From Hermatobates lingyangjiaoensis (lineage: Eukaryota; Arthropoda; Insecta; Hemiptera; Hermatobatidae): a stretch of 64,000 nt of DNA. Below, in pieces: positions 1 through 64,000 of this stretch (its first letter is position 1; every line of letters begins with the position of its first letter). The DNA lies in NCBI GenBank assembly GCA_026182355.1, contig JAPFBL010000118.1, forward strand, positions 1 to 64,000, written 5' to 3'. The position numbers and the translations under genes are program-made. Under the pieces are notes generated by a model. It made no database searches. It was not told the origin of the DNA and saw only the letters and a list, made by a program, of their open reading frames with translations.

Positions 1-800
1 TTGAGCGAATCCACTGAGACAAACTTGATGTTTCTAATGGAAAAAATGAAATATATTATTGACTTACAAGAGTGTAAGAGGAATAATATTGTGCAGGTAA
101 ATGATAACATCATTAAAAAAAAATTCGTATATATGTTATTTGAAAAGGGGAAGGAAAATGATCGTATTAAATACTAAAAGCTTTTATTATTATTTTAAAG
201 ATTAAAATTCTCAGTATAATAATTCTATAAAAGACCAAAAATGTAATGATAATTCATAATTGGAATTTTTCGTTTAGAGATTAATAAATGTAATTATCGT
301 ACATCTTTAATTAACAAAGCACCTTAAAATAACATTTTCTTCGCTGTTTAAGATGCTTTTCAGAAAAAAAAGGATATTTTCCTGTTTTAAATTTTAAATT
401 TTACTTTAATATTCAATGTGAAGGATGTCAAGTAAACGATGTAAGAAATCCACTGAACGAAAGCCCATTCTCTTGTAGGAAAAAATCGTTTCAAGAAATG
501 TTCACTTTGGTTTTTCAAAAATGTTATTGCTGCTGTAGTTATACTAATGAAATTTTTGCAAGTAATAAATTGTTTGTGATGTACAAAAATAAGCCTTATA
601 AAATTGATATTCCTTCAATCACTATCTGTACTACCTCAAGAATGAAAGGCTAATAATTATATCCCAGTTAGATGTTTACGTTATGCTTAAATGAGACGTT
701 ATGTTTTATATACTCAAGAAATTTGACATTAAGTTACTTATAGTAAAGTAGAGTGTAGGCCACTCCAGATTTTTTTTAATAATGGTTTACATAAAATATT
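1..800. other. AT-rich stretch, no gene seen
   Basis: No open frame, splice-flanked exon, RNA gene or recognisable repeat was found. It lies downstream (minus-strand sense) of the Penelope-like fragment, so part of it may be that element's 3' untranslated region, but nothing marks an end. Confidence 0.5.
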
Positions 801-803
801 AGT

Positions 804-1058
804 TTATTGGTTTACTTGTTCATTTATTAATTTACCCGCATTTTTATGTTTATATATTTCTATCTGTTCAGTTATATTGAGCCTCTGTCCTTTTTGTAGT
901 AAGTCCATTGTGTTTTCTAACGTGTCAGGTGTATGTCCGTGTTCAGTTAGGTGGCTTGCAAAATTGGATTTATTTGTATTATTTAAATAGTACTTAAGAT
1001 TATCTTTGAATCTTACTTTTAGGATTCTTTCCATTTGTCCAATATATATTTGTTTACA
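804..1058 (-). pseudogene. Penelope-like element, 3' fragment with GIY-YIG endonuclease C-terminus
   Basis: On the minus strand an open frame runs from about 1058 to a stop at 804. It starts with CKQIYIGQ, the YIG half of the GIY-YIG nuclease signature with its preceding Cys/Lys. An R-F-K segment follows, then SNFASHLTEHGH, the S-x-F/L-A-x-H-L...GH pattern usual for Penelope-like retroelement endonucleases, and finally a KGQRLNITEQIEIYK segment. No ATG starts a complete protein and the reverse transcriptase is missing. The frame stops being element-like at about 1060, where the family H repeat begins, so it reads as a 5'-truncated insertion. A tick-box alternative is another GIY-YIG retroelement clade. 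The family call is inferred from motif pattern only. Confidence 0.62.
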
Positions 1059-1060
1059 AT

Positions 1061-1130
1061 CGATTGAAAATGGATAACGTCCGAAAGCGCTCCAACGACT
1101 CCAAGATCATCGTACGAGGTATGACGGTTT
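1061..1130 (+). repeat. Family H module (hammerhead-like, ends in GTACGAGGTATGACGG)
   Basis: This about 70-bp module recurs at 43131, 46403, 51293 (minus), 52013 and 52205. Here the core at 1064-1092 reads UUGAAAA, U, GGAU-AAC-GUCC, GAAAGCGCUC. The stem II arms differ from other copies but still pair (GGAC/GUCU elsewhere). The core has decayed (GAAAA for GANGA). Confidence 0.55.
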
Positions 1131-1144
1131 GCCGTATTAATAAT

Positions 1145-1300
1145 CTAAATAATATAATTCTGTTTATCTATGACAAGCGGTTTTCATCAGAGCTTGTTAC
1201 GGTTGAAAGATCTTAGTCTTTTTTTCTCATTTCTTATTGTGTTTTCAACGTTGATAGTTATTTCACGTGTTTATTCTGAAATCTTGTTTTATATAGACAT
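1145..1300 (+). repeat. Family B element, collapsed inverted pair
   Basis: The left part (TGACAAGCGGTTTTCATCAG) is the minus-orientation half of a family B hammerhead. The right part from 1190 (CTTGTTACGGTTGAAAGATC) is the plus half followed by the usual 3' flank with TTTCACGTGTTTAT. The centre has been deleted, joining the two arms inside the motif. Confidence 0.6.
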
Positions 1301-1818
1301 ATAAAACTAATACAGTTTATCAACAAAGGTACGAAGTAAATTACTTCACAAGGATTAGGTTTAGATACAAAACAATTAACAACCGACGTTTCACCGAAAA
1401 TTGTTCGTCATGATCAATTTTTATAGATTCAAGTACTTCAACCATTATTAACATTCTGTATCATATTATTCGAGTAAATGCCAAGACATCTTTCTTTTTT
1501 CAAATATATAATAGATGAAGAAAGTAAATATTATTATATATTTAATATTAGAGTCTTTTTTCCTCTTTTCAAAGCAATTTAAAATAAATTTTGAACTAAT
1601 TTTCATTCTTTATATGTAATTGAATATAATTAGTCTATATTTTTTTTATAGTCGTATTTATTGCTAAAATAATTTAATTTATTTTACTTAAAGTTTTATG
1701 ATGGAATAATGGATAGAAAAAAAAATGAAATATGAAGGATTTTTGTAGTTTGATAGAATTATGATAATATACTGCTAACAAAAATGAATGAAAGATAGTT
1801 AAATTAAATGATGAATGT
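1300..1818. other. AT-rich stretch, no gene seen
   Basis: Low-GC sequence with homopolymer T runs. Nothing recognisable before the minisatellite begins at 1819. Confidence 0.5.
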
Positions 1819-2994
1819 AAGTTTATGTATTTGTTATTGGTTGTGGAAGACTAAAGAGTAATGAATGAATGAATACATGGGATGAGGAGAAGTGGGCGTG
1901 CAACAGTACCAACGACAAATAAGTTTATGTATTTGTTATTGGTTGTGGAAGACTAAAGAGTAATGAATGAATGAATACATGGGATGAGGAGAAGTGGGCG
2001 TGCAACAGTACCAACGACAAATAAGTTTATGTATTTGTTATTGGTTGTGGAAGAGTAAAGAGTAATGAATGAATGAAGACATGGGATGAGGAGAAGTGGG
2101 CGTGCAACAGTACCAACGACAAATAAGTTTATGTATTTGTTATTGGTTGTGGAAGAGTAAAGAGTAATGAATGAATGAAGACATGGGATGAGGAGAAGTG
2201 GGCGTGCAACAGTACCAACGACAAATAAGTTTATATATTTGTTATTGGTTGTGGAAGACTAAAGAGTAATGAATGAATGAATACATGGGATGAGGAGAAG
2301 TGGGCGTGCAACAGTACCAACGACAAATAAGTTTATGTATTTGTTATTGGTTGTGGAAGAGTAAAGAGTAATGAATGAATGAAGACATGGGATGAGGAGA
2401 AGTGGGCGTGCAACAGTACCAACGACAAATAAGTTTATGTATTTGTTATTGGTTGTGGAAGAGTAAAGAGTAATGAATGAATGAAGACATGGGATGAGGA
2501 GAAGTGGGCGTGCAACAGTACCAACGACAATAAGTTTATGTATTTGTTATTGGTTGTGGAAGACTAAAGAGTAATGAATGAATGAAGACATGGGATGAGG
2601 AGAAGTGGGCGTGCAACAGTACCAACGACAAATAAGTTTATGTATTTGTTATTGGTTGTGGAAGAGTAAAGAGTAATGAATGAATGAAGACATGGGATGA
2701 GGAGAAGTGGGCGTGCAACAGTACCAACGACAAATAAGTTTATGTATTTGTTATTGGTTGTGGAAGACTAAAGAGTAATGAATGAATGAAGACATGGGAT
2801 GAGGAGAAGTGGGCGTGCAACAGTACCAACGACAAATAAGTTTATGTATTTGTTATTGGTTGTGGAAGAGTAAAGAGTAATGAATGAATGAAGACATGGG
2901 ATGAGGAGAAGTGGGCGTGCAACAGTACCAACGACAAATAAGTTTATATATTTGTTATTGGTTGTGGAAGACTAAAGAGTAATGAATGAATGAA
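1819..2994 (+). repeat. 102-bp minisatellite abutting the PDZ exon donor
   Basis: About 11.5 head-to-tail copies of a 102-bp unit starting AAGTTTATGTATTTG. Copies differ at a few sites: GACTAAAG or GAGTAAAG, GAATACAT or GAAGACAT, TTATGTA or TTATATA, and one copy near 2530 lacks a base. The last partial unit runs directly into the intron's first bases beside the PDZ exon. Read on the gene's sense (minus) strand, each unit contains GGTACTGT, the same bases as the exon's real donor, followed by CATCCC and CTTCATTCATTC as in the real intron start. The array therefore appears to be an expansion of the first about 100 bases of this intron. Confidence 0.93.
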
Positions 2995-3014
2995 GGTCTT
3001 CGGGATGACAGTAC

Positions 3015-3168
3015 CTGTCAGCAGGGCTGTTGGGCATGACGAATGTCACTTGGAGAGGACTGTGCGAGCCGTCCTGTCGACGACCTCCGCGCAGGTTGAT
3101 CCCCAGGCCGCAGGATTCGTCTCGTTCTAGGCACACGCCTACTACTCTGTTCACGATCACGCCTTCGT
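3015..3168 (-). CDS. Internal exon encoding the N-terminal half of a PDZ domain
   Basis: A 154-nt exon with a pyrimidine-rich acceptor (CCTTTTCAG before 3168) and donor CTGACAG|GTACTG (exon ends at 3015). It contributes two bases to a split Asp codon, 50 complete codons, then two bases, so it enters at phase 1 and leaves at phase 2. The peptide contains VVGVCLERDESCGLGINLRG, a PDZ beta-A strand followed by the carboxylate-binding loop (GLGI) and beta-B, then SPLQVTFVMPNSPADR, the beta-C strand and the N-S-P-A segment before alpha-A. The rest of the domain must lie in the next exon beyond the left edge. PDZ domains bind C-terminal peptides of membrane proteins. The P-x-S/G-PADR ending resembles GRIP-type PDZ domains, but the family member cannot be named. 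GC content is far above the surroundings. Confidence 0.85.
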
Positions 3169-3239
3169 CTGAAAAGGTAATATCTAAAATAAAAAAAAAA
3201 CTCGCTACCAATATCTATTATTTATACATTTATTTAAAA

Positions 3240-3395
3240 AAAAAAATAAATTCAAAACGAAGGAAACACACAGAAAGACACAGACATATGGTAACTACAT
3301 CGATATTTCGACCATCGTCGTCATCAGGAGGTGTGAAGAGCGAAGAGTCCCGCAGGAAGGCAGGGTGGTGACTCTTTTTATATATAAAAAGAAAT
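3240..3395 (-). mobile_element. Family C element with hammerhead-like motif
   Basis: Contains the minus-strand motif at 3302-3327, with flanks shared with 3962-4170 (AACGAAGGAAACACACAG and CCCGCAGGAAGGCAGG). It sits inside an open frame, but that frame follows the repeat and is not a gene. Confidence 0.6.
3302..3327 (-). ncRNA. Hammerhead-like motif, family C
   Basis: Minus strand: CUGAUGA, spacer C, stem II GAC/GUC with loop GAUG, then GAA-AUAU-C. The AUAU segment is self-complementary and C is an allowed base at the cleavage position. Confidence 0.55.
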
Positions 3396-3695
3396 AACAA
3401 TGAACAAACCACAATAAGAAATTGGGAAAACAAGACTAAGATCTTTCAACCGTAACAAGCGGTCTTCGTCAGAGTCAAATATCAATGATTCCAAGCCACT
3501 ATCCGTTTCCATTCAAGCGATTGCAATGCTCCTTCAGCGTCTGTTTTACAATGACGGTTACTAAGTCGCAAGGGGTAAGTGTTAAGTTGCGTTTTTGACT
3601 CTAACGAAGACCGCTTGTTATGGTTGAAAGATCTTAGTCTTGTTTTCCCATTTCATATTGTGGTTTGATCATTGACATTTATATATATTCTAACA
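3396..3695 (+). mobile_element. Family B foldback element
   Basis: The left arm carries a minus-strand hammerhead-like motif (3438-3472) and the right arm a plus-strand one (3601-3635, CUAACGA instead of CUGACGA). They are separated by about 130 bases of unrelated sequence. The right arm ends in the family's standard TTTCCCATTTCATATTGTGG and a TA-rich run. Confidence 0.65.
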
Positions 3696-3961
3696 AACGT
3701 TCCCGTCTTTGACGGGTAGTTCTCAAAAAAATCGGAGGTGATACATGGTATTCCAAAATAACATTAGAAATTATAGAATAGTAGAAAATATAATTATTAG
3801 TACATAGTTAAGCAAATTCCTCTGTATATAGCTCTGTATATTAGCTGTCTGTCCTTCAGGTTTATGGAAGAACGTTTGTTGTTGTTTGTCGTCTATTTGA
3901 TATAGTCCTCAAAGAAAAATAGTGTTATATATATACAATTAAAAGAAACGGTCCAGCGGAC

Positions 3962-4190
3962 TTTTTTAAATAAAATAAATTCAAAACGAAGGAAACACAC
4001 AGAAAGACACAGACATAACTCACATCGATATTTCGACCATTGTCGTCATCAGAAGGTGTGAAGAGCGAAGAGCGAAGAGTCCCGCAGGAAGGCAGGGCGG
4101 TGACGGTCGAAATATCGATGTGAGTTATGTCTGTGTCTTTCTGTGTGTTTCCTTCGTTTTGAATTTATTTTATATATATATATATATATA
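3962..4190 (-). mobile_element. Family C foldback element
   Basis: Arms at about 3965-4030 and 4107-4172 are nearly perfect reverse complements (AAATTCAAAACGAAGGAAAC on the left). The left arm holds an intact minus-strand motif at 4027-4052 (CUGAUGA, C, GAC/GUC, GAAAUAUC). The right arm keeps only the part from GACGGUCGAAAUAUCG onward. A (TA)n run follows at 4170-4190. Confidence 0.7.
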
Positions 4191-4539
4191 AAAATTTTAA
4201 CGTTTCATTTTTCGACTGAAAATGTGATTTACTTTTTACATCCGCTCATGCTAAAGTAATATATCTTTTGGGCAACTGATATGGAATTTAACAACAGCCC
4301 ACGGCAGAGTTGTTAAGAAATATGACAGTCAGAGTGACTGTACCAGTTGTTAGTAAATCTAGATCATCCATGGTTAATGTAAAAGAGGAATTTTTGAAAA
4401 CCTCTATAATAAAACAGTTATAAGGAACCACTGACTGAGAGTATACAGAAATGACTCTGCAGGACTTTTCTGCCGTTTCGTCTAGTAGACGAATGTCTTC
4501 TGTCAAATGATTTATGAAAAGACGATATACAAGAGAGGC

Positions 4540-4745
4540 TGAGTGACTTCACCTGACCAGGAACCAACGACGAACGAATATATCCGCGCACTACAGTGCA
4601 CGTCGTAACTATCAGTTCCAGACCAGAGGCCTTCTACTGCTTGCTTACTGTGCTACTATAACTTGGACTGTCAGTAATCCATGTCGGATATTAAGTTCGT
4701 CTGTACAGTAATGATGTCGTATTCGCGGCCATGTGGTCTTGTTAG
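4540..4745 (+). repeat. Dispersed repeat, second copy at 40985-41165
   Basis: Shares GCGCACTACAGTGCACGTCG and the following about 150 bases with 40985-41165 at high identity. It includes the palindrome GCGCACTAYAGTGC. No coding potential is seen, and the family is not recognised. Confidence 0.6.
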
Positions 4746-4922
4746 TCATGGTTTTCAATGGTTTTAGTCATGAGTTGGAAGAGTAGTCAGATAGTCAGTG
4801 GATGAAGTACTTGTTCAGTGAGGTTGAGGAAGGTTGGTGGCTGATTGGGAGCTTGTACAAGGAGGTTTGGATGAATAGATAGTTTGTTGTCTTCATTGGT
4901 AGTAAGTCGGGTGATGTAGCTA

Positions 4923-5251
4923 GGTTAGGTTAGGTTAGGTTGCAGTAGCAGTCCCACAAGGGAACACACGTAAGCCAAGCATTGGCCCTTTGTGATACCA
5001 CACAATGAAGATTGATTCTGCAGTGGGAGTCCTAAATTTTGCCTAACTCAAATGTATTTAGAGTAGGGATCTTTAACGAGTACCTGACATCGTACAGGCT
5101 CGGGATCGACGGTTTAATGTCCTTCACCGAGGGACGACATGTTCAGATTTATTCACCTCCCGCGTGAAGAAATCGAGGGCCAGGTGAGGATTGAACCCCG
5201 ATCCTATCAGTTCAGAGGTGAGCACGTAACCACTGAGCTAGCCTGGCCCCT
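4923..5251 (-). mobile_element. tRNA-derived SINE, tail variant 1 with TTAGG-type tail
   Basis: The minus-strand head near 5250-5165 has A-box-like TAGCTCAGTGG and B-box-like GGTTCAATCC. The body follows, then the V1 end (CTTACGTGTGTTCCC) and a tail of (AACCT)n at 4921-4941. It is flanked by a 12-bp direct repeat, gtgatgtagcta, at 4911-4922 and 5252-5263, so this is a complete retroposed copy. Confidence 0.88.
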
Positions 5252-5263
5252 GTGATGTAGCTA

Positions 5264-6774
5264 TCTATGGATTCCATTTTCAAAATCATGGTGGATATCA
5301 ACATTATGAGCGTACCAAGGGACCCTGGCTATAAGCTGGACACACTTATTTTGAACAATCTGGACACAAGCTTTGTTCGTTGGTGCGAGACCAGGAAGAC
5401 AGATAAAACACTGAATTTATATCAAAGTTTTCCAAGCCAATTTAAATTCTTTCCTATAGTCAAGAAACAGACTTCGAGAAAGGTATTCATACCAATCAAT
5501 ATTAAAAACTTAATGCAATCTATTTTTTTCAAAGCTGGATAATTTCTTTTATATAAATTCCAAACCAAAGATGACTCTTATCCCTCATTGATTGTACTTG
5601 AACTAATTCCTACAAAACTTTATCCTGACATAATGAAATACTTCTATCTTCCCAGTGATCCTCCCATTCTGTTATTATTTTGTTATCTTTAAATATATCA
5701 TGCAAAGAAAAAGTTCCCAGAAATCCCTTGAAACAAGTAAGTTTTTTATTCCGTTCAGAGTTTCTAAATCCTACATCCTGTTTACCACCATTTCAGATGG
5801 ATTCAGTTTTTATTTCCCACTACATTAGAATTTAATTACTGATAGCATGATTCTTTTACACTAATGACTAATATTAATGCATATAATGAACACTAAAATT
5901 ACCAGTATTTTCTGCTTTATATTTAAGATTGTATGATATAGATTGTTTAGTATTATAGAGAGTATTCTAAAACGAATAATAGAATATTTTCTACTTGTTT
6001 AAAAATAATTAAAAAAGTAACGAGTCCTCCAAAATTAGTTTTAGAATAAACAATACCGTTAGTTATTTTAATTATAAACTATTAAAATTCGAACTGATAT
6101 TTGTAATAATATAATTTTTTTTTTTTTAGAAATGTTTACACTGCTGTCAATTATAATCTATGTAGCTATGAGGTCAATATCTAATTACAAAATATAAAAA
6201 TTAAGTCCGAATTTCTGAATCCTGTACCTGTACAAACTGTTTTCAATTGACCAGTTTTTAGATTGATTTTAATGGAACATGTGGTATTAGATCTATGAGG
6301 CTGTAATAAAATACCAGTCTCGATGTAAATCCGTACCATATGATTCATTACATTTTCTTTATGTTTTCAGGGACTTCCAATTCTATTTCAAAGGATTTTC
6401 TTTTAAGTATATTATGAATTACAAATTAGCGTTATGAATTAACTTAATTATTTAATAGCAATCAAAATTTCAATAAATAAAGTTAAGAAATTTAAAATGT
6501 TACAACACAAATACTGTGTATATATTATATGATAAACAATAAACCTCTTATAATAATATGACATAATTACAAACATACCTATATACAAATATACCAATTT
6601 AGTTCATTCTATATCTATGTACCTTTGGGTCATACTGTGTATTCTTGAGTGTGTATGTTACGCGTAAGTGTCTAAGTAGAAGACCTCTAAAGACAAGGAG
6701 TTATTATATGAATGTCATATAAATGTCATATAAATATCATATATGGTAAATGTCATATGTTGTATGTTGGACTT
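5264..6774. other. AT-rich stretch, no supported gene
   Basis: A 91-codon frame starts at 5267 within otherwise unremarkable sequence. It has no splice sites, domain or repeat match I recognise. The remainder to 6774 is low-GC with poly-T runs. Confidence 0.4.
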
Positions 6775-7337
6775 GCAGGGGGGGGGGGGGGGGATAGTAA
6801 GCTCGGAATAAATAATGCATTTTCTTGGAATTGAAGAAGGAAGGATGGTAACGTTGGAATCAATAATGAATTTTATTGGGGGAGGGAGGGAGGGATAGTA
6901 ACCGCTGAATCAATAATGCATTTTCTTGGAGGGGAAGAGGGAAGGATAGTAACCTCGGAATCAATAATGCATTTTATTGGGGGAACAATAGTAAGCTCAT
7001 AATCACTAATGCATTTTCTTTGGAGGAGAGGATAGCAAACTTGGAATCAATAATGCATTTCCTTGTGGGAGGGATAGTAAACGCGGAATCAATAATCCAT
7101 ATTATTGGGGAAGCGAAAGTAACCTTGGAATCAATAATGCATTTTCTTGGAGGGAGGGATAGCAAGCGTGGAATCAATAATGCATTTCCTTGGAGGGGAA
7201 GAGGGAAGGATAGTGACAACGGAATGAATAATGCATTTTATAGGGGGAGCGATAGTAAGCTCGGAATCAATAATGCATTTTCTTTGGAGGGGAGGATAGT
7301 AAGCTAGGAATCAATAATACATGTTCCTTTTTTTGGG

Positions 7338-7413
<76 letters not shown>

Positions 7414-7505
7414 GAGAGAGAGAGTGGGAGTAGTAAGCTCTAAACCAATAATGCATTTTCGGAGGGGGGGGGCTCGGAATCAATAATGCATTTTCTTGGA
7501 GGGGA
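6775..7505 (+). repeat. Degenerate 45-60-bp minisatellite (GGAATCAATAATGCATTTTC)
   Basis: About ten imperfect units built on GATAGTAAGCTCGGAATCAA followed by TAATGCATTTTCTTGGAGGG. It starts after a run of about 15 G at 6779 and is interrupted by the (AG)n tract at 7338-7425. Open frames on both strands here are repeat artefacts. Confidence 0.88.
7338..7425 (+). repeat. (AG)n microsatellite
   Basis: An almost uninterrupted AG dinucleotide run inside the minisatellite, ending in GGTGAGAGAGAGAGTGGG. Confidence 0.95.
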
Positions 7506-7939
7506 GGGTATAAAAGAAATCAACAAAAAATTGATTTATTATTATGCGGAGGTGTATAAAAATTGAAGTATATATGTCCAGAATATGGCCAATGACTATG
7601 ACATGAGTACTTTGACTTGAATCTCCAATTTTTCTACAAGATGTATAACTTGCGCGCGCCAGACATTTGATAAAGTTCACAGGTGTTCTTCTCAGTACGG
7701 AAGTCCTAAGGTCATATTGTTTTCTCCTCACCTTTCGCTGGCATTTTTTTTTACTTCAAGTCTTCATGTTTTATACTCGACTACAGGCTTCTTATTCTGA
7801 TGAGCTGGTTATATATTTCCCTCTCATATGTGTTGTTTTACTTACTACAGTTGGCCCCCTAATCATCTCATGTTGATGCGATACATACATAATCAGTTCT
7901 AACAATCAATTAAAAACATATTTTTAAATAATATATATA

Positions 7940-8320
7940 TTGTTGAATAGTTGACCATATTTTGCTGAAGACATTTTCTTCATAAGCTTTTCAAAGTCTC
8001 CTAAAATTACAACGTGTGGAATGTTACAAGTAGAAGTATTTCAGAACTAAATTGTTTGTTTGTAGGCCTATGAAAAAGGTTTGAAATGAAACTGAAACGT
8101 CAGCAAAGAGAGTTTGATTTTTGAACCTAGAAAATTTACCGAATTCCGTCTAAAATTACAACGTGTGGAATGTTACAGTAAAGTTTTCAGAACTAAATTG
8201 TTTGTTTGTAGGCCTATGAAAAAGGTTTGAAATTTTGAAATGAAACCGAAACGTCAGCAAAGAGAGTTCGATTTTTGAACCTAGAAAATTTACCGAATCC
8301 CGATTAAATAACACATCTAT
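7940..8320 (+). repeat. Direct duplication of a retroelement-end-like segment
   Basis: The segment CTAAAATTACAACGTGTGG...GAACCTAGAAAATTTACCGA is present twice in tandem (about 8000-8145 and 8150-8300). Each copy carries CUGAAACGUCAGC-type sequence resembling the 3' half of the hammerhead signature (GAA-ACGU-C), without a convincing CUGANGA. The TTGACCATATTTTGCTGAAG at 7944 reappears diverged at 42246. Confidence 0.55.
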
Positions 8321-8466
8321 TCTATCATACAGTTGATAAATTATTGAATTTGTTTTATATATATATATATAAGAATGTCTTCCTTATATCGACCACTTAT
8401 ATTTAACACTATTGTCCTTTTTCATCGAGGTTTGGTCTAGCTTCAATAATACAACACCTTTAAGCC

Positions 8467-8498
8467 GACGTTTCATCTATATTTGTAGACATCTTCAG
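8467..8498 (-). ncRNA. Hammerhead-like motif, family D (left arm)
   Basis: CUGAAGA, spacer U, stem II GUCUA/UAGAU, GAA-ACGU-C. Compared with the other arm, two stem positions differ but pairing is kept. Confidence 0.55.
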
Positions 8499-8690
8499 GG
8501 CTACATCAATATAGAATTTAATTACAATAACATAAAACATAGTTAGATTACATTATTTAATTAATATACATAATTACCATGTATGTATATTATGTAATTT
8601 TGTATTATTAGGTAATTATTTATATTAATTAAATAATGTAATATAATGATGTTTCATCTTATTGTAATTAAATTCTGTTTTGATGTAGCC

Positions 8691-8722
8691 CTGAAGATGT
8701 CTACAAATATAGGCGAAACGTC
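8691..8722 (+). ncRNA. Hammerhead-like motif, family D (right arm)
   Basis: CUGAAGA, spacer U, stem II GUCUA/UAGGC, GAA-ACGU-C. The flanks AGCC before CUGAAGA and GGCU after the predicted cut can form stem I. Confidence 0.62.
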
Positions 8723-9164
8723 GGCTTAAAGGTGTTGTATTATTGAAGCTAGACCAAACCTCGATGAAAAATAGTGTTTTTTTTAAATATTATATATATA
8801 TATATAATGAAACTCATTTTGTTTTGCTGTTGCATGTATTCATGTTGCATGTTATGCTCCCTCTAACCTTGACACTTTGCTGTAAAGTGATATCTCCCTG
8901 ATACAAATTAGTTAATTATTCTTGCAGGACCTGCTCTGCGGTTGTGGAACAGGAAGCTCAGGAGCCTGCCAGGTTAGCGGCAGCTGATACAAGACCGGGA
9001 ATGGTTGGTCATCGTGGATGAAAACCCACCTGTCAAAAACATCTTAGTCACAGGTAATTAGACACTAATTACAATATTATAATTATAATTAATACTTCTA
9101 GAGTTATTATTATTATCTGTTTTATGTTATTATTGATATAATTATTATTCACACAGTCTTTCTT

Positions 9165-9302
9165 TAACGAGGTTTCGTCCAGTATCTAACAATTTTCAAA
9201 AGACACTTTTAAGACAACGTTTTGTCCATATTTCTAGATATTTTCAGAGCAATATAAATACAAAATTAATTTCAATAACATGATATTTACCTAATATATA
9301 TA

Positions 9303-9335
<33 letters not shown>
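9165..9335 (-). repeat. Decayed family D copy followed by (TA)n
   Basis: AACGAGGTTTCGTCCAGTAT and AAGACAACGTTTTGTCCATA match the family D left arm with many substitutions. A (TA)n run occupies about 9294-9334. Confidence 0.6.
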
Positions 9336-9338
<3 letters not shown>

Positions 9339-9469
9339 TCCATTACTTGGGCAACCTGCTACAGTGTGATATTTTCTCATTCCTTCCTTCGATGTGGGGT
9401 GGACTAAGTGTATATTTTCTCTTTTTTATGTGTCGTGTTTTATATATACACAGGGAGATACAAAGTGAG

Positions 9470-9976
9470 TGAGTGATGAGTAGAGAGATGAATGGGAGAG
9501 AAGAGTAGATTTAACGAGAAGGATGTAGAGAGTAAGCCAAAGAAAGGTGGAGAGAGATAGAGAGTGAGAGAGAGAGAGATAGAGAGGAGAAGAAAATGGA
9601 GAGAGATTGAGAGAGAGAATAGAGGAAATATGAGAGTAGGGTGAGAGAGATTAAAGAGGTGAGAGAGAGAGAAAGGTGAGAAAGAGATGAGGAGAGAGAG
9701 ATGAGAGATAGATTAAAAGAGAGAAAGAGAGTGAGAGAGAGAAGTGAGGAGAGGGGGGAAAGGAGAATTTTTTAGGGGTTAGAGAGAAGGGAGAAAAGGA
9801 GAGGAGTGAGAAGAGGAGAGGAGAGAGAGAGAGAAGAGGAGAGAGAGAGAGAGAGAAGAGAGGAGAGAGGAGAGAGAGAAAGAGAGGAGAGGGAAGAAGA
9901 GAGGAAGGAAGAGGAGAGAGGAGAGAGAGAGAGAAAAGAGGAGAGGAGAGAGAGGGAGAGAGGAGAGAAGAGAGAA

Positions 9977-10007
<31 letters not shown>

Positions 10008-10080
10008 GAGAGGAAGAGAGAGAAAGAGGGAGAGGAGAGAGAGAGAGAGAAAGAGGGGAGAGAGAGAGAGAGAGAGAGCT
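9470..10080 (+). repeat. 600-bp polypurine (GA)-rich tract
   Basis: Almost pure purine strand of GA, GAA and GGA permutations, with scattered T in the first half. The 132-codon Glu/Arg frame within it is a low-complexity artefact. Confidence 0.93.
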
Positions 10081-10735
10081 AAAATATATAAATTATAAAT
10101 CTTTTTACCAGAACAAATTCTTCATAGGGAGACTTATTTCAGGCACTTTTTTCCGGTTAGTACTAAACCATCTAATGACATACTGCAGAAATAAAAGATT
10201 CTAAGGGTTTTTTTTGATACATGCCATTTATTTTAAGGATCTTTTTTGGCAAAAAATATCAGATTGGGCTCCTAATGAAAAGCTGATTTCTCTCTAATAA
10301 GTAGCTCATGTCTCCTAACTTATTTTCCTCTAATATGAATTGAAAAAAAGTTTTTACACATTTCTTTATTTCTTTAATATAACAATTATTTTATTGTAAG
10401 AGATTTTTTGAAAATATTTTAAGAAATAATCTATTTTTACTAGACGTAAATTTTGGTAGATTGACTACCAAATTCGCTGATTATTGATACCTCGGAGATA
10501 CCTATTTTTGAGATGTGGTATTTTGTTTTATTTTTCCCTCAAATAAATTAAAATACATTTATTTGTAAATATTTGATACTTTCAATTAAACGGGCAATAT
10601 TTATTTCATTGATTCACATTCAGTAACTGTTAATAATAACTACATTTGATTTTGATTGACTCAGAAAAAGCCTTAAATGAACGACTTTAGGAAGAAAAAC
10701 AATAGCTATGTTACTAGTTAGTTAGATAGAATAAA
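10081..10735. other. AT-rich stretch, no gene seen
   Basis: No recognisable repeat or exon. Confidence 0.5.
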
Positions 10736-10800
10736 AACCGATCCCCTTGCGGGTCAAAAAGTCAGACCTTACGGTCTTGTTGTTTGATCAAATGTTCGGA
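10736..10800 (-). mobile_element. SINE 3'-end fragment (tail variant 2)
   Basis: GATCCCCTTGCGGGTCAAAA then CTTACGGTCTTGTTGTTTGA matches the V2 tails at 34640 and 58104. The tRNA-like head is absent. Confidence 0.65.
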
Positions 10801-10917
10801 TACAACCACTCAGAACAGTTCTAGAACTTCTGCCCGATTTCCGTTCCCTTCACACCAAATTAGCAAGTTATGCAGCGGGGGTCAATGATTCAATGCGGTG
10901 GGAGACGTAATTCTTGA

Positions 10918-10968
10918 AAGGCCCAAATATGAGTAAATACCACACTATAACAGATTGCATAAGTAATG
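10918..10968 (-). repeat. Solo terminal segment of family A element
   Basis: GAGTAAATACCACACTATAA with the following CAGATTGCATAAGTAATGG is the reverse complement of the outer end of family A elements. Confidence 0.6.
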
Positions 10969-11197
10969 GAGACATATTTGTCTTTCATTCCACTTATGTA
11001 ATACCAGACAGTTTTAATATCGTCGATAAACAAAATTAGTCAATATAGGACAGAGTGTTGAACTCATTTCTATGGGCAGAAAAAAGAAGCTGTAAAAGTA
11101 CCAATAGATGAATAATATACTTACAAATAATTTTTTGTTTGTCCTTTCCTATTTTTTAGGATGATGAGAGTTAAAATAGTTTATGTTATACATTGTA

Positions 11198-11512
11198 GTT
11201 AGTTTGCAGAGCTGTCCCACAAGGGAACACACGTAGGCCGATCTTTGGCCCTTTGGATACCAGACAATGAAGATTGATTCTACGGTGGTAGTCGTAAATT
11301 TTGTCTAACTCAAGTGTATTTAGAGTAGGGATCTTTAACGAGTACCTGACATCGTACAGGCTCGTGACAGACGGTTGAACGTCCTTCTCGAAGGGACAAC
11401 GTGCTCAGATTTATTCACCTCCCGCGTGAATAAATCGAGGGCAGGTGGGAATCGAACCCCGTCCTATCAGTTCAGAGGCAAGTACGTTAACCATTAAGTT
11501 AACCCCCCCCCC
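11198..11512 (-). mobile_element. tRNA-derived SINE, tail variant 1
   Basis: Minus-oriented copy with a tRNA-like head at the right end (TTAACTTAATGGTTAACGTA) and the V1 tail (CCTACGTGTGTTCCCTTGTG on the minus strand). An exact 12-bp target duplication, ttatacattgta, flanks it at 11186-11197 and 11513-11524. The CCTAA repeat of the tail is nearly lost. Confidence 0.88.
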
Positions 11513-11534
11513 TTATACATTGTAAGGTAAAAAA

Positions 11535-11700
11535 AATTAATGAAAGAGTCTCTACATATAGTAATTTAATAATATAAATAACGCGTTTCGAACACTAGTA
11601 TTCTTCTTCAGGCATTAACTAAAAAATTCAATGCCATCAGAGAGTTATCTAAATCACAACTATAAAATAACTAACTAAATAAGCATTAAATAAAGTAAAT
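11535..11700 (-). mobile_element. Family A element, single arm
   Basis: Contains GTCTCTACATATAGTAATTT then the minus-strand motif at 11580-11611, followed by GCATTAACTAAAAAATTCAA as in the 39.7 and 57.4 kb copies. Confidence 0.7.
11580..11611 (-). ncRNA. Hammerhead-like motif, family A
   Basis: CUGAAGA, spacer A, stem II GAAUAC/GUGUUC (one wobble), GAA-ACGCGU-U. Confidence 0.6.
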
Positions 11701-11779
11701 GGTATAACATGAAATAAGAAAAGAGAGAAGTATGTACATAACCAAGGGTGAGTGTCTGTGGTGTAGATTGATGTTATAT

Positions 11780-12120
11780 CTTGTAGCGGTGGTAATAATA
11801 CACTGTATGTCACAAAAATGTGAGTGGACTAGTGATAAGCTATATGAGGGTTACACTCCGGAGTCTAATGGTCGAGTTACATGGGTTTAACCTTTCATCC
11901 GTGTTCACCCTACCCATAGTAACCGTTGCGCAAAGTATTTGTTGTAATGTTGTGCGTTGTAGCATCGAGTTGCCCGCCTCCGGTGGTCCACCTTGGGCGT
12001 CAGCATGTGAATCATGGGACGGCAAAAGGGGCCAATCGGTCAATCACAACCTGACTTGATTTAGAAGCGATATAGCTGAAAGGCTCAGGCCTGCAAAAAA
12101 AGGTAAAACAGGTGCAACTG
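11780..12120. other. GC-richer stretch, unassigned
   Basis: Open frames occur on both strands (79 and 67 codons), with less AT bias than the neighbours. It includes GAACACGGATGAAAGGTTAA on the minus strand. No start/stop context, splice sites or domain identify a gene, and an old retroelement end is the likeliest source. Confidence 0.3.
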
Positions 12121-12317
12121 ACTAGAAAGATGGAAGTAGGTGGGGTATGGAGTGTAAGGTGTTTCATATTGGAAAGCAGGTACATTTCTTTGTAATTTTA
12201 TCCCTAAAAGTCAGGCAGAGGCCTTTACATTGCTCTAAGACTAAGTATAAAAATATATTAAAAGCATAAAAGAGACCTGTAACGACATATGAACCACAAT
12301 TATAAGAATAAAGAGGA

Positions 12318-12880
12318 AATCATTGATGGATCAAATTGATATTTTACACAAAAATGGACCTTATCGTTTAGATGAGCCCTATTTTTTGGGAGCAAAAAGT
12401 CACTTGTTTTTTGCCAAAAAACCTGTTTTTAGAAAATTTTTTTCACAAAAAGTACTAATTCTAGAGTCTTGAAATTTTTGCATTATCTTTGAGACCACAA
12501 AAGAAATAAAAGAAAAATATTTCGAGATTTTTAAAACAGCAGGAAATATTTTTATTCAATAAAATATAAAAATCTGACTTATAATTCACTCTGAAAGCTT
12601 GTAAGAGTGATACAAGCCATACCGTTTGATGGATCAAAATGAAAAATACCTAGAAATAGAACTTTATGTGAAAGATGAATTGAAGTAATTTTTTTCAAAA
12701 TTATATTTACAAAAGATCCGTTAGAGTTTATTTTCTGTTGTCAGAAAATATTTTTTGACGCAAAACAGCTCATTAAAAAATGAAATTTTGCCAAAAAATT
12801 AACAATATATAAACAAAAATTATGAAATTTCTATCACGGCAAAAGCCTAAAGTTATAAAAACATAATATTGATCCTATAC
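12318..12880 (+). repeat. Dispersed repeat family R1
   Basis: About 550 bp. It shares GGATCAAATTGATATTTTAC, AGATGAGCCCTATT, AGTCACTTGTTTTTTGCCAA and CTGAAAGCTTGTAAGAG in the same order with 33310-33960, 38390-38900 and, in part, 17215-17410. There is no open frame or inverted ends. Copies are diverged, so the family is old. Confidence 0.7.
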
Positions 12881-13300
12881 TAATGGCTTACTTGTTATTC
12901 TTATCGTATTTGTTTAAATTTATTTGCATTGTTTACATTGACTTTCACAGTTGTTGGATTATAAATAAATAATCTGATTTTTTTATACGAATAATGAAAT
13001 AAAATACAAAAAAAAGAGTTGCCTAAATAAATAAATATATATTACTCAAAAAGAATATTTTCCGCACGATGTAAAAATATAAATAGAATATTAATATTTG
13101 TACACAATGTAAAAATATAAAATGAAAAAAATGAAATATCAGTTATTGGAGACCGCAGGTTATATTTTGGGTGTAGCAGTATGGAGAATGGATTTAGACC
13201 TCCCCCCCTGAATTGCGTCCCCTCATCAACCTTGGGGTGAGACCAGGCAGGCCAGGTGAGACATTAGCAATGTTAGGGCTGTGCCTTGTTATATATTGTG
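12881..13300. other. AT-rich stretch, nothing identified
   Basis: Low-complexity A/T sequence. A short C run lies near 13200. Confidence 0.45.
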
Positions 13301-13960
13301 GAGGGTAGTTGAAGAAGGAGACTTAGTCCCTCTACTTACCTTCTTTCCTCTAGATCAGGGGTTCTTAACCTTCGAATGATTCCAGACCCTCAATGGATTG
13401 TCCAATATGGTACCAATACCCCCTTTACTTTACTGTTGAAATAATTATTACCAATCCTATTATTTGCCAGTATGTCTTCCAAATATGTCAGCACCTTGAA
13501 TATCCTGTACTTTAGATATTGATTGCGAGGAATAGAACATGAAAAAATCATAAGCATTCATCATTTTTTTACGTTTCTAGTGAAAACAAAATTAAAGCTA
13601 CAGTCCACTTTTATTATACAAAAGAAGAAAGAGAACATAAATGTAAATTTTTTCCAAAATCGAAAACATAAAACATACTTTAACTAGCCTAGTGACAAGC
13701 ATAACGACAGTGAACAAGAACATAAGCATAACTAAAAAAAAAATAACCTGATTCAATAATAGATACTAAATAGAAGAAAATAACAAGAGATACTAAAGAA
13801 ATATCTGATTACGTGAGATCGAGTCCCATACCCCCGGTTAAGAAGACTTAGTCCCTCTAGTTATCTTCTTTCCTCTAGATCGTTACCCTTGTTACAAATT
13901 GTGAAGGGTAGTCGAAGAAGGAGACTTAGTCCCTCTACTTATCTACTTTCTTTTAGATCG
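13300..13960 (+). repeat. About 95-bp tandem units interrupted by a hAT-like insert
   Basis: GGAGACTTAGTCCCTCTACT with TTCTTTCCTCTAGATC occurs three times (about 13317, 13845 and 13920). The first unit is broken by the element at 13356-13844. Confidence 0.7.
13356..13844 (+). mobile_element. Non-autonomous hAT-like element
   Basis: The left end CAGGGGTTCTTAACC and right end CCCCGGTTAAGAA are inverted, the CAG-NGG-TTCTTAACC type known for hAT/Charlie ends. The body matches 43007-43430 plus 45050-45250. No transposase is present. Confidence 0.65.
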
Positions 13961-14689
13961 TCACACTCAGTACAGTTCACGATAGGCATTGAAGTAGCTG
14001 TAGGAAAGAGATTTAGTCTCTAAAAACCTTCGCTTAACATGATTGTGGCTGGTAGACGATACAGATTGTGGAGGTACCACCCGGAGAGGTCGAAAGATTG
14101 ACTTTTTAAAAAACAGTATAAATAAAACATAAAAACAATTACGACCATAAAAATTTATTTTGGTATAAAATTTTAGATTTTTTTGTTAGGTTTCTGTTAT
14201 TTTATTATTTTCTTTTTTACCCCCTTAAAATGAATTCTCCGCACGTGCTCCCCCCCCCCCCCCCTTTTGAGACGCTACTGGCTAGGCTCATGTAATAGAT
14301 TCGGTTAGTAAGCTTAAGAATCTGGCTTAAAGTACCCACTTCAGAGACATTTACCCCTTCTTGTAAAGAGTTTCTTTACAAGATCATATTTATACCGATT
14401 CAGATATATTGAATCTGTATAAAAGAAGAGCAGATCTTTCAACACGTAATATTTAAGTGCTCTATTTAGATAATCTAAGACAACAACTGATAACAAATAT
14501 CAAACTGCAAGGTAGAATGTGGCCGGATAAGAATTAAATAATCACTAAGTATACGAAACACATCTTTAGATTTATAAATAACATACAAATTAATGAATTA
14601 TAATTAGCCTATGTAAATTATATTGTATTTATATATTTCATTATATATATATATATATATATAATAAAACAAGATTTGGCATAAAAACG

Positions 14690-14895
14690 TGAAATAACAA
14701 TCAATGATCAAACTACAATAAGAAATGGGAAAAAATACTACGATCTTTCAACCGTAAAAAACGGCCTTCGTCAGAGTCAAAACCCCAACTCTGACGAAGA
14801 ACGCTTGTTACAGTTGAAAGATCTTAGTCCTTTTTTTCTAATTTCATATTGTGGTTTGATCATATATATATATATATTATATATATATATATATA
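14690..14895 (+). mobile_element. Family B foldback element between (TA)n runs
   Basis: Left arm motif on minus (14741-14774), right arm motif on plus (14791-14825), with 16 bases between. (TA)n lies at 14641-14663 and 14861-14895. Both motifs carry substitutions in stem II. Confidence 0.75.
14791..14825 (+). ncRNA. Hammerhead-like motif, family B
   Basis: CUGACGA, spacer A, stem II GAACG/CAGUU (weakened), GAA-AGAUCU-U. Confidence 0.45.
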
Positions 14896-15284
14896 GTCCA
14901 GTTATACCGTTGAACTTTCAACTCTTTTATTCTAACCGCTTGATTCTTGTTCATTATTGACCTTTGACCTTCTCTTTATATTAACCTGTACTATCCTTTT
15001 AATCTATTTATAGCAATGACTAAGCATGAGTCATCGATTTTAATTTAACATGTCACTTAGCCAACTCCTTTTCCAGTTGAGCCTTGTTAGCAGGAGGTTA
15101 GTTCGTAGGATCGAATCTCTCAGTCTTAAGATCGTGAATGCCGAGACTGCGGTTAATTTTAATGATATATATATATATATATATAATATATATATAATTT
15201 ATTGTGATTTTTCTGCATGGATATACATATTTATACATTTACACACAAATATATTGATATACACATTGCTTTATATATATATAT

Positions 15285-15475
15285 ATATATATATTGATAA
15301 AAGTGTCGACCGTGGAATAGAAACAAAACTAAAGTTTATCGGGACTCGGTCAGTTCTTCAGGTTCAAATTAAACTCTCATTGCCAACGTTTCGGTCTTTA
15401 TTAAAAACCTTTTTAAAAAAGGTTTTAAATAAAGAGAGCTATGAACTACAATCGGTTGCCGTCTGACAGTTGAAT
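15285..15475 (-). repeat. Family E segment (hammerhead-related, degenerate core)
   Basis: The minus strand has GACCGAAACGUUGGCAAUGA, giving the 3' half GAA-ACGU-U, then AGAGTTTAATTTGAACCTGA and AGAACTGACCGAGTCCCGA. A diverged copy is at 48350-48450. The 138-codon plus frame across it is an artefact. Confidence 0.5.
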
Positions 15476-15479
15476 AGTT

Positions 15480-15870
15480 AGCTGCTTTCAGTCATTTTAT
15501 TTTCTCAACGGGGGTTTTCTTTTCTGTAATGTCTGTCCCTTCTTGTAGTCTGTCTATCTTTAGTCAATTCTGACTCAGTCAGTTTAAATTTGGAAATACA
15601 GTTAAATCCGCTATAAAGTACAATGCTCCTTGTTCTTTTACTAACAGAGTGGGTTATCGAGTTTATGAAAAAAGAAATATTCATTATTTTTTAATATTCC
15701 TTAAGAATCTTATCGTTAGCATGAATTAGCTTTTTAAACCTGTATCAAGCAATAGAGATGAACTTTGTTTTTTTTAAAAAAGAGTAGGGAACTAGTCTTT
15801 TTTTCTTAAATATTTGTTAGATCTATAGCGTTTCTACTGAACGACTGGAATAGTTCGCCAAGTGGACCAA
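15480..15870. other. Unassigned sequence
   Basis: No feature seen. Confidence 0.4.
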
Positions 15871-15874
15871 CTTC

Positions 15875-16683
15875 CAGTGACGTGCGGTCATGTTCACGAC
15901 AGGTGAGGCACTGACTTCATCATAGTCAGATTTACAAAAATATCAACCTTACAGATGACTTTATTCATTTTATTGGCAAGAATTAACGTGTTATGTTTAT
16001 GAAGTCTCATGTCAACTTCCACTATATATTTTATTGTTTTAAGTTTTGATATGTAATCCTCCATTTCGTAATTAAGGAAGGTATAAAATAAATGGATAAC
16101 TGCACTTTTTTTGCTAGCTCTAGTGTGTTGTCGCTGATTGTATTTTGTTGCTGAGTCACAAAAAGAATCATCCCTGTGGTCACAGGCGCCCTCTACAATG
16201 AGGCAGAAAAACTGGGTGCCTCCCTTATGACTCTACAGGAGTATTATCATAGATCAGCACAAGAAAGTACTAACACATACCATTACTGGCAAAAAAACAC
16301 GGATCATTCGAAATTTAGTTAATATAGCAAAACATGTTAATGTTAACAAAAATTAGTTAAGTGCTTAAACATGTTAATAGCAGCATACATAGAGACAGAA
16401 ATACGGTATCACATCACAGTTAACAGGCATTGCTCAGTCTATCGAGCGACAGACCAGGCAGCAGCCTCACCGCACATTTCTTTTAAGTATCTGAACACTA
16501 AATGTGAAAATCCAGCGGTTTTTAATAAAGAAATCATTCTCAAACTGGAAAAGTGAACTGATAAATATTGTTACAGTTCAATTCGCTTGATAAATATAAC
16601 AATTTAGTTATTTATATTTCATTTTGCATGTTTTCCTTTCCGCGATTATCAGTTGAGGCTCTGCCTTTCCTTGACTGCACGTC
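15875..16683 (+). mobile_element. Non-autonomous hAT-like element (CAGTGACGTGCGGTC ends)
   Basis: The left end CAGTGACGTGCGGTCATG...GGTGAGGCACTG is mirrored by GAGGCTCTGCCTTTCCTTGA and CTGCACGTC at the right end. This terminal pattern is widespread in animal hAT-type MITEs. The interior has no transposase. Confidence 0.55.
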
Positions 16684-17214
16684 TTTGCAAACTTCATAGA
16701 GTGCCTGGAAGCCTCAGTGACATAGTCGGTAAGGGTTTGATTTGTCTAACCTTTGGTTGTTAAATTATTCAGGAAAAACTAAGGTTTTACCGAAGAGTTA
16801 CTTCATCTACAGCCTCCTCATCTACTACTATTACTTGCAATGTCATCCTCTACGTAAAACCAGATCAAAGATCAAACAATACTCCTATACCACAGCTGTG
16901 CCATTTAGCAAACTTTTCCAGATTCTGGGATAATTTCTTTAAAAATTATTGAAAATGTGTATTTTTCATTACGTTTTACTAAAACCAATGTATATTATGA
17001 CAGATAAAAAGGAAATTAATATACTGATTTTTATACGCTATAAAAGCAAAAAGTTCAGCTTCATTATATGATATTTTACTATTATTGAAAGAAATTGAGT
17101 TATTATAGGCTAGCATTAGGTTACTTTTACCGAATTATGGTATTTAATGTAATTTCAATAGACTGAATCTTACATTTTTTCAGTTAAATATTTTAAAATT
17201 GACATATTAATATA

Positions 17215-17410
17215 TAAATGCACTAGGCCTCATAGTGTAGAGTGTAGATGACCACTATTGTTTGGGAGCAATTATCGATGATGGGAAAGTCACTTTTTTT
17301 TGCCAAAAACCTTTTTTAGACTACATGTTTTCTCTCCTAAACTATTAATTCTAGTGTCTTGAAATTTTTGTATTATCTTTGAGGGTACAAAGAATACATA
17401 TAGTAGATTA
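17215..17410 (+). repeat. R1 family, partial copy
   Basis: Carries AGGCCTCATAGTGTAGAGTG, GATGGGAAAGTCACTTTTTT and the following about 100 bases of R1. Confidence 0.65.
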
Positions 17411-17526
17411 CCATGACGACATAATTATTTGGGATACTTACAGAAAGTAGATACTGAAGAATCAGTCATTTGCATTCCCGGAGATTCTTTATTTGAAACA
17501 AACTACTTGAGAAGTCTTCATTTAAT

Positions 17527-17868
17527 AGCAGTAGGCAACACTGTAGTTACAGTGTCTGTCCCCTAGAAGGGAAGACACAAAGGGCGAACATTGGGCACTC
17601 TGTAATATCACACAATGAAGATTGATAATTTTACATTAGGAGTCCTAAATTTTGCATAACTCAAGTGTATTTAGAGTAGCGATCTTTAACGAGTACCTGA
17701 CATTGTTCAGGCTCGGGGCGGATGGCTCAACGTCGTCTCGGAGGAATGAGGTACTCTGATTTATTCACCTCCCGCGTGAATAAATCGAGGGCTAAGGTGG
17801 GTATCGAACCCCAGACCTACCAGTTTCTGAAGCGAGCTTGTTAACCACTGAGCTAACCTGGCTCCAAC
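17527..17868 (-). mobile_element. tRNA-derived SINE, tail variant 1
   Basis: The minus-strand head has TTAGCTCAGTGGTTAACAAG and box-B-like GGTTCGATACC. An exact 12-bp target duplication, tcttcatttaat, lies at 17515-17526 and 17869-17880. The tail is diverged. Confidence 0.88.
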
Positions 17869-17884
17869 TCTTCATTTAATCAAA

Positions 17885-18765
17885 ACTATAAACATTTTGA
17901 ATTGAAGTCGATCTAGTTATTCCTAGAAATGTATTAATTAATAATATGATTTTACGTTTAAGAAGGCTTTTATGCATGAACTTCCTTGAACTCTGTTCTC
18001 ACTACAGGACAAAGTAATTAACCACCGGATGTAAAATATTCATGTCTGTAAATAATTCTAAACAAATCAACTTCTTTACCAGCTTGCTTCATAACGAACA
18101 GCTCACTTATGTGAATTTCATCGCAATTAACTTCACCACTTTGAAAAAAAACCAAAAGTTTGCAGTTGTTTTCACTCGAATTAATTGTAATTGCATCCGT
18201 TCTCATTAACAATGAACCGTCAGTTGAGTGAATTATTTTTTTTTCATGTTAGTATTATATTTTTTGCCATTTATGTGGGAAATTTAACAGAAATACTTGT
18301 TTATGTTGACTGGCGAACACTTTGAAGATATATGTTTACATTGTAAGACGGTAATTAACAATGAAACGAAACAAATAGCCCTGTCATTAATTGCAAACTT
18401 ATGAATTAACAATAAAAATTGCTAATCTTAAAATTACTTAAGAAACCATGACTAATAAGTTAATTTGTAACAATCATTGATTTATATTAGTAAACAAATC
18501 ACTAAATGCAAGGAAAAAAATAGCCTTGTCATCTGATTGGTCAATTAGTAGAGTTCAGCTAGCTAATCATACAGTCATTCTTGTTGATTGTCATTCGAAA
18601 GAGGCGATAAAAACAATAAACTAAAAGAGATATTATAAACAAGTATTTCATTTGATTTTTAATTATGTTTAGTGCATTTTTTTATTATATAAAAGATTTT
18701 GTAATTATTCAATAATATCTTAAAATATAAATTATTTCAATTCAAAATTCGTTGTTGATGTTTTG
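17885..18765. other. Unique AT-rich sequence
   Basis: A 64-codon minus frame (18018-18212) has no support. TTGTCATCTGATTGGTCAAT at 18525 partly matches, inverted, CTAATTGACCAATTA...CATCAGATGACA at 27808-27838, so an old dispersed repeat or shared regulatory sequence is possible. Confidence 0.4.
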
Positions 18766-18769
18766 GCCA

Positions 18770-19395
18770 ACAAAAAAAAAAAATTGTATTCATGGTGCCT
18801 AAGATGTTTTAACTGTTTTACCTTATTTAAGAGCGCTGATTCCAGAAATGCTGTTTTTTTTTTTCTATCAGGTCTAGTTTTTCTGCTATGATAAGTACAT
18901 TCCTGTTTGTAGGAAGGCGATAGCTATAATAAAGACAGTATTTTTAATAAAATTTAAAACAAATATTACAAATACACATTACAAATATTAAAATAAACAC
19001 GCTAAAATATTTGCAGTACGTATGCAATACATTTGGATTTGAACGTATATTCCCCGCATATATAGCAAACATTTGGTTTGTTTAAGGAATATAGTCTAGG
19101 AGAGGATGAAGCCATGCTTAATATATACTTCAGAAATCTACAACGCGAGTAAAAGCTTTAAGGTTTGTGATGTCATAATTATTTAACAATGAACACAATA
19201 ACAAACTACAGTTGTAATCTTGACGCTAGAATGTATTTAGCAATACTACTAATTTTAAGGTTTAAAATAGCGAACATCTCAATAACTTACCTGATGAGAA
19301 AAAAATAGTATTATTTTCGGAACAGCACCTCTAAATTGGTGAAAATCAGCTTAGAAACCTTGGGTACCAAAAAATGTGTTGGCCAGTGTTATTAA
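18770..19395 (+). repeat. Dispersed repeat family R2
   Basis: About 620 bp colinear with 36745-37370. Shared blocks are GCGCTGATTCCAGAAATRCT, ATCAGGTCTAGTTTTTCTGC, TCTACAACGCGAGTAAAAGC and CAGCTTAGAAACCTTG. No open frame and no inverted ends were found. Confidence 0.75.
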
Positions 19396-20194
19396 TCTAA
19401 TTTAGAATGCAGTTTGTATTTGATAAGTTACTTATGTGGGCCTCTCCCACTTTAATACGTCTGAGGTAAACCAAACCGATATGAGAACAAGAACGAAACA
19501 TACAATTTTTTTGCAATAATCCAAAACTCATAAAGTGCTTACAATAGACCACTGACACAAGGGCAATAGTATATATGGTGAAGAAATAGTTTTGTCACAT
19601 TGCACGATGAAGTATATTATAGCTTGGCGGTATATTAAAATACCGTCGAAAAAATATTAGAGGACGTTTGCGGACAAAGGACTGTGTATTGACGAATTTC
19701 AATACGATTCGTCAAACTACAATACGACTGTCGGATTGTTTACAACATTGTTTATGCATACATCTATCCACTTCACGTTGATTTGAACAACTACAGATTA
19801 ACTATGTTTCTAACCAAGGTAAATTTAAAATTTATTTCAATCTCTTTAAAATTGATGACTCAGCTTTATACAACTGTGATAATCTCAGTGTTCAAACCCC
19901 GGGATCCCTTCACTCCATTGTGCTCTCTTTAATAACAACAGACACCATCTTCGAAAACTACGATGTTCCACAAAGCAAAACTGAACTGTTAACAAATTTA
20001 TTTCATAGTTTTAACAAATGTCATATAACGCGTAGTGTAAAAATGTTATAAGCATGTAGTATAAAACATGGAGCATGCGAAAATATTGCAATAAACTTTC
20101 TACAAGTAGGGGTACTACTTTGATGAAAAAAAAACACGCACATCAACTCATACATGTCTAGAAATATGTTAAAAATGTCAAAAATATAAAAATG
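19396..20194. other. Unassigned sequence
   Basis: No feature recognised. Confidence 0.4.
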
Positions 20195-20608
20195 TTAAAT
20201 GTCAAATAAATAAAAAAAGTATAGTGTGTTTAGTGTCTAGGATTCAAAGGTAAAAGGTACTCTAGCCTAATACAGCAAGGTCTATGTCAAATTAGTAGAC
20301 AAGCCATACGGGGTCTTTTACTAGCCTAGCCGTTCATACCAGAAAGATCGAAACAATGTTTTGAAACAGAACTTTGGTTTTAAAACATGCAAGTTTCAGT
20401 AAAATGGTGCGATTTTACTGATCAGTGCTATACAAAAAGGAAACTTTGTGTAAAATCATTACCACTGAAAAATGTGATTTGTTGTTGTTGTTGTTGTAAT
20501 ATGACAATTTTCCTACTACTAGTATTTTGACTAACGTGTCTTGTCAGTTAGATGTGTGCAACGACCTAAGCAACAACTACACATTTCTATAAAAACATAT
20601 TGCTTCAA

Positions 20609-20858
20609 ATCATTAGTACTGCAATCCGTAATTGTGTGGTATTTACTCATTCTGAAGTAAAATGGATAAACCAACAAAGGTCTCCACACAAATGAAGTTT
20701 TATTCAACGCGTTTCGAACACTTTGTGTTCATCATCAGGAAGACACCAAGGATGTGGTACTGACGGGTTGGTGTCTTCCTCATGATGAACACTCGAAACG
20801 CGTTGAAAAAACTTTATTTGTGTGGAGACTTTTGTTGGTTTATCCATTTTACCTCAGA
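20609..20858 (+). mobile_element. Family A foldback insertion with empty site
   Basis: The element runs from ATCATTAGTACTGCAATCCG to TATCCATTTTACCTCAGA. It is flanked by atattgcttcaa (20597-20608) and atattccttcaa (20859-20870), a 12-bp duplication with one difference. The paired arm at about 21805-21825 has this site once and uninterrupted. Internal arms each carry a hammerhead-like motif (minus 20706-20738; plus 20779-20804 with a damaged CUGAUGA). Confidence 0.88.
20706..20738 (-). ncRNA. Hammerhead-like motif, family A
   Basis: CUGAUGA, spacer U, stem II GAACAC/GUGUUC with loop AAA, GAA-ACGCGU-U. Confidence 0.65.
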
Positions 20859-21719
20859 ATATTCCTTCAAGTAATCGAATAAGATAAAATGAAATATTTA
20901 TATCCTTCTCTAGATATTTATAAACATTTACAGACTCAATTTATAGACTTATAATATTTATAGACTCAAGAGACCTCAAAACGTATATATCTGTAAAATG
21001 TAAAATCTATTTTTTTTTCTATGATTACTGAAATAGATTAGAAGGAAGTGCATTATTGAAAAATTTTAAAAAAGAAACAAAAATATTGATAATTTATAAT
21101 TATTATTAGAGAGTTTTAGATAATTTGTTTTGCTCGTTGATAATATAATGGTCTCATAAATTTTATTTAAGTTTTGTATACAAGTTATTAAGTTAAAGTA
21201 AGTTGACTGGTTTACCAGTAAAGGAAAACTCGACTAAAGCTTGTTTTAAATAAAGTGATTATAGAAAAGGGTAGGTTGGTTGTAAAACGAGATCCAGTGT
21301 CTGAGAGAGCCGACTAGTCTCTTAACTTTGGAAGAGCAGGGTTTTTGAATTTTAACTTTATTTTAATTTACATGTTACAAAGCTCTCATACACAGGGCTA
21401 CCATCCCCTTGGGAGTTTTACCAAGATCTTGGGATTTCTATCCCGAACTTGAGATCTTAGGATATGCTTCAGTCATTTGACGAAATCTTTGGATTTTTGA
21501 ATGGTAATTTTTTTTTTCACTTAATTATTGTACTAACATTAATTGTCTGTACTAATTGTTCTTTTTGTCTAAAGAATAGGTTAATTTAATTAATAAATAT
21601 ACAAGAAACCTAATTGCTTTATCTTCCTAACTCGTCTTATACTCGTATTAAATATCTTCACTTTGCATTTAGTCAATGAGACACTTGTGTTTCATACACA
21701 ATCATCAATATCTCGACGT

Positions 21720-22180
21720 CTCAATTCTGAAAATGTCCAAAAACTTCTATAAATATCTAGAGAAATATATAAATATTTTATTTTATCTTATTTGGATTAC
21801 TTGAAGCAATATGTTTTTATAGAATTGTGTAGTTGTTGCTTAGGTCGTTTCACACATCTAACTGACAAAACCCGTTAGTCAAAATACTTCTAGTAGGAAA
21901 ATTGTCATATTACAACAACAACAACAAATCACATTTTTCAGTGATAAGATTTTACACAAAGTTTCCTTTCTGTATAGCACTGATCAGTAAAATCGCATCA
22001 TTTTACTGAAACTTGCATGTTTTAGAACCAAAGTTCTAAACTTTGTTTCGACCTTTCTGGTATGAACGGCTAGTAAAAGGCCCCGTATGGCTTGTCTACT
22101 AATTTGACATAGACCTTGCTGTATAAGGCTAGAGTACCTTTTACCTTTGAATCCTAGACACGAAAGACACTATTTTTTTT
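21720..22180 (-). repeat. Right arm of large inverted repeat
   Basis: Mirror of 20195-20950 across a spacer of roughly 0.8 kb. Its outer end is interrupted by the V3 SINE at 22186. Confidence 0.85.
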
Positions 22181-22185
22181 ATTTA

Positions 22186-22493
22186 TTTTTTAAACTGATT
22201 TCATAGTGGGTGACAATGTCAGCCGGTTACTGGCTTTTGTGTTTGATCAGTGATTCTACATTGGGAGTCTTAAATTTCGCCTACCTCAAGTGCATTTTGA
22301 GTAGGGATCTTTCTTTAACTTGTATTTGACATCGTGCAGGCTCGGGACCGACGGCTTATAGTCTCTCCGAGGGACGACATACTGAGATTTATTTCACCTC
22401 TGGCGTGAATAAATCAAGGGCCAGGTGGGGATCGAATCCCGGACTAACAGCCGAGAGTCGAGTACGTTAACCACTGAGCTAACCTGGCCCTCC
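22186..22493 (-). mobile_element. tRNA-derived SINE, tail variant 3
   Basis: Head at the right (GGTTAGCTCAGTGGTTAACG on minus). The tail contains GCCAGTAACCGGCTGAC, a palindrome-like stem different from V1. Flanks aaagacactat and aaacacactat form an imperfect 11-bp duplication, and the paired inverted-repeat arm near 20220 provides an empty site. Confidence 0.82.
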
Positions 22494-22499
22494 AAACAC

Positions 22500-23260
22500 A
22501 CTATAAAGATGTCCTCAAATAGTAGTTAATACCAACTCTAAACTATTTCAAAACTGTCTCAGGGAACTGACTGACGGAATAACTTCAAATTTATTTCTTA
22601 CATACGAAGTTGAAAACAACAAGAAAAAAGGAAAACTATAGAAATATATGCTTTGAGGCCTTTCACATTTATGCTGTAAGAGAGACCAAACAAAATAAAA
22701 ACAAAGAAGGTAACATAATAGTTTTGTAGAAGAGAACTCTAATATGTTTTAAGCTGATGCCAGTGTAATAAAAAGATAAATATAGACGAAAAAGTCTGTC
22801 AATAATCTGTTTTGCACTTGATAACAGTCATCTGAAAATTCAAGTTAGCTGTTGGAAAAAAATAACTTTCGTTAGAAAGTGTCTGCTCTAAAACAAGCAT
22901 TTGCCTAACCTGTTGCTGTGTTTCAATGTTATATTCAAAGTGAGCGTAGATATTTTTTACTGAAGAGCTTTGATTTGGTTTGACTTGCTGCTGCTCCCCT
23001 GTTCCGTCAAAACATAGAAAGCAATGTATTTTAATTGTAGTTAGTTTAATCAAAAATATTACAACTTATCAAATCAGTTGGTATGTTTAAAGTATTAAGA
23101 TTGTGTATTATAAGTAAGGTATTTATTTATTTGTTGAGGGTGATCGTAGTACTGCGTCCTAAGAACTATTGTACTTTCCCCCCTTTTGTACTATAGTACC
23201 CCAGTTAGCTTCAACGCCTCCAAGAAGCTCAGCACTTTTGCTGGGTCCAACGAAGGTATA
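22500..23260. other. Unassigned sequence
   Basis: The 84-codon minus frame at 22799-23053 includes an AG...GT-bounded segment, but its phases do not fit the PDZ gene. Nothing else was seen. Confidence 0.35.
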
Positions 23261-23265
23261 AAGAG

Positions 23266-23545
23266 GGGGCTAGAGGGGGTATAACGTACTCGCCTCTAAA
23301 CTGGTAGATCCAGGGTTCGATACCCACCTTTCCCTCGATTTATTCACATAAGTCCTCTCGGAGAGGACGTTAAGCCGTCGGTCCCGAGCCTATACGATGT
23401 CAGTAAGATTCCTAGTCTAAATACACTTGAATTAGGTAACCTTTAAGACTCCCAATGTAGAATCACTCATCAAACAAAAAGACCGTAAAGGGCTGAAGTT
23501 TTTAATCCGCTAGGGGATCGGTTTAAACAATAAAAAAATAAGATA
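23266..23545 (+). mobile_element. tRNA-derived SINE, tail variant 2
   Basis: Plus-oriented head (GTACTCGCCTCTAAACTGG, then box-B-like GGTTCGATACC), body, and V2 tail AAGACCGTAAAGGGCTGAAG to CTAGGGGATC. It ends in an A-rich run. The first bases of the tRNA head are diverged. Confidence 0.8.
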
Positions 23546-23731
23546 CAAAGAGGGTGGTTTATTGTTGATCAGATGGTGTGGATGGGTTCAAACATATGTT
23601 AAAGAGAGTATATTCATATAGGTTGAGATATGTTTTAATTGCTAAATAATTATATTTTATTCAAACAGATATTTAAATAATGAGAAAGGAAGCCACCCCG
23701 GAGCAGATTTGTTATTTCTTGTTACTAATAG

Positions 23732-23832
23732 CTACATTGAGGTTCACTTGGACAGATGGCAGTTATTGACGAAGGACCGAATGAAGGAGTGTCGGACACT
23801 ACTGAATGAATTGGGAGATCAAATGTGTACAG
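23732..23832 (+). CDS. Candidate internal exon, unknown protein
   Basis: 101 nt between a pyrimidine-rich acceptor (TTATTTCTTGTTACTAATAG) and the donor ACAG|GTCAGC. In the one fully open frame it encodes 33 complete codons beginning YIEVHLDRWQLL and ending LLNELGDQMCT, with a charged, helix-like middle (TKDRMKECR). It enters at phase 2 and leaves at phase 1. It lies on the opposite strand to the PDZ gene, within that gene's long intron. The frame stays open upstream too, so the acceptor is not certain. I do not recognise the family, and it could be chance. Confidence 0.3.
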
Positions 23833-23868
23833 GTCAGCTGTCGACGCTTAATTAGTTTATTTATTGTG

Positions 23869-23902
23869 CGCGGCACATGGCGGGGTTTGGCCCGGTGCCG
23901 CG
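23869..23902. other. GC-rich hairpin
   Basis: CGCGGCAC at 23869-23876 pairs with GTGCCGCG at 23895-23902 around an 18-nt loop. It is notable against an AT-rich background. It is not part of a recognisable tRNA. Confidence 0.5.
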
Positions 23903-23919
23903 ATGTCCAGCCTTAACAT

Positions 23920-24705
23920 ATGGTCCCAACTCGCGATCAGAAATGCAATCCGTCCACACTCTCTTAAACCTGTCAAACTCCTAGTTTCAGTTAAAATACC
24001 AAAAATATTTTCACATAAATCTAGTCAAAAATATCATTATTAAGATCCTCCATCATTCTTTTAAATCTAAGAAAATACCAGCCAAAGTATGAACCTACAA
24101 AACAATTAAACTGTTTTTTTTTTTGAGTTTTCGTTATTTTATAAAAAATAGCGTTTGTAATTTATGTTGAAAATGGCAACATTTCATCTGCCAAGTTTCT
24201 TTCAATAATTTTAGATTGAATCTTGTTCCCGATTCACTCTTCGGAATTTCATTCAGTCTAGACATTTCTTTTCCAAGCAGTTGATTAATTATCATTGTTC
24301 TCTCTACTGATTCACATTTCAAAGGACTGAGTAGATGTTATACCCTCACATGGGACTTTATTCGAATAATATAATAAAGATCCCAACATTATCAATGATT
24401 GAAGTAAATAAAAAGATCGAAATAATGAATAGTTTTCAAACACTGTAAACATATGCTAATAAAAATTTGAATATTGATAGTAAAACTATATTTTAAAAAT
24501 CTGGATTGGCCTACACGCCACTGTAATATAAGTAAACATATCAGACTTCTTGGGTACATAATACATAATGACCCATTTAGGCATAATATAAATATCTAAA
24601 TCGGAGATGTTTATTAGTCTTTCATTCCTGTATTCCTATTTCATTCCTATATAGTCTGTATTCCTGGAGGTAGTACAGATAGTGACTGATCCACTTATCA
24701 ATATA
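23920..24705. other. AT-rich stretch, no gene
   Basis: A 62-codon minus frame at 24134 has no support. Confidence 0.4.
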
Positions 24706-24707
24706 TC

Positions 24708-24815
24708 AATGATCAAACTACAATATGAAATGGGAAAACAAAACTAAGATCTTTCAACCGTAACAAACGGTCTTCGTCAGAGTCAAAAACCCAACTTTCA
24801 CGTGTTTATGTGAGA
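24708..24815 (-). mobile_element. Family B element, single arm
   Basis: GATCAAACTACAATATGAAA to GTCAAAAACCCAACT, with an intact minus-strand motif at 24746-24780 (CUGACGA, A, GACCG/CGGUU, GAA-AGAUCU-U). The opposite arm is missing. TTTCACGTGTTTATGTGA follows directly. Confidence 0.7.
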
Positions 24816-24819
24816 TCTT

Positions 24820-26270
24820 TTTATCAATATATATGCTTATTTTTGTATAACAAACCACTGATGCATATTATATCATTAGTATAACTACATCATTAATAAC
24901 ATTTTTAAAAAACGAAAGTGCAGATTTCGTGTTACGAAATATCTAATTTCTTATAGAATAACATGGCTTTTGTTCCAATAGCCAGTGAATCTCTTACATC
25001 GTTTATCTGACCTCCTTCTACGTTCAAGATTTAAGACACATTTTCCTATTTAAAACTTGAAAATGTTCCTATTTTGTCTAAAAAAAACCCCCAGTAAGAA
25101 ACATGTAAGAAAAACTGATTTAGAGAAAATTTTTAATTTAAGATGAAGGATAGTTTCATGAATTTTTTTCAAAGAATGATTTTAATGATGAAATGTGTTT
25201 TACATTTTTGGTATTTTATGAAATTATTATACTGGGAAACACAGAAATATCACATTACAACAGGATAATCTATACAGATTTTGGTGAAATCTCCTCAACA
25301 AAAAGTGAATATTGTTCATTTTTTGAGTGCAAAATTTATCTTTTTCTAGCTAAACAACAAACGCTGGAATATTAGGATGTTATCTGTTCACAATTAGTAT
25401 ACCAACTATACATTAGTATAGTATTAGTATACAATTAGTATACCATTACTATCATATATCATAACATAAATCCACAAATCATAACTCATAAAAACATTGG
25501 GCAACATGTAGTTCTTTAATTATAAGTAATTGTTGCTTATATTTAAACAGTGAAAAGAGACTGTATAATTATTCATGTTACTAGTACTAATTTCAACCCT
25601 CTCTTCTGGTCATTTCGTAAATCTATATAAATAAAAGAAAGGTTTTGTCTGTACATTGCTTAGAACTGACTCATTTCATGTTATGTTTACGTTTTATAGA
25701 TTAGAGAAACCGAATCCACCCTCAGAAAAATTTCTGTCTGTCTGTCTGTTTGTCCGAAAAAATTTTGTCACAAGTAAACTCAGTCGCCTTGAAGTATAAC
25801 TAGCTGACAAAGCTAGCTTTGACAATAGATTTGTGTATGTCTTGGATAAGAAATTTAACATAAAAGCTAAGATATGGACTTTTAAACTGTGTTTGGCTAG
25901 CTAAACAGAAATTTATGGAAGGAATTGAAGTGAGTGAGACCAAGTGTTGCTGACATTGTCAAAGATATGTTAAGTGTTAAAGAGTCAAAGGCCTGCCTAG
26001 ATGTTTATAAAAATATTTAATTAATCTGACCCCAGCACGACTAGTGACCTAAAGGAGATCGTAATGACATTTGCCAGCCGTGTTATTCTTGGACAGGAAG
26101 AACCAAATTGTATTTGTGCTAACTTTGAAACTTGTCTAATTCGAATTTGTTCTTCTAACGAGTCTACAAACTTTAAATTATATAATGAAAATGACCTTAA
26201 TTTGAATATTCTGTGTAAACATTTTCGTAAAAAAGAAGTAAATAGAAACCAAAGTTCTTTTTCATTAGTT
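24820..26270. other. Low-GC stretch, no supported gene
   Basis: It includes CTGTCTGTCTGTCTGTTTGT near 25735, probably a TE end, and short frames without support. Confidence 0.4.
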
Positions 26271-26271
26271 G

Positions 26272-26345
26272 CAGTGGCGTAGCAAGTGGACGGGGCGGAA
26301 GGGGTGGTTCCGTGCCAGGGGGCGGCGTTTTTAGGGGGTAAAAGT
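26272..26345 (+). mobile_element. Transposon end fragment (CAGTGGCGTAGCAAG)
   Basis: GCAGTGGCGTAGCAAGTGGA followed by G-rich sequence is the usual left terminus of a common hAT-type non-autonomous element. The matching right end was not located. Confidence 0.4.
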
Positions 26346-26939
26346 AGGGGGAAAAAATTAAAATAATAAAAAGCGAAGACAAAAAATGTAAACTTTGATA
26401 ACAAAATGAGTTTTTAAGGTCGTAATTGTTTTTATGTTTAATGTAGATAATACCGTTTTTAAACGTATTTTTCAACTGTAATACTTGCAAATTAAGGATA
26501 CATTTATTTTAAATTTTTCAAAAAAAATTTTTTTTAAAGGGTTGAATGATTAATATTTGTTTGAGTAGTAGTTAATTTATTTTAACATTTTTTTTTATAG
26601 TTTGAATTATACGTTTTAGTTTTTAAAAATCTTTGGATTTCTTTGATGACGGGCTGTATACGTATATGAGTAGTGTAATAAGATGAAAATCTGAGACTAA
26701 TAACAACAGTCTAAAATTAGATCTTTGATCGTAATTTTATGAAAATAAATATTTTAAAGACTTTCTGGAATGTTTAAGGTTAACAAATTATCAGAGGCCA
26801 GCAGGGGGGGGGGGGGGCGGTAAATCTTACGACCCTCGGGTTGTAAAACAAAATAGCTGTTACTTCACGGATTAGTTGAATATTTTTTATTTGTTTTTTA
26901 ACTTTTTAGAATTTATTATAGTTAAATACATATACTCTT

Positions 26940-27035
26940 CCAATGATCAAACCACAATATGAAATGGGACAACAAGACTAAGATCATTCAACTGTAACAA
27001 GCTGTCTTCGTTAGAGTCAAAAACCCAACTGACCA
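26940..27035 (-). mobile_element. Family B element, single degenerate arm
   Basis: CAATGATCAAACCACAATAT to CAAAAACCCAACT. Core changes (TTAACGA for CTGACGA, GAATGATC for GAAAGATC) make activity unlikely. Confidence 0.6.
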
Positions 27036-27039
27036 CACC

Positions 27040-28120
27040 TAGTTCATAATGCATTATTTACACATTTCCTTTTCATGTAAAATAATGATATGAGAAGTGA
27101 TATATTTCAGACAATCGTTAGTTATTGATCTTTATTATACTTGGAAATATAATTTGATAAATAAATACTAATATTACAAATACATAAAATCGATCACACT
27201 TTTGTATTTATATATTACTCTTTCTGAAGTAATAGACCTATAAAGGGCTCATTAATTATTCTGAAAATATATACCATAAATTATTTGTTAATAAAAATTG
27301 ATAAAAGAGAACTAATAAATTAAATATAAAATTTACCATTTTTTTCATTGAATATAGAATATTATTAACTGATAATAATGAAAATATATTAGCCTTTAAT
27401 TTTTATTAAGAAAATATTGTTTTGGAATGTTCCTCAAAAATTTAATTTATCTCTTCTAACAAACAATGATTAAATTAAGAAACTTCAGTTCCTTGAATTT
27501 CCAGTTTTATGAACAATATAATGGATTTCTGGCTATCATTTTTTTATTTAAAGGCTTTTCTAATCTTAAATTAATAAGGAAGAAAAAAAATTGTTTTAAT
27601 TTACTGTAAATGAAGTATAGTGATCATAAAAAAAATGTTTATAACATATTGATGAATTTACAGGCTTTGAAATTCCTTGAATCTATTTCTGAATTATTTT
27701 TGGGATCTAATGAAGTGATAATTTATAAATATTTGTAATTAAATCATTATGTTTTTATGATCTTTCTAAAATAAAAACCAAAATTGACATATAATTAATT
27801 AAGTCTAATTGACCAATTATAATCCATCAGATGACATCTGTAACTTCGTTCATTGCATTTAGTTAGGTGATTAATTGTATCTTTCAATAAGAACATATCA
27901 GTTCTGGATTCTTGTCTGAATTTCTGATTGATAATTTTATTTCTAAGTTATAATATTGAAATTTATAATAATTAGTGATGAACGATTCCAAAATGTTTAA
28001 TGATTGCGATACGAGTCCCGATATCTGCAATGAATTATGCTCCTTTTCAGACTAGGAAGCAGGCTTTATAATCAAATGCTTTATATTTAACTGGCAAACG
28101 TGCCAGTCTTTGACGGGTAC
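27040..28120. other. AT-rich stretch, no gene
   Basis: Nothing beyond the weak similarity of 27800-27870 to 18480-18560. Confidence 0.4.
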
Positions 28121-28124
28121 TTTT

Positions 28125-28262
28125 TGAAAATTTTGGACGTAAAAAGCTAATGACGTAGCGTAAAAAGTTAATGAAATGGTCCCCACATATAAGAATAAAA
28201 ATTTTTATTTGTGGAGACCATTTCATTAACTTCTCACCATACATTGAGTAAATACCACATAA
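28125..28262. mobile_element. Family A foldback without hammerhead core
   Basis: GTTAATGAAATGGTCCCCAC on the left is mirrored by GTGGAGACCATTTCATTAAC on the right, followed by the family's outer end TGAGTAAATACCACA. The two arms join outside the hammerhead, so the core has been deleted. Confidence 0.65.
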
Positions 28263-28264
28263 TA

Positions 28265-28576
28265 AGTGGGTGAGAAAGTCAGCCGGTTACCGGCGTTTTG
28301 TTTGATCGCTGATTCTACAGATTCTACATTGGGAGTAAATCTGTATTGGCTAAATCCTAAATTTTGCCTAACTCAAATACATTTCGAAAAGGGATCTTTA
28401 ACGAGTACCTGACATTGTACAGTCTTGGGACCGACGGCTTAACATCCTCTCTGAGGGACAACGTACTCAGATTTATTCACCTCCCGCGTGAATAAATCGA
28501 AGGCGAGGTGTGGATCGAACCCCTGACTACCAGCCCAGAGGCGAGTACGTTAACCACTGAGCTAACCTGGCCCCCG
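28265..28576 (-). mobile_element. tRNA-derived SINE, tail variant 3
   Basis: Head on minus GGTTAGCTCAGTGGTTAACG, box-B-like GGTTCGATCC. The V3 tail has GCCGGTAACCGGCTGAC, a perfect 6-bp palindrome. It is inserted directly at the end of a family A element. Confidence 0.85.
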
Positions 28577-28579
28577 TTA

Positions 28580-29079
28580 AAGACACTTACTTTTACATCA
28601 AAGTCTTGAGGACTTTACTTTAAGAAATTCAAGTTTCTTTATTTTAACGTTATTGTTTAATATGGAGTTACTTTAGTCAAAAACTGGCCATAACAAAATG
28701 ATTTTTTTTAACAACATTTATTAAATAATTACTATAATCGATATTATTAAACTTGGAAAGAAATGCTTTTCTTTGCATTAATGATTTACTGTCTAATTTA
28801 GCATGAACGCTGTTATCACTAATCACTAGTAATTATGAGTAATTAATGAGTAGCGGGTGTGCTTTCTTTGAAACATTATCGTTTTTGTTAGGAGTCCCAT
28901 CAATCCTTGACTGTTCTAATGGATTTGAAATGTATTTCTGCCATTACTTAGTCAACAAATGGCTGAAATATCACCCTTGGACCATTGCACTAATAATAGC
29001 CTTCGACAGAGAGAGGGCGTGCACACTCCTTCCAAAAGTAGACTTCACTAAAATCATTACGATTCCGTATAGTATGCTG
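28580..29079. other. Unassigned sequence
   Basis: A 109-codon plus frame (28846-29175) runs from here into the hAT-like left end, so it is not a gene. Confidence 0.35.
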
Positions 29080-29772
29080 CAGACTTTTTCAAACTTTTTT
29101 CGACGCGGAACCCTTTTTGGTTCCAGTATAACTTTCCCCGGAATACCAAATTCTAATGATTTCATACAATCATAATATAAATATTTTCATATGGCTTTTT
29201 AAATAGTATGTATGTTTAAAAATAATTAAAAAAGTAATATTATGCAATGTGTATTATTCGAATAAAAATTCAAAACTAAAAGATTTTAATTTTCATATTT
29301 TCCACAAGTGCATAACACATAAAACAGAATTACTAGCAATTTTAACACAGAGTGTGTTTTGTAATCATTTTTGGCTTTATAGTTGTGAGTTTAATTCTCA
29401 AGTTAACCCCAGCATTAAGTCTACTATTGATATTTGGTGTCTATGGCAGTTTAAAGGGAAAATCCAGTTTCCCATAAGTAGGTAGTGGGAAATGGCAGCA
29501 ATATGTGAAGTGCTACTTTTGCAATAGTAGGAAATTCGAGAATCAGATAGTTCAAAAAACTGACTCATCCTAAATATGAATAAAATTTTGACCACTTCTA
29601 CTTATGGGTATATGTAAATATAAACATTATTCGGTTTCATGATTGACAAGAAATATAGAATAAATCCATACCCACAAAAAAAATTGTAGAAAATGTTTTA
29701 ATGTTTTTCACGGAACCCCAGACAGTCCCTTAAGGAACCCCTGGGTTCTGCGGAACCCACTTTGGGAACCTG
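29080..29772 (+). mobile_element. Possible hAT-like MITE
   Basis: The left end CAGACTTTTTCAAAC...CGCGGAACCC and the right end (minus) CAGGTTCCCAAAGTGGGTTC then CGCAGAACCC share the CAG, CAAA and GCGGAACCC pattern of hAT-type elements. No 8-bp target duplication could be matched. Confidence 0.4.
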
Positions 29773-29923
29773 TGGTATACAGTGAAGATAAATGGAATCA
29801 TACTCTTAAAAAATAATGATATCCTTAGTTGTCGGACATTTTATTTTAATTTTTTTGACTGTAAGGTAAAATTCTCAAACGATATTTTAATTTATTATAA
29901 ATTGAGGCACTGATGGTTTGATT

Positions 29924-30169
29924 ATCGATAGATCGATTTCATCTCTTTTTAATCGATTATCCTTAATTGATAAATTTATTTAGAAGTGATTTAGCAATCG
30001 ATTTTATTTAAAGGTGTTTTAAATCGTTTGGTAATCGATTAGTCTATAGAAACTTAGTTGAGTTATGTGGAATGTTTTCATTTGACCGAGTCAAGTCAAT
30101 CGATTATCATTTTCATATTGGGAATCGATTTCAAATAAAGATGTATGAAGATCATTTCTTGTCATCGAT
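29924..30169. promoter_or_regulatory. Homotypic ATCGAT cluster, candidate enhancer
   Basis: ATCGAT occurs at 29924, 29932, 29952, 29997, 30034, 30099, 30124 and 30164: eight sites in 246 bp, most extended to ATCGATT, plus a near-match ATCGTTT at 30023. Spacing is irregular (8 to 65 bp) and the intervening sequence is unique, which argues against a tandem repeat. ATCGAT is the core bound by CUT/Onecut homeodomain proteins, and also resembles DREF-type sites. Function as an enhancer is inferred. Confidence 0.5.
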
Positions 30170-30204
30170 TAATAATTGCCTTAGGCCAATTTGAAATTTG
30201 GTAA

Positions 30205-30325
30205 GGTTAGTTTAGGTTGTAGTGGCAGTTACACAACACATTACTGTACTAATACTAATGTTCTTCAGTTCCTAGGAGTACTGAAGTTTACCTAACTGAA
30301 GCAGGGATCTTGAATAATAGTGAGA
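30205..30325 (-). mobile_element. Decayed SINE fragment, tail variant 1
   Basis: GGTTAGTTTAGGTTGTAGTG and CTAACTGAAGCAGGGATCTT correspond to the V1 3' end with heavy divergence. No head is present. Confidence 0.45.
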
Positions 30326-30329
30326 AGTT

Positions 30330-31300
30330 TAGGGTTGATTTAGTTGAACACACGTCATTAAAGTCAGGATGTTTTTCAAATCAAATGCATAATCAAAAAA
30401 TGAGTATGATTAAAAAATTAATTTATTTACCTTGATAATGTGAAACTTGTTCATAGGCATTTTCAAAGTCAAGAGCCTAAGTCAAGTGGGTTTGATTATT
30501 TCTTTCTTTTATCACACTCGTTAACTGTTTAACATTTCAGCTTAAAGATTTAATTTATTTTGTTATAATGCTGTTGAGTTGAAAAAAAATTCTCTCAATG
30601 CAGGTTAAAAGAATATTTCCATGCATAATTCGGTAAAATTCTTTCTATAGAAAAGTGAAATACTCGACAATCGTTGCCTTAAGGTATACAAATACAAATC
30701 AATGATTATATTGCTACCATATAATTCCATCTGGAGGGTTGTTATTGGAGCCGAAAGGATTCAGGTCCAGATACCAGTGGTTACCATACCAGTGGCTACT
30801 TTAAACCTAACAATTTGACTTACTCTATCTTCATCTCAAAATAAACATTTTTATTCTTAATTTCTATTAGATCAAATATTATTATTTATTAAAAATCTTT
30901 TATTTTTATGTCATTTTTTCCACTGTTTCGTCTTCTTCAGCTAGTTTTAGTGATTTTTTTCGTTTTTATAGTGGCTAACCTGCATGTATTCTAGAAGCTC
31001 TCTAGTTGGCTTTCGTCTTCGCACCGAACTACTTCCGTATGTTTGTGGGAACCGGTTTTGCAGGTGCCTTCGTCCTACCAGAGGAGATAAAAACAATAAC
31101 AGGAGTAACAAATTAATGTTGTGAGCTTGCTAATCTGTGTCCGCCAGTTGTCTATCTGAAAACTTAAAGTCCGTCCTTAATTAATTTATTAAGTAATTCA
31201 TTATTCGTAATTAATTATATTAAGTAATTAAGTAATTTATTAAGTAATTATTTCTCATAGCGGGAAAAAAAAACCAGACTATAGGGCTTTATCATCTTAA
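30330..31300. other. Unassigned AT-rich sequence
   Basis: No repeat or exon recognised. Confidence 0.4.
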
Positions 31301-31670
31301 CCAAAGTTCCCTGCAAGCTGCGCGCATGGGCAATTGCACACTACTCGCACATGCTCTGCGCACAAAAAAGTCAACACCCAGTCACCAAAAAAAATTCTAA
31401 CCTTTGAAAAAAAATGAAGTAGCATTTTGAAAAGTAAAATACACCATTTTTCTTATATCATAAACTTAGTACAATCGTGAAATGCGCTTTTTTCTAGTTT
31501 ATTATTTTTTTTAAATTTAATAGGATACAAAATAAAATCAAGAACACAAAAAATTACAAATAAAGTATTTTTAAAAAACTTAGTACAGTCCCTTTTGTTT
31601 TTTAGACAAGATATTTTTTTAATTCCATTGATCATATTTCAAGATCATAGAAATTACAATTTTTTGTGAG

Positions 31671-31712
<42 letters not shown>

Positions 31713-31714
31713 AT

Positions 31715-31800
31715 ATATCAATGATCAAACCACAATAAGAAATGGGAAAACAAGACTAAGATCTTTCAACCGTAACAAGCGGTCTTCGTCAGAGTCAAAA
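31715..31800 (-). mobile_element. Family B, single arm after (TA)n
   Basis: A (TA)n run at 31675-31718 leads into TCAATGATCAAACCACAATA and an intact minus motif at 31758-31792. Confidence 0.7.
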
Positions 31801-31854
31801 ACCATCTATTATATCAAGTGTTATTTTGATTATTATTCATATATATATATATAT

Positions 31855-31985
31855 AAAAAGATTTCACATAAACACGTGAAACAACAATCAATGATCAAAC
31901 CACAATAAGAAATGGGAAAACAAGACTAAGATCTTTCAACCGTAACAAGCGGTCTCGTCAGAGTCAAAAACCATCTATTATATCA
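31855..31985 (-). mobile_element. Family B, single arm (one-base deletion in stem II)
   Basis: A copy of the unit, with GGTCTCGTCAG instead of GGTCTTCGTCAG, removing the spacer base. The following CATCTATTATATCAAGTGTT also follows the 31720 copy, so the block was duplicated in tandem. Confidence 0.72.
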
Positions 31986-32096
31986 AGTGTTATTTTGATT
32001 ATTATTCATATATATATATATATAAAAAGATTTCACATAAACACGTGAAACAACAATCAATGATCAAACCACAATAAGAAATGGGAAAACAAGACT

Positions 32097-32131
32097 AAGA
32101 TCTTTCAACCGTAACAAGCGGTCTTCGTCAG
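32097..32131 (-). ncRNA. Hammerhead-like motif, family B
   Basis: CUGACGA, spacer A, stem II GACCG/CGGUU, loop CUUGUUA, GAA-AGAUCU-U. Stem I: GACU before, AGUC after the predicted cut. Confidence 0.65.
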
Positions 32132-32169
32132 AGTCAAAAACCCAACTGGGAGCAGTTGGGTTTTTGACT

Positions 32170-32204
32170 CTGACGAAGACCGCTTGTTACGGTTGAAAGA
32201 TCTT
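32170..32204 (+). ncRNA. Hammerhead-like motif, family B (type copy)
   Basis: Same as its partner arm. The 3' segment AGAUCU is a perfect 6-nt palindrome followed by U at the predicted cleavage position. GACU/AGUC form stem I. Confidence 0.65.
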
Positions 32205-32372
32205 AGTCTTGTTTTCCCATTTCTTATTGTGGTTTGATCATTGATTGTTGTTTCACGTGTTTATGTGAAATCTTTTTATATATATATATATATGAATAAT
32301 AATCAAAATAACACTTGATATAATAGATGGATTCATTTACCACAATGAAAACAATTTTTGAAACAATGCTCT

Positions 32373-32398
32373 AAGGCCTTTCGTTAACACATCGTCAG
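32373..32398 (-). ncRNA. Hammerhead-like motif, family F
   Basis: CUGACGA, spacer U, minimal stem II GUGUUAAC (GU/AC ends), GAA-AGGCCU-U. Flanks GCUCU and AGAGC form a perfect 5-bp stem I. Confidence 0.6.
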
Positions 32399-32449
32399 AG
32401 AGCAAGTGAACTAAAAAACAAATTTTTTAGTTTTTAGTTCACTTGGTCT

Positions 32450-32475
32450 CTGACGATGTGTTAACGAAAGGCCTT
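32450..32475 (+). ncRNA. Hammerhead-like motif, family F
   Basis: Mirror of the left-arm motif. Stem I is shortened to UCU/AGA by a flank substitution (GGTCT instead of GCTCT). Confidence 0.58.
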
Positions 32476-32517
32476 AGAGCATTGTTTCAAAAATTGTTTT
32501 CATTGTGGTAAATTAAT

Positions 32518-32556
<39 letters not shown>

Positions 32557-32653
32557 TTACTGTGGACCCTAGTCTCCTCAGAGAGCTTGTGTGTGTGTGC
32601 AGATGCATGCAAATTTAGAGGGAACATTGATCCTAACTTCACTAAAATTTTAA

Positions 32654-33101
32654 TACAGTGGCATCTTGAGATACAAGTTTAATCCGTTACAGACACGAGC
32701 TCGTATTCCAAACAATTTTTTCCCATTTAAAATAAAGGAAATAGATTTAATCATTTCTGACCCTTTAAGATGCTTCTAATCTACCCCATAATGACTCCCG
32801 TAACTATCATATGTACTATACATACATATATGTACAGTATATTTGAATGTGAAACACTCTTATAACAAAAAATCTGAAATAAAAGATATTAGTGATAAAT
32901 GCAATAAAAAATGAATACTAACTAGTGGGAAAATTCTGTTGAATTTGAACCGAAAGATCCTGTCTTTTCACTAACCATCGCGCAAGCCAACCTCGTGTTT
33001 CAAAATTTAGCTTGGGTTTGAAGCAAAAATTCAGCTTGAATTCGGGCTCGGATCCAAAAAATTCGTATCTTGAGCGGTTCGTATCTCAAGGTACAACTGT
33101 A
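32654..33101 (+). mobile_element. Mariner-type MITE
   Basis: Terminal inverted repeats TACAGTGGCATCTTGAGATA and (minus) TACAGTTGTACCTTGAGATA, both starting at TA, are about 25 bp with few mismatches. Length is 448 bp with no transposase. This end sequence type is common in arthropod mariner derivatives. Confidence 0.8.
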
Positions 33102-33225
33102 TTTGGCATTTTTACTTTACTATAAGTAAAGTATAGTGATCTTGAAAAAAAACTCGATCTCGAGATTTGACGGAATTAGATGTTTTGAGACCCCACAAGA
33201 AAGTTTTATGAAGTCTTTTTGATGA

Positions 33226-33275
33226 TGTCTGCGTGTGTGTGTGTGTGGGTGCGTGTGTGTGGGCATGTGGGTGGA
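33226..33275 (+). repeat. (GT)n microsatellite
   Basis: GTGTGTGTGTGTGTGG with imperfect continuation. The two minus frames here are repeat artefacts. Confidence 0.85.
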
Positions 33276-33309
33276 TGTGTGAGTATGCATCCAAAGTTTG
33301 TGGCAACGC

Positions 33310-33960
33310 TACAGTCCAGAATGTTTGATGGATCAAGTTGATATTTTGCAGAAAAATGGGCCTCATAGTGTAGATGAGCCCTATTGTGCATTATTATTAT
33401 AAATGTGATCCTAATTATGCATGATGGGAAAGTCACTTTTTCTTGCCAAAAACCTGTTTTTAGACTACATTTTTTTCTCCTAAACTGCTAATTCTTGAGT
33501 TTTGAAATTTTGGTATTATCTTTGAGGTTATTAATGCAACAAAATGAAAATATATTTGGATTTTAAAACAACGGTTAATTTTTTTTTTGAGTAAAATGTA
33601 AAAATTTTACTTATAATTCAATCTGAAAGCTTGTGAGAGCGATATAAGCCATACCGTTTGACTGATCAAAATGAAACTATGCCTAAAAATAGAACATTAT
33701 GTGGAAAATGAGTTGGAATAATTTTTTCAAAATTACGTTCACTAAAACGGCGTTACAGTACATTTTCTGTTTTCAGAAAATGTTTTTTTTTTTACGTCAA
33801 ATGGCTCATGAAAAACCTATGAAAATTTGCCAAGAAATTGAAAAAAAAAATAACAATTCATAAAAAAAATGCATGTAATTTCAATTACGGTAACACCTGC
33901 TATATTTGTTGAATTTATTGACATTTATTTGCATTGTTTACATTATTAGAATAGGTTTTT
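33310..33960 (+). repeat. R1 family copy
   Basis: Colinear with 12318-12880, beginning GATGGATCAAGTTGATATTT and including GATGGGAAAGTCACTTTTTC and CTGAAAGCTTGTGAGAGCGA. Confidence 0.75.
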
Positions 33961-34325
33961 AACATGTTATTACTCAAAGAATGAACATCCTTTGTTCTTT
34001 TTGAAAATCTCTTAATGCAGAAGTTAATATTGTGGCTTCAACAAGAAAAAAGTTAAATTTCCTTTTAAAGAAATGTTTAGAATATTGAAGGGTTAATATT
34101 AAGAAGAGTTGGTGGTCAGGCATTCCCACGGGCAGAGCCCTCGCATTGTCTCCTCCTCATTAGACTTCAACTTCGTATCAGGCTTCCGGCCTCTCTCACC
34201 ACTCTCGCTTTCCAGCACTCTCGCTTCAACAATGGCCTTCAGGCTTACTATCTGTCTCGCTATTCCACATACGTATTCATCATTTTAGTCAATTCATTGT
34301 TAACTATAAAATTATGTTTGGAAAA
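33961..34325. other. Unassigned sequence
   Basis: Contains a less AT-rich stretch (34120-34250) without a supported exon. Confidence 0.4.
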
Positions 34326-34329
34326 CTAT

Positions 34330-34512
34330 TAAGTCTCCACCAAAAAACTTTATTACAAGAAACTAAATAACGCGTTTCGAACACTTGATGTTCTTCTTCA
34401 GGTTACATCTAGAAAAAAAACTCATTACATCTTGTAATAAACTTTTTTGTGTAGAGACTTAATAATTTTCTTTGAATGAGTAAATACCACACTAAAACAG
34501 ATTTCACAGTTC
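34330..34512 (-). mobile_element. Family A foldback element
   Basis: TTAAGTCTCCACCAAAAAAC on the left mirrors TTTTTTGTGTAGAGACTTAA on the right, and the outer end TGAGTAAATACCACAC follows. One intact minus motif lies in the left arm. Confidence 0.78.
34369..34401 (-). ncRNA. Hammerhead-like motif, family A
   Basis: CUGAAGA, spacer A, stem II GAACAU/GUGUUC (a wobble replaces a pair), GAA-ACGCGU-U. Confidence 0.62.
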
Positions 34513-34624
34513 ATGAACTATAAAATTATATTTGGTTTTTTTTTTGTGAAAATCATATTAGCCATCTCGAATGGATGTATTTGTGTGTGTATGTGCATTT
34601 AGACGCTTCTAGAAGGTTATTTTT

Positions 34625-34928
34625 TTATTGTTTCAACTATAGATCCCCTAGCGGGTTAAAAACGTTAGCCCTTTACGGTCTTTTTGTTTGATCGGTGATT
34701 CTATTCTACATTGGGAGCCCTAAACTTTTCCTAACTCAAGTTTATTTAGAGTGGTAGGGATCTTTAACGAGTAAAGAATCGGGACCGAGGGCTTAACATC
34801 CTCTCCGAGAGACGACGTACTGAGATTTATTCACCACCTGTGTGAAAAAATCGAGGGCCAGGTGAGTATCGAACCCCGGACTACCAGTTCAGAGATGAGT
34901 ACGTTAACCACTAAGTAATCCTGGTCCT
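34625..34928 (-). mobile_element. tRNA-derived SINE, tail variant 2
   Basis: The tail begins TTATTGTTTCAAC...GATCCCCTAGCGGGTT. The body includes TTTAACGAGTA with a short deletion. The head is decayed (TTAATGGTTAACGTACTCAT-like on minus). Confidence 0.8.
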
Positions 34929-34934
34929 CCATTG

Positions 34935-35735
34935 TAAAAGCTTAAGAGAAATGTTTATAGAGATTGAGCACCGGTAAATACGCATACAAACATAGATACA
35001 AAGATTAACAGACCGAGAGATGAACGATACTGTCGACAACGATATTCCATCACTGTCAACATTTCACAAGTCGTTAGTTCTTTTAAGTAAATTTGGATAT
35101 TTACTAGTGGTAAAAAGGTTTAACCTTAAATGTATACTAAAACAAAAATGTATTTAAACCAAAATAATTCTCAATCCTGCTAGATACAGAAATTTACTTT
35201 CGCACAAAGTACATCTCGGATGTTTTTTTGATAATTTTGAGTTGATTGAAACAATAATATTATAACTAGAATTGTTTTTTTTTTTAATTTTATTTGTTTA
35301 AAGTCACAACAATGTAAGTGTTATATTACAAGTGACACTGATAACACAGATGTATGAGGAAACACAGGAGGGAAGAAGCAATCCAGTGACTACACTTCCA
35401 AGCGTGGGTCTAAGTAGGAAAGAAAAAAAAAATCACTTAGAACAGTTCATAGTAATAAGTCTCTTGGCCTCATCCTCTTCAGACGTCTTCTGGGATTTCC
35501 TGGAATGCTTGTGGAGGATATTGTTAGGATTAAGGGATTACTATTTTTTGGAAGTTTTTTGTGAAACGCTTTATAGCGGAATATTGCTACCTGCTGAACT
35601 GTTGGGAACTTCAGGTCGGAATAAATTGTTTGGTTCGGTATATAGTAGGGACAATGAAGAATCTAAAATTTTTAAAATGATTTTCGAATAATTTATAAAT
35701 ATTTGACAATATTTATAGTCCATTAATATTATATT
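34935..35735. other. Unassigned sequence with a 119-codon frame
   Basis: The plus frame 35332-35691 is the longest that is not simple repeat, but it lacks splice context, recognisable domain or codon signature. Confidence 0.3.
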
Positions 35736-35739
35736 GTTA

Positions 35740-36255
35740 ACTAGCTAATCTAACCAGCGTTGCCCGGGTGGTAGATTATGCCCTTGTGTTTTGGTTCCAG
35801 GCATTAGATCCCAAAAAAAGACCCTGATGAAAATCAAAATATCGTAGTTAGATCCTTCGAAAACAGTTATACAAGATCCATATGTTACTTTGTATCTAAA
35901 TGACTCTAGTTTTATTTCTATAGCGAACAGAGAGAAAACTTGTATTTCATACATACAGATTGGTTATCAACAGTGGATCCAAAAAAAGGATCAATTATTT
36001 TTTTAATAATTTTTGATTTTTTCTATAAATAGAATGTAATAAACCCTGCATCACCATTGTGGATACGTCATCCGCGCATGTTATGCAATAAATAGTAAAT
36101 TTTGTTATTTAAAAAAAATACCATAGTTAGTTCCCCGTAAAAAGTTATGTAAGAGTCATATGTTTCTTTGTATCTAAATGTCTCCAGTTTTATTTCTATA
36201 TCGGACTGACAGACAGACTTTGTATTTTATTTATACAGACAGATAGCTTGTGCAG
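35740..36255 (-). repeat. Repeat family R3, two copies
   Basis: TTTCTATAGCGAACAGAGAG with CTTTGTATCTAAATGACTCT (35890-35960) reappears at 36155-36215 and, inverted, at 63640-63780. The left end CAGCGTTGCCCGGGTGG is a terminal motif seen in many arthropod TE families. Confidence 0.6.
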
Positions 36256-36501
36256 TGGATATCTTTCATAAGGTTGTAGGAAAACCTGGACTACATGGTC
36301 CTTGGGAGAAAAGCCAAGGCCTTGTTCACTACAATGCCAGTCAGGTTTCTGTTACAGATGCTCTTAAAGAGTAACGCAAAATTGAGGACACTTTCACGTA
36401 CTCAATCAGATTATTAGTTACGAGGCAGAAAGACTCTAAAGGAGGTCAGTATTACTGTGTAACGAACTGATATCTCGACATATCACGATTTAATCATACG
36501 A

Positions 36502-36715
36502 CATTTCATCAAGTGACACTTGATCACTCGGTATACACTGATCAATAGGTCTTTTACCATCAAGGCATTTCATCAAGTGACATTTGATCACTCGGTATAC
36601 ACTTATCAATAGGTCTTTTACCATCAAGGCATTTCATCAAGTGACACTTGATCACTCGGTATACACTGATCAATAGGTCTTTTACCATCAAGACATTTCA
36701 TCAGGTGATAGTTCT
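36502..36715 (+). repeat. 64-bp tandem repeat, about 3.3 copies
   Basis: Units begin CATTTCATCAAGTGACACTT at 36502, 36566, 36630 and (partial) 36694. Each contains the inverted repeat TCAAGTG-AC-ACTTGA. Confidence 0.92.
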
Positions 36716-36744
36716 TCATTGGACAGGTAACGCTGGCTAAAAGA

Positions 36745-37370
36745 AATAAAAGTCACGGTGCCTAAGCTGTTTTAACAGTTTGTACCTAATTTAGGGCGCT
36801 GATTCCAGAAATACTGTCATTTTTTCTCTATCAGGTCTAGTTTTTCTGCTATACCCCTCTCTGTAGTAAGGGGATAGCTACAATACAGACAGGCAAATCG
36901 AAGAAACAATATTTTTATTTAAATTTTAGACACATATTGATTTATCATACCAAAGTATTTGGACTACGTGTACAAATACGTATACAATGCATTTGGATTT
37001 CAACGTATATTCCCCACAAACATGGCAAAACCCATTTGGTTTGTTTATGGAATGTTGCCTAGGAGATGATGTAGCCATGCTTAATTTTTACTCCAAAAAT
37101 CTACAACGCGAGTAAAAGCTTTAAAGTTTGTGATGTCATAATCATTTAACATTAATTACAATAATTACTTACAATTGTAATGATGCTAGAACGTATTTAG
37201 CAATACGCCTAATTTTAAGGTGAAAAAGGTATAAAATAGCAAACATATCAATAACTTGATCTGATGAGAAAAAATTAGTATGATTTTCGGAATCAGCACT
37301 CCTAAATTAATCTGAATCAGCTTAGAAACCTTGTGTACCAAGAAATGTGTTGGCCAATGTAGTCATAGAA
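36745..37370 (+). repeat. R2 family copy
   Basis: Colinear with 18770-19395. Small insertions separate the copies. Confidence 0.75.
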
Positions 37371-37444
37371 GGTGCATTTTACCATAAACGAACAGCATTG
37401 AGCTTTGAAATCAAACTAATAATTAGAAAAAATATAGGAAAACT

Positions 37445-37672
37445 ATTACAATGAAATAAATGAAAGTGATAATTCTGAGGTAAAATGGATAAACCAACAA
37501 AAGTCTCCACACAAATGAAGTTTTATTTAACGCGTTTCGAACACAAAGTGTTCGAAACGCGTTGAATAAAACTTCATTTGTGTGGAGACTTTTGTTGGTT
37601 TATCCATTTTACCTCAGAATGAGTAAATACCACACAATTACGGATTGCACAACTAATGATTGAAAGTGATAA
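37445..37672. mobile_element. Family A, near-perfect palindrome
   Basis: Arms CAACAAAAGTCTCCACACAA ... TTGTGTGGAGACTTTTGTTG meet exactly within stem II: CGTTTCGAACAC-AAA-GTGTTCGAAACG (37533-37559). Both CUGANGA boxes are absent. The right arm continues to the outer end GAGTAAATACCACACAATTA. Confidence 0.85.
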
Positions 37673-37679
37673 ATTTGGC

Positions 37680-38385
37680 TTACAGATATTGTTAGGCACT
37701 GTGAGAATACGTATTATATTAAAATGAAATCCATTTTACGCATCAAAAACAGAGTCTCGTATATGAGTTTGATACTGTTGTTCGAGTGTAGTTCCAGAAG
37801 GGAACCTTAACAAATTCAAGTTGCCTTTGGAAGTATTAAAGGCTGTTTGTTTTGTAAAAAATAATATCGTTAAAAATATTGATGATTAAATGTGGTGGCA
37901 ATGAAAAGCTGAGGGATGAAGAGATGATGGATGGAGCGAGTAAATCAGGATTGATGATGAAATTCGCCCAGCCAATGCTAATAATACTATACTTTCAGTA
38001 TCTCTTAAGGGTTCGCTCAGTGGTTAGCATACTCGAACAGGGCTGCGTTTCTTAAATTCGTCTATGCTATAGGAAGATGCAAGAGAACAGCAGTATTGCC
38101 CCCTAGTGGTCTTCATGTTGGCTAATGTCCATATCATGTTGAATACTTCGGTTCTTTGCTTTTATTAAATGGTTATAATATTTTATTTTTGTGATGTAGA
38201 TTCGTGGGAGCTCGCCTCCGCGTGGTCGGAGGTTTTTGTTTGCCTCTATACTAGGCTAGAGCTTGTAGCACCCGAGATGCGGCAAAAGAGCTTTCACGTA
38301 AAAAAGTCATCAGTCTGTTTTGTTGTTGTTTTCAGTGATATGGCTGAATAAGCTGGGAGCACTAAATAATACCAAAACAGGTTAA
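37680..38385. other. Unassigned sequence
   Basis: Includes GCCCCCTAGTGG near 38099, a motif common in TE ends, and a 60-codon frame at 38169 without support. Confidence 0.4.
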
Positions 38386-38389
38386 CATA

Positions 38390-38900
38390 CTCGATGGATG
38401 AAATTAATACTTTACACAAAAATGGGTCTCATAGTGTAGATGAGCCCTGTTGTTTGCGAGAATTTATTCTCGCATGATGGAAGTCACTTTTTTGGCCAAA
38501 ATATGTTTTTAGACAAAATTTTTTTCTCATATCTATTAACTTTAGATCCTTGAAATTTTGTTGTACCTTAATTAATAAAAAATTGCTAAAATTTTTAAAA
38601 CTACTGGAAATATTTTTTATTTAATAAGATGTAAAAGTTTTTGACTTGTCGTTCAATCTGAAAGCTTGTGAGGTTGATATAAGCCATACCGTTTGATGGG
38701 CCAAAATAAAATTATACCTAAAAATAGACGGGGGATAAGTCGAGGTAATTTTTTCTAAAATTACATTAACCAAAGTGGTGTTATAGTCGATTTACTGTTT
38801 TCAAAAGGTTTTTTGACGCTAAATGATTGTTTGAATAACAATCAAATGTTCCTGGGAAAGTGAACAAAAAAATAGTAATTTATAACAAAAAAAACTTTGA
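38390..38900 (+). repeat. R1 family copy
   Basis: CATAGTGTAGATGAGCCCTG, GCATGATGGAAGTCACTTTT and CTGAAAGCTTGTGAGGTTGA mark the same order as the other R1 copies. Confidence 0.72.
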
Positions 38901-38904
38901 AATT

Positions 38905-39640
38905 TGAATTATTGCAAATAGTGATAAACTATAAAAAGTGAATATTCATGATGGACTACTTGCAAGAAAGTAATCCAGTTATTGTTGGGCTCTGGTTATT
39001 TGAAAAGGTTTTTGAAGGTCAATCCTAATTGTGGGAACAGGAACATTAGATGGACTGACGACCCTAACTCCCACTGCAGTGCATGCATCGCCGAATAAGG
39101 ACGGCGTCTTCTCCTTCCCTACCTCTCTTAGAGGCCCCTGCTAAACATCGTCATGTCTCTCTGATTATATCCAAATGAAGAAACAGTATTCGAGACACAA
39201 CCTTCCAATAGTCAAAACATTGTTACAAAGTATTGCTTTTATTTAAAAACATTTTCAAATTTCAATATAAACCACTTTATGACAAATTTAAATCATGTTT
39301 AACTTTGACATAAACCAGTTAGTGATGCAGATATTCTTACTGTACAGTTTTTTTTTATTTATAGCAATTGTTGTTACCGTGATATTTTAAATTTCATCTA
39401 GCGCAAGATTTTTGAAAATCATCTATTTATTTGTTTCTAGGATAAATGGATAGCAAAACAGAATTACAATAACTACAATTAACAGTCTTCAAAAATAGAA
39501 CATTTCAGTAGAATCAACATTATTCAAATAACATAAATGATAATATTTTAAATTTCAAAAAATTAGTTTGTTAAACGTTGCTAATCTGTAAGAATGATTC
39601 ATAAGGCTATTGAACGTAGTATTATTTCTAAAGTAGTGCA
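38905..39640. other. AT-rich stretch, nothing identified
   Basis: Segment 39440-39600 is re-used, inverted and diverged, near 41190-41300. Confidence 0.35.
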
Positions 39641-39724
39641 ATCACTTATTATGTGGTATTTACTCATTGTACGGTAAAAAGTTAATGAAATGGTCTCCAC
39701 ATATAAAAATTTAATGGTATAAAT

Positions 39725-39757
39725 AACGCGTTTCGAACATGTAGTGTTCTTCCTCAG
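39725..39757 (-). ncRNA. Hammerhead-like motif, family A
   Basis: CUGAGGA, spacer A, stem II GAACA/UGUUC, GAA-ACGCGU-U. Confidence 0.6.
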
Positions 39758-39877
39758 GCATTAACTAAAAAATACAATGACACCAGAGAGTTATCTATAG
39801 TATAGAATGGACGTGGATAGGGTATGGGGTACATCTATAGATAACTCTGTGGTGTCATTGTATTTTTTAGTTAATGC

Positions 39878-39910
39878 CTGAGGAAGAACACTACGTGTTC
39901 GAAACGCGTT
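39878..39910 (+). ncRNA. Hammerhead-like motif, family A (type copy)
   Basis: CUGAGGA, spacer A, stem II GAACAC/GUGUUC, loop UAC, GAA-ACGCGU-U. Upstream UAGU and downstream ACUA can close stem I beyond an internal loop. Confidence 0.65.
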
Positions 39911-40444
39911 GTTTATACTATTAAATTTTTATATGTGGAGACCATTTCATTAACTTTTTACCCTACAATGAGTGGTATTATTTGTTATTATGTTTAATTG
40001 AACAAAGTATAAAATCTTCAATAATAAATTATAATAAGACACATTGTTTTGTTAATAACTACCAATAAATAAATTATAACATGAAATCATTTCTTTATTA
40101 TCTTGGGAATTCAAGATTATTATTTATTAATTAAGATTTAAGATTATTTATTATACCAGTTCAAAGAAATAAACTGGTCCTTAGTATTATCTCTTATTTA
40201 ATTATTTAATTCTTAGTCAATTTTCTACAAAAAATCACTACTTTCTGTTTCTTTAAAGTAAATTCTTAGCTACCGAATTGAACTTCTTGACTGTGTCTAC
40301 GTTACAACAACTTTTAAGTCAAATCTCCAATGACCTATTACCCATAATGTTAAATTCCCAAGAGAACAATTAATATGATTTCATGTTATAATTTATCTAT
40401 TGGTAATTATTAACTAAACAATCACAGTATTATTATAATTTATT

Positions 40445-40765
40445 AAATCATTAGTTGTGCAATCCGTAATTGTATGGTATTTACTCATTCTGAGGTAAAA
40501 TGGTTAAACAAACAAAAGTCTCCACACAAATGAAGTTTTATTCAACGCGTTTTGAACACTTTGTGTTCATCATCACTATAATATTATATCATTAGTGATA
40601 TATATCATTATATATTAGATTAGACACTATAATACAAATTATATCTAATTAGTTACAAAAATTAGAGTAAAATAATAAAATTCAATTAAGAGAATTCAAG
40701 ACATACCCAAGGATGTGGTTCTGACGGGTTGGTCCAGTGAAAACAACTAGTAGGAAATAGATCCG
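40445..40765 (-). mobile_element. Family A element, right arm lost
   Basis: Left arm from ATCATTAGTTGTGCAATCCG to the mutated motif 40544-40575 (CAAAACGCG in place of GAAACGCG, core TGATGA intact). The centre later has AAGGATGTGGTTCTGACGGG as in 20750. Confidence 0.7.
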
Positions 40766-40984
40766 CTGCGAAAGGGTGGGGATAGGCCATTATAATATAA
40801 TTTATTATAATATAAATTATAATAAATATAATTTATTATTGATGATTTTATACTTTGTATAATTATACATAATTACAAATAATAGTATGTTCAGTAGTCT
40901 TATAAATGAAACATTCTTAGAAAATTGTAACCTAAAATAAAGTTGTTTTTTGAAATTTAAAACATAGATGGTAATATTATCGAC

Positions 40985-41165
40985 CAACGGCCAACCACCA
41001 ACGAATATAACCGCGCACTATAGTGCACGTCGTAACTAGCAGTTCCAGACCAGAGGCCTTCTACTGCTTGATTACTGTGCTACTTTAACTTGGAATGTCA
41101 GTAATTCATACCAGATATTAAGTTAGTCTGTACAGTAATGATATCGTATTCGCTGTCATGTATGG
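40985..41165 (+). repeat. Dispersed repeat, partner of 4540-4745
   Basis: About 180 bp at high identity, including GCGCACTATAGTGCACGTCG. Confidence 0.65.
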
Positions 41166-41169
41166 TAAT

Positions 41170-41900
41170 ATTATCATTTATGTTATTTGAATAATATTGA
41201 CTCTACTGAGATGTGCTATTTTTGAAGATTGTGAATTGTAGTTAATCCTCATTAATAAAAGAAGCTTCTGTTTTGCTATTAATTTATCCTAGAAACAAAG
41301 AAATAGATCACTTTTCGAATATGTTTATGTTTTTGTTCAAGATTATTGTCCGTGTTTGTCTAATTGGTCTAAATAAAAAAAAATTAAGTTGTAAATGCAG
41401 AAAAAAAAAAATATTGATATTAAGAATGAGGTTTTATATATTATGAATTGCTTTGAAGGTTATATTTTATTTTGTAAATTCGTAGCAACATGAAGACGCT
41501 TTACTAATTACAGTAAGATAACTTATGTGTATCGACATGAGGTGGTAACAATGAGAGTTAACACATGTAACAAATAATTTGCATTGCTTCCCCATCGTAG
41601 TTATTTTTTCACTATTTGACAAGAATCTTCGAAAATTTTGATCTTGAAGGTCAACTTCTATGCACTGCAGCCTTATATTTTTATAATTGTCAAATTTTTT
41701 TTAATAAAGAAGGAGCGGATTTTCCATTATATGGTATCTAAAAAAAGCATGTTTTGTCAGATAAAGTACGGGTAAGCACTAATAATATAGGGGGCCAGCT
41801 TGCTGTTTTATTTCAGAGTTATTAGTGACTAAAATATAAAATTTGGTTTTTTGAGTTATTTTGAGATATTTTGATCAGAAATATGACACAGGGGCATAGA
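41170..41900. other. AT-rich stretch, nothing identified
   Basis: No supported feature. Confidence 0.4.
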
Positions 41901-41902
41901 GA

Positions 41903-41903
<1 letters not shown>

Positions 41904-41962
<59 letters not shown>
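41904..41962 (+). repeat. (AC)n microsatellite
   Basis: An almost pure run of about 29 AC units. Confidence 0.97.
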
Positions 41963-41965
<3 letters not shown>

Positions 41966-42169
41966 GTTGTAAATATAATAATCCTCAGTTACATTATTTT
42001 ATTTTACTAAGTGTTATATTTTGAAACTATTTAGTATTAACATAAGCGATATTGTACATTGATTATATTCATATTTTTGTCTGTATATAAGAAATTACTT
42101 AAATAATTGTTTTATAACACATTATATGGGTGTAATATTTGTATGGAGCATGCAGAATAAACGTTTAAA

Positions 42170-42346
42170 ATTAAGCACACACACACAAACACACGCACAC
42201 ACACACATACATATATATATATATTTGCTGCATATTTATATATATATAACAGCTGACCGTATTTCGCTGATGTCATTTTCTTCACTAGTTTTTCAAGGTT
42301 TCTGAATACCTTCTTCTTTCCTTCATCCAAACGTTGGAGAATGTTA

Positions 42347-42386
<40 letters not shown>

Positions 42387-42414
42387 CTTTCTGTGTTCTT
42401 TTCTCTGTGTTAAA

Positions 42415-42469
<55 letters not shown>

Positions 42470-42520
42470 GAAGAAACAAATAACACACATGGGCATAGAC
42501 ACACACTTACACACACACAC
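42170..42520. repeat. Cluster of (AC)n and (TA)n microsatellites
   Basis: (AC)n at 42174-42208 and 42503-42522, (TA)n at 42211-42249, 42345-42381 and 42417-42461. The Tyr/Ile frames on both strands follow these. Confidence 0.92.
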
Positions 42521-42734
42521 ACAAAGAATAATTTGCGAAACCTATTTCATTGGACTAATGGAATTTCAAAATATATTCACAAAACTGATATCGACATTTT
42601 ACCCTGAATGTAGTACTTTCATATTTCACTTTGCATATATAGGTGATAAAAGAAATGAAAAATACGAATATATCAAATTAAATGTAAATATAAAAAAAGG
42701 TGCAAATTAAATTAAAAGGTCTTAACAGTAAAGG

Positions 42735-42830
42735 TTTCTTATGAGAAGCACTTGGGGCTGTTGATAAAGTGTCCTGGCCATTGACTGGCATTAGCAGCAC
42801 AGGGGCCTCCGGCAATGTTTGTCAATTAAT
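42735..42830. other. Isolated GC-richer island, unassigned
   Basis: In the minus strand the frame LTNIAGGPCAANASQ then WPGHFINSPKCFS ends in a stop. On plus, GCATTAGCAGCACAGGGGCC. No splice sites flank it. It may be a small coding relic or a TE end. Confidence 0.25.
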
Positions 42831-43105
42831 TTTCTTTAATTATGTTATTGTTTATTTTTTACTTTAACAAGTTCTGTAATGATGAAGTTATCTACTCAGG
42901 CTTAACTGTCCTCTTTTAGGACGTCAATTCAGATTTGCTTGTTAACAAGGAATTTTATACATTGCTATTCATTGGCGGCACACAACAATATTATTAATAA
43001 CAAATGCAAGGGTTCATCTGATTCCAGACCCCTAATGGATTGTCCAATATTATGCCATACCCCCTTCACTTGACTGTTGAAATAATTATTACAAATCCTA
43101 TTATT

Positions 43106-43205
43106 CATACAATTTATTTTTATGTTGTAGATGGGTGACACCTGAAGCCGGTCCGAGAGCTACAGCAGTGTACGAGGTAAGACGGTGTATTATAATTCTA
43201 ATATT
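43106..43205 (+). mobile_element. 100-bp family H insertion with 12-bp target duplication
   Basis: Flanked by aatcctattatt at 43094-43105 and 43206-43217. The uninterrupted site is seen in the 13356 copy (ACCAATCCTATTATTTGCC). The centre resembles an acceptor-microexon-donor (TTGTAG|ATGGG ... GTACGAG|GTAAGA), but alignment with other family H copies shows it is a mobile module with a paired stem (GGGU/ACCU). Confidence 0.8.
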
Positions 43206-43424
43206 AATCCTATTATTTGCCAGTATATCTTCCAAATATGCCAATATCTTGAATATCCTGTACTTTAGATATGGATTGCGAGGAATAGAACATGAAAAAA
43301 TCATAATTTTTTTACCTTTCTAGTGAAAGCAAAATTAAAGTTTCATTCTATTTTTATTACACAAAAGAGGAAATATATCATAAATGTACGAGTACTTTTT
43401 TCCAAAATGAACAACATCAAACCA

Positions 43425-44880
43425 GGGCTGTGGAGTCGCAGTCGGAGTCCACCGACTTCACAGCCCTGGATTTATGTTGTCGATTATGAGTCGGAGTCGG
43501 GAGAAATCAACCGACTCCACAGCCCTGGTTTTATGTAGTCCATTATGAGTCGAAGTCGGGAGAAATCAGCCGACTTCACAGCCCTGGTTTTATGTTGTCG
43601 ATTATGAGTCGGAGTCGGGAGAAATCAACCGACTCCACAGCCCTGGTTTTATGTAGTCCATTATGAGTCGAAGTCGGGAGAAATCAGCCGACTTCACAGC
43701 CCTGGTTTTATGTTGTCGATTATGAGTCGGAGTCGGGAGAAATCAACCGACTCCAAAGCCCTGGTTTTATGTTGTCGATTATGAGTCGGAGTCGGGAGAA
43801 ATCAACCGACTCCACAGCCCTGGTTTTATGTAGTCCATTATGAGTCGAAGTCGGGAGAAATCAGCCGACTTCACAGCCCTGGTTTTATGTAGTCCATTAT
43901 GAGTCGAAGTCGGGAGAAATCAGCCGACTTCACAGCCCTGGTTTTATGTTGTCCATTATGAGTCGGAGTCGGGAGAAATCAACCGACTCCAAAGCCCTGG
44001 TTTTACGTTGTCGATTATGAGTCGGAGTCGGGAGAAATCAACCGACTCCAAAGTCCTGGTCTTATGTTGTCGATTATGAGTCGGAGTTGGGAGAAATCAA
44101 CCGACTCTAAAGCCCTGGTTTTACGTTGTCGATTATGAGTCGGAGTCGGGAGAAATCAACCGACTCCAAAGTCCTGGTTTTATGTTGTCGATTATGAGTC
44201 GGAGTTGGGAGAAATCAACCGACTCTAAAGCCCTGGTTTTACGTTGTCGATTATGAGTCGGAGTCGGGAGAAATCAACCGACTCCACAGCCCTGGTTTTA
44301 TGTAGTCCATTATGAGTCGAAGTCGGGAGAAATCAACCGACTCCAAAGCCCTGGTTTTACGTTGTCGATTATGAGTCGGAGTCGGGAGAAATCAACCGAC
44401 TCCACAGCCCTGGTTTTACGTTGTCGATTATGAGTCGGAGTCGGGAGAAATCAACCGACTCCACAGCCCTGGTTTTATGTTGTCCATTATAAGTCGGAGT
44501 CGGGAGAAATCAACCGACTCCACAGCCCTGGTTTTATGTAGTCCATTATGAGTCGAAGTCGGGAGAAATCAGCCGACTTCACAGCCCTGGTTTTATGTTG
44601 TCCATTATGAGTCGGAGTCGGGAGAAATCAACCGACTCCACAGCCCTGGTTATATGTTGTCGATTATGAGTCGGAGTCGGGAGAAATCAACCGACTCCAC
44701 AGCCCTGGTTTTATGTTGTCGATTATGAGTCGGAGTCGGGAGAAATCAACCGACTCCACAGCCCTGGTTATATGTTGTCGATTATGAGTCGGAGTCGGGA
44801 GAAATCAACCGACTCCACAGCCCTGGTTTTATGTTGTCGATTATGAGTCGGAGTCGGGAGAAATCAGCTGACTCCGATTC
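43425..44880 (+). repeat. 59-bp minisatellite with conserved hairpin
   Basis: About 24 units, each with an 8-bp inverted repeat (GGAGTCGG ... CCGACTCC) around loop GAGAAATCAA, then CACAGCCCTGGTTTTATGT. A second unit type has GAAGTCGG ... CCGACTTC, keeping the pairing. Confidence 0.96.
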
Positions 44881-45254
44881 CTCGCCTATTTAAAATAATT
44901 GTGTATATGAAAAATGCATAAAATAATATAACATGATTAATTAGTGCAAGTAGTTAGTTCTTTGACTATGCTGCCAGTGCTGTCAACTGTACAGATTAAT
45001 CGTTAAGTCTGCAGATTTTTACGTTCATTTTCAGATTGTCAAATTTTAACTATATACAAGCATAACTACAGTGCACAAAAATATAAGCATAACTACAAAA
45101 AATAACTTGTGTAGATTTATAAGCACAATATAGAAGAAAATAATGAGAGATACTAAAAAAATACCTCATTACCAGATATTGAGTCCCATACCCCAGAATT
45201 TGGGCCATAAACCCCCACGTGGTATGAATTCCCCCGGTTAAGAACCTCTGAACT

Positions 45255-45925
45255 AATGTCTATTAAAGATAAAAATGTCCATTCGATATTGCTTTAAAAT
45301 ATTTAGTTATTTTGTGCTAAATTATATGTTTATTAATAATATTGTCACTGAAAGACATTTGTATGATACATTTTTTGATATAGGATAGAATCGCAGAAAT
45401 ATCTCATTTATAAATTCCAAGGAATTTAATTATTAATTATGCTGGGAGCATTCCAGATCAAAGGCCTTAATCCTTTTCATCTTCCTGACACTAGGCTAAT
45501 TGATGGTCCATAATGCTACACCATTCAGGTATTAAGTAAACAAGGCAACGCTTCAAGAATGCCCTACCTTTCTGCATTATTCTCAATATAAATAATTAAA
45601 ATTTAAAAATATAAAACATTTTGTTTTTGATATGATGAAGTATTATTGAAACTTATCTAATAATTGTAAATAACGATAGTTACATTGAAAACAAATTGTT
45701 TTATTGCTTTATCTAAAAGTAAAGAACAATTAAATACATGCATATTATTATTACCACTGAGGTTAGTATAAATAAACCACTAAACTAATATTTTATGTAA
45801 ATCATTAATAAAAATAAAAAGACGACTGGACAGACAGTATGACGACGTTAAAAAATATAGAAGAAATCAAACTAGATAATGGCTAAAAACTAAAAATCAA
45901 AAATAGCTAAATAAAATCAAAGTAC
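45255..45925. other. AT-rich stretch, nothing identified
   Basis: No supported feature. Confidence 0.45.
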
Positions 45926-45930
45926 AAGTA

Positions 45931-46340
45931 GTCCTCACTTAACAATGGGCTCGGTTAACGACGGCATGTTAAAAATTGTCAAAAATACAAAAAATATGCT
46001 TTTAGTGTTAGCGAGTCGTGCTAGTTAGCGAGTAGGCTAGGCTGAGTCGTGCACAGGCAAAAGCTAAATGAAAAGGAAAAAGTTAAAATTCAATGTACTT
46101 GTTAAAAGTTTATACTTATTATTAAAAAAAAACAATAGAAAGTAAGGAAGGAAAAGGTGAAGAAGTACAGAACAGTGTAAATAGCCCATATGTATGCAAT
46201 GCAGTAGGCTACTTTTACATCTACGATCCAAGCAAAATGTTTCTCGGACGGGAGCGGGCGGGGGGCAGGGGGGTTCGTTTAACGACGAAATCACATAACG
46301 ACGGGGTCTTCAGAACGTAACCCCGTCGTTAAATGAGGAC
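45931..46340 (+). mobile_element. TA-flanked MITE (GTCCTCACTTAAC ends)
   Basis: Left end GTCCTCACTTAACAATGGG, right end (minus) GTCCTCATTTAACGACGGGG, with TA at 45929-45930 and 46341-46342. A second internal inverted pair (TTAACGACG) lies near both ends. 410 bp, no transposase: a Tc1/mariner-type non-autonomous element. Confidence 0.78.
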
Positions 46341-46402
46341 TAATTGTAATAATATCAGGATAGCAGTGGACTTGACAGAAAATCAACCCGCTTTATAACA
46401 GT

Positions 46403-46476
46403 TGCGATTGAAAATAGACAATGTCCGAAACTGCTCCAACGACTCCAACATCATTGTACGAGGTATGACGGTTTGC
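46403..46476 (+). repeat. Family H module
   Basis: TTGCGATTGAAAATAGACAA then GTCCGAAACTGCTCCAACGA and TGTACGAGGTATGACGG. The hammerhead-like core is decayed. Confidence 0.6.
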
Positions 46477-46508
46477 CATATTAAAAATATAAAGAACAAT
46501 TATTATTT

Positions 46509-46742
46509 AAATCATTAGTTGTGCAATCCGTAATTGTGTGGTATTTACTCATTATGAGATAAAATGGATAAACAAACAAAAGTCTCCCACACAAATGAAA
46601 TTTGATTCAACAAACTACAAAGCGTTTCGAATACTTTGTGTTCTGATGATGAACACAAAGTGTTCGAAACGTGTTGTTGTTTGTTGAATCAAACTTCGTT
46701 TGTGTGAAGACTTTTGTTTTTTTATCCATTTTACCTCAGAAT
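46509..46742 (+). mobile_element. Family A element with target duplication
   Basis: Begins AAATCATTAGTTGTGCAATC and ends TTACCTCAGA, the same ends as at 20609. The flanks caattattattt and taattattattt (46497-46508 and 46742-46753) are a 12-bp repeat with one difference. It contains the plus motif 46643-46675 and a minus half-motif. Confidence 0.8.
46643..46675 (+). ncRNA. Hammerhead-like motif, family A
   Basis: CUGAUGA, spacer U, GAACAC/GUGUUC, GAA-ACGUGU-U (palindrome weakened by one change). Confidence 0.58.
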
Positions 46743-46754
46743 AATTATTATTTG

Positions 46755-47220
46755 TATTTGTAAGTTATAAATTGACCTACAGTAAGTAAATACCCCATTA
46801 TAACTGATTGTACCAGCCTTTATCTGGCTGATAGTGTATTTCTCATTCTAAACGACTTTTCTTAATTCTTGACTACTTTCCTTCTTTTGATTGTACCTTT
46901 GCTTTGTAGAGTTCTATATGAGAAGAACATTCCTTGTTACTATGGATGTATATAGATGAGTCAAGGAATACTAAACCAAGAAAATGTCTAGTTTCTTCAA
47001 GTCCCTCCCTTTCCTACGAAAGTTCATGCAAATCTAACGTGGCTAATAATTGGAAAATTAAGACCACTGGGTTGTAAACTATTTATAGCCAATGAAGATA
47101 AAAGAAAATGACTTTTCCAAATGTTATTTGAAAATTTGGAATATGTTATTATGTAGTATTGACTCATGATTAGAAAGGTTAAGAACACTTAAGACGTCAA
47201 TGTCCTTTGATTCCTTAAAC
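46755..47220. other. Unassigned sequence
   Basis: A further family A outer-end fragment (AGTAAATACCCCATTATAAC) lies at 46782; otherwise nothing. Confidence 0.4.
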
Positions 47221-47225
47221 AGTAA

Positions 47226-47590
47226 ACAAGTTGGTTTTTTTTGAGAATGTCGTTTTCCAAGTGTTTTTTTATAATTCTCCAAATATCTATTCTATAATCT
47301 GTAATTTCATAATGGCAACACTTGTCAAGGTTTCTGTTTTTCTGGGGAGAACAAGTTGGTTTTTTTTTTTGAGAATGTCGTTTTCCAAGTGTTTTTTTAT
47401 AACTCTACAAGTATCTATTCTATAATCTGTAATTTCATAATGGTAACTCTTGTCTAGGATCACTGTGTCAAGGTTTCTGTTTTTCCTGGGGAGTACAAGT
47501 TGGTTTTTTTTTGAGAATGTCGTTTTCCAAGTGTTTTTTTTATAATTCTCCAAATATCTATTCTATAATCTGTAATTCCATAATATAATT
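47226..47590 (+). repeat. Three imperfect tandem units of 124-145 bp
   Basis: Units start ACAAGTTGGTTTTTTTT at 47226, 47350 and 47495, each with GAGAATGTCGTTTTCCAAGT. The T-run length varies, and unit two has an extra GTCTAGGATCACTGTG. Confidence 0.9.
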
Positions 47591-47594
47591 CTCC

Positions 47595-48345
47595 AAAAGT
47601 TACGTCGTCTCTCACATCATTGACGCTATTATTCGGAGCAGATTAAAAACAGTGACACTAACTCTTCCAACGTTTTATAAATATAATGACAACCTTCTTT
47701 TTTAAAATCATGCTTGCAACCTAGTTACAACCTTCTGAAAACTAGTTACATTTAGCACAATTTTCGATAACGATATTATAAGTAAAGATATTACTTTTTT
47801 TTTCTGACTAGCGTAGACATAAGTCTAAGATTTGGGCTAGCTGAATACAATCCGTTTGAATCAAAGAAGAGAGATGGGAGAGAATAACCGGGTCAGCTGT
47901 AAAAATAAGCTCGAATTGAACACGGTTCTAACACGCTTTCTTCATCAGTTCAGATTGCCTACAACCTTTAAAACTGCTCCGTCATCTCAACTTGATAACT
48001 GCTTTATATGATTATCTAAGTCTTTAATTTAGTAAAAATATTATTATTTACACTTTTAAAGTGATTTTTAATATTATAATATCTCAAGAAAAAACTATGG
48101 AAAAAATAAAATAAACAAAATAACAGTAATATATATTATTTAAAAAATACTGAGAAAGGACACTATTCGCTTAATCTGAGTTTCTTTGTTAACATGTTTC
48201 ATTTACTATAAGTCATATGACGTATGTGACACAGTGTCACGTGTTCATTCAAACTAGATACTTGTTTTTGAAATGCACGGACTATTTTTCTTTGTAAACT
48301 AATTTCTAATTTAATACTTAGTTTTTCTGTTTTAAAAATTTTATA
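47595..48345. other. Unassigned sequence
   Basis: Near 47905-47965 the minus strand has CUGAUGAAGAAAGCGUGUUA and a long stem, reminiscent of a hammerhead element but lacking GAAA. Confidence 0.35.
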
Positions 48346-48349
48346 CTTC

Positions 48350-48450
48350 TAACTATGAAAAAGGTTTTAACTAAAAACCGAAATGTTTGGCAATGAGAGT
48401 TTAATTTGAACCTGAAGAACTGACCTAGTCCTGATAAACTTTAATTTTCT
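48350..48450 (+). repeat. Family E segment
   Basis: AACCGAAATGTTTGGCAATG, AGAGTTTAATTTGAACCTGA and AGAACTGACCTAGTCCTGAT match 15310-15410 inverted. Confidence 0.6.
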
Positions 48451-48657
48451 ATATATTTATATAAGTGATAAACGAAATGTGATCTAAAAGAACAGATAAA
48501 CTTATTTATTATTATTAAAATAAACTGTGTTATATAGAAAGAAATGTAACACAGTTTATTTTAAGTGTATATTTATATATTTAAATATAAATTGAACTAT
48601 ATTGACTATACGTTGAACTATATTTGTCCGTTTCAGATAGTATTTACATCGATAAAG

Positions 48658-48660
<3 letters not shown>

Positions 48661-48699
<39 letters not shown>

Positions 48700-48707
48700 C
48701 TTTATCG

Positions 48708-48741
<34 letters not shown>

Positions 48742-48770
48742 ATATAATATATATATATATATATATATAG
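48661..48770. repeat. (TA)n microsatellites with short inverted flanks
   Basis: Three TA runs. ATAAAGTATTTATATA on the left is mirrored by TATAAATACTTTAT on the right of the first. Confidence 0.9.
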
Positions 48771-48771
48771 T

Positions 48772-49015
48772 CAAGCAACAATATGAAATGGGAAAACAAG
48801 ACTAAGATATTTCAACCGTAATAAGACGTCTTCGTCAGAGTCCAAACCCCACCTGAGGGTATTTACTTAACCCAAAACGTCAGTTGGGTTTTTGACTCTG
48901 ACGAAGACCGCTTGTTACGGTTGAAAGGTCTTAGTTTTTTTTTCCCATTCCATATTGTGGTTCTATCACTGATTGTTATTTCAAATTGTTTATGTAAAAT
49001 TTTGTACATATATAT
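48772..49015 (+). mobile_element. Family B foldback element
   Basis: Left arm minus motif 48804-48838 with changes; right arm plus motif 48898-48932 intact except GAAAGGTCTT for GAAAGATCTT. About 55 unrelated bases sit between the arms. Confidence 0.75.
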
Positions 49016-49018
49016 ATA

Positions 49019-49190
49019 TATGACGAGGCCATCGAAATATAGTAGTGAGTTTCCGTTTCATTTCTGTGTGTTTTTTTGTGTATATAGTTTATATATATAC
49101 AGTTCACACTGGAAAGATAAAAACAGATAAAAACACACAAAAAAAAGACTCACAACGATATTTCAACATTCTTCGTCATCGGAATATATA
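49019..49190. mobile_element. Family C inverted pair cut at the hammerhead core
   Basis: The right half of a plus motif (GACGAGGCCATCGAAATATA) begins immediately after (TA)n at 49020, so the CUGA box is missing. A degenerate minus motif is at 49157-49182 (CCGATGACGAAGAATGTTGA). Confidence 0.62.
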
Positions 49191-49191
49191 T

Positions 49192-49372
49192 ATATATATA
49201 AAGATTTCACATAAACACGTGAAACAACAATCAATGATCACACCACAGTAAGAAATGGGAAAACAAGACTAAGATCTTGTTTTTGACTCTGACGAAGACC
49301 ACTTGTTACGGTTGAAAGATCTTAGTCTTGTTTTCCCATTTCTTACTGTGGTTTGATCATTGATTATATATA
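49192..49372 (+). mobile_element. Family B foldback, left motif deleted
   Basis: Left arm runs AAAGATTTCACATAAACACG to AAGACTAAGATCTTG, then jumps to TTTTTGACTCTGACGAAGAC. The right arm motif 49289-49323 is intact. Bounded by (TA)n. Confidence 0.78.
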
Positions 49373-49379
49373 TATATGT

Positions 49380-49610
49380 ATATATATGATGAAACCACAA
49401 TAAGAAAATGGGAAAACAAGACTAAGATCTTTCAACCGTAACAAGCGGTCTTCGTCAGAGTCAAAAACCCAACAGTTGGGTTTTTAACTCTGACGAAGAC
49501 CACTTGTTACGGTTGAAAGATCTTAGTCTTGTTTTCCCATTTTCTTATTGTGGTTTGATCATTGATTGTTATTTCACGTGTTTATGTGAAATCTTTTTAT
49601 ATATATATAT
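49380..49610 (+). mobile_element. Family B foldback element
   Basis: Arms meet at CCCAACAGTTGGG. Minus motif 49424-49458, plus motif 49490-49524, with (TA)n on both sides. Confidence 0.86.
49490..49524 (+). ncRNA. Hammerhead-like motif, family B
   Basis: CUGACGA, A, stem II GACCA/CGGUU (one pair lost), GAA-AGAUCU-U. AACU before and AGUC after the cut leave a shortened stem I. Confidence 0.55.
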
Positions 49611-49614
49611 ATAA

Positions 49615-50030
49615 TCTTTTGAATCTGTCTGTAATATAAAGCAATTGAATTTATTTTCCCTATCGTTAATGTCACTTATTACTTTAGTATACTTCTAATA
49701 TATTTAGTTAATCATTTATTAAAAGTTTATTATAGTTTATAACAAAAGTTATTTAACAATACCTGAGAAGTGAGTGTTTTGAAAAGTAGTATCACGTTGA
49801 ATGTTTGCTTTAAGAACTAATTGTCGTTTGACAAATGAGTGGCAAATATGCCTGCAGCATCCTTCACTCTTCGTAATTAATTGACAAAGATAAACTGTTT
49901 GACATTAGCCAGGTAGGACTGTCCAAATATCATTTCATGTCAAAACATTTAGCTATAGACTGTTTATATTCATTGCAATGTTTGACAGTAAGTTTATTTA
50001 GCTAAGTATAATTTCACTCATTAGTTGTGT
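49615..50030. other. Unassigned sequence
   Basis: No feature recognised. Confidence 0.4.
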
Positions 50031-50300
50031 AATCTATAATTGTGTGGTATTTACTCATACTGGGGTAAATAGATAAAACAGGAGCTCATGAAGGATTCTT
50101 GACTGCATAATATATATTTTAAAGTTCAACTATTTTTATATCTATTGGGGTAATATTTGTGGTCACTATTGCTACATGGTATGATGTGGTTTTAAAAACA
50201 TGTATCACTCTTAGTGATATTGGAGGGCTTTCAAAAGTTACGTCACATGTAAACCTGAAGAATAACACGAAGTGTTTAAAACGCATTGTTAGTTTTCATA
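50030..50300 (+). repeat. Degenerate family A element
   Basis: The outer end ATCTATAATTGTGTGGTATT with TACTCATACTG at 50030, and a plus motif 50255-50287 with CUGAAGA but AAAACGC instead of GAAACGC. Confidence 0.55.
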
Positions 50301-50574
50301 TTAAACATTTTTTTGTTTTTTTTTGAAACGTAATTTTTGAATTCCCTCAATCCTAGTTGTTTTGGCTGAAAGAGAGGTGACACATTTCTGAATTTATAAG
50401 TGGCTGGATATGCTCAGCCACTTCTTTTCTAACTATTGATAACAGTTGAACAACATTTAGAGACTAAATCTGTTCCTTTCAATAATTTATTTCTATACTT
50501 TTGTTTATCTCTCTTGGGATCGCTTTTCAAGATATAAATATACGCTCCGGAGGGAGCAAGTGGTTAGCGTGGCC
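50301..50574. other. Unassigned sequence
   Basis: No feature recognised. Confidence 0.35.
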
Positions 50575-50995
50575 CTGCTGGAATCAAAAGCAATGTTTGT
50601 TTATATCTATAACATGGGATCTGCTGAAATCGAAAGCAATGTTTGTTTGTATCTATAACATGGGATCTGCTGGAATAGAACACAATGTTTGTTTGTATCT
50701 ATAACATGGTATCTGCTGGAACCGAAAGCAATGTTTGTTTGTATCTATAACATGGGATCTGCTGAAATAGAAAGCAATGTTTGTTTGTATCTATAACATG
50801 GGATCTGCTGAAATAGAAAGCAATGTTTGTTTCCATCTATAACATGGGATTTGCTGGAATCAAAACTAATGTTTGTTTCTATCTATAACATGGGGTCTGC
50901 TGGAATCGAAAGCAATGTTTGTTTGTATCTATAACAGGGGATCTGCTGAAATCGAAAGCAATTTTTGTTTGTATCTATAACATGGGATTTTTCCC
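50575..50995 (+). repeat. 46-bp minisatellite, about 9 copies
   Basis: Unit ATAACATGGGATCTGCTGGA then ATCGAAAGCAATGTTTGTTT and GTATCT. Substitutions are scattered and length is nearly constant. Confidence 0.94.
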
Positions 50996-50999
50996 TTGG

Positions 51000-51235
51000 A
51001 GATTGAAAGTTGGCAGGTGATTGTTAAAGAAACCCTGTCATAAAAAAATTCTTTTACTATAAAATTTAGCAAACACTATTGTTCTTATTCACTCACTAAA
51101 ACGTTCAATGACTGTTTCTTTGCTTAGTTAGTAATACCATAGTCACCGAAATACCTTTTGTTAATCGCAATAAAGAATTTTGATGACACCAGCAATAATA
51201 GATTAAGTTAATACATTAGTTTTATATTAGAAATA
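51000..51235. other. Unassigned sequence
   Basis: No feature recognised. Confidence 0.35.
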
Positions 51236-51237
51236 TG

Positions 51238-51370
51238 AAAACCGTCTGAGGTTAGTATGACTTATAATTATTCGTAGAAATAGGGAAAACCGTCATACCT
51301 CGTACGATGGTCTTGGAGTCGTTGGAGCGCTTTCAGACGTAGTCCATCTTCAATCGCAACTAACATGCAA
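51238..51370 (-). repeat. Family H element, longer copy
   Basis: Inverted relative to 52010-52140 and sharing flanks GTTAGTTGCGATTGAAGATG on one side and AGTCATACTAACCTCAG on the other, so the mobile unit is about 120 bp or more. Confidence 0.75.
51325..51353 (-). ncRNA. Hammerhead-like motif, family H
   Basis: UUGAAGA (first C changed to U), spacer U, stem II GGAC/GUCU, loop UAC, GAA-AGCGCU-C. AGUUG and CGACU can form a distal stem I. Confidence 0.45.
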
Positions 51371-51374
51371 TAGT

Positions 51375-52005
51375 CTGTCAGTTATAACAACTAACTCACC
51401 TATCCCATTCTTCATTTAATTAGTCCCTTGTCTTTGCATTTTGTTTTTATGTTATATTTTATTATCAAATCCGCTGTTTTATATTTTATTATTTAATTGC
51501 ATCATTTCTTATTATTCAATTATTTATTTTTTATTAAATTACTTGGTTTAATTAATATTATTATTTGTATTTTCAGTTTTATTTTACCATAGCTTAGCCC
51601 GTACTATATTGTTTTTACACAATATGTCTTCAAGGTGACAGAAGATTATGCACAGTGAGCTTATCAAGAACGCATTGTGTTTTGATATTTATTAGAAAGT
51701 TTCAAAGGACCTTTGTACCATGTGATATAAAAGCTGTTTTAATTACTACATATTATTGTAACACAAGTTCTACTAAGAGTTGGATGGTTTCCACAGTTCA
51801 ACGTGGAGACGTCAACAGTTGTCTTTGTCAGGTTGACAAAGAATTAATGAGTTTTTCTTCGGAGCTTTTTGAGAACTTATTTTGATTTTAAATATAATCG
51901 TTTTTATATCATAAATACAATATTTCTATATCTGTCTATATAATTATAAAACTCTGTTACCAGCGTTTATATGCTTGCATACGCTCTAAACAGAATGAAA
52001 TTCTA
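51375..52005. other. AT-rich stretch with unsupported frame
   Basis: The 76-codon plus frame 51655-51885 has no domain or splice support. Confidence 0.35.
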
Positions 52006-52009
52006 ACAT

Positions 52010-52390
52010 GGTTAGTTGCGATTGAAGATGGACTACGTCTAAAATCCAACGACTCCAAGAACATCGTACAAGGTATGACGGTTTTCCCCTATTTCTACGA
52101 GTAATATAAGTCATACTAACCTCAGTGGTAGTAAGAATACGCGTATATATTTAAGTGAGTAGATTCAGGGATTACCTTTAAGTGACTGTGTTACTGAGGT
52201 ACCCTGCGATTGAAGATGGACTACGTCTAAAATCGCTCCAACGACTCCAAGAACATCGTACGAGGTATGACGGTTTTCCCCTATTTCTACGAGTAATGTA
52301 AGTCATACTAACCTCAGTGGTAGTAAGAATACGCGTATGTATTTAAGTGAGTAGATTCAGGGATTACCGTTAAGTGACTGTTTTACTGAG
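52010..52390 (+). repeat. Tandem duplication (about 187 bp) containing family H
   Basis: Two units, each with TGCGATTGAAGATGGACTAC, CATCGTACRAGGTATGACGG and AGTCATACTAACCTCAGTGG. In both the GAAA box is altered (TAAAA). Confidence 0.9.
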
Positions 52391-52431
52391 GTAGCCAGAA
52401 AAGAGAATTAGAGTTGATTTATGAGAAGTAC

Positions 52432-52557
52432 CTTGGTGGAGGCAGAGTGGTTCTGGGGAGTCGAGGGAGAGGACGCTGTCGGCTGTGGCCTCCTTGAGAG
52501 GCGGCAAGGGCTCTTCGCTCCGTCCTGCCCCCGAACAAAGACCTCCTTCCAGTCGCC
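52432..52557 (-). CDS. Internal linker exon of the PDZ-domain gene
   Basis: 126 nt between acceptor GTGTTTCTAG (before 52557) and donor CACCAAG|GTACTTC (exon ends at 52432). GC content is much higher than all neighbouring sequence. The chosen frame gives 41 complete codons with EEPLPPLKEATADSVLSLDS and PEPLCLHQ, a Ser/Pro/Leu/acidic linker without a folded domain. Both ends are phase 1, so the exon could be skipped without a frameshift. Its phase-1 end joins in frame to the phase-1 start of 3015-3168, making a split Asp codon (Q-D-E-G at the junction). This is the basis for placing both in one gene. The intron between would be about 49.3 kb. Confidence 0.72.
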
Positions 52558-52599
52558 CTAGAAACACACGCATATCTTAAATCAATACTCCCAATTTTC

Positions 52600-53440
52600 A
52601 CTTCATGTAAGCTTTTATGTTTTATAAGTTTAAATTTGCTCTCCTAATACAGTATTTTATGTCTTTAGCATATTTTTAACATAAGTATTTTAGTGATCTA
52701 TAAGATAAAGGTACCAGGTATCCATGGAAAGAAAAGAAAAATATTATGACTTCATAGTGTAGCATAAGTGGCCCAATATAATTATCGTTTGATCAATATA
52801 AATTAGTCTAAAGACCTATTTAGCAGTCATGGGATTGTAAACCATAACCTGGAATAGTATTTTAAAAATATGACGAATCGTACATGTGGGTTGTATCGTA
52901 AAGGATGATATGCTGTTTATTTTGGTGTTATGAAAACATGCATATAAGACTTGCAGGATTTGCCTAGTAAAGCCTTATAAGTTGCAATGACAAGTAAACA
53001 CAGAATCGTATGTCATATCTTCATTATAAAATCACTTTTAACATAAGTCTTTTAGTGATCCATAAGATAAAGTTATCCGGTATCCATAGAAAAGAAATAC
53101 ATTAGGTCTTCTAATTACTTTATACGTATGTATGTACGTCTTTGTGCGTTTGTTACTTTATACGTATTTTTATTAAAAATAATCCATAAAAAAAGGTTAG
53201 GTTTGTTTTTGTTTTTATACGTGATCTATTATCAACAATACGATTCCTAATTGAAAATATAATAGTGTATTACCATAAGCAGATAATACTACTTTAAATT
53301 GTTCAACAAACATTTCTAATTGAATGATAATAATGCTTGAAAGTACGTTAGTTATTTTAGCTTTGAAAGCTCCTAATGACGATGGTTTGGCTTTATGCAG
53401 CATTGTTGTCATATCCTTCCCCTAAATAGATTAGTGACTT
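52600..53440. other. Unique sequence upstream of the linker exon
   Basis: No exon or repeat recognised. The short 53215-53412 minus frame is unsupported. Confidence 0.4.
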
Positions 53441-53452
53441 ACTTTTATAATA

Positions 53453-53778
53453 TAGTGGCCAGGCTAGCTCAGTGGTTACGTGCTCACCTCTGAACTGATA
53501 GGACCGGGATTCGATCCCCGCCTGTCCCTCGATTTATTGACGCGGGAGGTGAATAAATCTGATTACGTCGTACGTAAGGACGTTAAACCGTCGGTCTCGA
53601 GCCTGTACGATGTCAGGTACTCGTTAAAGATCACTACTCTAAATACACTTTAGTTAGGTAAAATTTAGGACTCCCACTGTAGAATCAATCTTCATTGTGT
53701 GGTATCACAAAGGGTGAATGCTCGGCCTACGTGTGTTCTCTTGTGGGACAGCCACTGCAACCTAACCTAACCTAACCT
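53453..53778 (+). mobile_element. tRNA-derived SINE, tail variant 1, best full-length copy
   Basis: GGCCAGGCTAGCTCAGTGGT (A box), GGATTCGATCCC (B box), body, GTGTTCTCTTGTGGGACAGC and a tail of four CCTAA units (about 53758-53778). Target duplication acttttataata/acttttacaata at 53441-53452 and 53779-53790. Confidence 0.92.
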
Positions 53779-53799
53779 ACTTTTACAATAAAAATATTT

Positions 53800-54390
53800 T
53801 GTAGCATATAAAACTTTTAAAAAAATATTCAGTTATTATATATTAGCTGAAAATATTCTATATTTTGTTAGATATATTAGCATTAAAAATGCCATTTATT
53901 TCAATTAAAATTAGGTTTCTTATATTTCTATTATATTTCAGAAAGCACTTAGATCACAAATACCATTGAAGGTATCATATAAATTTAATGCTTAATGTAC
54001 CCTCTGTAAAAAAAAGTTATATTTTCTTCCGAAGCTTAATAAATAACAATAAAAAGAAAACGAAAACCCATACTTGGTAAGTTTCTATCCTCACTTGATC
54101 GGTTTTCGTTCTTCACTATACAGTTTTATATTCTTCTGAATTCTATCTAAAAGATTGTAAAGATCAAAAAACAAAGGATGAGATTAACGGAATGATATCT
54201 GTTTCGTTTTGCAAATATTCTAGCATTATTATTAGTTAATAAGATAGGTCGAACCACCGTTTTCGTATTTGAGGTTATTTTATATGCTGCACACAGGCAT
54301 GTAATATTATATACACGCATATATTATATATACATACACATATTAATACACACACGCATACTTATATATATTAATATATAAATATACATG
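53800..54390. other. AT-rich stretch, nothing identified
   Basis: No supported feature. Imperfect TA/CA runs lie near 54300-54390. Confidence 0.4.
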
Positions 54391-54394
54391 TTTG

Positions 54395-54540
54395 AGTGCT
54401 TCTTCAAGACCACCGGCCAGTCGTTGTCTACCTGCGGAGCGACTCGTTTCTATCTTCCTGATGAAGAAGCCGTCGAAATATAGTAGTAAATTTCTGTTTC
54501 ATTTCTGTGTGTTCTTTTTGTCAATATAATATATATATAT
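54395..54540 (+). mobile_element. Family C element, single arm
   Basis: Plus motif 54458-54482 (CUGAUGA, A, GA/UC stem only, GAA-AUAU-A) with the flank TTTCTGTTTCATTTCTGTGT shared with 49040 and, inverted, 63930. Confidence 0.62.
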
Positions 54541-54775
54541 ATATATAAAGATTTCACATAAACACATGAAATAACAATCAATGATCAAACCACAATATTA
54601 AACGGGAAAACAAAACTAAGATCTTTCAACCGTAACAAGCGGTCTTCGTCAGAGTCAAAAACCCAACTGAATACCCAGTTGGGTTTTTGACTCTGACGAA
54701 GACCGCTTGTTACGGTTGAAAGATCTTGGTCTTGTTTTCCCATTTCATATTGTGGTTTGATCATTGATATATATA
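54541..54775 (+). mobile_element. Family B foldback element
   Basis: Arms meet at CCCAACTGAATACCCAGTTG. Motifs at 54619-54652 (minus) and 54693-54727 (plus), bounded by (TA)n. Confidence 0.86.
54693..54727 (+). ncRNA. Hammerhead-like motif, family B
   Basis: CUGACGA, A, GACCG/CGGUU, GAA-AGAUCU-U. After the cut the flank is GGUC, so stem I is imperfect. Confidence 0.6.
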
Positions 54776-54779
54776 TACT

Positions 54780-55110
54780 TCCTTGTACAGGTCCCTAAAG
54801 AAATCAATGATATTAATCCCCGTGTTAATCTAAGAACATCAGAAGAAGCACGTACTTGTAACTTTATAGCTTGTTCTAGCCCTGGCCTTAACCTAAACAG
54901 TTAATGATTATTATTTCTAATTTGTAAGAATTGTTTTCCTGTTCTTCTTTTGTGGTTATTGATGCATTATTTTTTTGCTACTTTATTCTTTATTTTCTAG
55001 TTATTTTTTCAGTTATTTTTTTGTGAGTTGGCAATACTGCTTATCATTAAGCCGTACGCGCTACATGGTTAGTTGCTGTTTGCCAGCCAAGCAGAACTCA
55101 ACTCATTCTT
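54780..55110. other. Unassigned sequence
   Basis: A 110-codon frame from 54975 runs through repeat-derived sequence. Confidence 0.35.
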
Positions 55111-55114
55111 CTTA

Positions 55115-55370
55115 TCCTTCTCCTGATGACGACGAGAAGTTGAAAAATGTTTATTGTTTTTACGTATTCTTTTCTTTAAATCATTTAATATATGCATATT
55201 CATATATTCATTCACTTAATAAACGAAAAGACGATCCGAGTTCGAAATCAAAGAAGAGTAACACACAGAGTAAAGAAATAAACTTACAAACTCAAATTTT
55301 CGGGTAATCAGTTTTCAGAAGGAAACAGAAAGGACGACCAAGAACGATGTAAACGCAATGGCAAGTAATT
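55115..55370. repeat. Remnants of families C and G
   Basis: The plus motif at 55123-55147 (CUGAUGA, C, GAC/GUU, GAAAAAU) is family C-like. At 55255-55320 ACACAGAGTAAAGAAATAAA and ACAAACTCAAATTTTCGGG are family G with a decayed core. Confidence 0.5.
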
Positions 55371-55374
55371 CATT

Positions 55375-55980
55375 CATATATATTCATATAATCCATATAT
55401 TAATAACAAAAAAAAAAAGGAAATCATAATCAGTTTGTAATTGGACTTTTGAAAGAGAATTGTACGAGTTCTAGTCTGAACCATAGTAAGAAATTCACAA
55501 ATAGACAAAAATTGCGTGTCAATTGCGTGTCAGAATCAATACTCTGTTATTAGAGAGGAACAAAGTAGCACCTTATTTTTTCATTTAAATAATGAGAATC
55601 ACGATATAAATTGGACAGAAGCCAAAATGATCACATCTGAAAGATTGATGTTGTTAAGAAATATTAGCCAGCCTTCCTTAATTAATATTAATAGATCGAA
55701 TACTATTAACATTAGTAATGGCTTTTTCAATTTATACTCAGTATTAACAAGAGTGCTACGCTTGGACTGCCGGGGTGGACCTGCAAGCATATAGTTTTTA
55801 TTATTCCTTCCTGATCTCCTTTGTTTATACCCTGACTTACACAGTCATTTATTCCATTCTCTTTTGTCCTTTATGCGTTTTAAAATAACTCTTTTCACTT
55901 CCTCTCTTCTCAATAGTACACCAAATGCCCTATTTGGAAGACTTCTTTCAGTGACATAATGTATATATTTATAATATATA
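55375..55980. other. Unassigned sequence
   Basis: The 92-codon plus and 63-codon minus frames overlap antiparallel. Neither has supporting signals. Confidence 0.35.
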
Positions 55981-55984
55981 TTGT

Positions 55985-56132
55985 AAACAGGAAAACGATT
56001 CAAAAGGACAACAAACGTTTTACGATGAATCACAAACACTAACGTACCACGATGAATCACAAACACTAACGTTCCACGATGAATCACAGACAAATCACAA
56101 GCGTAGCGTTTGTGATTCATCGTGAAACGTGT
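55985..56132 (+). repeat. Short tandem units with inverted last copy
   Basis: CGATGAATCACAAACACTAA occurs three times in direct orientation, then inverted at 56106 (GCGTTTGTGATTCATCGTGA), making a foldback that ends at (TA)n. Confidence 0.8.
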
Positions 56133-56139
56133 ATATATA

Positions 56140-56332
56140 TATATATATATAACTTTAAATTACACAAAGCACGACAAAGAAAAAAGAATAAAAAGAACAC
56201 TTACAGAATTCAATATTTCGAGCTGTTGTTCGTCATCAGGAGTAGACTAGAAGAGAGGACGAAGTTAGAGAGATCTTCCCACGTCGAAGAACGGAGTGCG
56301 AAACTCCGCGTATATATATATATATATAACTG
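56140..56332 (-). mobile_element. Family C-like element between (TA)n runs
   Basis: Minus motif 56212-56239 has CUGAUGA, C, GA/UC outer pairs and GAAAUAUU. (TA)n at 56133-56150 and 56310-56328. Confidence 0.58.
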
Positions 56333-56334
56333 TT

Positions 56335-56530
56335 CAAAATTGAAGATAGGTAGCACACAAAGTAAAGAAACACACTTACAAACTCAAATTTTCGGGCAAT
56401 CCGTCTTCAGGAGAAAAGAGAATGGGAGACCAAGCACGTTGTAGACGCAACGACTAGTAACGCAATGGGTTACTACACATTTGTAAATGTGTTCTTTACT
56501 TTGTGTGCTACCTATCTTCAATTTTGAACT
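56335..56530 (-). mobile_element. Family G foldback element
   Basis: GTTCAAAATTGAAGATAGGT...AGCACACAAAGTAAAGAA is mirrored by TTCTTTACTTTGTGTGCTAC...TTCAATTTTGAAC. One minus hammerhead-like motif lies in the centre. Confidence 0.75.
56386..56410 (-). ncRNA. Hammerhead-like motif, family G
   Basis: CUGAAGA, spacer C, two-pair stem II GG/CC, GAA-AAUU-U. CUC and GAG flanks give stem I. Confidence 0.5.
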
Positions 56531-56569
56531 TTTATTGTGTCAGTTTGTATCGTCTTTCCATTTATCTAG

Positions 56570-56760
56570 TATATATATAAAAATTTTAACAAATAGGAAA
56601 GAATACAGGAAGTAACTGCAGAACTCACTTCAATATTTCGACATCCGTCGTCATCAGGAAGAAGTGCGATGTACTCGCGTAGAGAAGCAAAATGTTACTG
56701 GCCTCCATAGTAACTCGTGGATACTAAAGGATAAAATAGGTGATTCCAATATCAGGAAAG
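56570..56760 (-). mobile_element. Family C element
   Basis: Preceded by a short TA run, with a well-preserved minus motif and right flank AGGAAGAAGTGCGATGTACT. Confidence 0.6.
56632..56657 (-). ncRNA. Hammerhead-like motif, family C
   Basis: CUGAUGA, spacer C, GAC/GUC with loop GGAU, GAA-AUAU-U. The last base differs from the 3302 copy (C) and 63958 copy (A); all are allowed cleavage-site bases. Confidence 0.6.
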
Positions 56761-56764
56761 AAAT

Positions 56765-57130
56765 AATATATTGTAGCTCTACTTTACTCTATTTTGTAAA
56801 TTTGCTATAAATCATATAAAATAGTTGTTGAATATTTTTTCTATTTTTTTTTATAAAAGAATAAGATTGTAATTAAGTACGAAGCCTCTTGGTTGCTAAC
56901 GATCTGAGTTAAATTTCTAACCATAAGAACTTCCTGTTGAAGCCCTTGGACTATTGCCAGTATATTAAGAAGAAATGTATCGGAGCAGAAGCAATGCAGA
57001 AAGTAAAAATAACCCAACAACAATTTTAATATAAGAATATCATAATGGCATTTTAGATTTAAATCCCATAATAAAAGAGATAAAGGAGGTTGGTTTTTTT
57101 TTTGAGAAAAAAGTATAATTCTAACGTAGT
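56765..57130. other. Unassigned sequence
   Basis: The 97-codon minus frame is unsupported. Confidence 0.35.
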
Positions 57131-57216
57131 GCATTAAGTTATTTTGTGGTATTTACTCATTGTAGGGTAAAAAGCTAATGGAATGGTCTCTACATATAAA
57201 AATTTAATCGTAAAAC

Positions 57217-57249
57217 AACGCGTTTCGAACTCATAGTGTTCTTCCTCAG
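57217..57249 (-). ncRNA. Hammerhead-like motif, family A
   Basis: CUGAGGA, A, GAAC/GUUC, GAA-ACGCGU-U. Confidence 0.58.
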
Positions 57250-57457
57250 GCTGATGAAAGATTTACACCCCATACCCCCACCCACGTCCATCCTATTCCC
57301 AGTCAGTCGTATCACAGACACTCACCCTTAGGTTCATACTCTCTTCCTTATTTTATTTTATTTTTATTTTGTATAAAATAAATGTAAAATGTTTATTTAT
57401 TTTGTAAAAATAAAATAAATAAATAAATACAATGACATTGTATTTTTTAGTTAATGC

Positions 57458-57490
57458 CTGAGGAAGAACACTACGTGTTCGAAATGCGTT
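57458..57490 (+). ncRNA. Hammerhead-like motif, family A
   Basis: CUGAGGA, A, GAACAC/GUGUUC, GAA-AUGCGU-U (one substitution breaks the palindrome). Confidence 0.55.
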
Positions 57491-57559
57491 GTTTATACGA
57501 TTAAATTTTTATATGTGGAGACCATTTCATTAGTTTTTTTTACTTTACAATGAAAAAAA

Positions 57560-58085
57560 GTATAATAGCTAAACAGTATAACGAATAATAAACCTTTGTT
57601 TTGGTTTATTCTTGTTAATTATTAAATTGTAAAAATGCTGACACAATGAATGGACATTTCAATTCTCACAGCCCTGAGAACCATTAATAAAATGTATCAC
57701 TTTCAACCAAATGAAGCTAATTTTAACCTATTGAGAGTGTTAGTGATATCAAAACATTCCAAATATTTCTGTCTGCAGTTCTAAAAGGAGAACAGACAGG
57801 GATTAGGGGGCTTTGTTCAGCTTCATTTAGTATAACGCACTAAGCAAAAAAAGAAAAAGCATTCGATGAATGTTCCTGCCCATAGTCAGCAGCTCCATGC
57901 TGAAATTTACTCTATACATGGTATTTCACTTAATATACTAATACATTTTATATATTTTACAAACATAAATGAAAAATATCAATATATTTTTTAAAAAAAA
58001 CTAAGTTTATAAATATTTCTGATTCGATTTTGATCAAAATAATAGTATGAGTTTTGTAAGCAAACATGACAAATAGAACGGCTAG
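57560..58085. other. Unassigned sequence
   Basis: No feature recognised. Confidence 0.4.
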
Positions 58086-58089
58086 GTAT

Positions 58090-58395
58090 TATTGTTTCAA
58101 GTGATCCCCTAGCGGGTTAAAGACGTCAGCCCTTTACGGTCTTTTTGTTTTCTCGGTGATTCTACAGTGGGAGTACTAAATTTTGCATAACTTAAGTATA
58201 TGTAGAAGTAGGGATCTTTAACGAGTACCTGGCATCGTACAGGCTCGAGACTGAAGGCTTAACGTCCTCACCGAGGGACGACGTGCTCAGATTTATTCAC
58301 CTACCGCGTGAATAAATCGGGGGTCAGGTTGGTGTCGAACCCCGGATCTACCAGTTTAGAGGTTAGTACTTTATCCACTCAGCTAACCTGGCCCA
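58090..58395 (-). mobile_element. tRNA-derived SINE, tail variant 2
   Basis: Tail TTATTGTTTCAAGTGATCCC and CTAGCGGGTTAAAGACGTCA. The head on minus has GGCCAGGTTAGCTGAGTGG and box-B-like GGTTCGACACC. Confidence 0.85.
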
Positions 58396-58399
58396 TAAA

Positions 58400-58750
58400 C
58401 TGCTAGCTTATTTAAAGGTAAATTTCACGTTTTCAGGGATAAATCCCTGCCTCTGACTGGTCAAAAATGTTTAAATATTTTTCCATATTAAAACCGATTT
58501 TTGACATATGATTTATACGAAATTTTTAGTATATTATAATTAATAGGTTTGCGGAAAAAAATTTAAGAAAACACAAAATGAGGTGTAATTTTTTTTATGG
58601 TAAAATTTTGTCTTTGCTGATGTCTCTGTGATTCAGAGATGAAAGGTCGGTGCTCATGTCCTTCAGTTAAAGTTACACTGTGTGAATATATACATACACA
58701 ACTAGAACAACATAATTTTATAGATTACCATTTAGATTGCAATTATATGT
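58400..58750. other. Unassigned sequence
   Basis: No feature recognised. Confidence 0.4.
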
Positions 58751-58754
58751 TACA

Positions 58755-59540
58755 GTCATAACAGTTCATTTAGTTTGTGTTAATAGTCCAAAATCAATTA
58801 TTTCTAAAGATGTTAATCGTCCAGAACCAATAATTTCTAAATAAGGGCAGTTGTATCTAGCAGGCAGCATAACAGTTCATTTAGTTATGTTAATAGTCCA
58901 GAATCAATTATTTCTAAAGATGTTAATCGTCCGGAATCAATGATTTCTAAAGAGGGACCGGTGTATCTAACAGGCAGCATAACAGTTGATTTAGTTTGTG
59001 TTAATAGTCCAGAATCAATTATTTCTAAAGATGTTAATCGTCTAGAATCAATGATTTCTAAAGAGGGACAGGTGTATCTAACAGGCAGCATAACAGTTCA
59101 TTTGTTTGTGTTAATAGTCCAGAATAAATTATTTCTAAAGATGCTAATCGTCCATAATCAATGATTTCTAAAGTTGTTAGTAGTCCAGAATCAATTTTTT
59201 CTAAAAATGTTAATTGTCCAAAATCATTGATTTCTAAAGAGAGACAGGTGTGTCTAACAGTCAGCATAACAGTTCATTTAGTTTGGGTTAATAGTCCAGA
59301 ATCAATTATTTCTAAGGAAGCTAATCGGCCAGAATCAATTTTTTCTAAAAATGTTAATTGTCCAAAATCATTGATTTCTAAAGAGGGACAGGTGTGTTTA
59401 ACAGGCAGCATAACAGGTCATTTAGTTGTGTTAATAGTCCAGAATCAATTATTTCTAAGGATGCTAATCGGCCAGAATCAATGATTTCTAAATATGTTAA
59501 TAGTCAAGAATCAATGATTTCTAAAGATGTATAGATGTGG
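58755..59540 (+). repeat. Nested minisatellite (about 110-bp units of about 30-bp subunits)
   Basis: Subunit GTTAATAGTCCAGAATCAAT with TATTTCTAAAGAT repeats throughout. Every third or fourth subunit is followed by GGGACAGGTGTATCTAACAG and CATAACAGTTCATTTAG. Long frames on both strands are consequences of the repeat. Confidence 0.95.
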
Positions 59541-59544
59541 ACTA

Positions 59545-60755
59545 ACAGGCAGTATGTTTGCCTTTCATACTTAAGATCCAAAGGTCAAATCTTAGCCAGG
59601 ACCATATGTTTTTCAAGGTCCCTTGGTGAAATGTGAAGTGATATCATCGGGCCTGACGATACCATATACTACATAATATTATTCTGTAATGAACTTTAAT
59701 CATGCTAAGATTTAGGGTTCTTTATTTTACAATAAAGTAAAATCACAACAAATTAAGGATTACTGAATTAAAAGTAATTATATATTACATATTGGAAAGG
59801 AGGATTCTAATTTATTTTTAACATTATTACCACTAAGTTATGTTTAATAGGAACCAGTTAGTTTTAAAGACGGTGGATCTATCTTCTATATATATACGGA
59901 GATTTCTCTAGGCGGCAGCCAAAAAGAGCTAATAACGCTGGCTACCTCGGGGGTGGGCGGTGGTCCGTCTATATTAAGGAGGTGGCCGATCGAGCACAGG
60001 TGGAGAGGCCTGTCGTCATTCGTGTTTTTTCTGTTGTGCCTTCACAAATGTAAACAGTTTGTCGTCATAAAAACAATCCTTAACTAACAACATGTGTTTT
60101 TTTATCTCTTTACTTTAACAAAACGAAATTAATTTTTAAATAAATATAAACAATACCACATAAGTCATGTTTGTTAATATTAACATCGTGAAAACCATTT
60201 ATTCAGTCTATAAAAAGGTTTTACTATCAGTAATCATGTATCAAAGTCATTAAAATCAATTTAAATAAACGATATTTAATACAACCCCTCCTCTATTTCC
60301 TCAATTATAATAAATCTCTAATCATTGTTACAACACTTTTAAATAATCAGACAAGTAACGACGAATAATAATTCCTTAAATTAGAAGAAATTAAAAAATA
60401 CGATTAAATAGCATGATTAACGTAATCTGACACGCTATTAATGCGTAATTGGAGTTTACGAGGTTAATTACATTCTCAAATTACTTTGTATACCAAGGAT
60501 TATGTAAACATAATATGTAAATAACAAAGACAATTATTAATAAACTATTTTATGAAATTTTATTTAGATTAGGCTGTTTTATTTGAATAATATTAAATGT
60601 ACAATTTCGTACATTTTATTCTATGTAATGTTAATAGCTATTCCATTTTTTTTACTTAGCTATTTTCAATATACATTAATAATTGTCTGTAGATTATTAA
60701 TTATTATCTTTATTTTGGAAAGAAATATTAAAATGAATACTTTTTGATGATTGCA
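59545..60755. other. Unique AT-rich sequence, no supported gene
   Basis: Around 60400-60640 TAAT cores are frequent (ATTAATGCGTAATTGGAG, GTTAATTACATTC). Regulatory use is possible but unsupported. Confidence 0.35.
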
Positions 60756-62985
60756 TTTTTTAATAAAATTAATTGAAGCAAATCCAACAACTGGCTGTAA
60801 GAGGAATTCAATGGTAACTGTTTTTAGACCATTTCGTTAATTAAACGTGACTGTTTCGTTTATTTCATTAATCCAAAATTAATGAAATTTTTATCATTCA
60901 ATACTCAATTAAAGTATTATTTTGAAATGTCAGTTTCTATAGTGACCAGGAAAATGAGAAAAATCAGTACCAGTGTTGACCTCAAATAGAATTTAGCGCC
61001 TTTCCTACGACGGAATAAAAACTCAAAACATTGAGGTTCACTTCCATAGCAAGTTCCGTTTATCGGATAAAATTCATGACGATTTATCAACCTGTGCGAC
61101 TTAAAGAGTAATCGCAAGTTTGAATTCCTCTTCGTAGTTCTACGTCAAGCGATATTCATTTCATTTTCAATTCCCGAGTGGAGCCGTATGATAACTAAAT
61201 AAAGATCGAGTGACGCTATTCTGTCAGTTTTTTTTTCCAAATTGTGTTGAATTATTTTGAATTGTGAGTTTAAAAAGTTTTAAAAATATCCCAAGTTGTC
61301 TAATTATGAACACATATAACGGTTACTTGCCGTTGCGTCTACAACTTGCTTGGTCTCTCTTTCTCTTTTCTCCTGAAGACGAATGATCCGGAAATTTGAG
61401 TTTATAAGTGTATTTTCTTACTTTATGTGTTGCTCTTCTTCGATTTTGAACTTGCATTAACACATACATCGTCATGAGATCTCCACCATTATCATGAGTA
61501 GAATTAGTCAATGCCACTATTATATATTTTACCGTACATCAATAAAGGTCTAAAAAAATGCTATATGCATATCAACTGAGTTGATATCAGTAAAAAAATC
61601 CAGGGTAATTTAAAATTATACAATTATTAATTTTCACTTTGAATAATACAACTTTTGAAAAATATATCATTGGTTAAGTAATTACTTTGTCAGTCAAAAA
61701 AAATTGTTAACAATCAAAGAAAGTTTAAATTTTCCTGTTAAAGGAAAGTTTGAGGTTACTAGTTTTGAGAAAGATTTCTCAAGTCAAAGAATAGAAGATG
61801 GAGGAAGTAACGGACGCTTTGGATCATAAACATTAATCCTCCTACATTGTGTTCCCCAAAGGATTTATGAATGCCAGAAAATGCATATTGTCTATCTTTG
61901 TTTACTTTAAGTTGCTTTTATGAAGCTCAATATATCAAATATGAAATAACACATTTTAAAAGTTATTTTTTTTAAAAAAAAAATTCTTTTCACTTCTACA
62001 TTTATCAATATATAGAAAATGGAAGCTCCCAATGACTAATATTTTTAAATCGTCTGTTTTGAAAGTCCTGAAGCCTTGTGATTGATGAACAGGTCCAATA
62101 GTTTACTTATTTTTTTATGTTTTGGTAAAAAATTTTTACCAACTTTTACACTCCATGTATTCTATGTGACTGGGATTCTTGAACCACTTTACCTAATGCG
62201 AAAACCTTGTTTGTTACTAACAGCCATATTTAGTTCACCTTCAGTGCTATTTTAGTGGCATTGGATAACTTGGATGTTTCATGATGATATTTTTGTCAAT
62301 ACAACTTCAAAATCGAATAATAGTAACTCACAGAGTAAGAAAATACAGTTATAAACTTAAATTTCCGGACAATACGTCTTCAAGAGAAAAGAGAAAGGGA
62401 GAACAAGCAAGTTGTAGACGCAACGGCAAGTAACCGTTATATGTGCTCATAATTAGACAACTTGGGTAATTTTTAAAACTTTTTAAACTCACAAATCGAA
62501 ATAATTCAATAAAATTTGTTTTTTTTTTTAAAAAAAAAACGATCAAATAACGTCACTCGATCTTTATTTGTTCTTCATACGGCTCCACTCGGGAATACAA
62601 AAATCAAATGAATATCGCTTGACCTCGAACTACTAAGAGGAATTCAAACTTGCAATTACTCTTTAAGTCGCACAGGTTAATAAATCGTCATGAATTTTTG
62701 TCCTCTTAACGGATCTTGCTATGGAAGTGAACCTCAATGTTTTGAGTTTTTATTCCGTCATAGGAAAGGCACTATATTGTATTTTAGGTCAACACTGGTA
62801 CTGATTATTCTCCTTTTCACTATAGAAACTGACATTTCAAAGTAATACTTGAAATATTGAGTAATAATTGAGAATTGAATGATAAAAATGTCATTAATTT
62901 CAAATTGTCGAGGCACTGGAAACAGTTACCATTGAGTTCCACTTACAGTGTTGTTGGATTTGCTTCAATTAATTTTATTAAAAAA
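60756..62985. mobile_element. 2.2-kb inverted-repeat element with 0.7-kb arms
   Basis: The left arm (60756-61455) and right arm (62310-62985) are reverse complements from AATTGAAGCAAATCCAACAA / TTGTTGGATTTGCTTCAATT inward to TTCGATTTTGAAC / TTCAAAATCGAA. The inner ends carry family G hammerhead-like motifs (plus 61373-61398; minus about 62358-62384, decayed). The about 850-bp spacer is unrelated AT-rich sequence without an open frame, so the element looks non-autonomous. Confidence 0.82.
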
Positions 62986-62989
62986 AGTA

Positions 62990-63600
62990 GGTAGTCACCG
63001 AAAAAGTAAGCAGTAAGCGGGAAAACATGACTCATTTGTTTATTGTCACTTATTTAATTACCAAGTAAGCTATAATATTGATATCAGGAATATGAAGTTA
63101 TGTTTTATTTCATCAAAATCACGAAATCTGAAATCAGAATGATATGATTACAGTTATTTACTGTAACTGAACAACAGTTACAGTAAAGTAAAAGTATGCT
63201 ACGACATATTAAAAGTATAATGCCGTGATTTTTAATTTTAAAATGGATAAAAATTAGCATTATTATTATTAGAAAGAAATATCCGCAGCAGTTAGCATCT
63301 AATTTGAATGGAATTGCCATTTATGACGAGGCTAAGGAAAAGTCGTCAAGGGACAAGGGTGGGGGTAATCACCTCCTGAGGAGATTGAGGGCTTTACCAA
63401 AGTGTTGCCAACTAACATTAACAGCTTGTAATACAATTCATTCATCATTGCAATTTTAAAGCAAAATTGAAACTACCTTTTTAACAGTATATTTTAGAAA
63501 AAAAAATTCATAAAAGGTAAATAAAGAAAACAAATATAATATTCTTACTTATTAACGTGTTTTAACAAGAAATTATTATGCATGTGTTTTCAAAATACCT
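62990..63600. other. Unassigned sequence
   Basis: AACTGAACAACAGTTACAGT-type imperfect palindrome near 63160; otherwise nothing. Confidence 0.35.
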
Positions 63601-63602
63601 TT

Positions 63603-63785
63603 AATCTATATATATATATATATATAAAATACAAAGTTTTTCTGTCTGTCCACTATAGAAATAAAACTGGAGACATTTAGATACAAAGAAACATATGGAT
63701 CTTGTATAAATTTTTTCGCAAGAACTAACTACGGTATTCTGATTTTGATGAGAGTCCTTTCTTGGGATCTTCCGCCCATAATTAG
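63603..63785 (+). repeat. R3 family copy after (TA)n
   Basis: ACTATAGAAATAAAACTGGA, GACATTTAGATACAAAGAAA and CATATGGATCTTGTATAA mirror 35870-35935. Confidence 0.65.
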
Positions 63786-63895
63786 ACAATTATCTCCAAA
63801 CAGCTTCTAATCACGTGAAATAGGGTTTATAACGATTGTAGAGTTCACTTCATTCGTTGAATTCAAAACTCTATACACTTAAATGGACTTTATTT

Positions 63896-64000
63896 ATATA
63901 TATATATAAACTATATTGACACAAAGAACACTCAGAAATGAAACAGAAACTCACTACTATATTTCGATGTCCTCGTCATCAGGACTATAGAAACGAGTCG
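63896..64000 (-). mobile_element. Family C element, cut by the window edge
   Basis: (TA)n, then AACACTCAGAAATGAAACAG and a minus motif. Continues beyond the right edge. Confidence 0.65.
63958..63982 (-). ncRNA. Hammerhead-like motif, family C
   Basis: CUGAUGA, spacer C, short stem II GA/UC, GAA-AUAU-A. Confidence 0.5.

Follow-up and report, generated by a model that had tools for sequence, protein, structure and literature searches.

The window analysed here, positions 1 to 64,000 of contig JAPFBL010000118.1 of Hermatobates lingyangjiaoensis (GCA_026182355.1), contains several repeat families that are likely the end pieces (pseudo-LTRs, pLTRs) of several Penelope-like retroelements (PLEs), each with a minimal type I hammerhead motif. 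At least one family proves to be such an end piece, and more of them probably are. The kind is already known, namely the minimal dimeric hammerheads of PLEs; the members described here are new.

Occurrence of the motif

The heptamer CTGANGA is enriched in the window, with 60 occurrences against 21.5 expected and 37 in the largest shuffle. A scan for the structured motif (CTGANGA, zero to two bases, stem II and GAAA) returned 34 sites, whereas 100 dinucleotide shuffles gave 0.51 on average and never more than 4. Exactly one spacer base precedes stem II in 32 of the 34. The compact arrangement of CUGANGA, one spacer base, stem II and GAAA, described in an earlier note on this DNA, is therefore real. 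For the structural analysis, sites 56233 and 61373 were added to give an extended list of 36.

A 200 kb sample from a different contig of this genome, which was not picked for the motif, has 19 structured sites, 16 of them with a single spacer base. The window is denser in such single-spacer sites (32 in 64 kb). The pattern of family B has 75,994 matches in the 910 Mb genome, against 2,289 for a reversed control. So many families in one window had been called unusual. This is a weak claim, as a single coral genome is reported to have 16 families with over 6000 type I motifs between them, either minimal or canonical (PMC7229834).

The Rfam hammerhead models describe extended motifs. A covariance-model search, which the earlier note had proposed as a check, gave no hammerhead match in Rfam 15 even at E ≤ 10. 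The microRNA matches listed for Rfam were under their gathering scores, and several sit on long palindromes. Pattern scans of viral contigs found no relatives of the motif. Of those of other genome contigs, one gave no match and a later one 19; these are in bacterial DNA and look like chance, about half of them being near-identical in sequence.

Structure of the motif

The core CUGANGA...GAA, with stem II adjoining it as in type I hammerheads, is followed by a self-complementary 4-6-mer, then H17 as the predicted cleavage point, and the 3′ strand of stem I in 33 of the 36 listed sites. The A15.1-U16.1 pair, helix III, H17 and helix I are accordingly present at these 33 sites, helix III as a dimer only: as the 4-6-mer after GAA is self-complementary, this helix can form only between two copies. 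The palindrome is strictly Watson-Crick in 30 of the 36 sites, among them 48832 with pairing in another register, and it varies by family (ACGCGU, AGAUCU, AGGCCU, ACGU, AUAU, AAUU). The background of palindromic stem III plus H17 is 11.8% of the 1077 GAAA sites in the window, motif sites included. In the 200 kb sample, a self-complementary helix III with H17 is found in 15 of the 16 sites with one spacer base and in none of the three others. The self-complementary segment had gone unmentioned in the earlier note.

The stem II pairings listed there are present: GAACAC/GUGUUC (A), GACCG/CGGUU (B), GAC/GUC (C), GUCUA/UAGGC (D), GU/AC (F) and GG/CC (G). Pairing in every family, as had been stated, needs a qualification for family G, in which stem II pairs in one of two CTGANGA copies in the window and in both copies of the 200 kb sample. 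Stem I was likewise recovered as GACU/AGUC in B, AGCC/GGCU in D and GCUCU/AGAGC in F, the last in the minus copy (32392) only, one of two. Stem I is weak, and some copies of A and C have only 0-2 contiguous base pairs in it.

Pairing in stems I and II is better when both strands come from one family than when they come from different families (p = 5e-5 for stem I and 2e-4 for stem II with ten labels; p = 0.001 and 0.0025 with six lineages). Support for the pairing comes from this comparison between families and not from compensation within them, where compensatory changes had been claimed. Family B has no both-sided change of stem II in the window, and among 85 copies 3 of 425 stem II cells are compensatory and 47 broken, gaps being counted as broken. 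In A and its sister family E, the window has no compensatory change in stem II and three compensatory pairs in stem I, which is not above shuffles; the stem II changes of family D are one-sided only.

Folding of single copies gave no clear signal over shuffles in any of four copies. The predicted energies of the hammerhead dimer are -13.9 (A), -17.6 (B), -16.9 (D), -16.3 (E) and -21.3 kcal/mol (F), with a weak or unstable set comprising C (-1.6), G (+0.8) and variants of C (-4.4, +8.2 and +10.8 kcal/mol). In all families computed, the hammerhead dimer was never the predicted minimum-energy fold.

It is conceivable, if rather unlikely, that the motif is kept as a DNA or RNA signal, such as a site for the PLE protein or a promoter element, with self-cleavage lost in most or all families. 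The weak predicted dimers of C, G and the C variants would agree with this. So would two features of the family B copies: the first part of the core is no better conserved than the body of the repeat, and stem II decays most at CpG positions. The available text of PMC11167929 describes a PLE hammerhead of Anolis that is inactive without its protein and dispensable for insertion in vitro. Set against this, the pairing of stems I, II and III is kept across families of different sequence, which a protein site alone would not need. Decay among copies is in any case no test of selection on the source elements, since the genomic copies are probably mostly dead insertions.

Families and lineages

Seven independent families with unrelated flanks had been proposed. 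About five or six lineages remain once sequence likeness is taken into account: A/E, B, C and perhaps G, D, and F. Families A and E, the latter unlisted in the earlier note, are alike beyond the motif, and family C comprises several related variants. The elements outside family B are as follows.

39622..39973, family A head-to-head pair, tail on 39751- and none on 39878+
57115..57553, family A head-to-head pair, tail on 57243- and none on 57458+
11518..11651, minus strand, family A lone arm, motif 11605
34333..34416, minus strand, family A lone arm, motif 34395
20605..20861, family E pair, 20732- with tail; plus arm without motif and without tail
46507..46747, family E pair, minus arm with tail, truncated at stem II; 46643+ without tail
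8399..8771, family D head-to-head pair, 8492- and 8691+, stem III ACGU, stem I AGCC/GGCU
32323..32525, family F head-to-head pair, 32392- and 32450+, stem III AGGCCU
3967..4176, family C pair, 4046-; plus arm truncated inside stem II (4107+)
3209..3359, minus strand, family C arm, motif 3321
54443..54566, plus strand, family C variant, motif 54458, weak hammerhead
63879..64000, minus strand, family C variant, motif 63976, weak hammerhead
56555..56666, minus strand, family C variant, motif 56651
56134..56264, minus strand, family C variant, motif 56233, weak hammerhead
56326..56460, minus strand, family G arm, motif 56404, stem III AAUU

Family H, also put forward as a hammerhead, lacks CTGANGA in all six copies examined and has an exon-like look; G8 or G12 is altered in at least three of the six. 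In favour of a hammerhead, a one-mismatch scan caught one copy with a single spacer base and the stem GGAC/GUCU, and in two copies GAA is followed by the palindrome AGCGCU. The following copy was left out of the hammerhead count.

51250..51360, minus strand, family H copy, TTGAAGA in place of CTGANGA, exon-like

Arms, tails and ends

Tails were worked out for families B and A/E. All six A/E pairs in the window have exactly one tail; these pairs were matched by eye, and two of the six are without an intact motif. The family B elements of the window are as follows.

31717..32333, cluster of three direct minus arms (31786, 31955, 32125) head-to-head with a plus arm (32170)
3396..3676, head-to-head pair, 3466- and 3601+, both arms without tail (an exception)
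14673..14867, head-to-head pair, 14768- with tail and 14791+ without
24705..24817, minus arm (24774-, no tail) joined to a plus arm remnant consisting of the tail only
48754..49023 (outer limits approximate), head-to-head pair, 48832- without tail and 48898+ with tail
49184..49613, two adjoining elements: the first with a minus arm ending at 49230 with tail and 49289+ without, the second with 49452- without tail and 49490+ with tail
54550..54768, head-to-head pair, 54646- with tail and 54693+ without

The three minus motifs of the first cluster are spaced 169 nt apart; its outer left end has no tail and its outer right end has one. Copy 31955 lacks the spacer base, and copy 3601+ reads CTAACGA.

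The wider family B sample comprised loci L028-L047, picked for their B motif content, together with loci L048-L067 and the window, which were not. Most B elements are inserted in (TA)n as head-to-head pairs. Adjacent arms stand head-to-head in 23 of 31 pairs and in direct orientation in six, and TA runs flank 61 of 86 B ends, compared with 26 of 410 random 30-mers. Of the 22 head-to-head clusters, 19 have a tail on a single arm, and the other three break this rule. The arms within one pair are mostly no more similar to each other than arms from different pairs. Inner ends vary by truncation, and lone and tandem arms also occur. The short elements carry no open reading frame (ORF), as is the case for most B elements seen.

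The 5′ start is discrete, lying at -18 to -14 from C3 in 43 of 96 copies (-18 could be -17, as the alignment consensus carried one doubled C at the joint, and copies extending only a few bases past -17 would be cut there). In DNA not picked for the motif, 26 of 45 copies start in the same interval. Copies that start upstream of the cleavage point number 93 of 96, with one of the 96 within +34 to +36, and 5′ ends produced by cleavage are not evident in the B insertions. Many arms share one discrete start and stop at either the tail or the no-tail site, so that they can be read as short insertion products. The families had been described as non-autonomous derivatives, and the short elements without an ORF agree with this; the B arms, by contrast, look like insertion products of PLE RNA and not like independently evolving non-autonomous families.

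Link to Penelope-like coding sequence

Locus L039 carries an open fragment of 320 amino acids in which the stretches RYVDD and YRKPT were recognised by eye; these are presumably reverse transcriptase motifs of a PLE. No reverse transcriptase model of Pfam or NCBIfam matches the fragment, and a PDB search with the protein gave nothing useful. The motif GIYKI...YIGQTGKSLKTR is read in frame in the same ORF, and residues 209-256 match PF01541 (GIY-YIG) at E 2.9e-4, with 21.5 bits, under the curated 22.6. An NCBIfam model of group I intron endonucleases covers nearly the same stretch at E 2.3e-4, far under its cut-off. Judged from these matches, the ORF has the C-terminal GIY-YIG endonuclease of a PLE.

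The B motif lies 175-180 nt past the C-terminus of the PLE ORF in six of six close copies; because these loci were fetched for holding the B motif, only the constant distance is informative. One F motif follows a diverged and weak endonuclease remnant (E 1e-4) by about 100 nt. The earlier proposal of minimal type I hammerheads linked to Penelope thereby gains a coding link for B and a single, weak one for F. No such link was found for A/E, C, D and G in the DNA examined, and these would be placed with the PLEs by their shared architecture only. A close PLE C-terminus is absent from the unselected DNA (the window and the 200 kb). The window does contain a remnant, which was found by tblastn after escaping a protein-motif search for PLEs.

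55495..55758, plus strand, Penelope-like endonuclease remnant, 54.5% amino acid identity over 88 residues to the L039 PLE ORF, E 6.7e-23

No B-type hammerhead is recognisable within 330 nt downstream of it. Further traits of PLEs are the pLTRs with an adjacent inverted pLTR and an optional tail on one arm (B and A/E) and, in family B only, AT-rich insertion sites.

These findings bear on a second reading, in which the families are metazoan non-LTR retrozymes. Such elements are small and non-autonomous and lie in tandem repeats; the type I hammerhead in their RNA cuts it, and the RNA becomes circular. The type I permutation, the low GC content and the 169-nt tandem array of family B, which falls within the 150-450 bp given for animal repeats in the available text of PMC7229834, would be expected of them. 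This reading is nonetheless improbable: that array is the only one in the window, direct B neighbours are few (6 of 31 against 23 head-to-head), the minimal hammerheads have no helix III as monomers, the arms do not begin at the cleavage site and family B is tied to a PLE ORF.

Still less probable is that the elements are MITE-like palindromic DNA transposons, inserted at TA and bounded by long terminal inverted repeats, with an incidental likeness to hammerheads. Such transposons would account for the inverted head-to-head arms and the (TA)n flanks, whereas a transposase needs matching ends and the outer termini differ by one tail in 19 of 22 B clusters. Single and tandem arms, inner ends that vary by truncation, copies that run into the PLE ORF and ribozyme features above chance also speak against them. 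Chance matches of CTGANGA...GAAA in AT-rich, repeat-rich DNA, where GAAA and palindromes are frequent (the 11.8% background), can practically be dismissed for the whole set given the excess over shuffles and the recurrence of one architecture in several lineages and again in the 200 kb elsewhere. Single weak copies, such as 55123 and 61373, may still be chance matches.

Proposed mechanism of insertion

Under the preferred reading of the families as PLE end pieces, the motif lies closely downstream of a PLE ORF that includes a GIY-YIG endonuclease, as seen for B and in the one weak case of F. An initiator-like TCAGTT, located about 16 nt upstream of C3, would be the start of the PLE RNA. A hammerhead would thus lie at the very 5′ end of this RNA, and a second motif copy near its 3′ end. 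The PLE protein may cut both DNA strands in (TA)n and prime reverse transcription on both, using the body-end site in one case and the tail site, some 30 nt further, in the other. The two cDNAs would meet 5′ to 5′ and yield a head-to-head pair with one tail. Reverse transcription starting in the 5′-terminal copy would give an arm of 90-120 nt, the size observed in these elements, and starting in the 3′ copy it would include ORF sequence. The ribozyme may cleave as a dimer, perhaps helped by the PLE protein.

The evidence points to the scattered motifs being products of PLE insertion, with priming of both strands, for the most part at different sites. The 93 of 96 B starts upstream of the cleavage point also suggest that the inserted RNA is, as a rule, not cut by the ribozyme. 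Extended to animals in general, dispersed minimal hammerheads could be fossils of twin-primed Penelope insertions, in which the initiator-started, ribozyme-bearing 5′ end of the RNA is reverse-transcribed from both cut strands, as a rule with one initiation at each start site (tail and body end), before the cDNAs become joined in head-to-head orientation. This generalisation is tentative, and the odds are somewhat against it; it is lowered by the in vitro system of Anolis, in which the available text of PMC11167929 describes no difference in start site between strands. If it holds, the one-tail rule would imply that priming differs in register between the strands or is done on each by another subunit of a PLE dimer. 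The insertion intermediate would be uncleaved RNA, so that the conserved ribozyme would act at another step. The genome amounts to a large natural experiment, with about 74,000 net matches of the family B pattern; starts, ends and orientation are readable in the copies sampled, and the build of the head-to-head pairs offers a clue to PLE transposition.

Comparison with known systems

Minimal type I hammerheads of PLEs were reportedly described by Cervera and de la Pena in 2014 and by Lunse, Weinberg and Breaker in 2017. In the available text of PMC7761336, they are dispersed in animal genomes, some being mapped to PLE pseudo-LTRs, and their helix III is absent or formed by dimers only, as is the case here. 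The single unpaired base before stem II is near-universal in the present set; insertions of 1-2 bases between CUGAnGA and its stems also occur in known alignments (PMC10085705). Metazoan retrozymes share the type I hammerhead in small repeats, and the one 169-nt tandem array resembles them. As described in the consulted portion of PMC7229834, they are tandem, whereas the present elements are mostly head-to-head, with a minimal motif and arms that are not cut at the cleavage site.

The Poseidon element of Anolis carolinensis (PAc), as presented in the available parts of PMC11167929, is likewise a GIY-YIG PLE with an AT-rich target. Its reverse transcription starts internally, with the tail lying between two start sites, both strands are cut and extended, and hammerhead cleavage is unnecessary for insertion, in vitro in the case of PAc. 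Its ORF starts at stem II, whereas no such start was seen for family B, in which a motif copy was found solely on the 3′ side of the ORF. In vitro, PAc gave no sign that the start site differs between strands, which argues against a fixed rule of one site per strand.

The Penelope elements of Adineta vaga, according to the available text of PMC3846280, also combine direct pLTRs with an inverted one next to them. Their head-to-head junctions contain palindromes, one inverted pLTR may have a tail (31 bp in that case), and the pLTR includes an initiator-like motif. They differ in that most B elements seen here are without an ORF. Self-priming on an antisense template was proposed for Adineta; the tail asymmetry and the unequal truncation of the arms in the present elements would fit two separate initiations better.

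Hammerhead pattern and helix III

The core sequence CTGANGA occurs 60 times in the window against 21.5 expected. If the core must also be followed, after a spacer of zero to two bases, by a stem II and then GAAA, 34 sites remain, whereas 100 shuffles gave 0.51 on average; the spacer is exactly one base in 32 of the 34. The shared compact hammerhead pattern proposed in the earlier note is real, and stronger than claimed, for six of its seven families. Its core and stem II stand, while helix III and the cleavage point were left undescribed there. Each family carries its own short palindrome directly after GAA, followed by H17, the base at the putative cleavage point, and then by the 3′ strand of stem I.

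Palindrome, H17 and, where listed, 3′ strand of stem I
Families A and E: ACGCGU-U
Family B: AGAUCU-U-AGUC
Family F: AGGCCU-U-AGAGC
Family D: ACGU-C-GGCU
Family C and its variants: AUAU-H
Family G: AAUU-U-GAG

This layout is found in 33 of 36 listed sites (4- and 6-mers, G-U allowed), the three without it being 14768, 55123 and 61373. Strict Watson-Crick palindromes are present at 30 of the 36, against 11.8% of the 1077 GAAA sites of the window, the 36 included. Such a helix III is too short for self-closure and, judging by its sequence, could pair with a second copy. Dimer-type pairing of helix III has been described for newt and Penelope-like element (PLE) hammerheads (PMC7761336, PMC6155905), and a palindromic stem III appears in a supplement legend of PMC3088659. 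By predicted energy, dimers are plausible for families A, B, D, E and F but poor candidates for C, its variants and G; the lowest-energy fold predicted was never the hammerhead dimer. The covariance-model check with Rfam 15 returned no hammerhead match up to E 10, which is not counted as a contradiction, as there is no helix III hairpin in the motif and stem II is preceded by an additional base.

Across the whole genome (910 Mb, 1629 contigs) the B pattern has 75,994 matches, against 2,289 for the pattern read backwards. The comparison DNA consisted of 20 loci picked for the B motif and a 200 kb stretch not picked for the motif. The latter holds 19 structured sites, 16 with a spacer of one; the palindrome with H17 is present at 15 of these 16. 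Families A, B, C, E, F and G are all found again there.

Six of the eight C and G copies checked carry a splice-donor-like sequence, GTRAGT (or GTAAAT), at a distance of 11-15 nt downstream of the G in GAAA, as if an intron started just past the cleavage point. It is absent from copies 3321 and 61373.

Copies with the donor-like sequence
4046, minus
63976, minus
56651, minus
56233, minus
56404, minus
54458, plus

Families and the case of H

The claim of at least seven unrelated families is reduced by kinship (A with E, C with its variants) and by the misfit of H, leaving about five or six lineages. Family H is a dispersed unit.

Copies of family H
1069, plus
46413, plus
52011, plus
52215, plus
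43125, plus, diverged
51348, minus

H may be a hammerhead in decayed or variant form: in copy 51348 one spacer base precedes a stem II of four pairs, and in copies 1069 and 51348 the palindrome AGCGCU comes after GAA. CTGANGA is missing from all six copies. We take H as exon-like from its sequence, possibly duplicated exons. By eye, copies 1069 and 51348 have an open frame, W(T/I)TSESAPTTPR(P/S)SYE, reaching GAG|GTATGACGG, a splice-donor-like junction seen in several H copies, and the diverged copy has an acceptor-like TTGTAG on one side and GAG|GTAAGA on the other.

Covariation

Each of ten labels, with the C variants kept separate, contributed a single representative to a comparison of pairing within and between families. 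Both stems pair better within families than between them: stem II makes 26 of 30 inner pairs where permutation gives 19.5 (p 2e-4), and stem I makes 34 of 40 where it gives 23.0 (p 5e-5). When the set is cut to six lineages, the p values are 0.0025 for stem II and 0.001 for stem I. Forcing the spacer to 0 or 2 leaves just 14/30 or 10/30 stem II pairs. Natural B copies without the spacer base, stem II abutting the core, do occur at 31955 (minus) and at G000:C1:459864 and 460024 (L042:665 and 862), the last two being PLE-linked.

Compensatory change within families, as previously asserted, was not borne out. Both-sided changes in stem II of B number zero in 12 distinct rows and 3 in 425 cells over 85 copies, with 47 cells broken (gaps included). 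A/E has none in stem II; its stem I has three both-sided pairs and is 66.7% paired overall, not above shuffles. In the unselected set, CpG positions of B stem II are altered more than its other positions (13.5% vs 5.1%). In the same set, truncated copies included, the first part of the B core (22/195 cells altered) is not better conserved than the body (118/1443), while the second part (3/117) and H17 (0/39) are. Such a pattern would be expected of dead insertions.

Link to Penelope-like elements

At the B-picked locus L039, an open 320-residue fragment with RYVDD and a GIY-YIG stretch gives way to 3′ sequence, then to the B hammerhead, a tail (an optional end block) and (TA)n; in the left half of the locus this end is repeated in inverted and shortened form, lacking the tail. 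The GIY-YIG match (Pfam E 2.9e-4) is slightly below the curated score, and the putative reverse transcriptase part rests on recognised motifs. Of eight C-terminus matches in the DNA covered, the six close ones (three in L039, two in L042, one in L044) all have the B motif 175-180 nt downstream; as these loci were picked for B, the informative part is the constant distance. In unselected DNA, a diverged remnant (L063, E 1.4e-4) stops roughly 100 nt upstream of an F motif. Because of these linkages B copies are taken to be PLE ends, F less firmly so, and the other families would be such by likeness. The window itself has a decayed Penelope-like endonuclease region at 55495-55758 (plus) between C/G copies; no B motif could be recognised in the 330 nt downstream of it.

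Arrangement of the insertions

Many copies in the window form inverted, diverging pairs. Neighbouring B arms, the single copies of such pairs, are head-to-head in 23 of 31 cases, direct in 6 and tail-to-tail in 2. A tail stands on exactly one outer end in 19 of 22 head-to-head B clusters (10 right, 9 left), two having none and one having both; without the window clusters the figure is 15/17. The A/E pairs of the window obey this rule in 6/6 cases (by eye). Their tail block (ATGAGTAAATACCACANAAT) also turns up outside intact motifs; the aligned copies were picked by the block itself.

A/E tail blocks
20605-20705
28189-28289
37564-37664
39622-39722
46507-46607
57115-57215

B ends meet TA repeats within 30 nt in 61/86 cases against 26/410 random pieces. 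B copies start at −18 to −14 from C3, the first core base, in 43/96 cases (26/45 in unselected DNA), run on into PLE 3′ sequence in 16/96 and start at the cleavage point in 1/96, so that cleaved RNA has left hardly any trace in the B insertions. The start point coincides with TCAGTT, which we take to resemble an arthropod-type initiator.

Other structures of the window
60950-62818 and 20204-22190, large nested inverted structures, arms about 120-250 nt
43451-44875, tandem array, 59 nt units
1818-2995, tandem array, 102 nt units
50575-50988, tandem array, 46 nt units
58757-59529, tandem array, 110/33 nt units

The simplest account, by inference, is two-strand reverse transcription from the 5′ end of the PLE RNA: the insertion arms described above would be reverse transcripts of that end, primed on both strands, mostly once per start site. 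If self-priming were at work, as proposed in the Adineta paper (PMC3846280), the fold-back should leave the two arms with identical outer ends, but the outer ends here differ.

Comparison with known systems

The kind is already known, namely minimal PLE hammerheads, and one coral genome is reported to have 16 families of type I motifs (PMC7229834). The portions of the literature on such elements that were covered hold no count of start points or one-tail rule among scattered copies. The proposed two-strand reverse transcription has a counterpart in the Anolis PLE, where both strands are cut and extended, reverse transcription begins within an AC-rich stem-loop, the tail lies between two start sites and hammerhead cleavage is dispensable in vitro (PMC11167929). 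In the Anolis system the two strands showed no difference in start site, which speaks against a fixed rule of one site per strand (PMC11167929). An initiator-like motif has been reported in an Adineta pseudo-LTR (PMC3846280).
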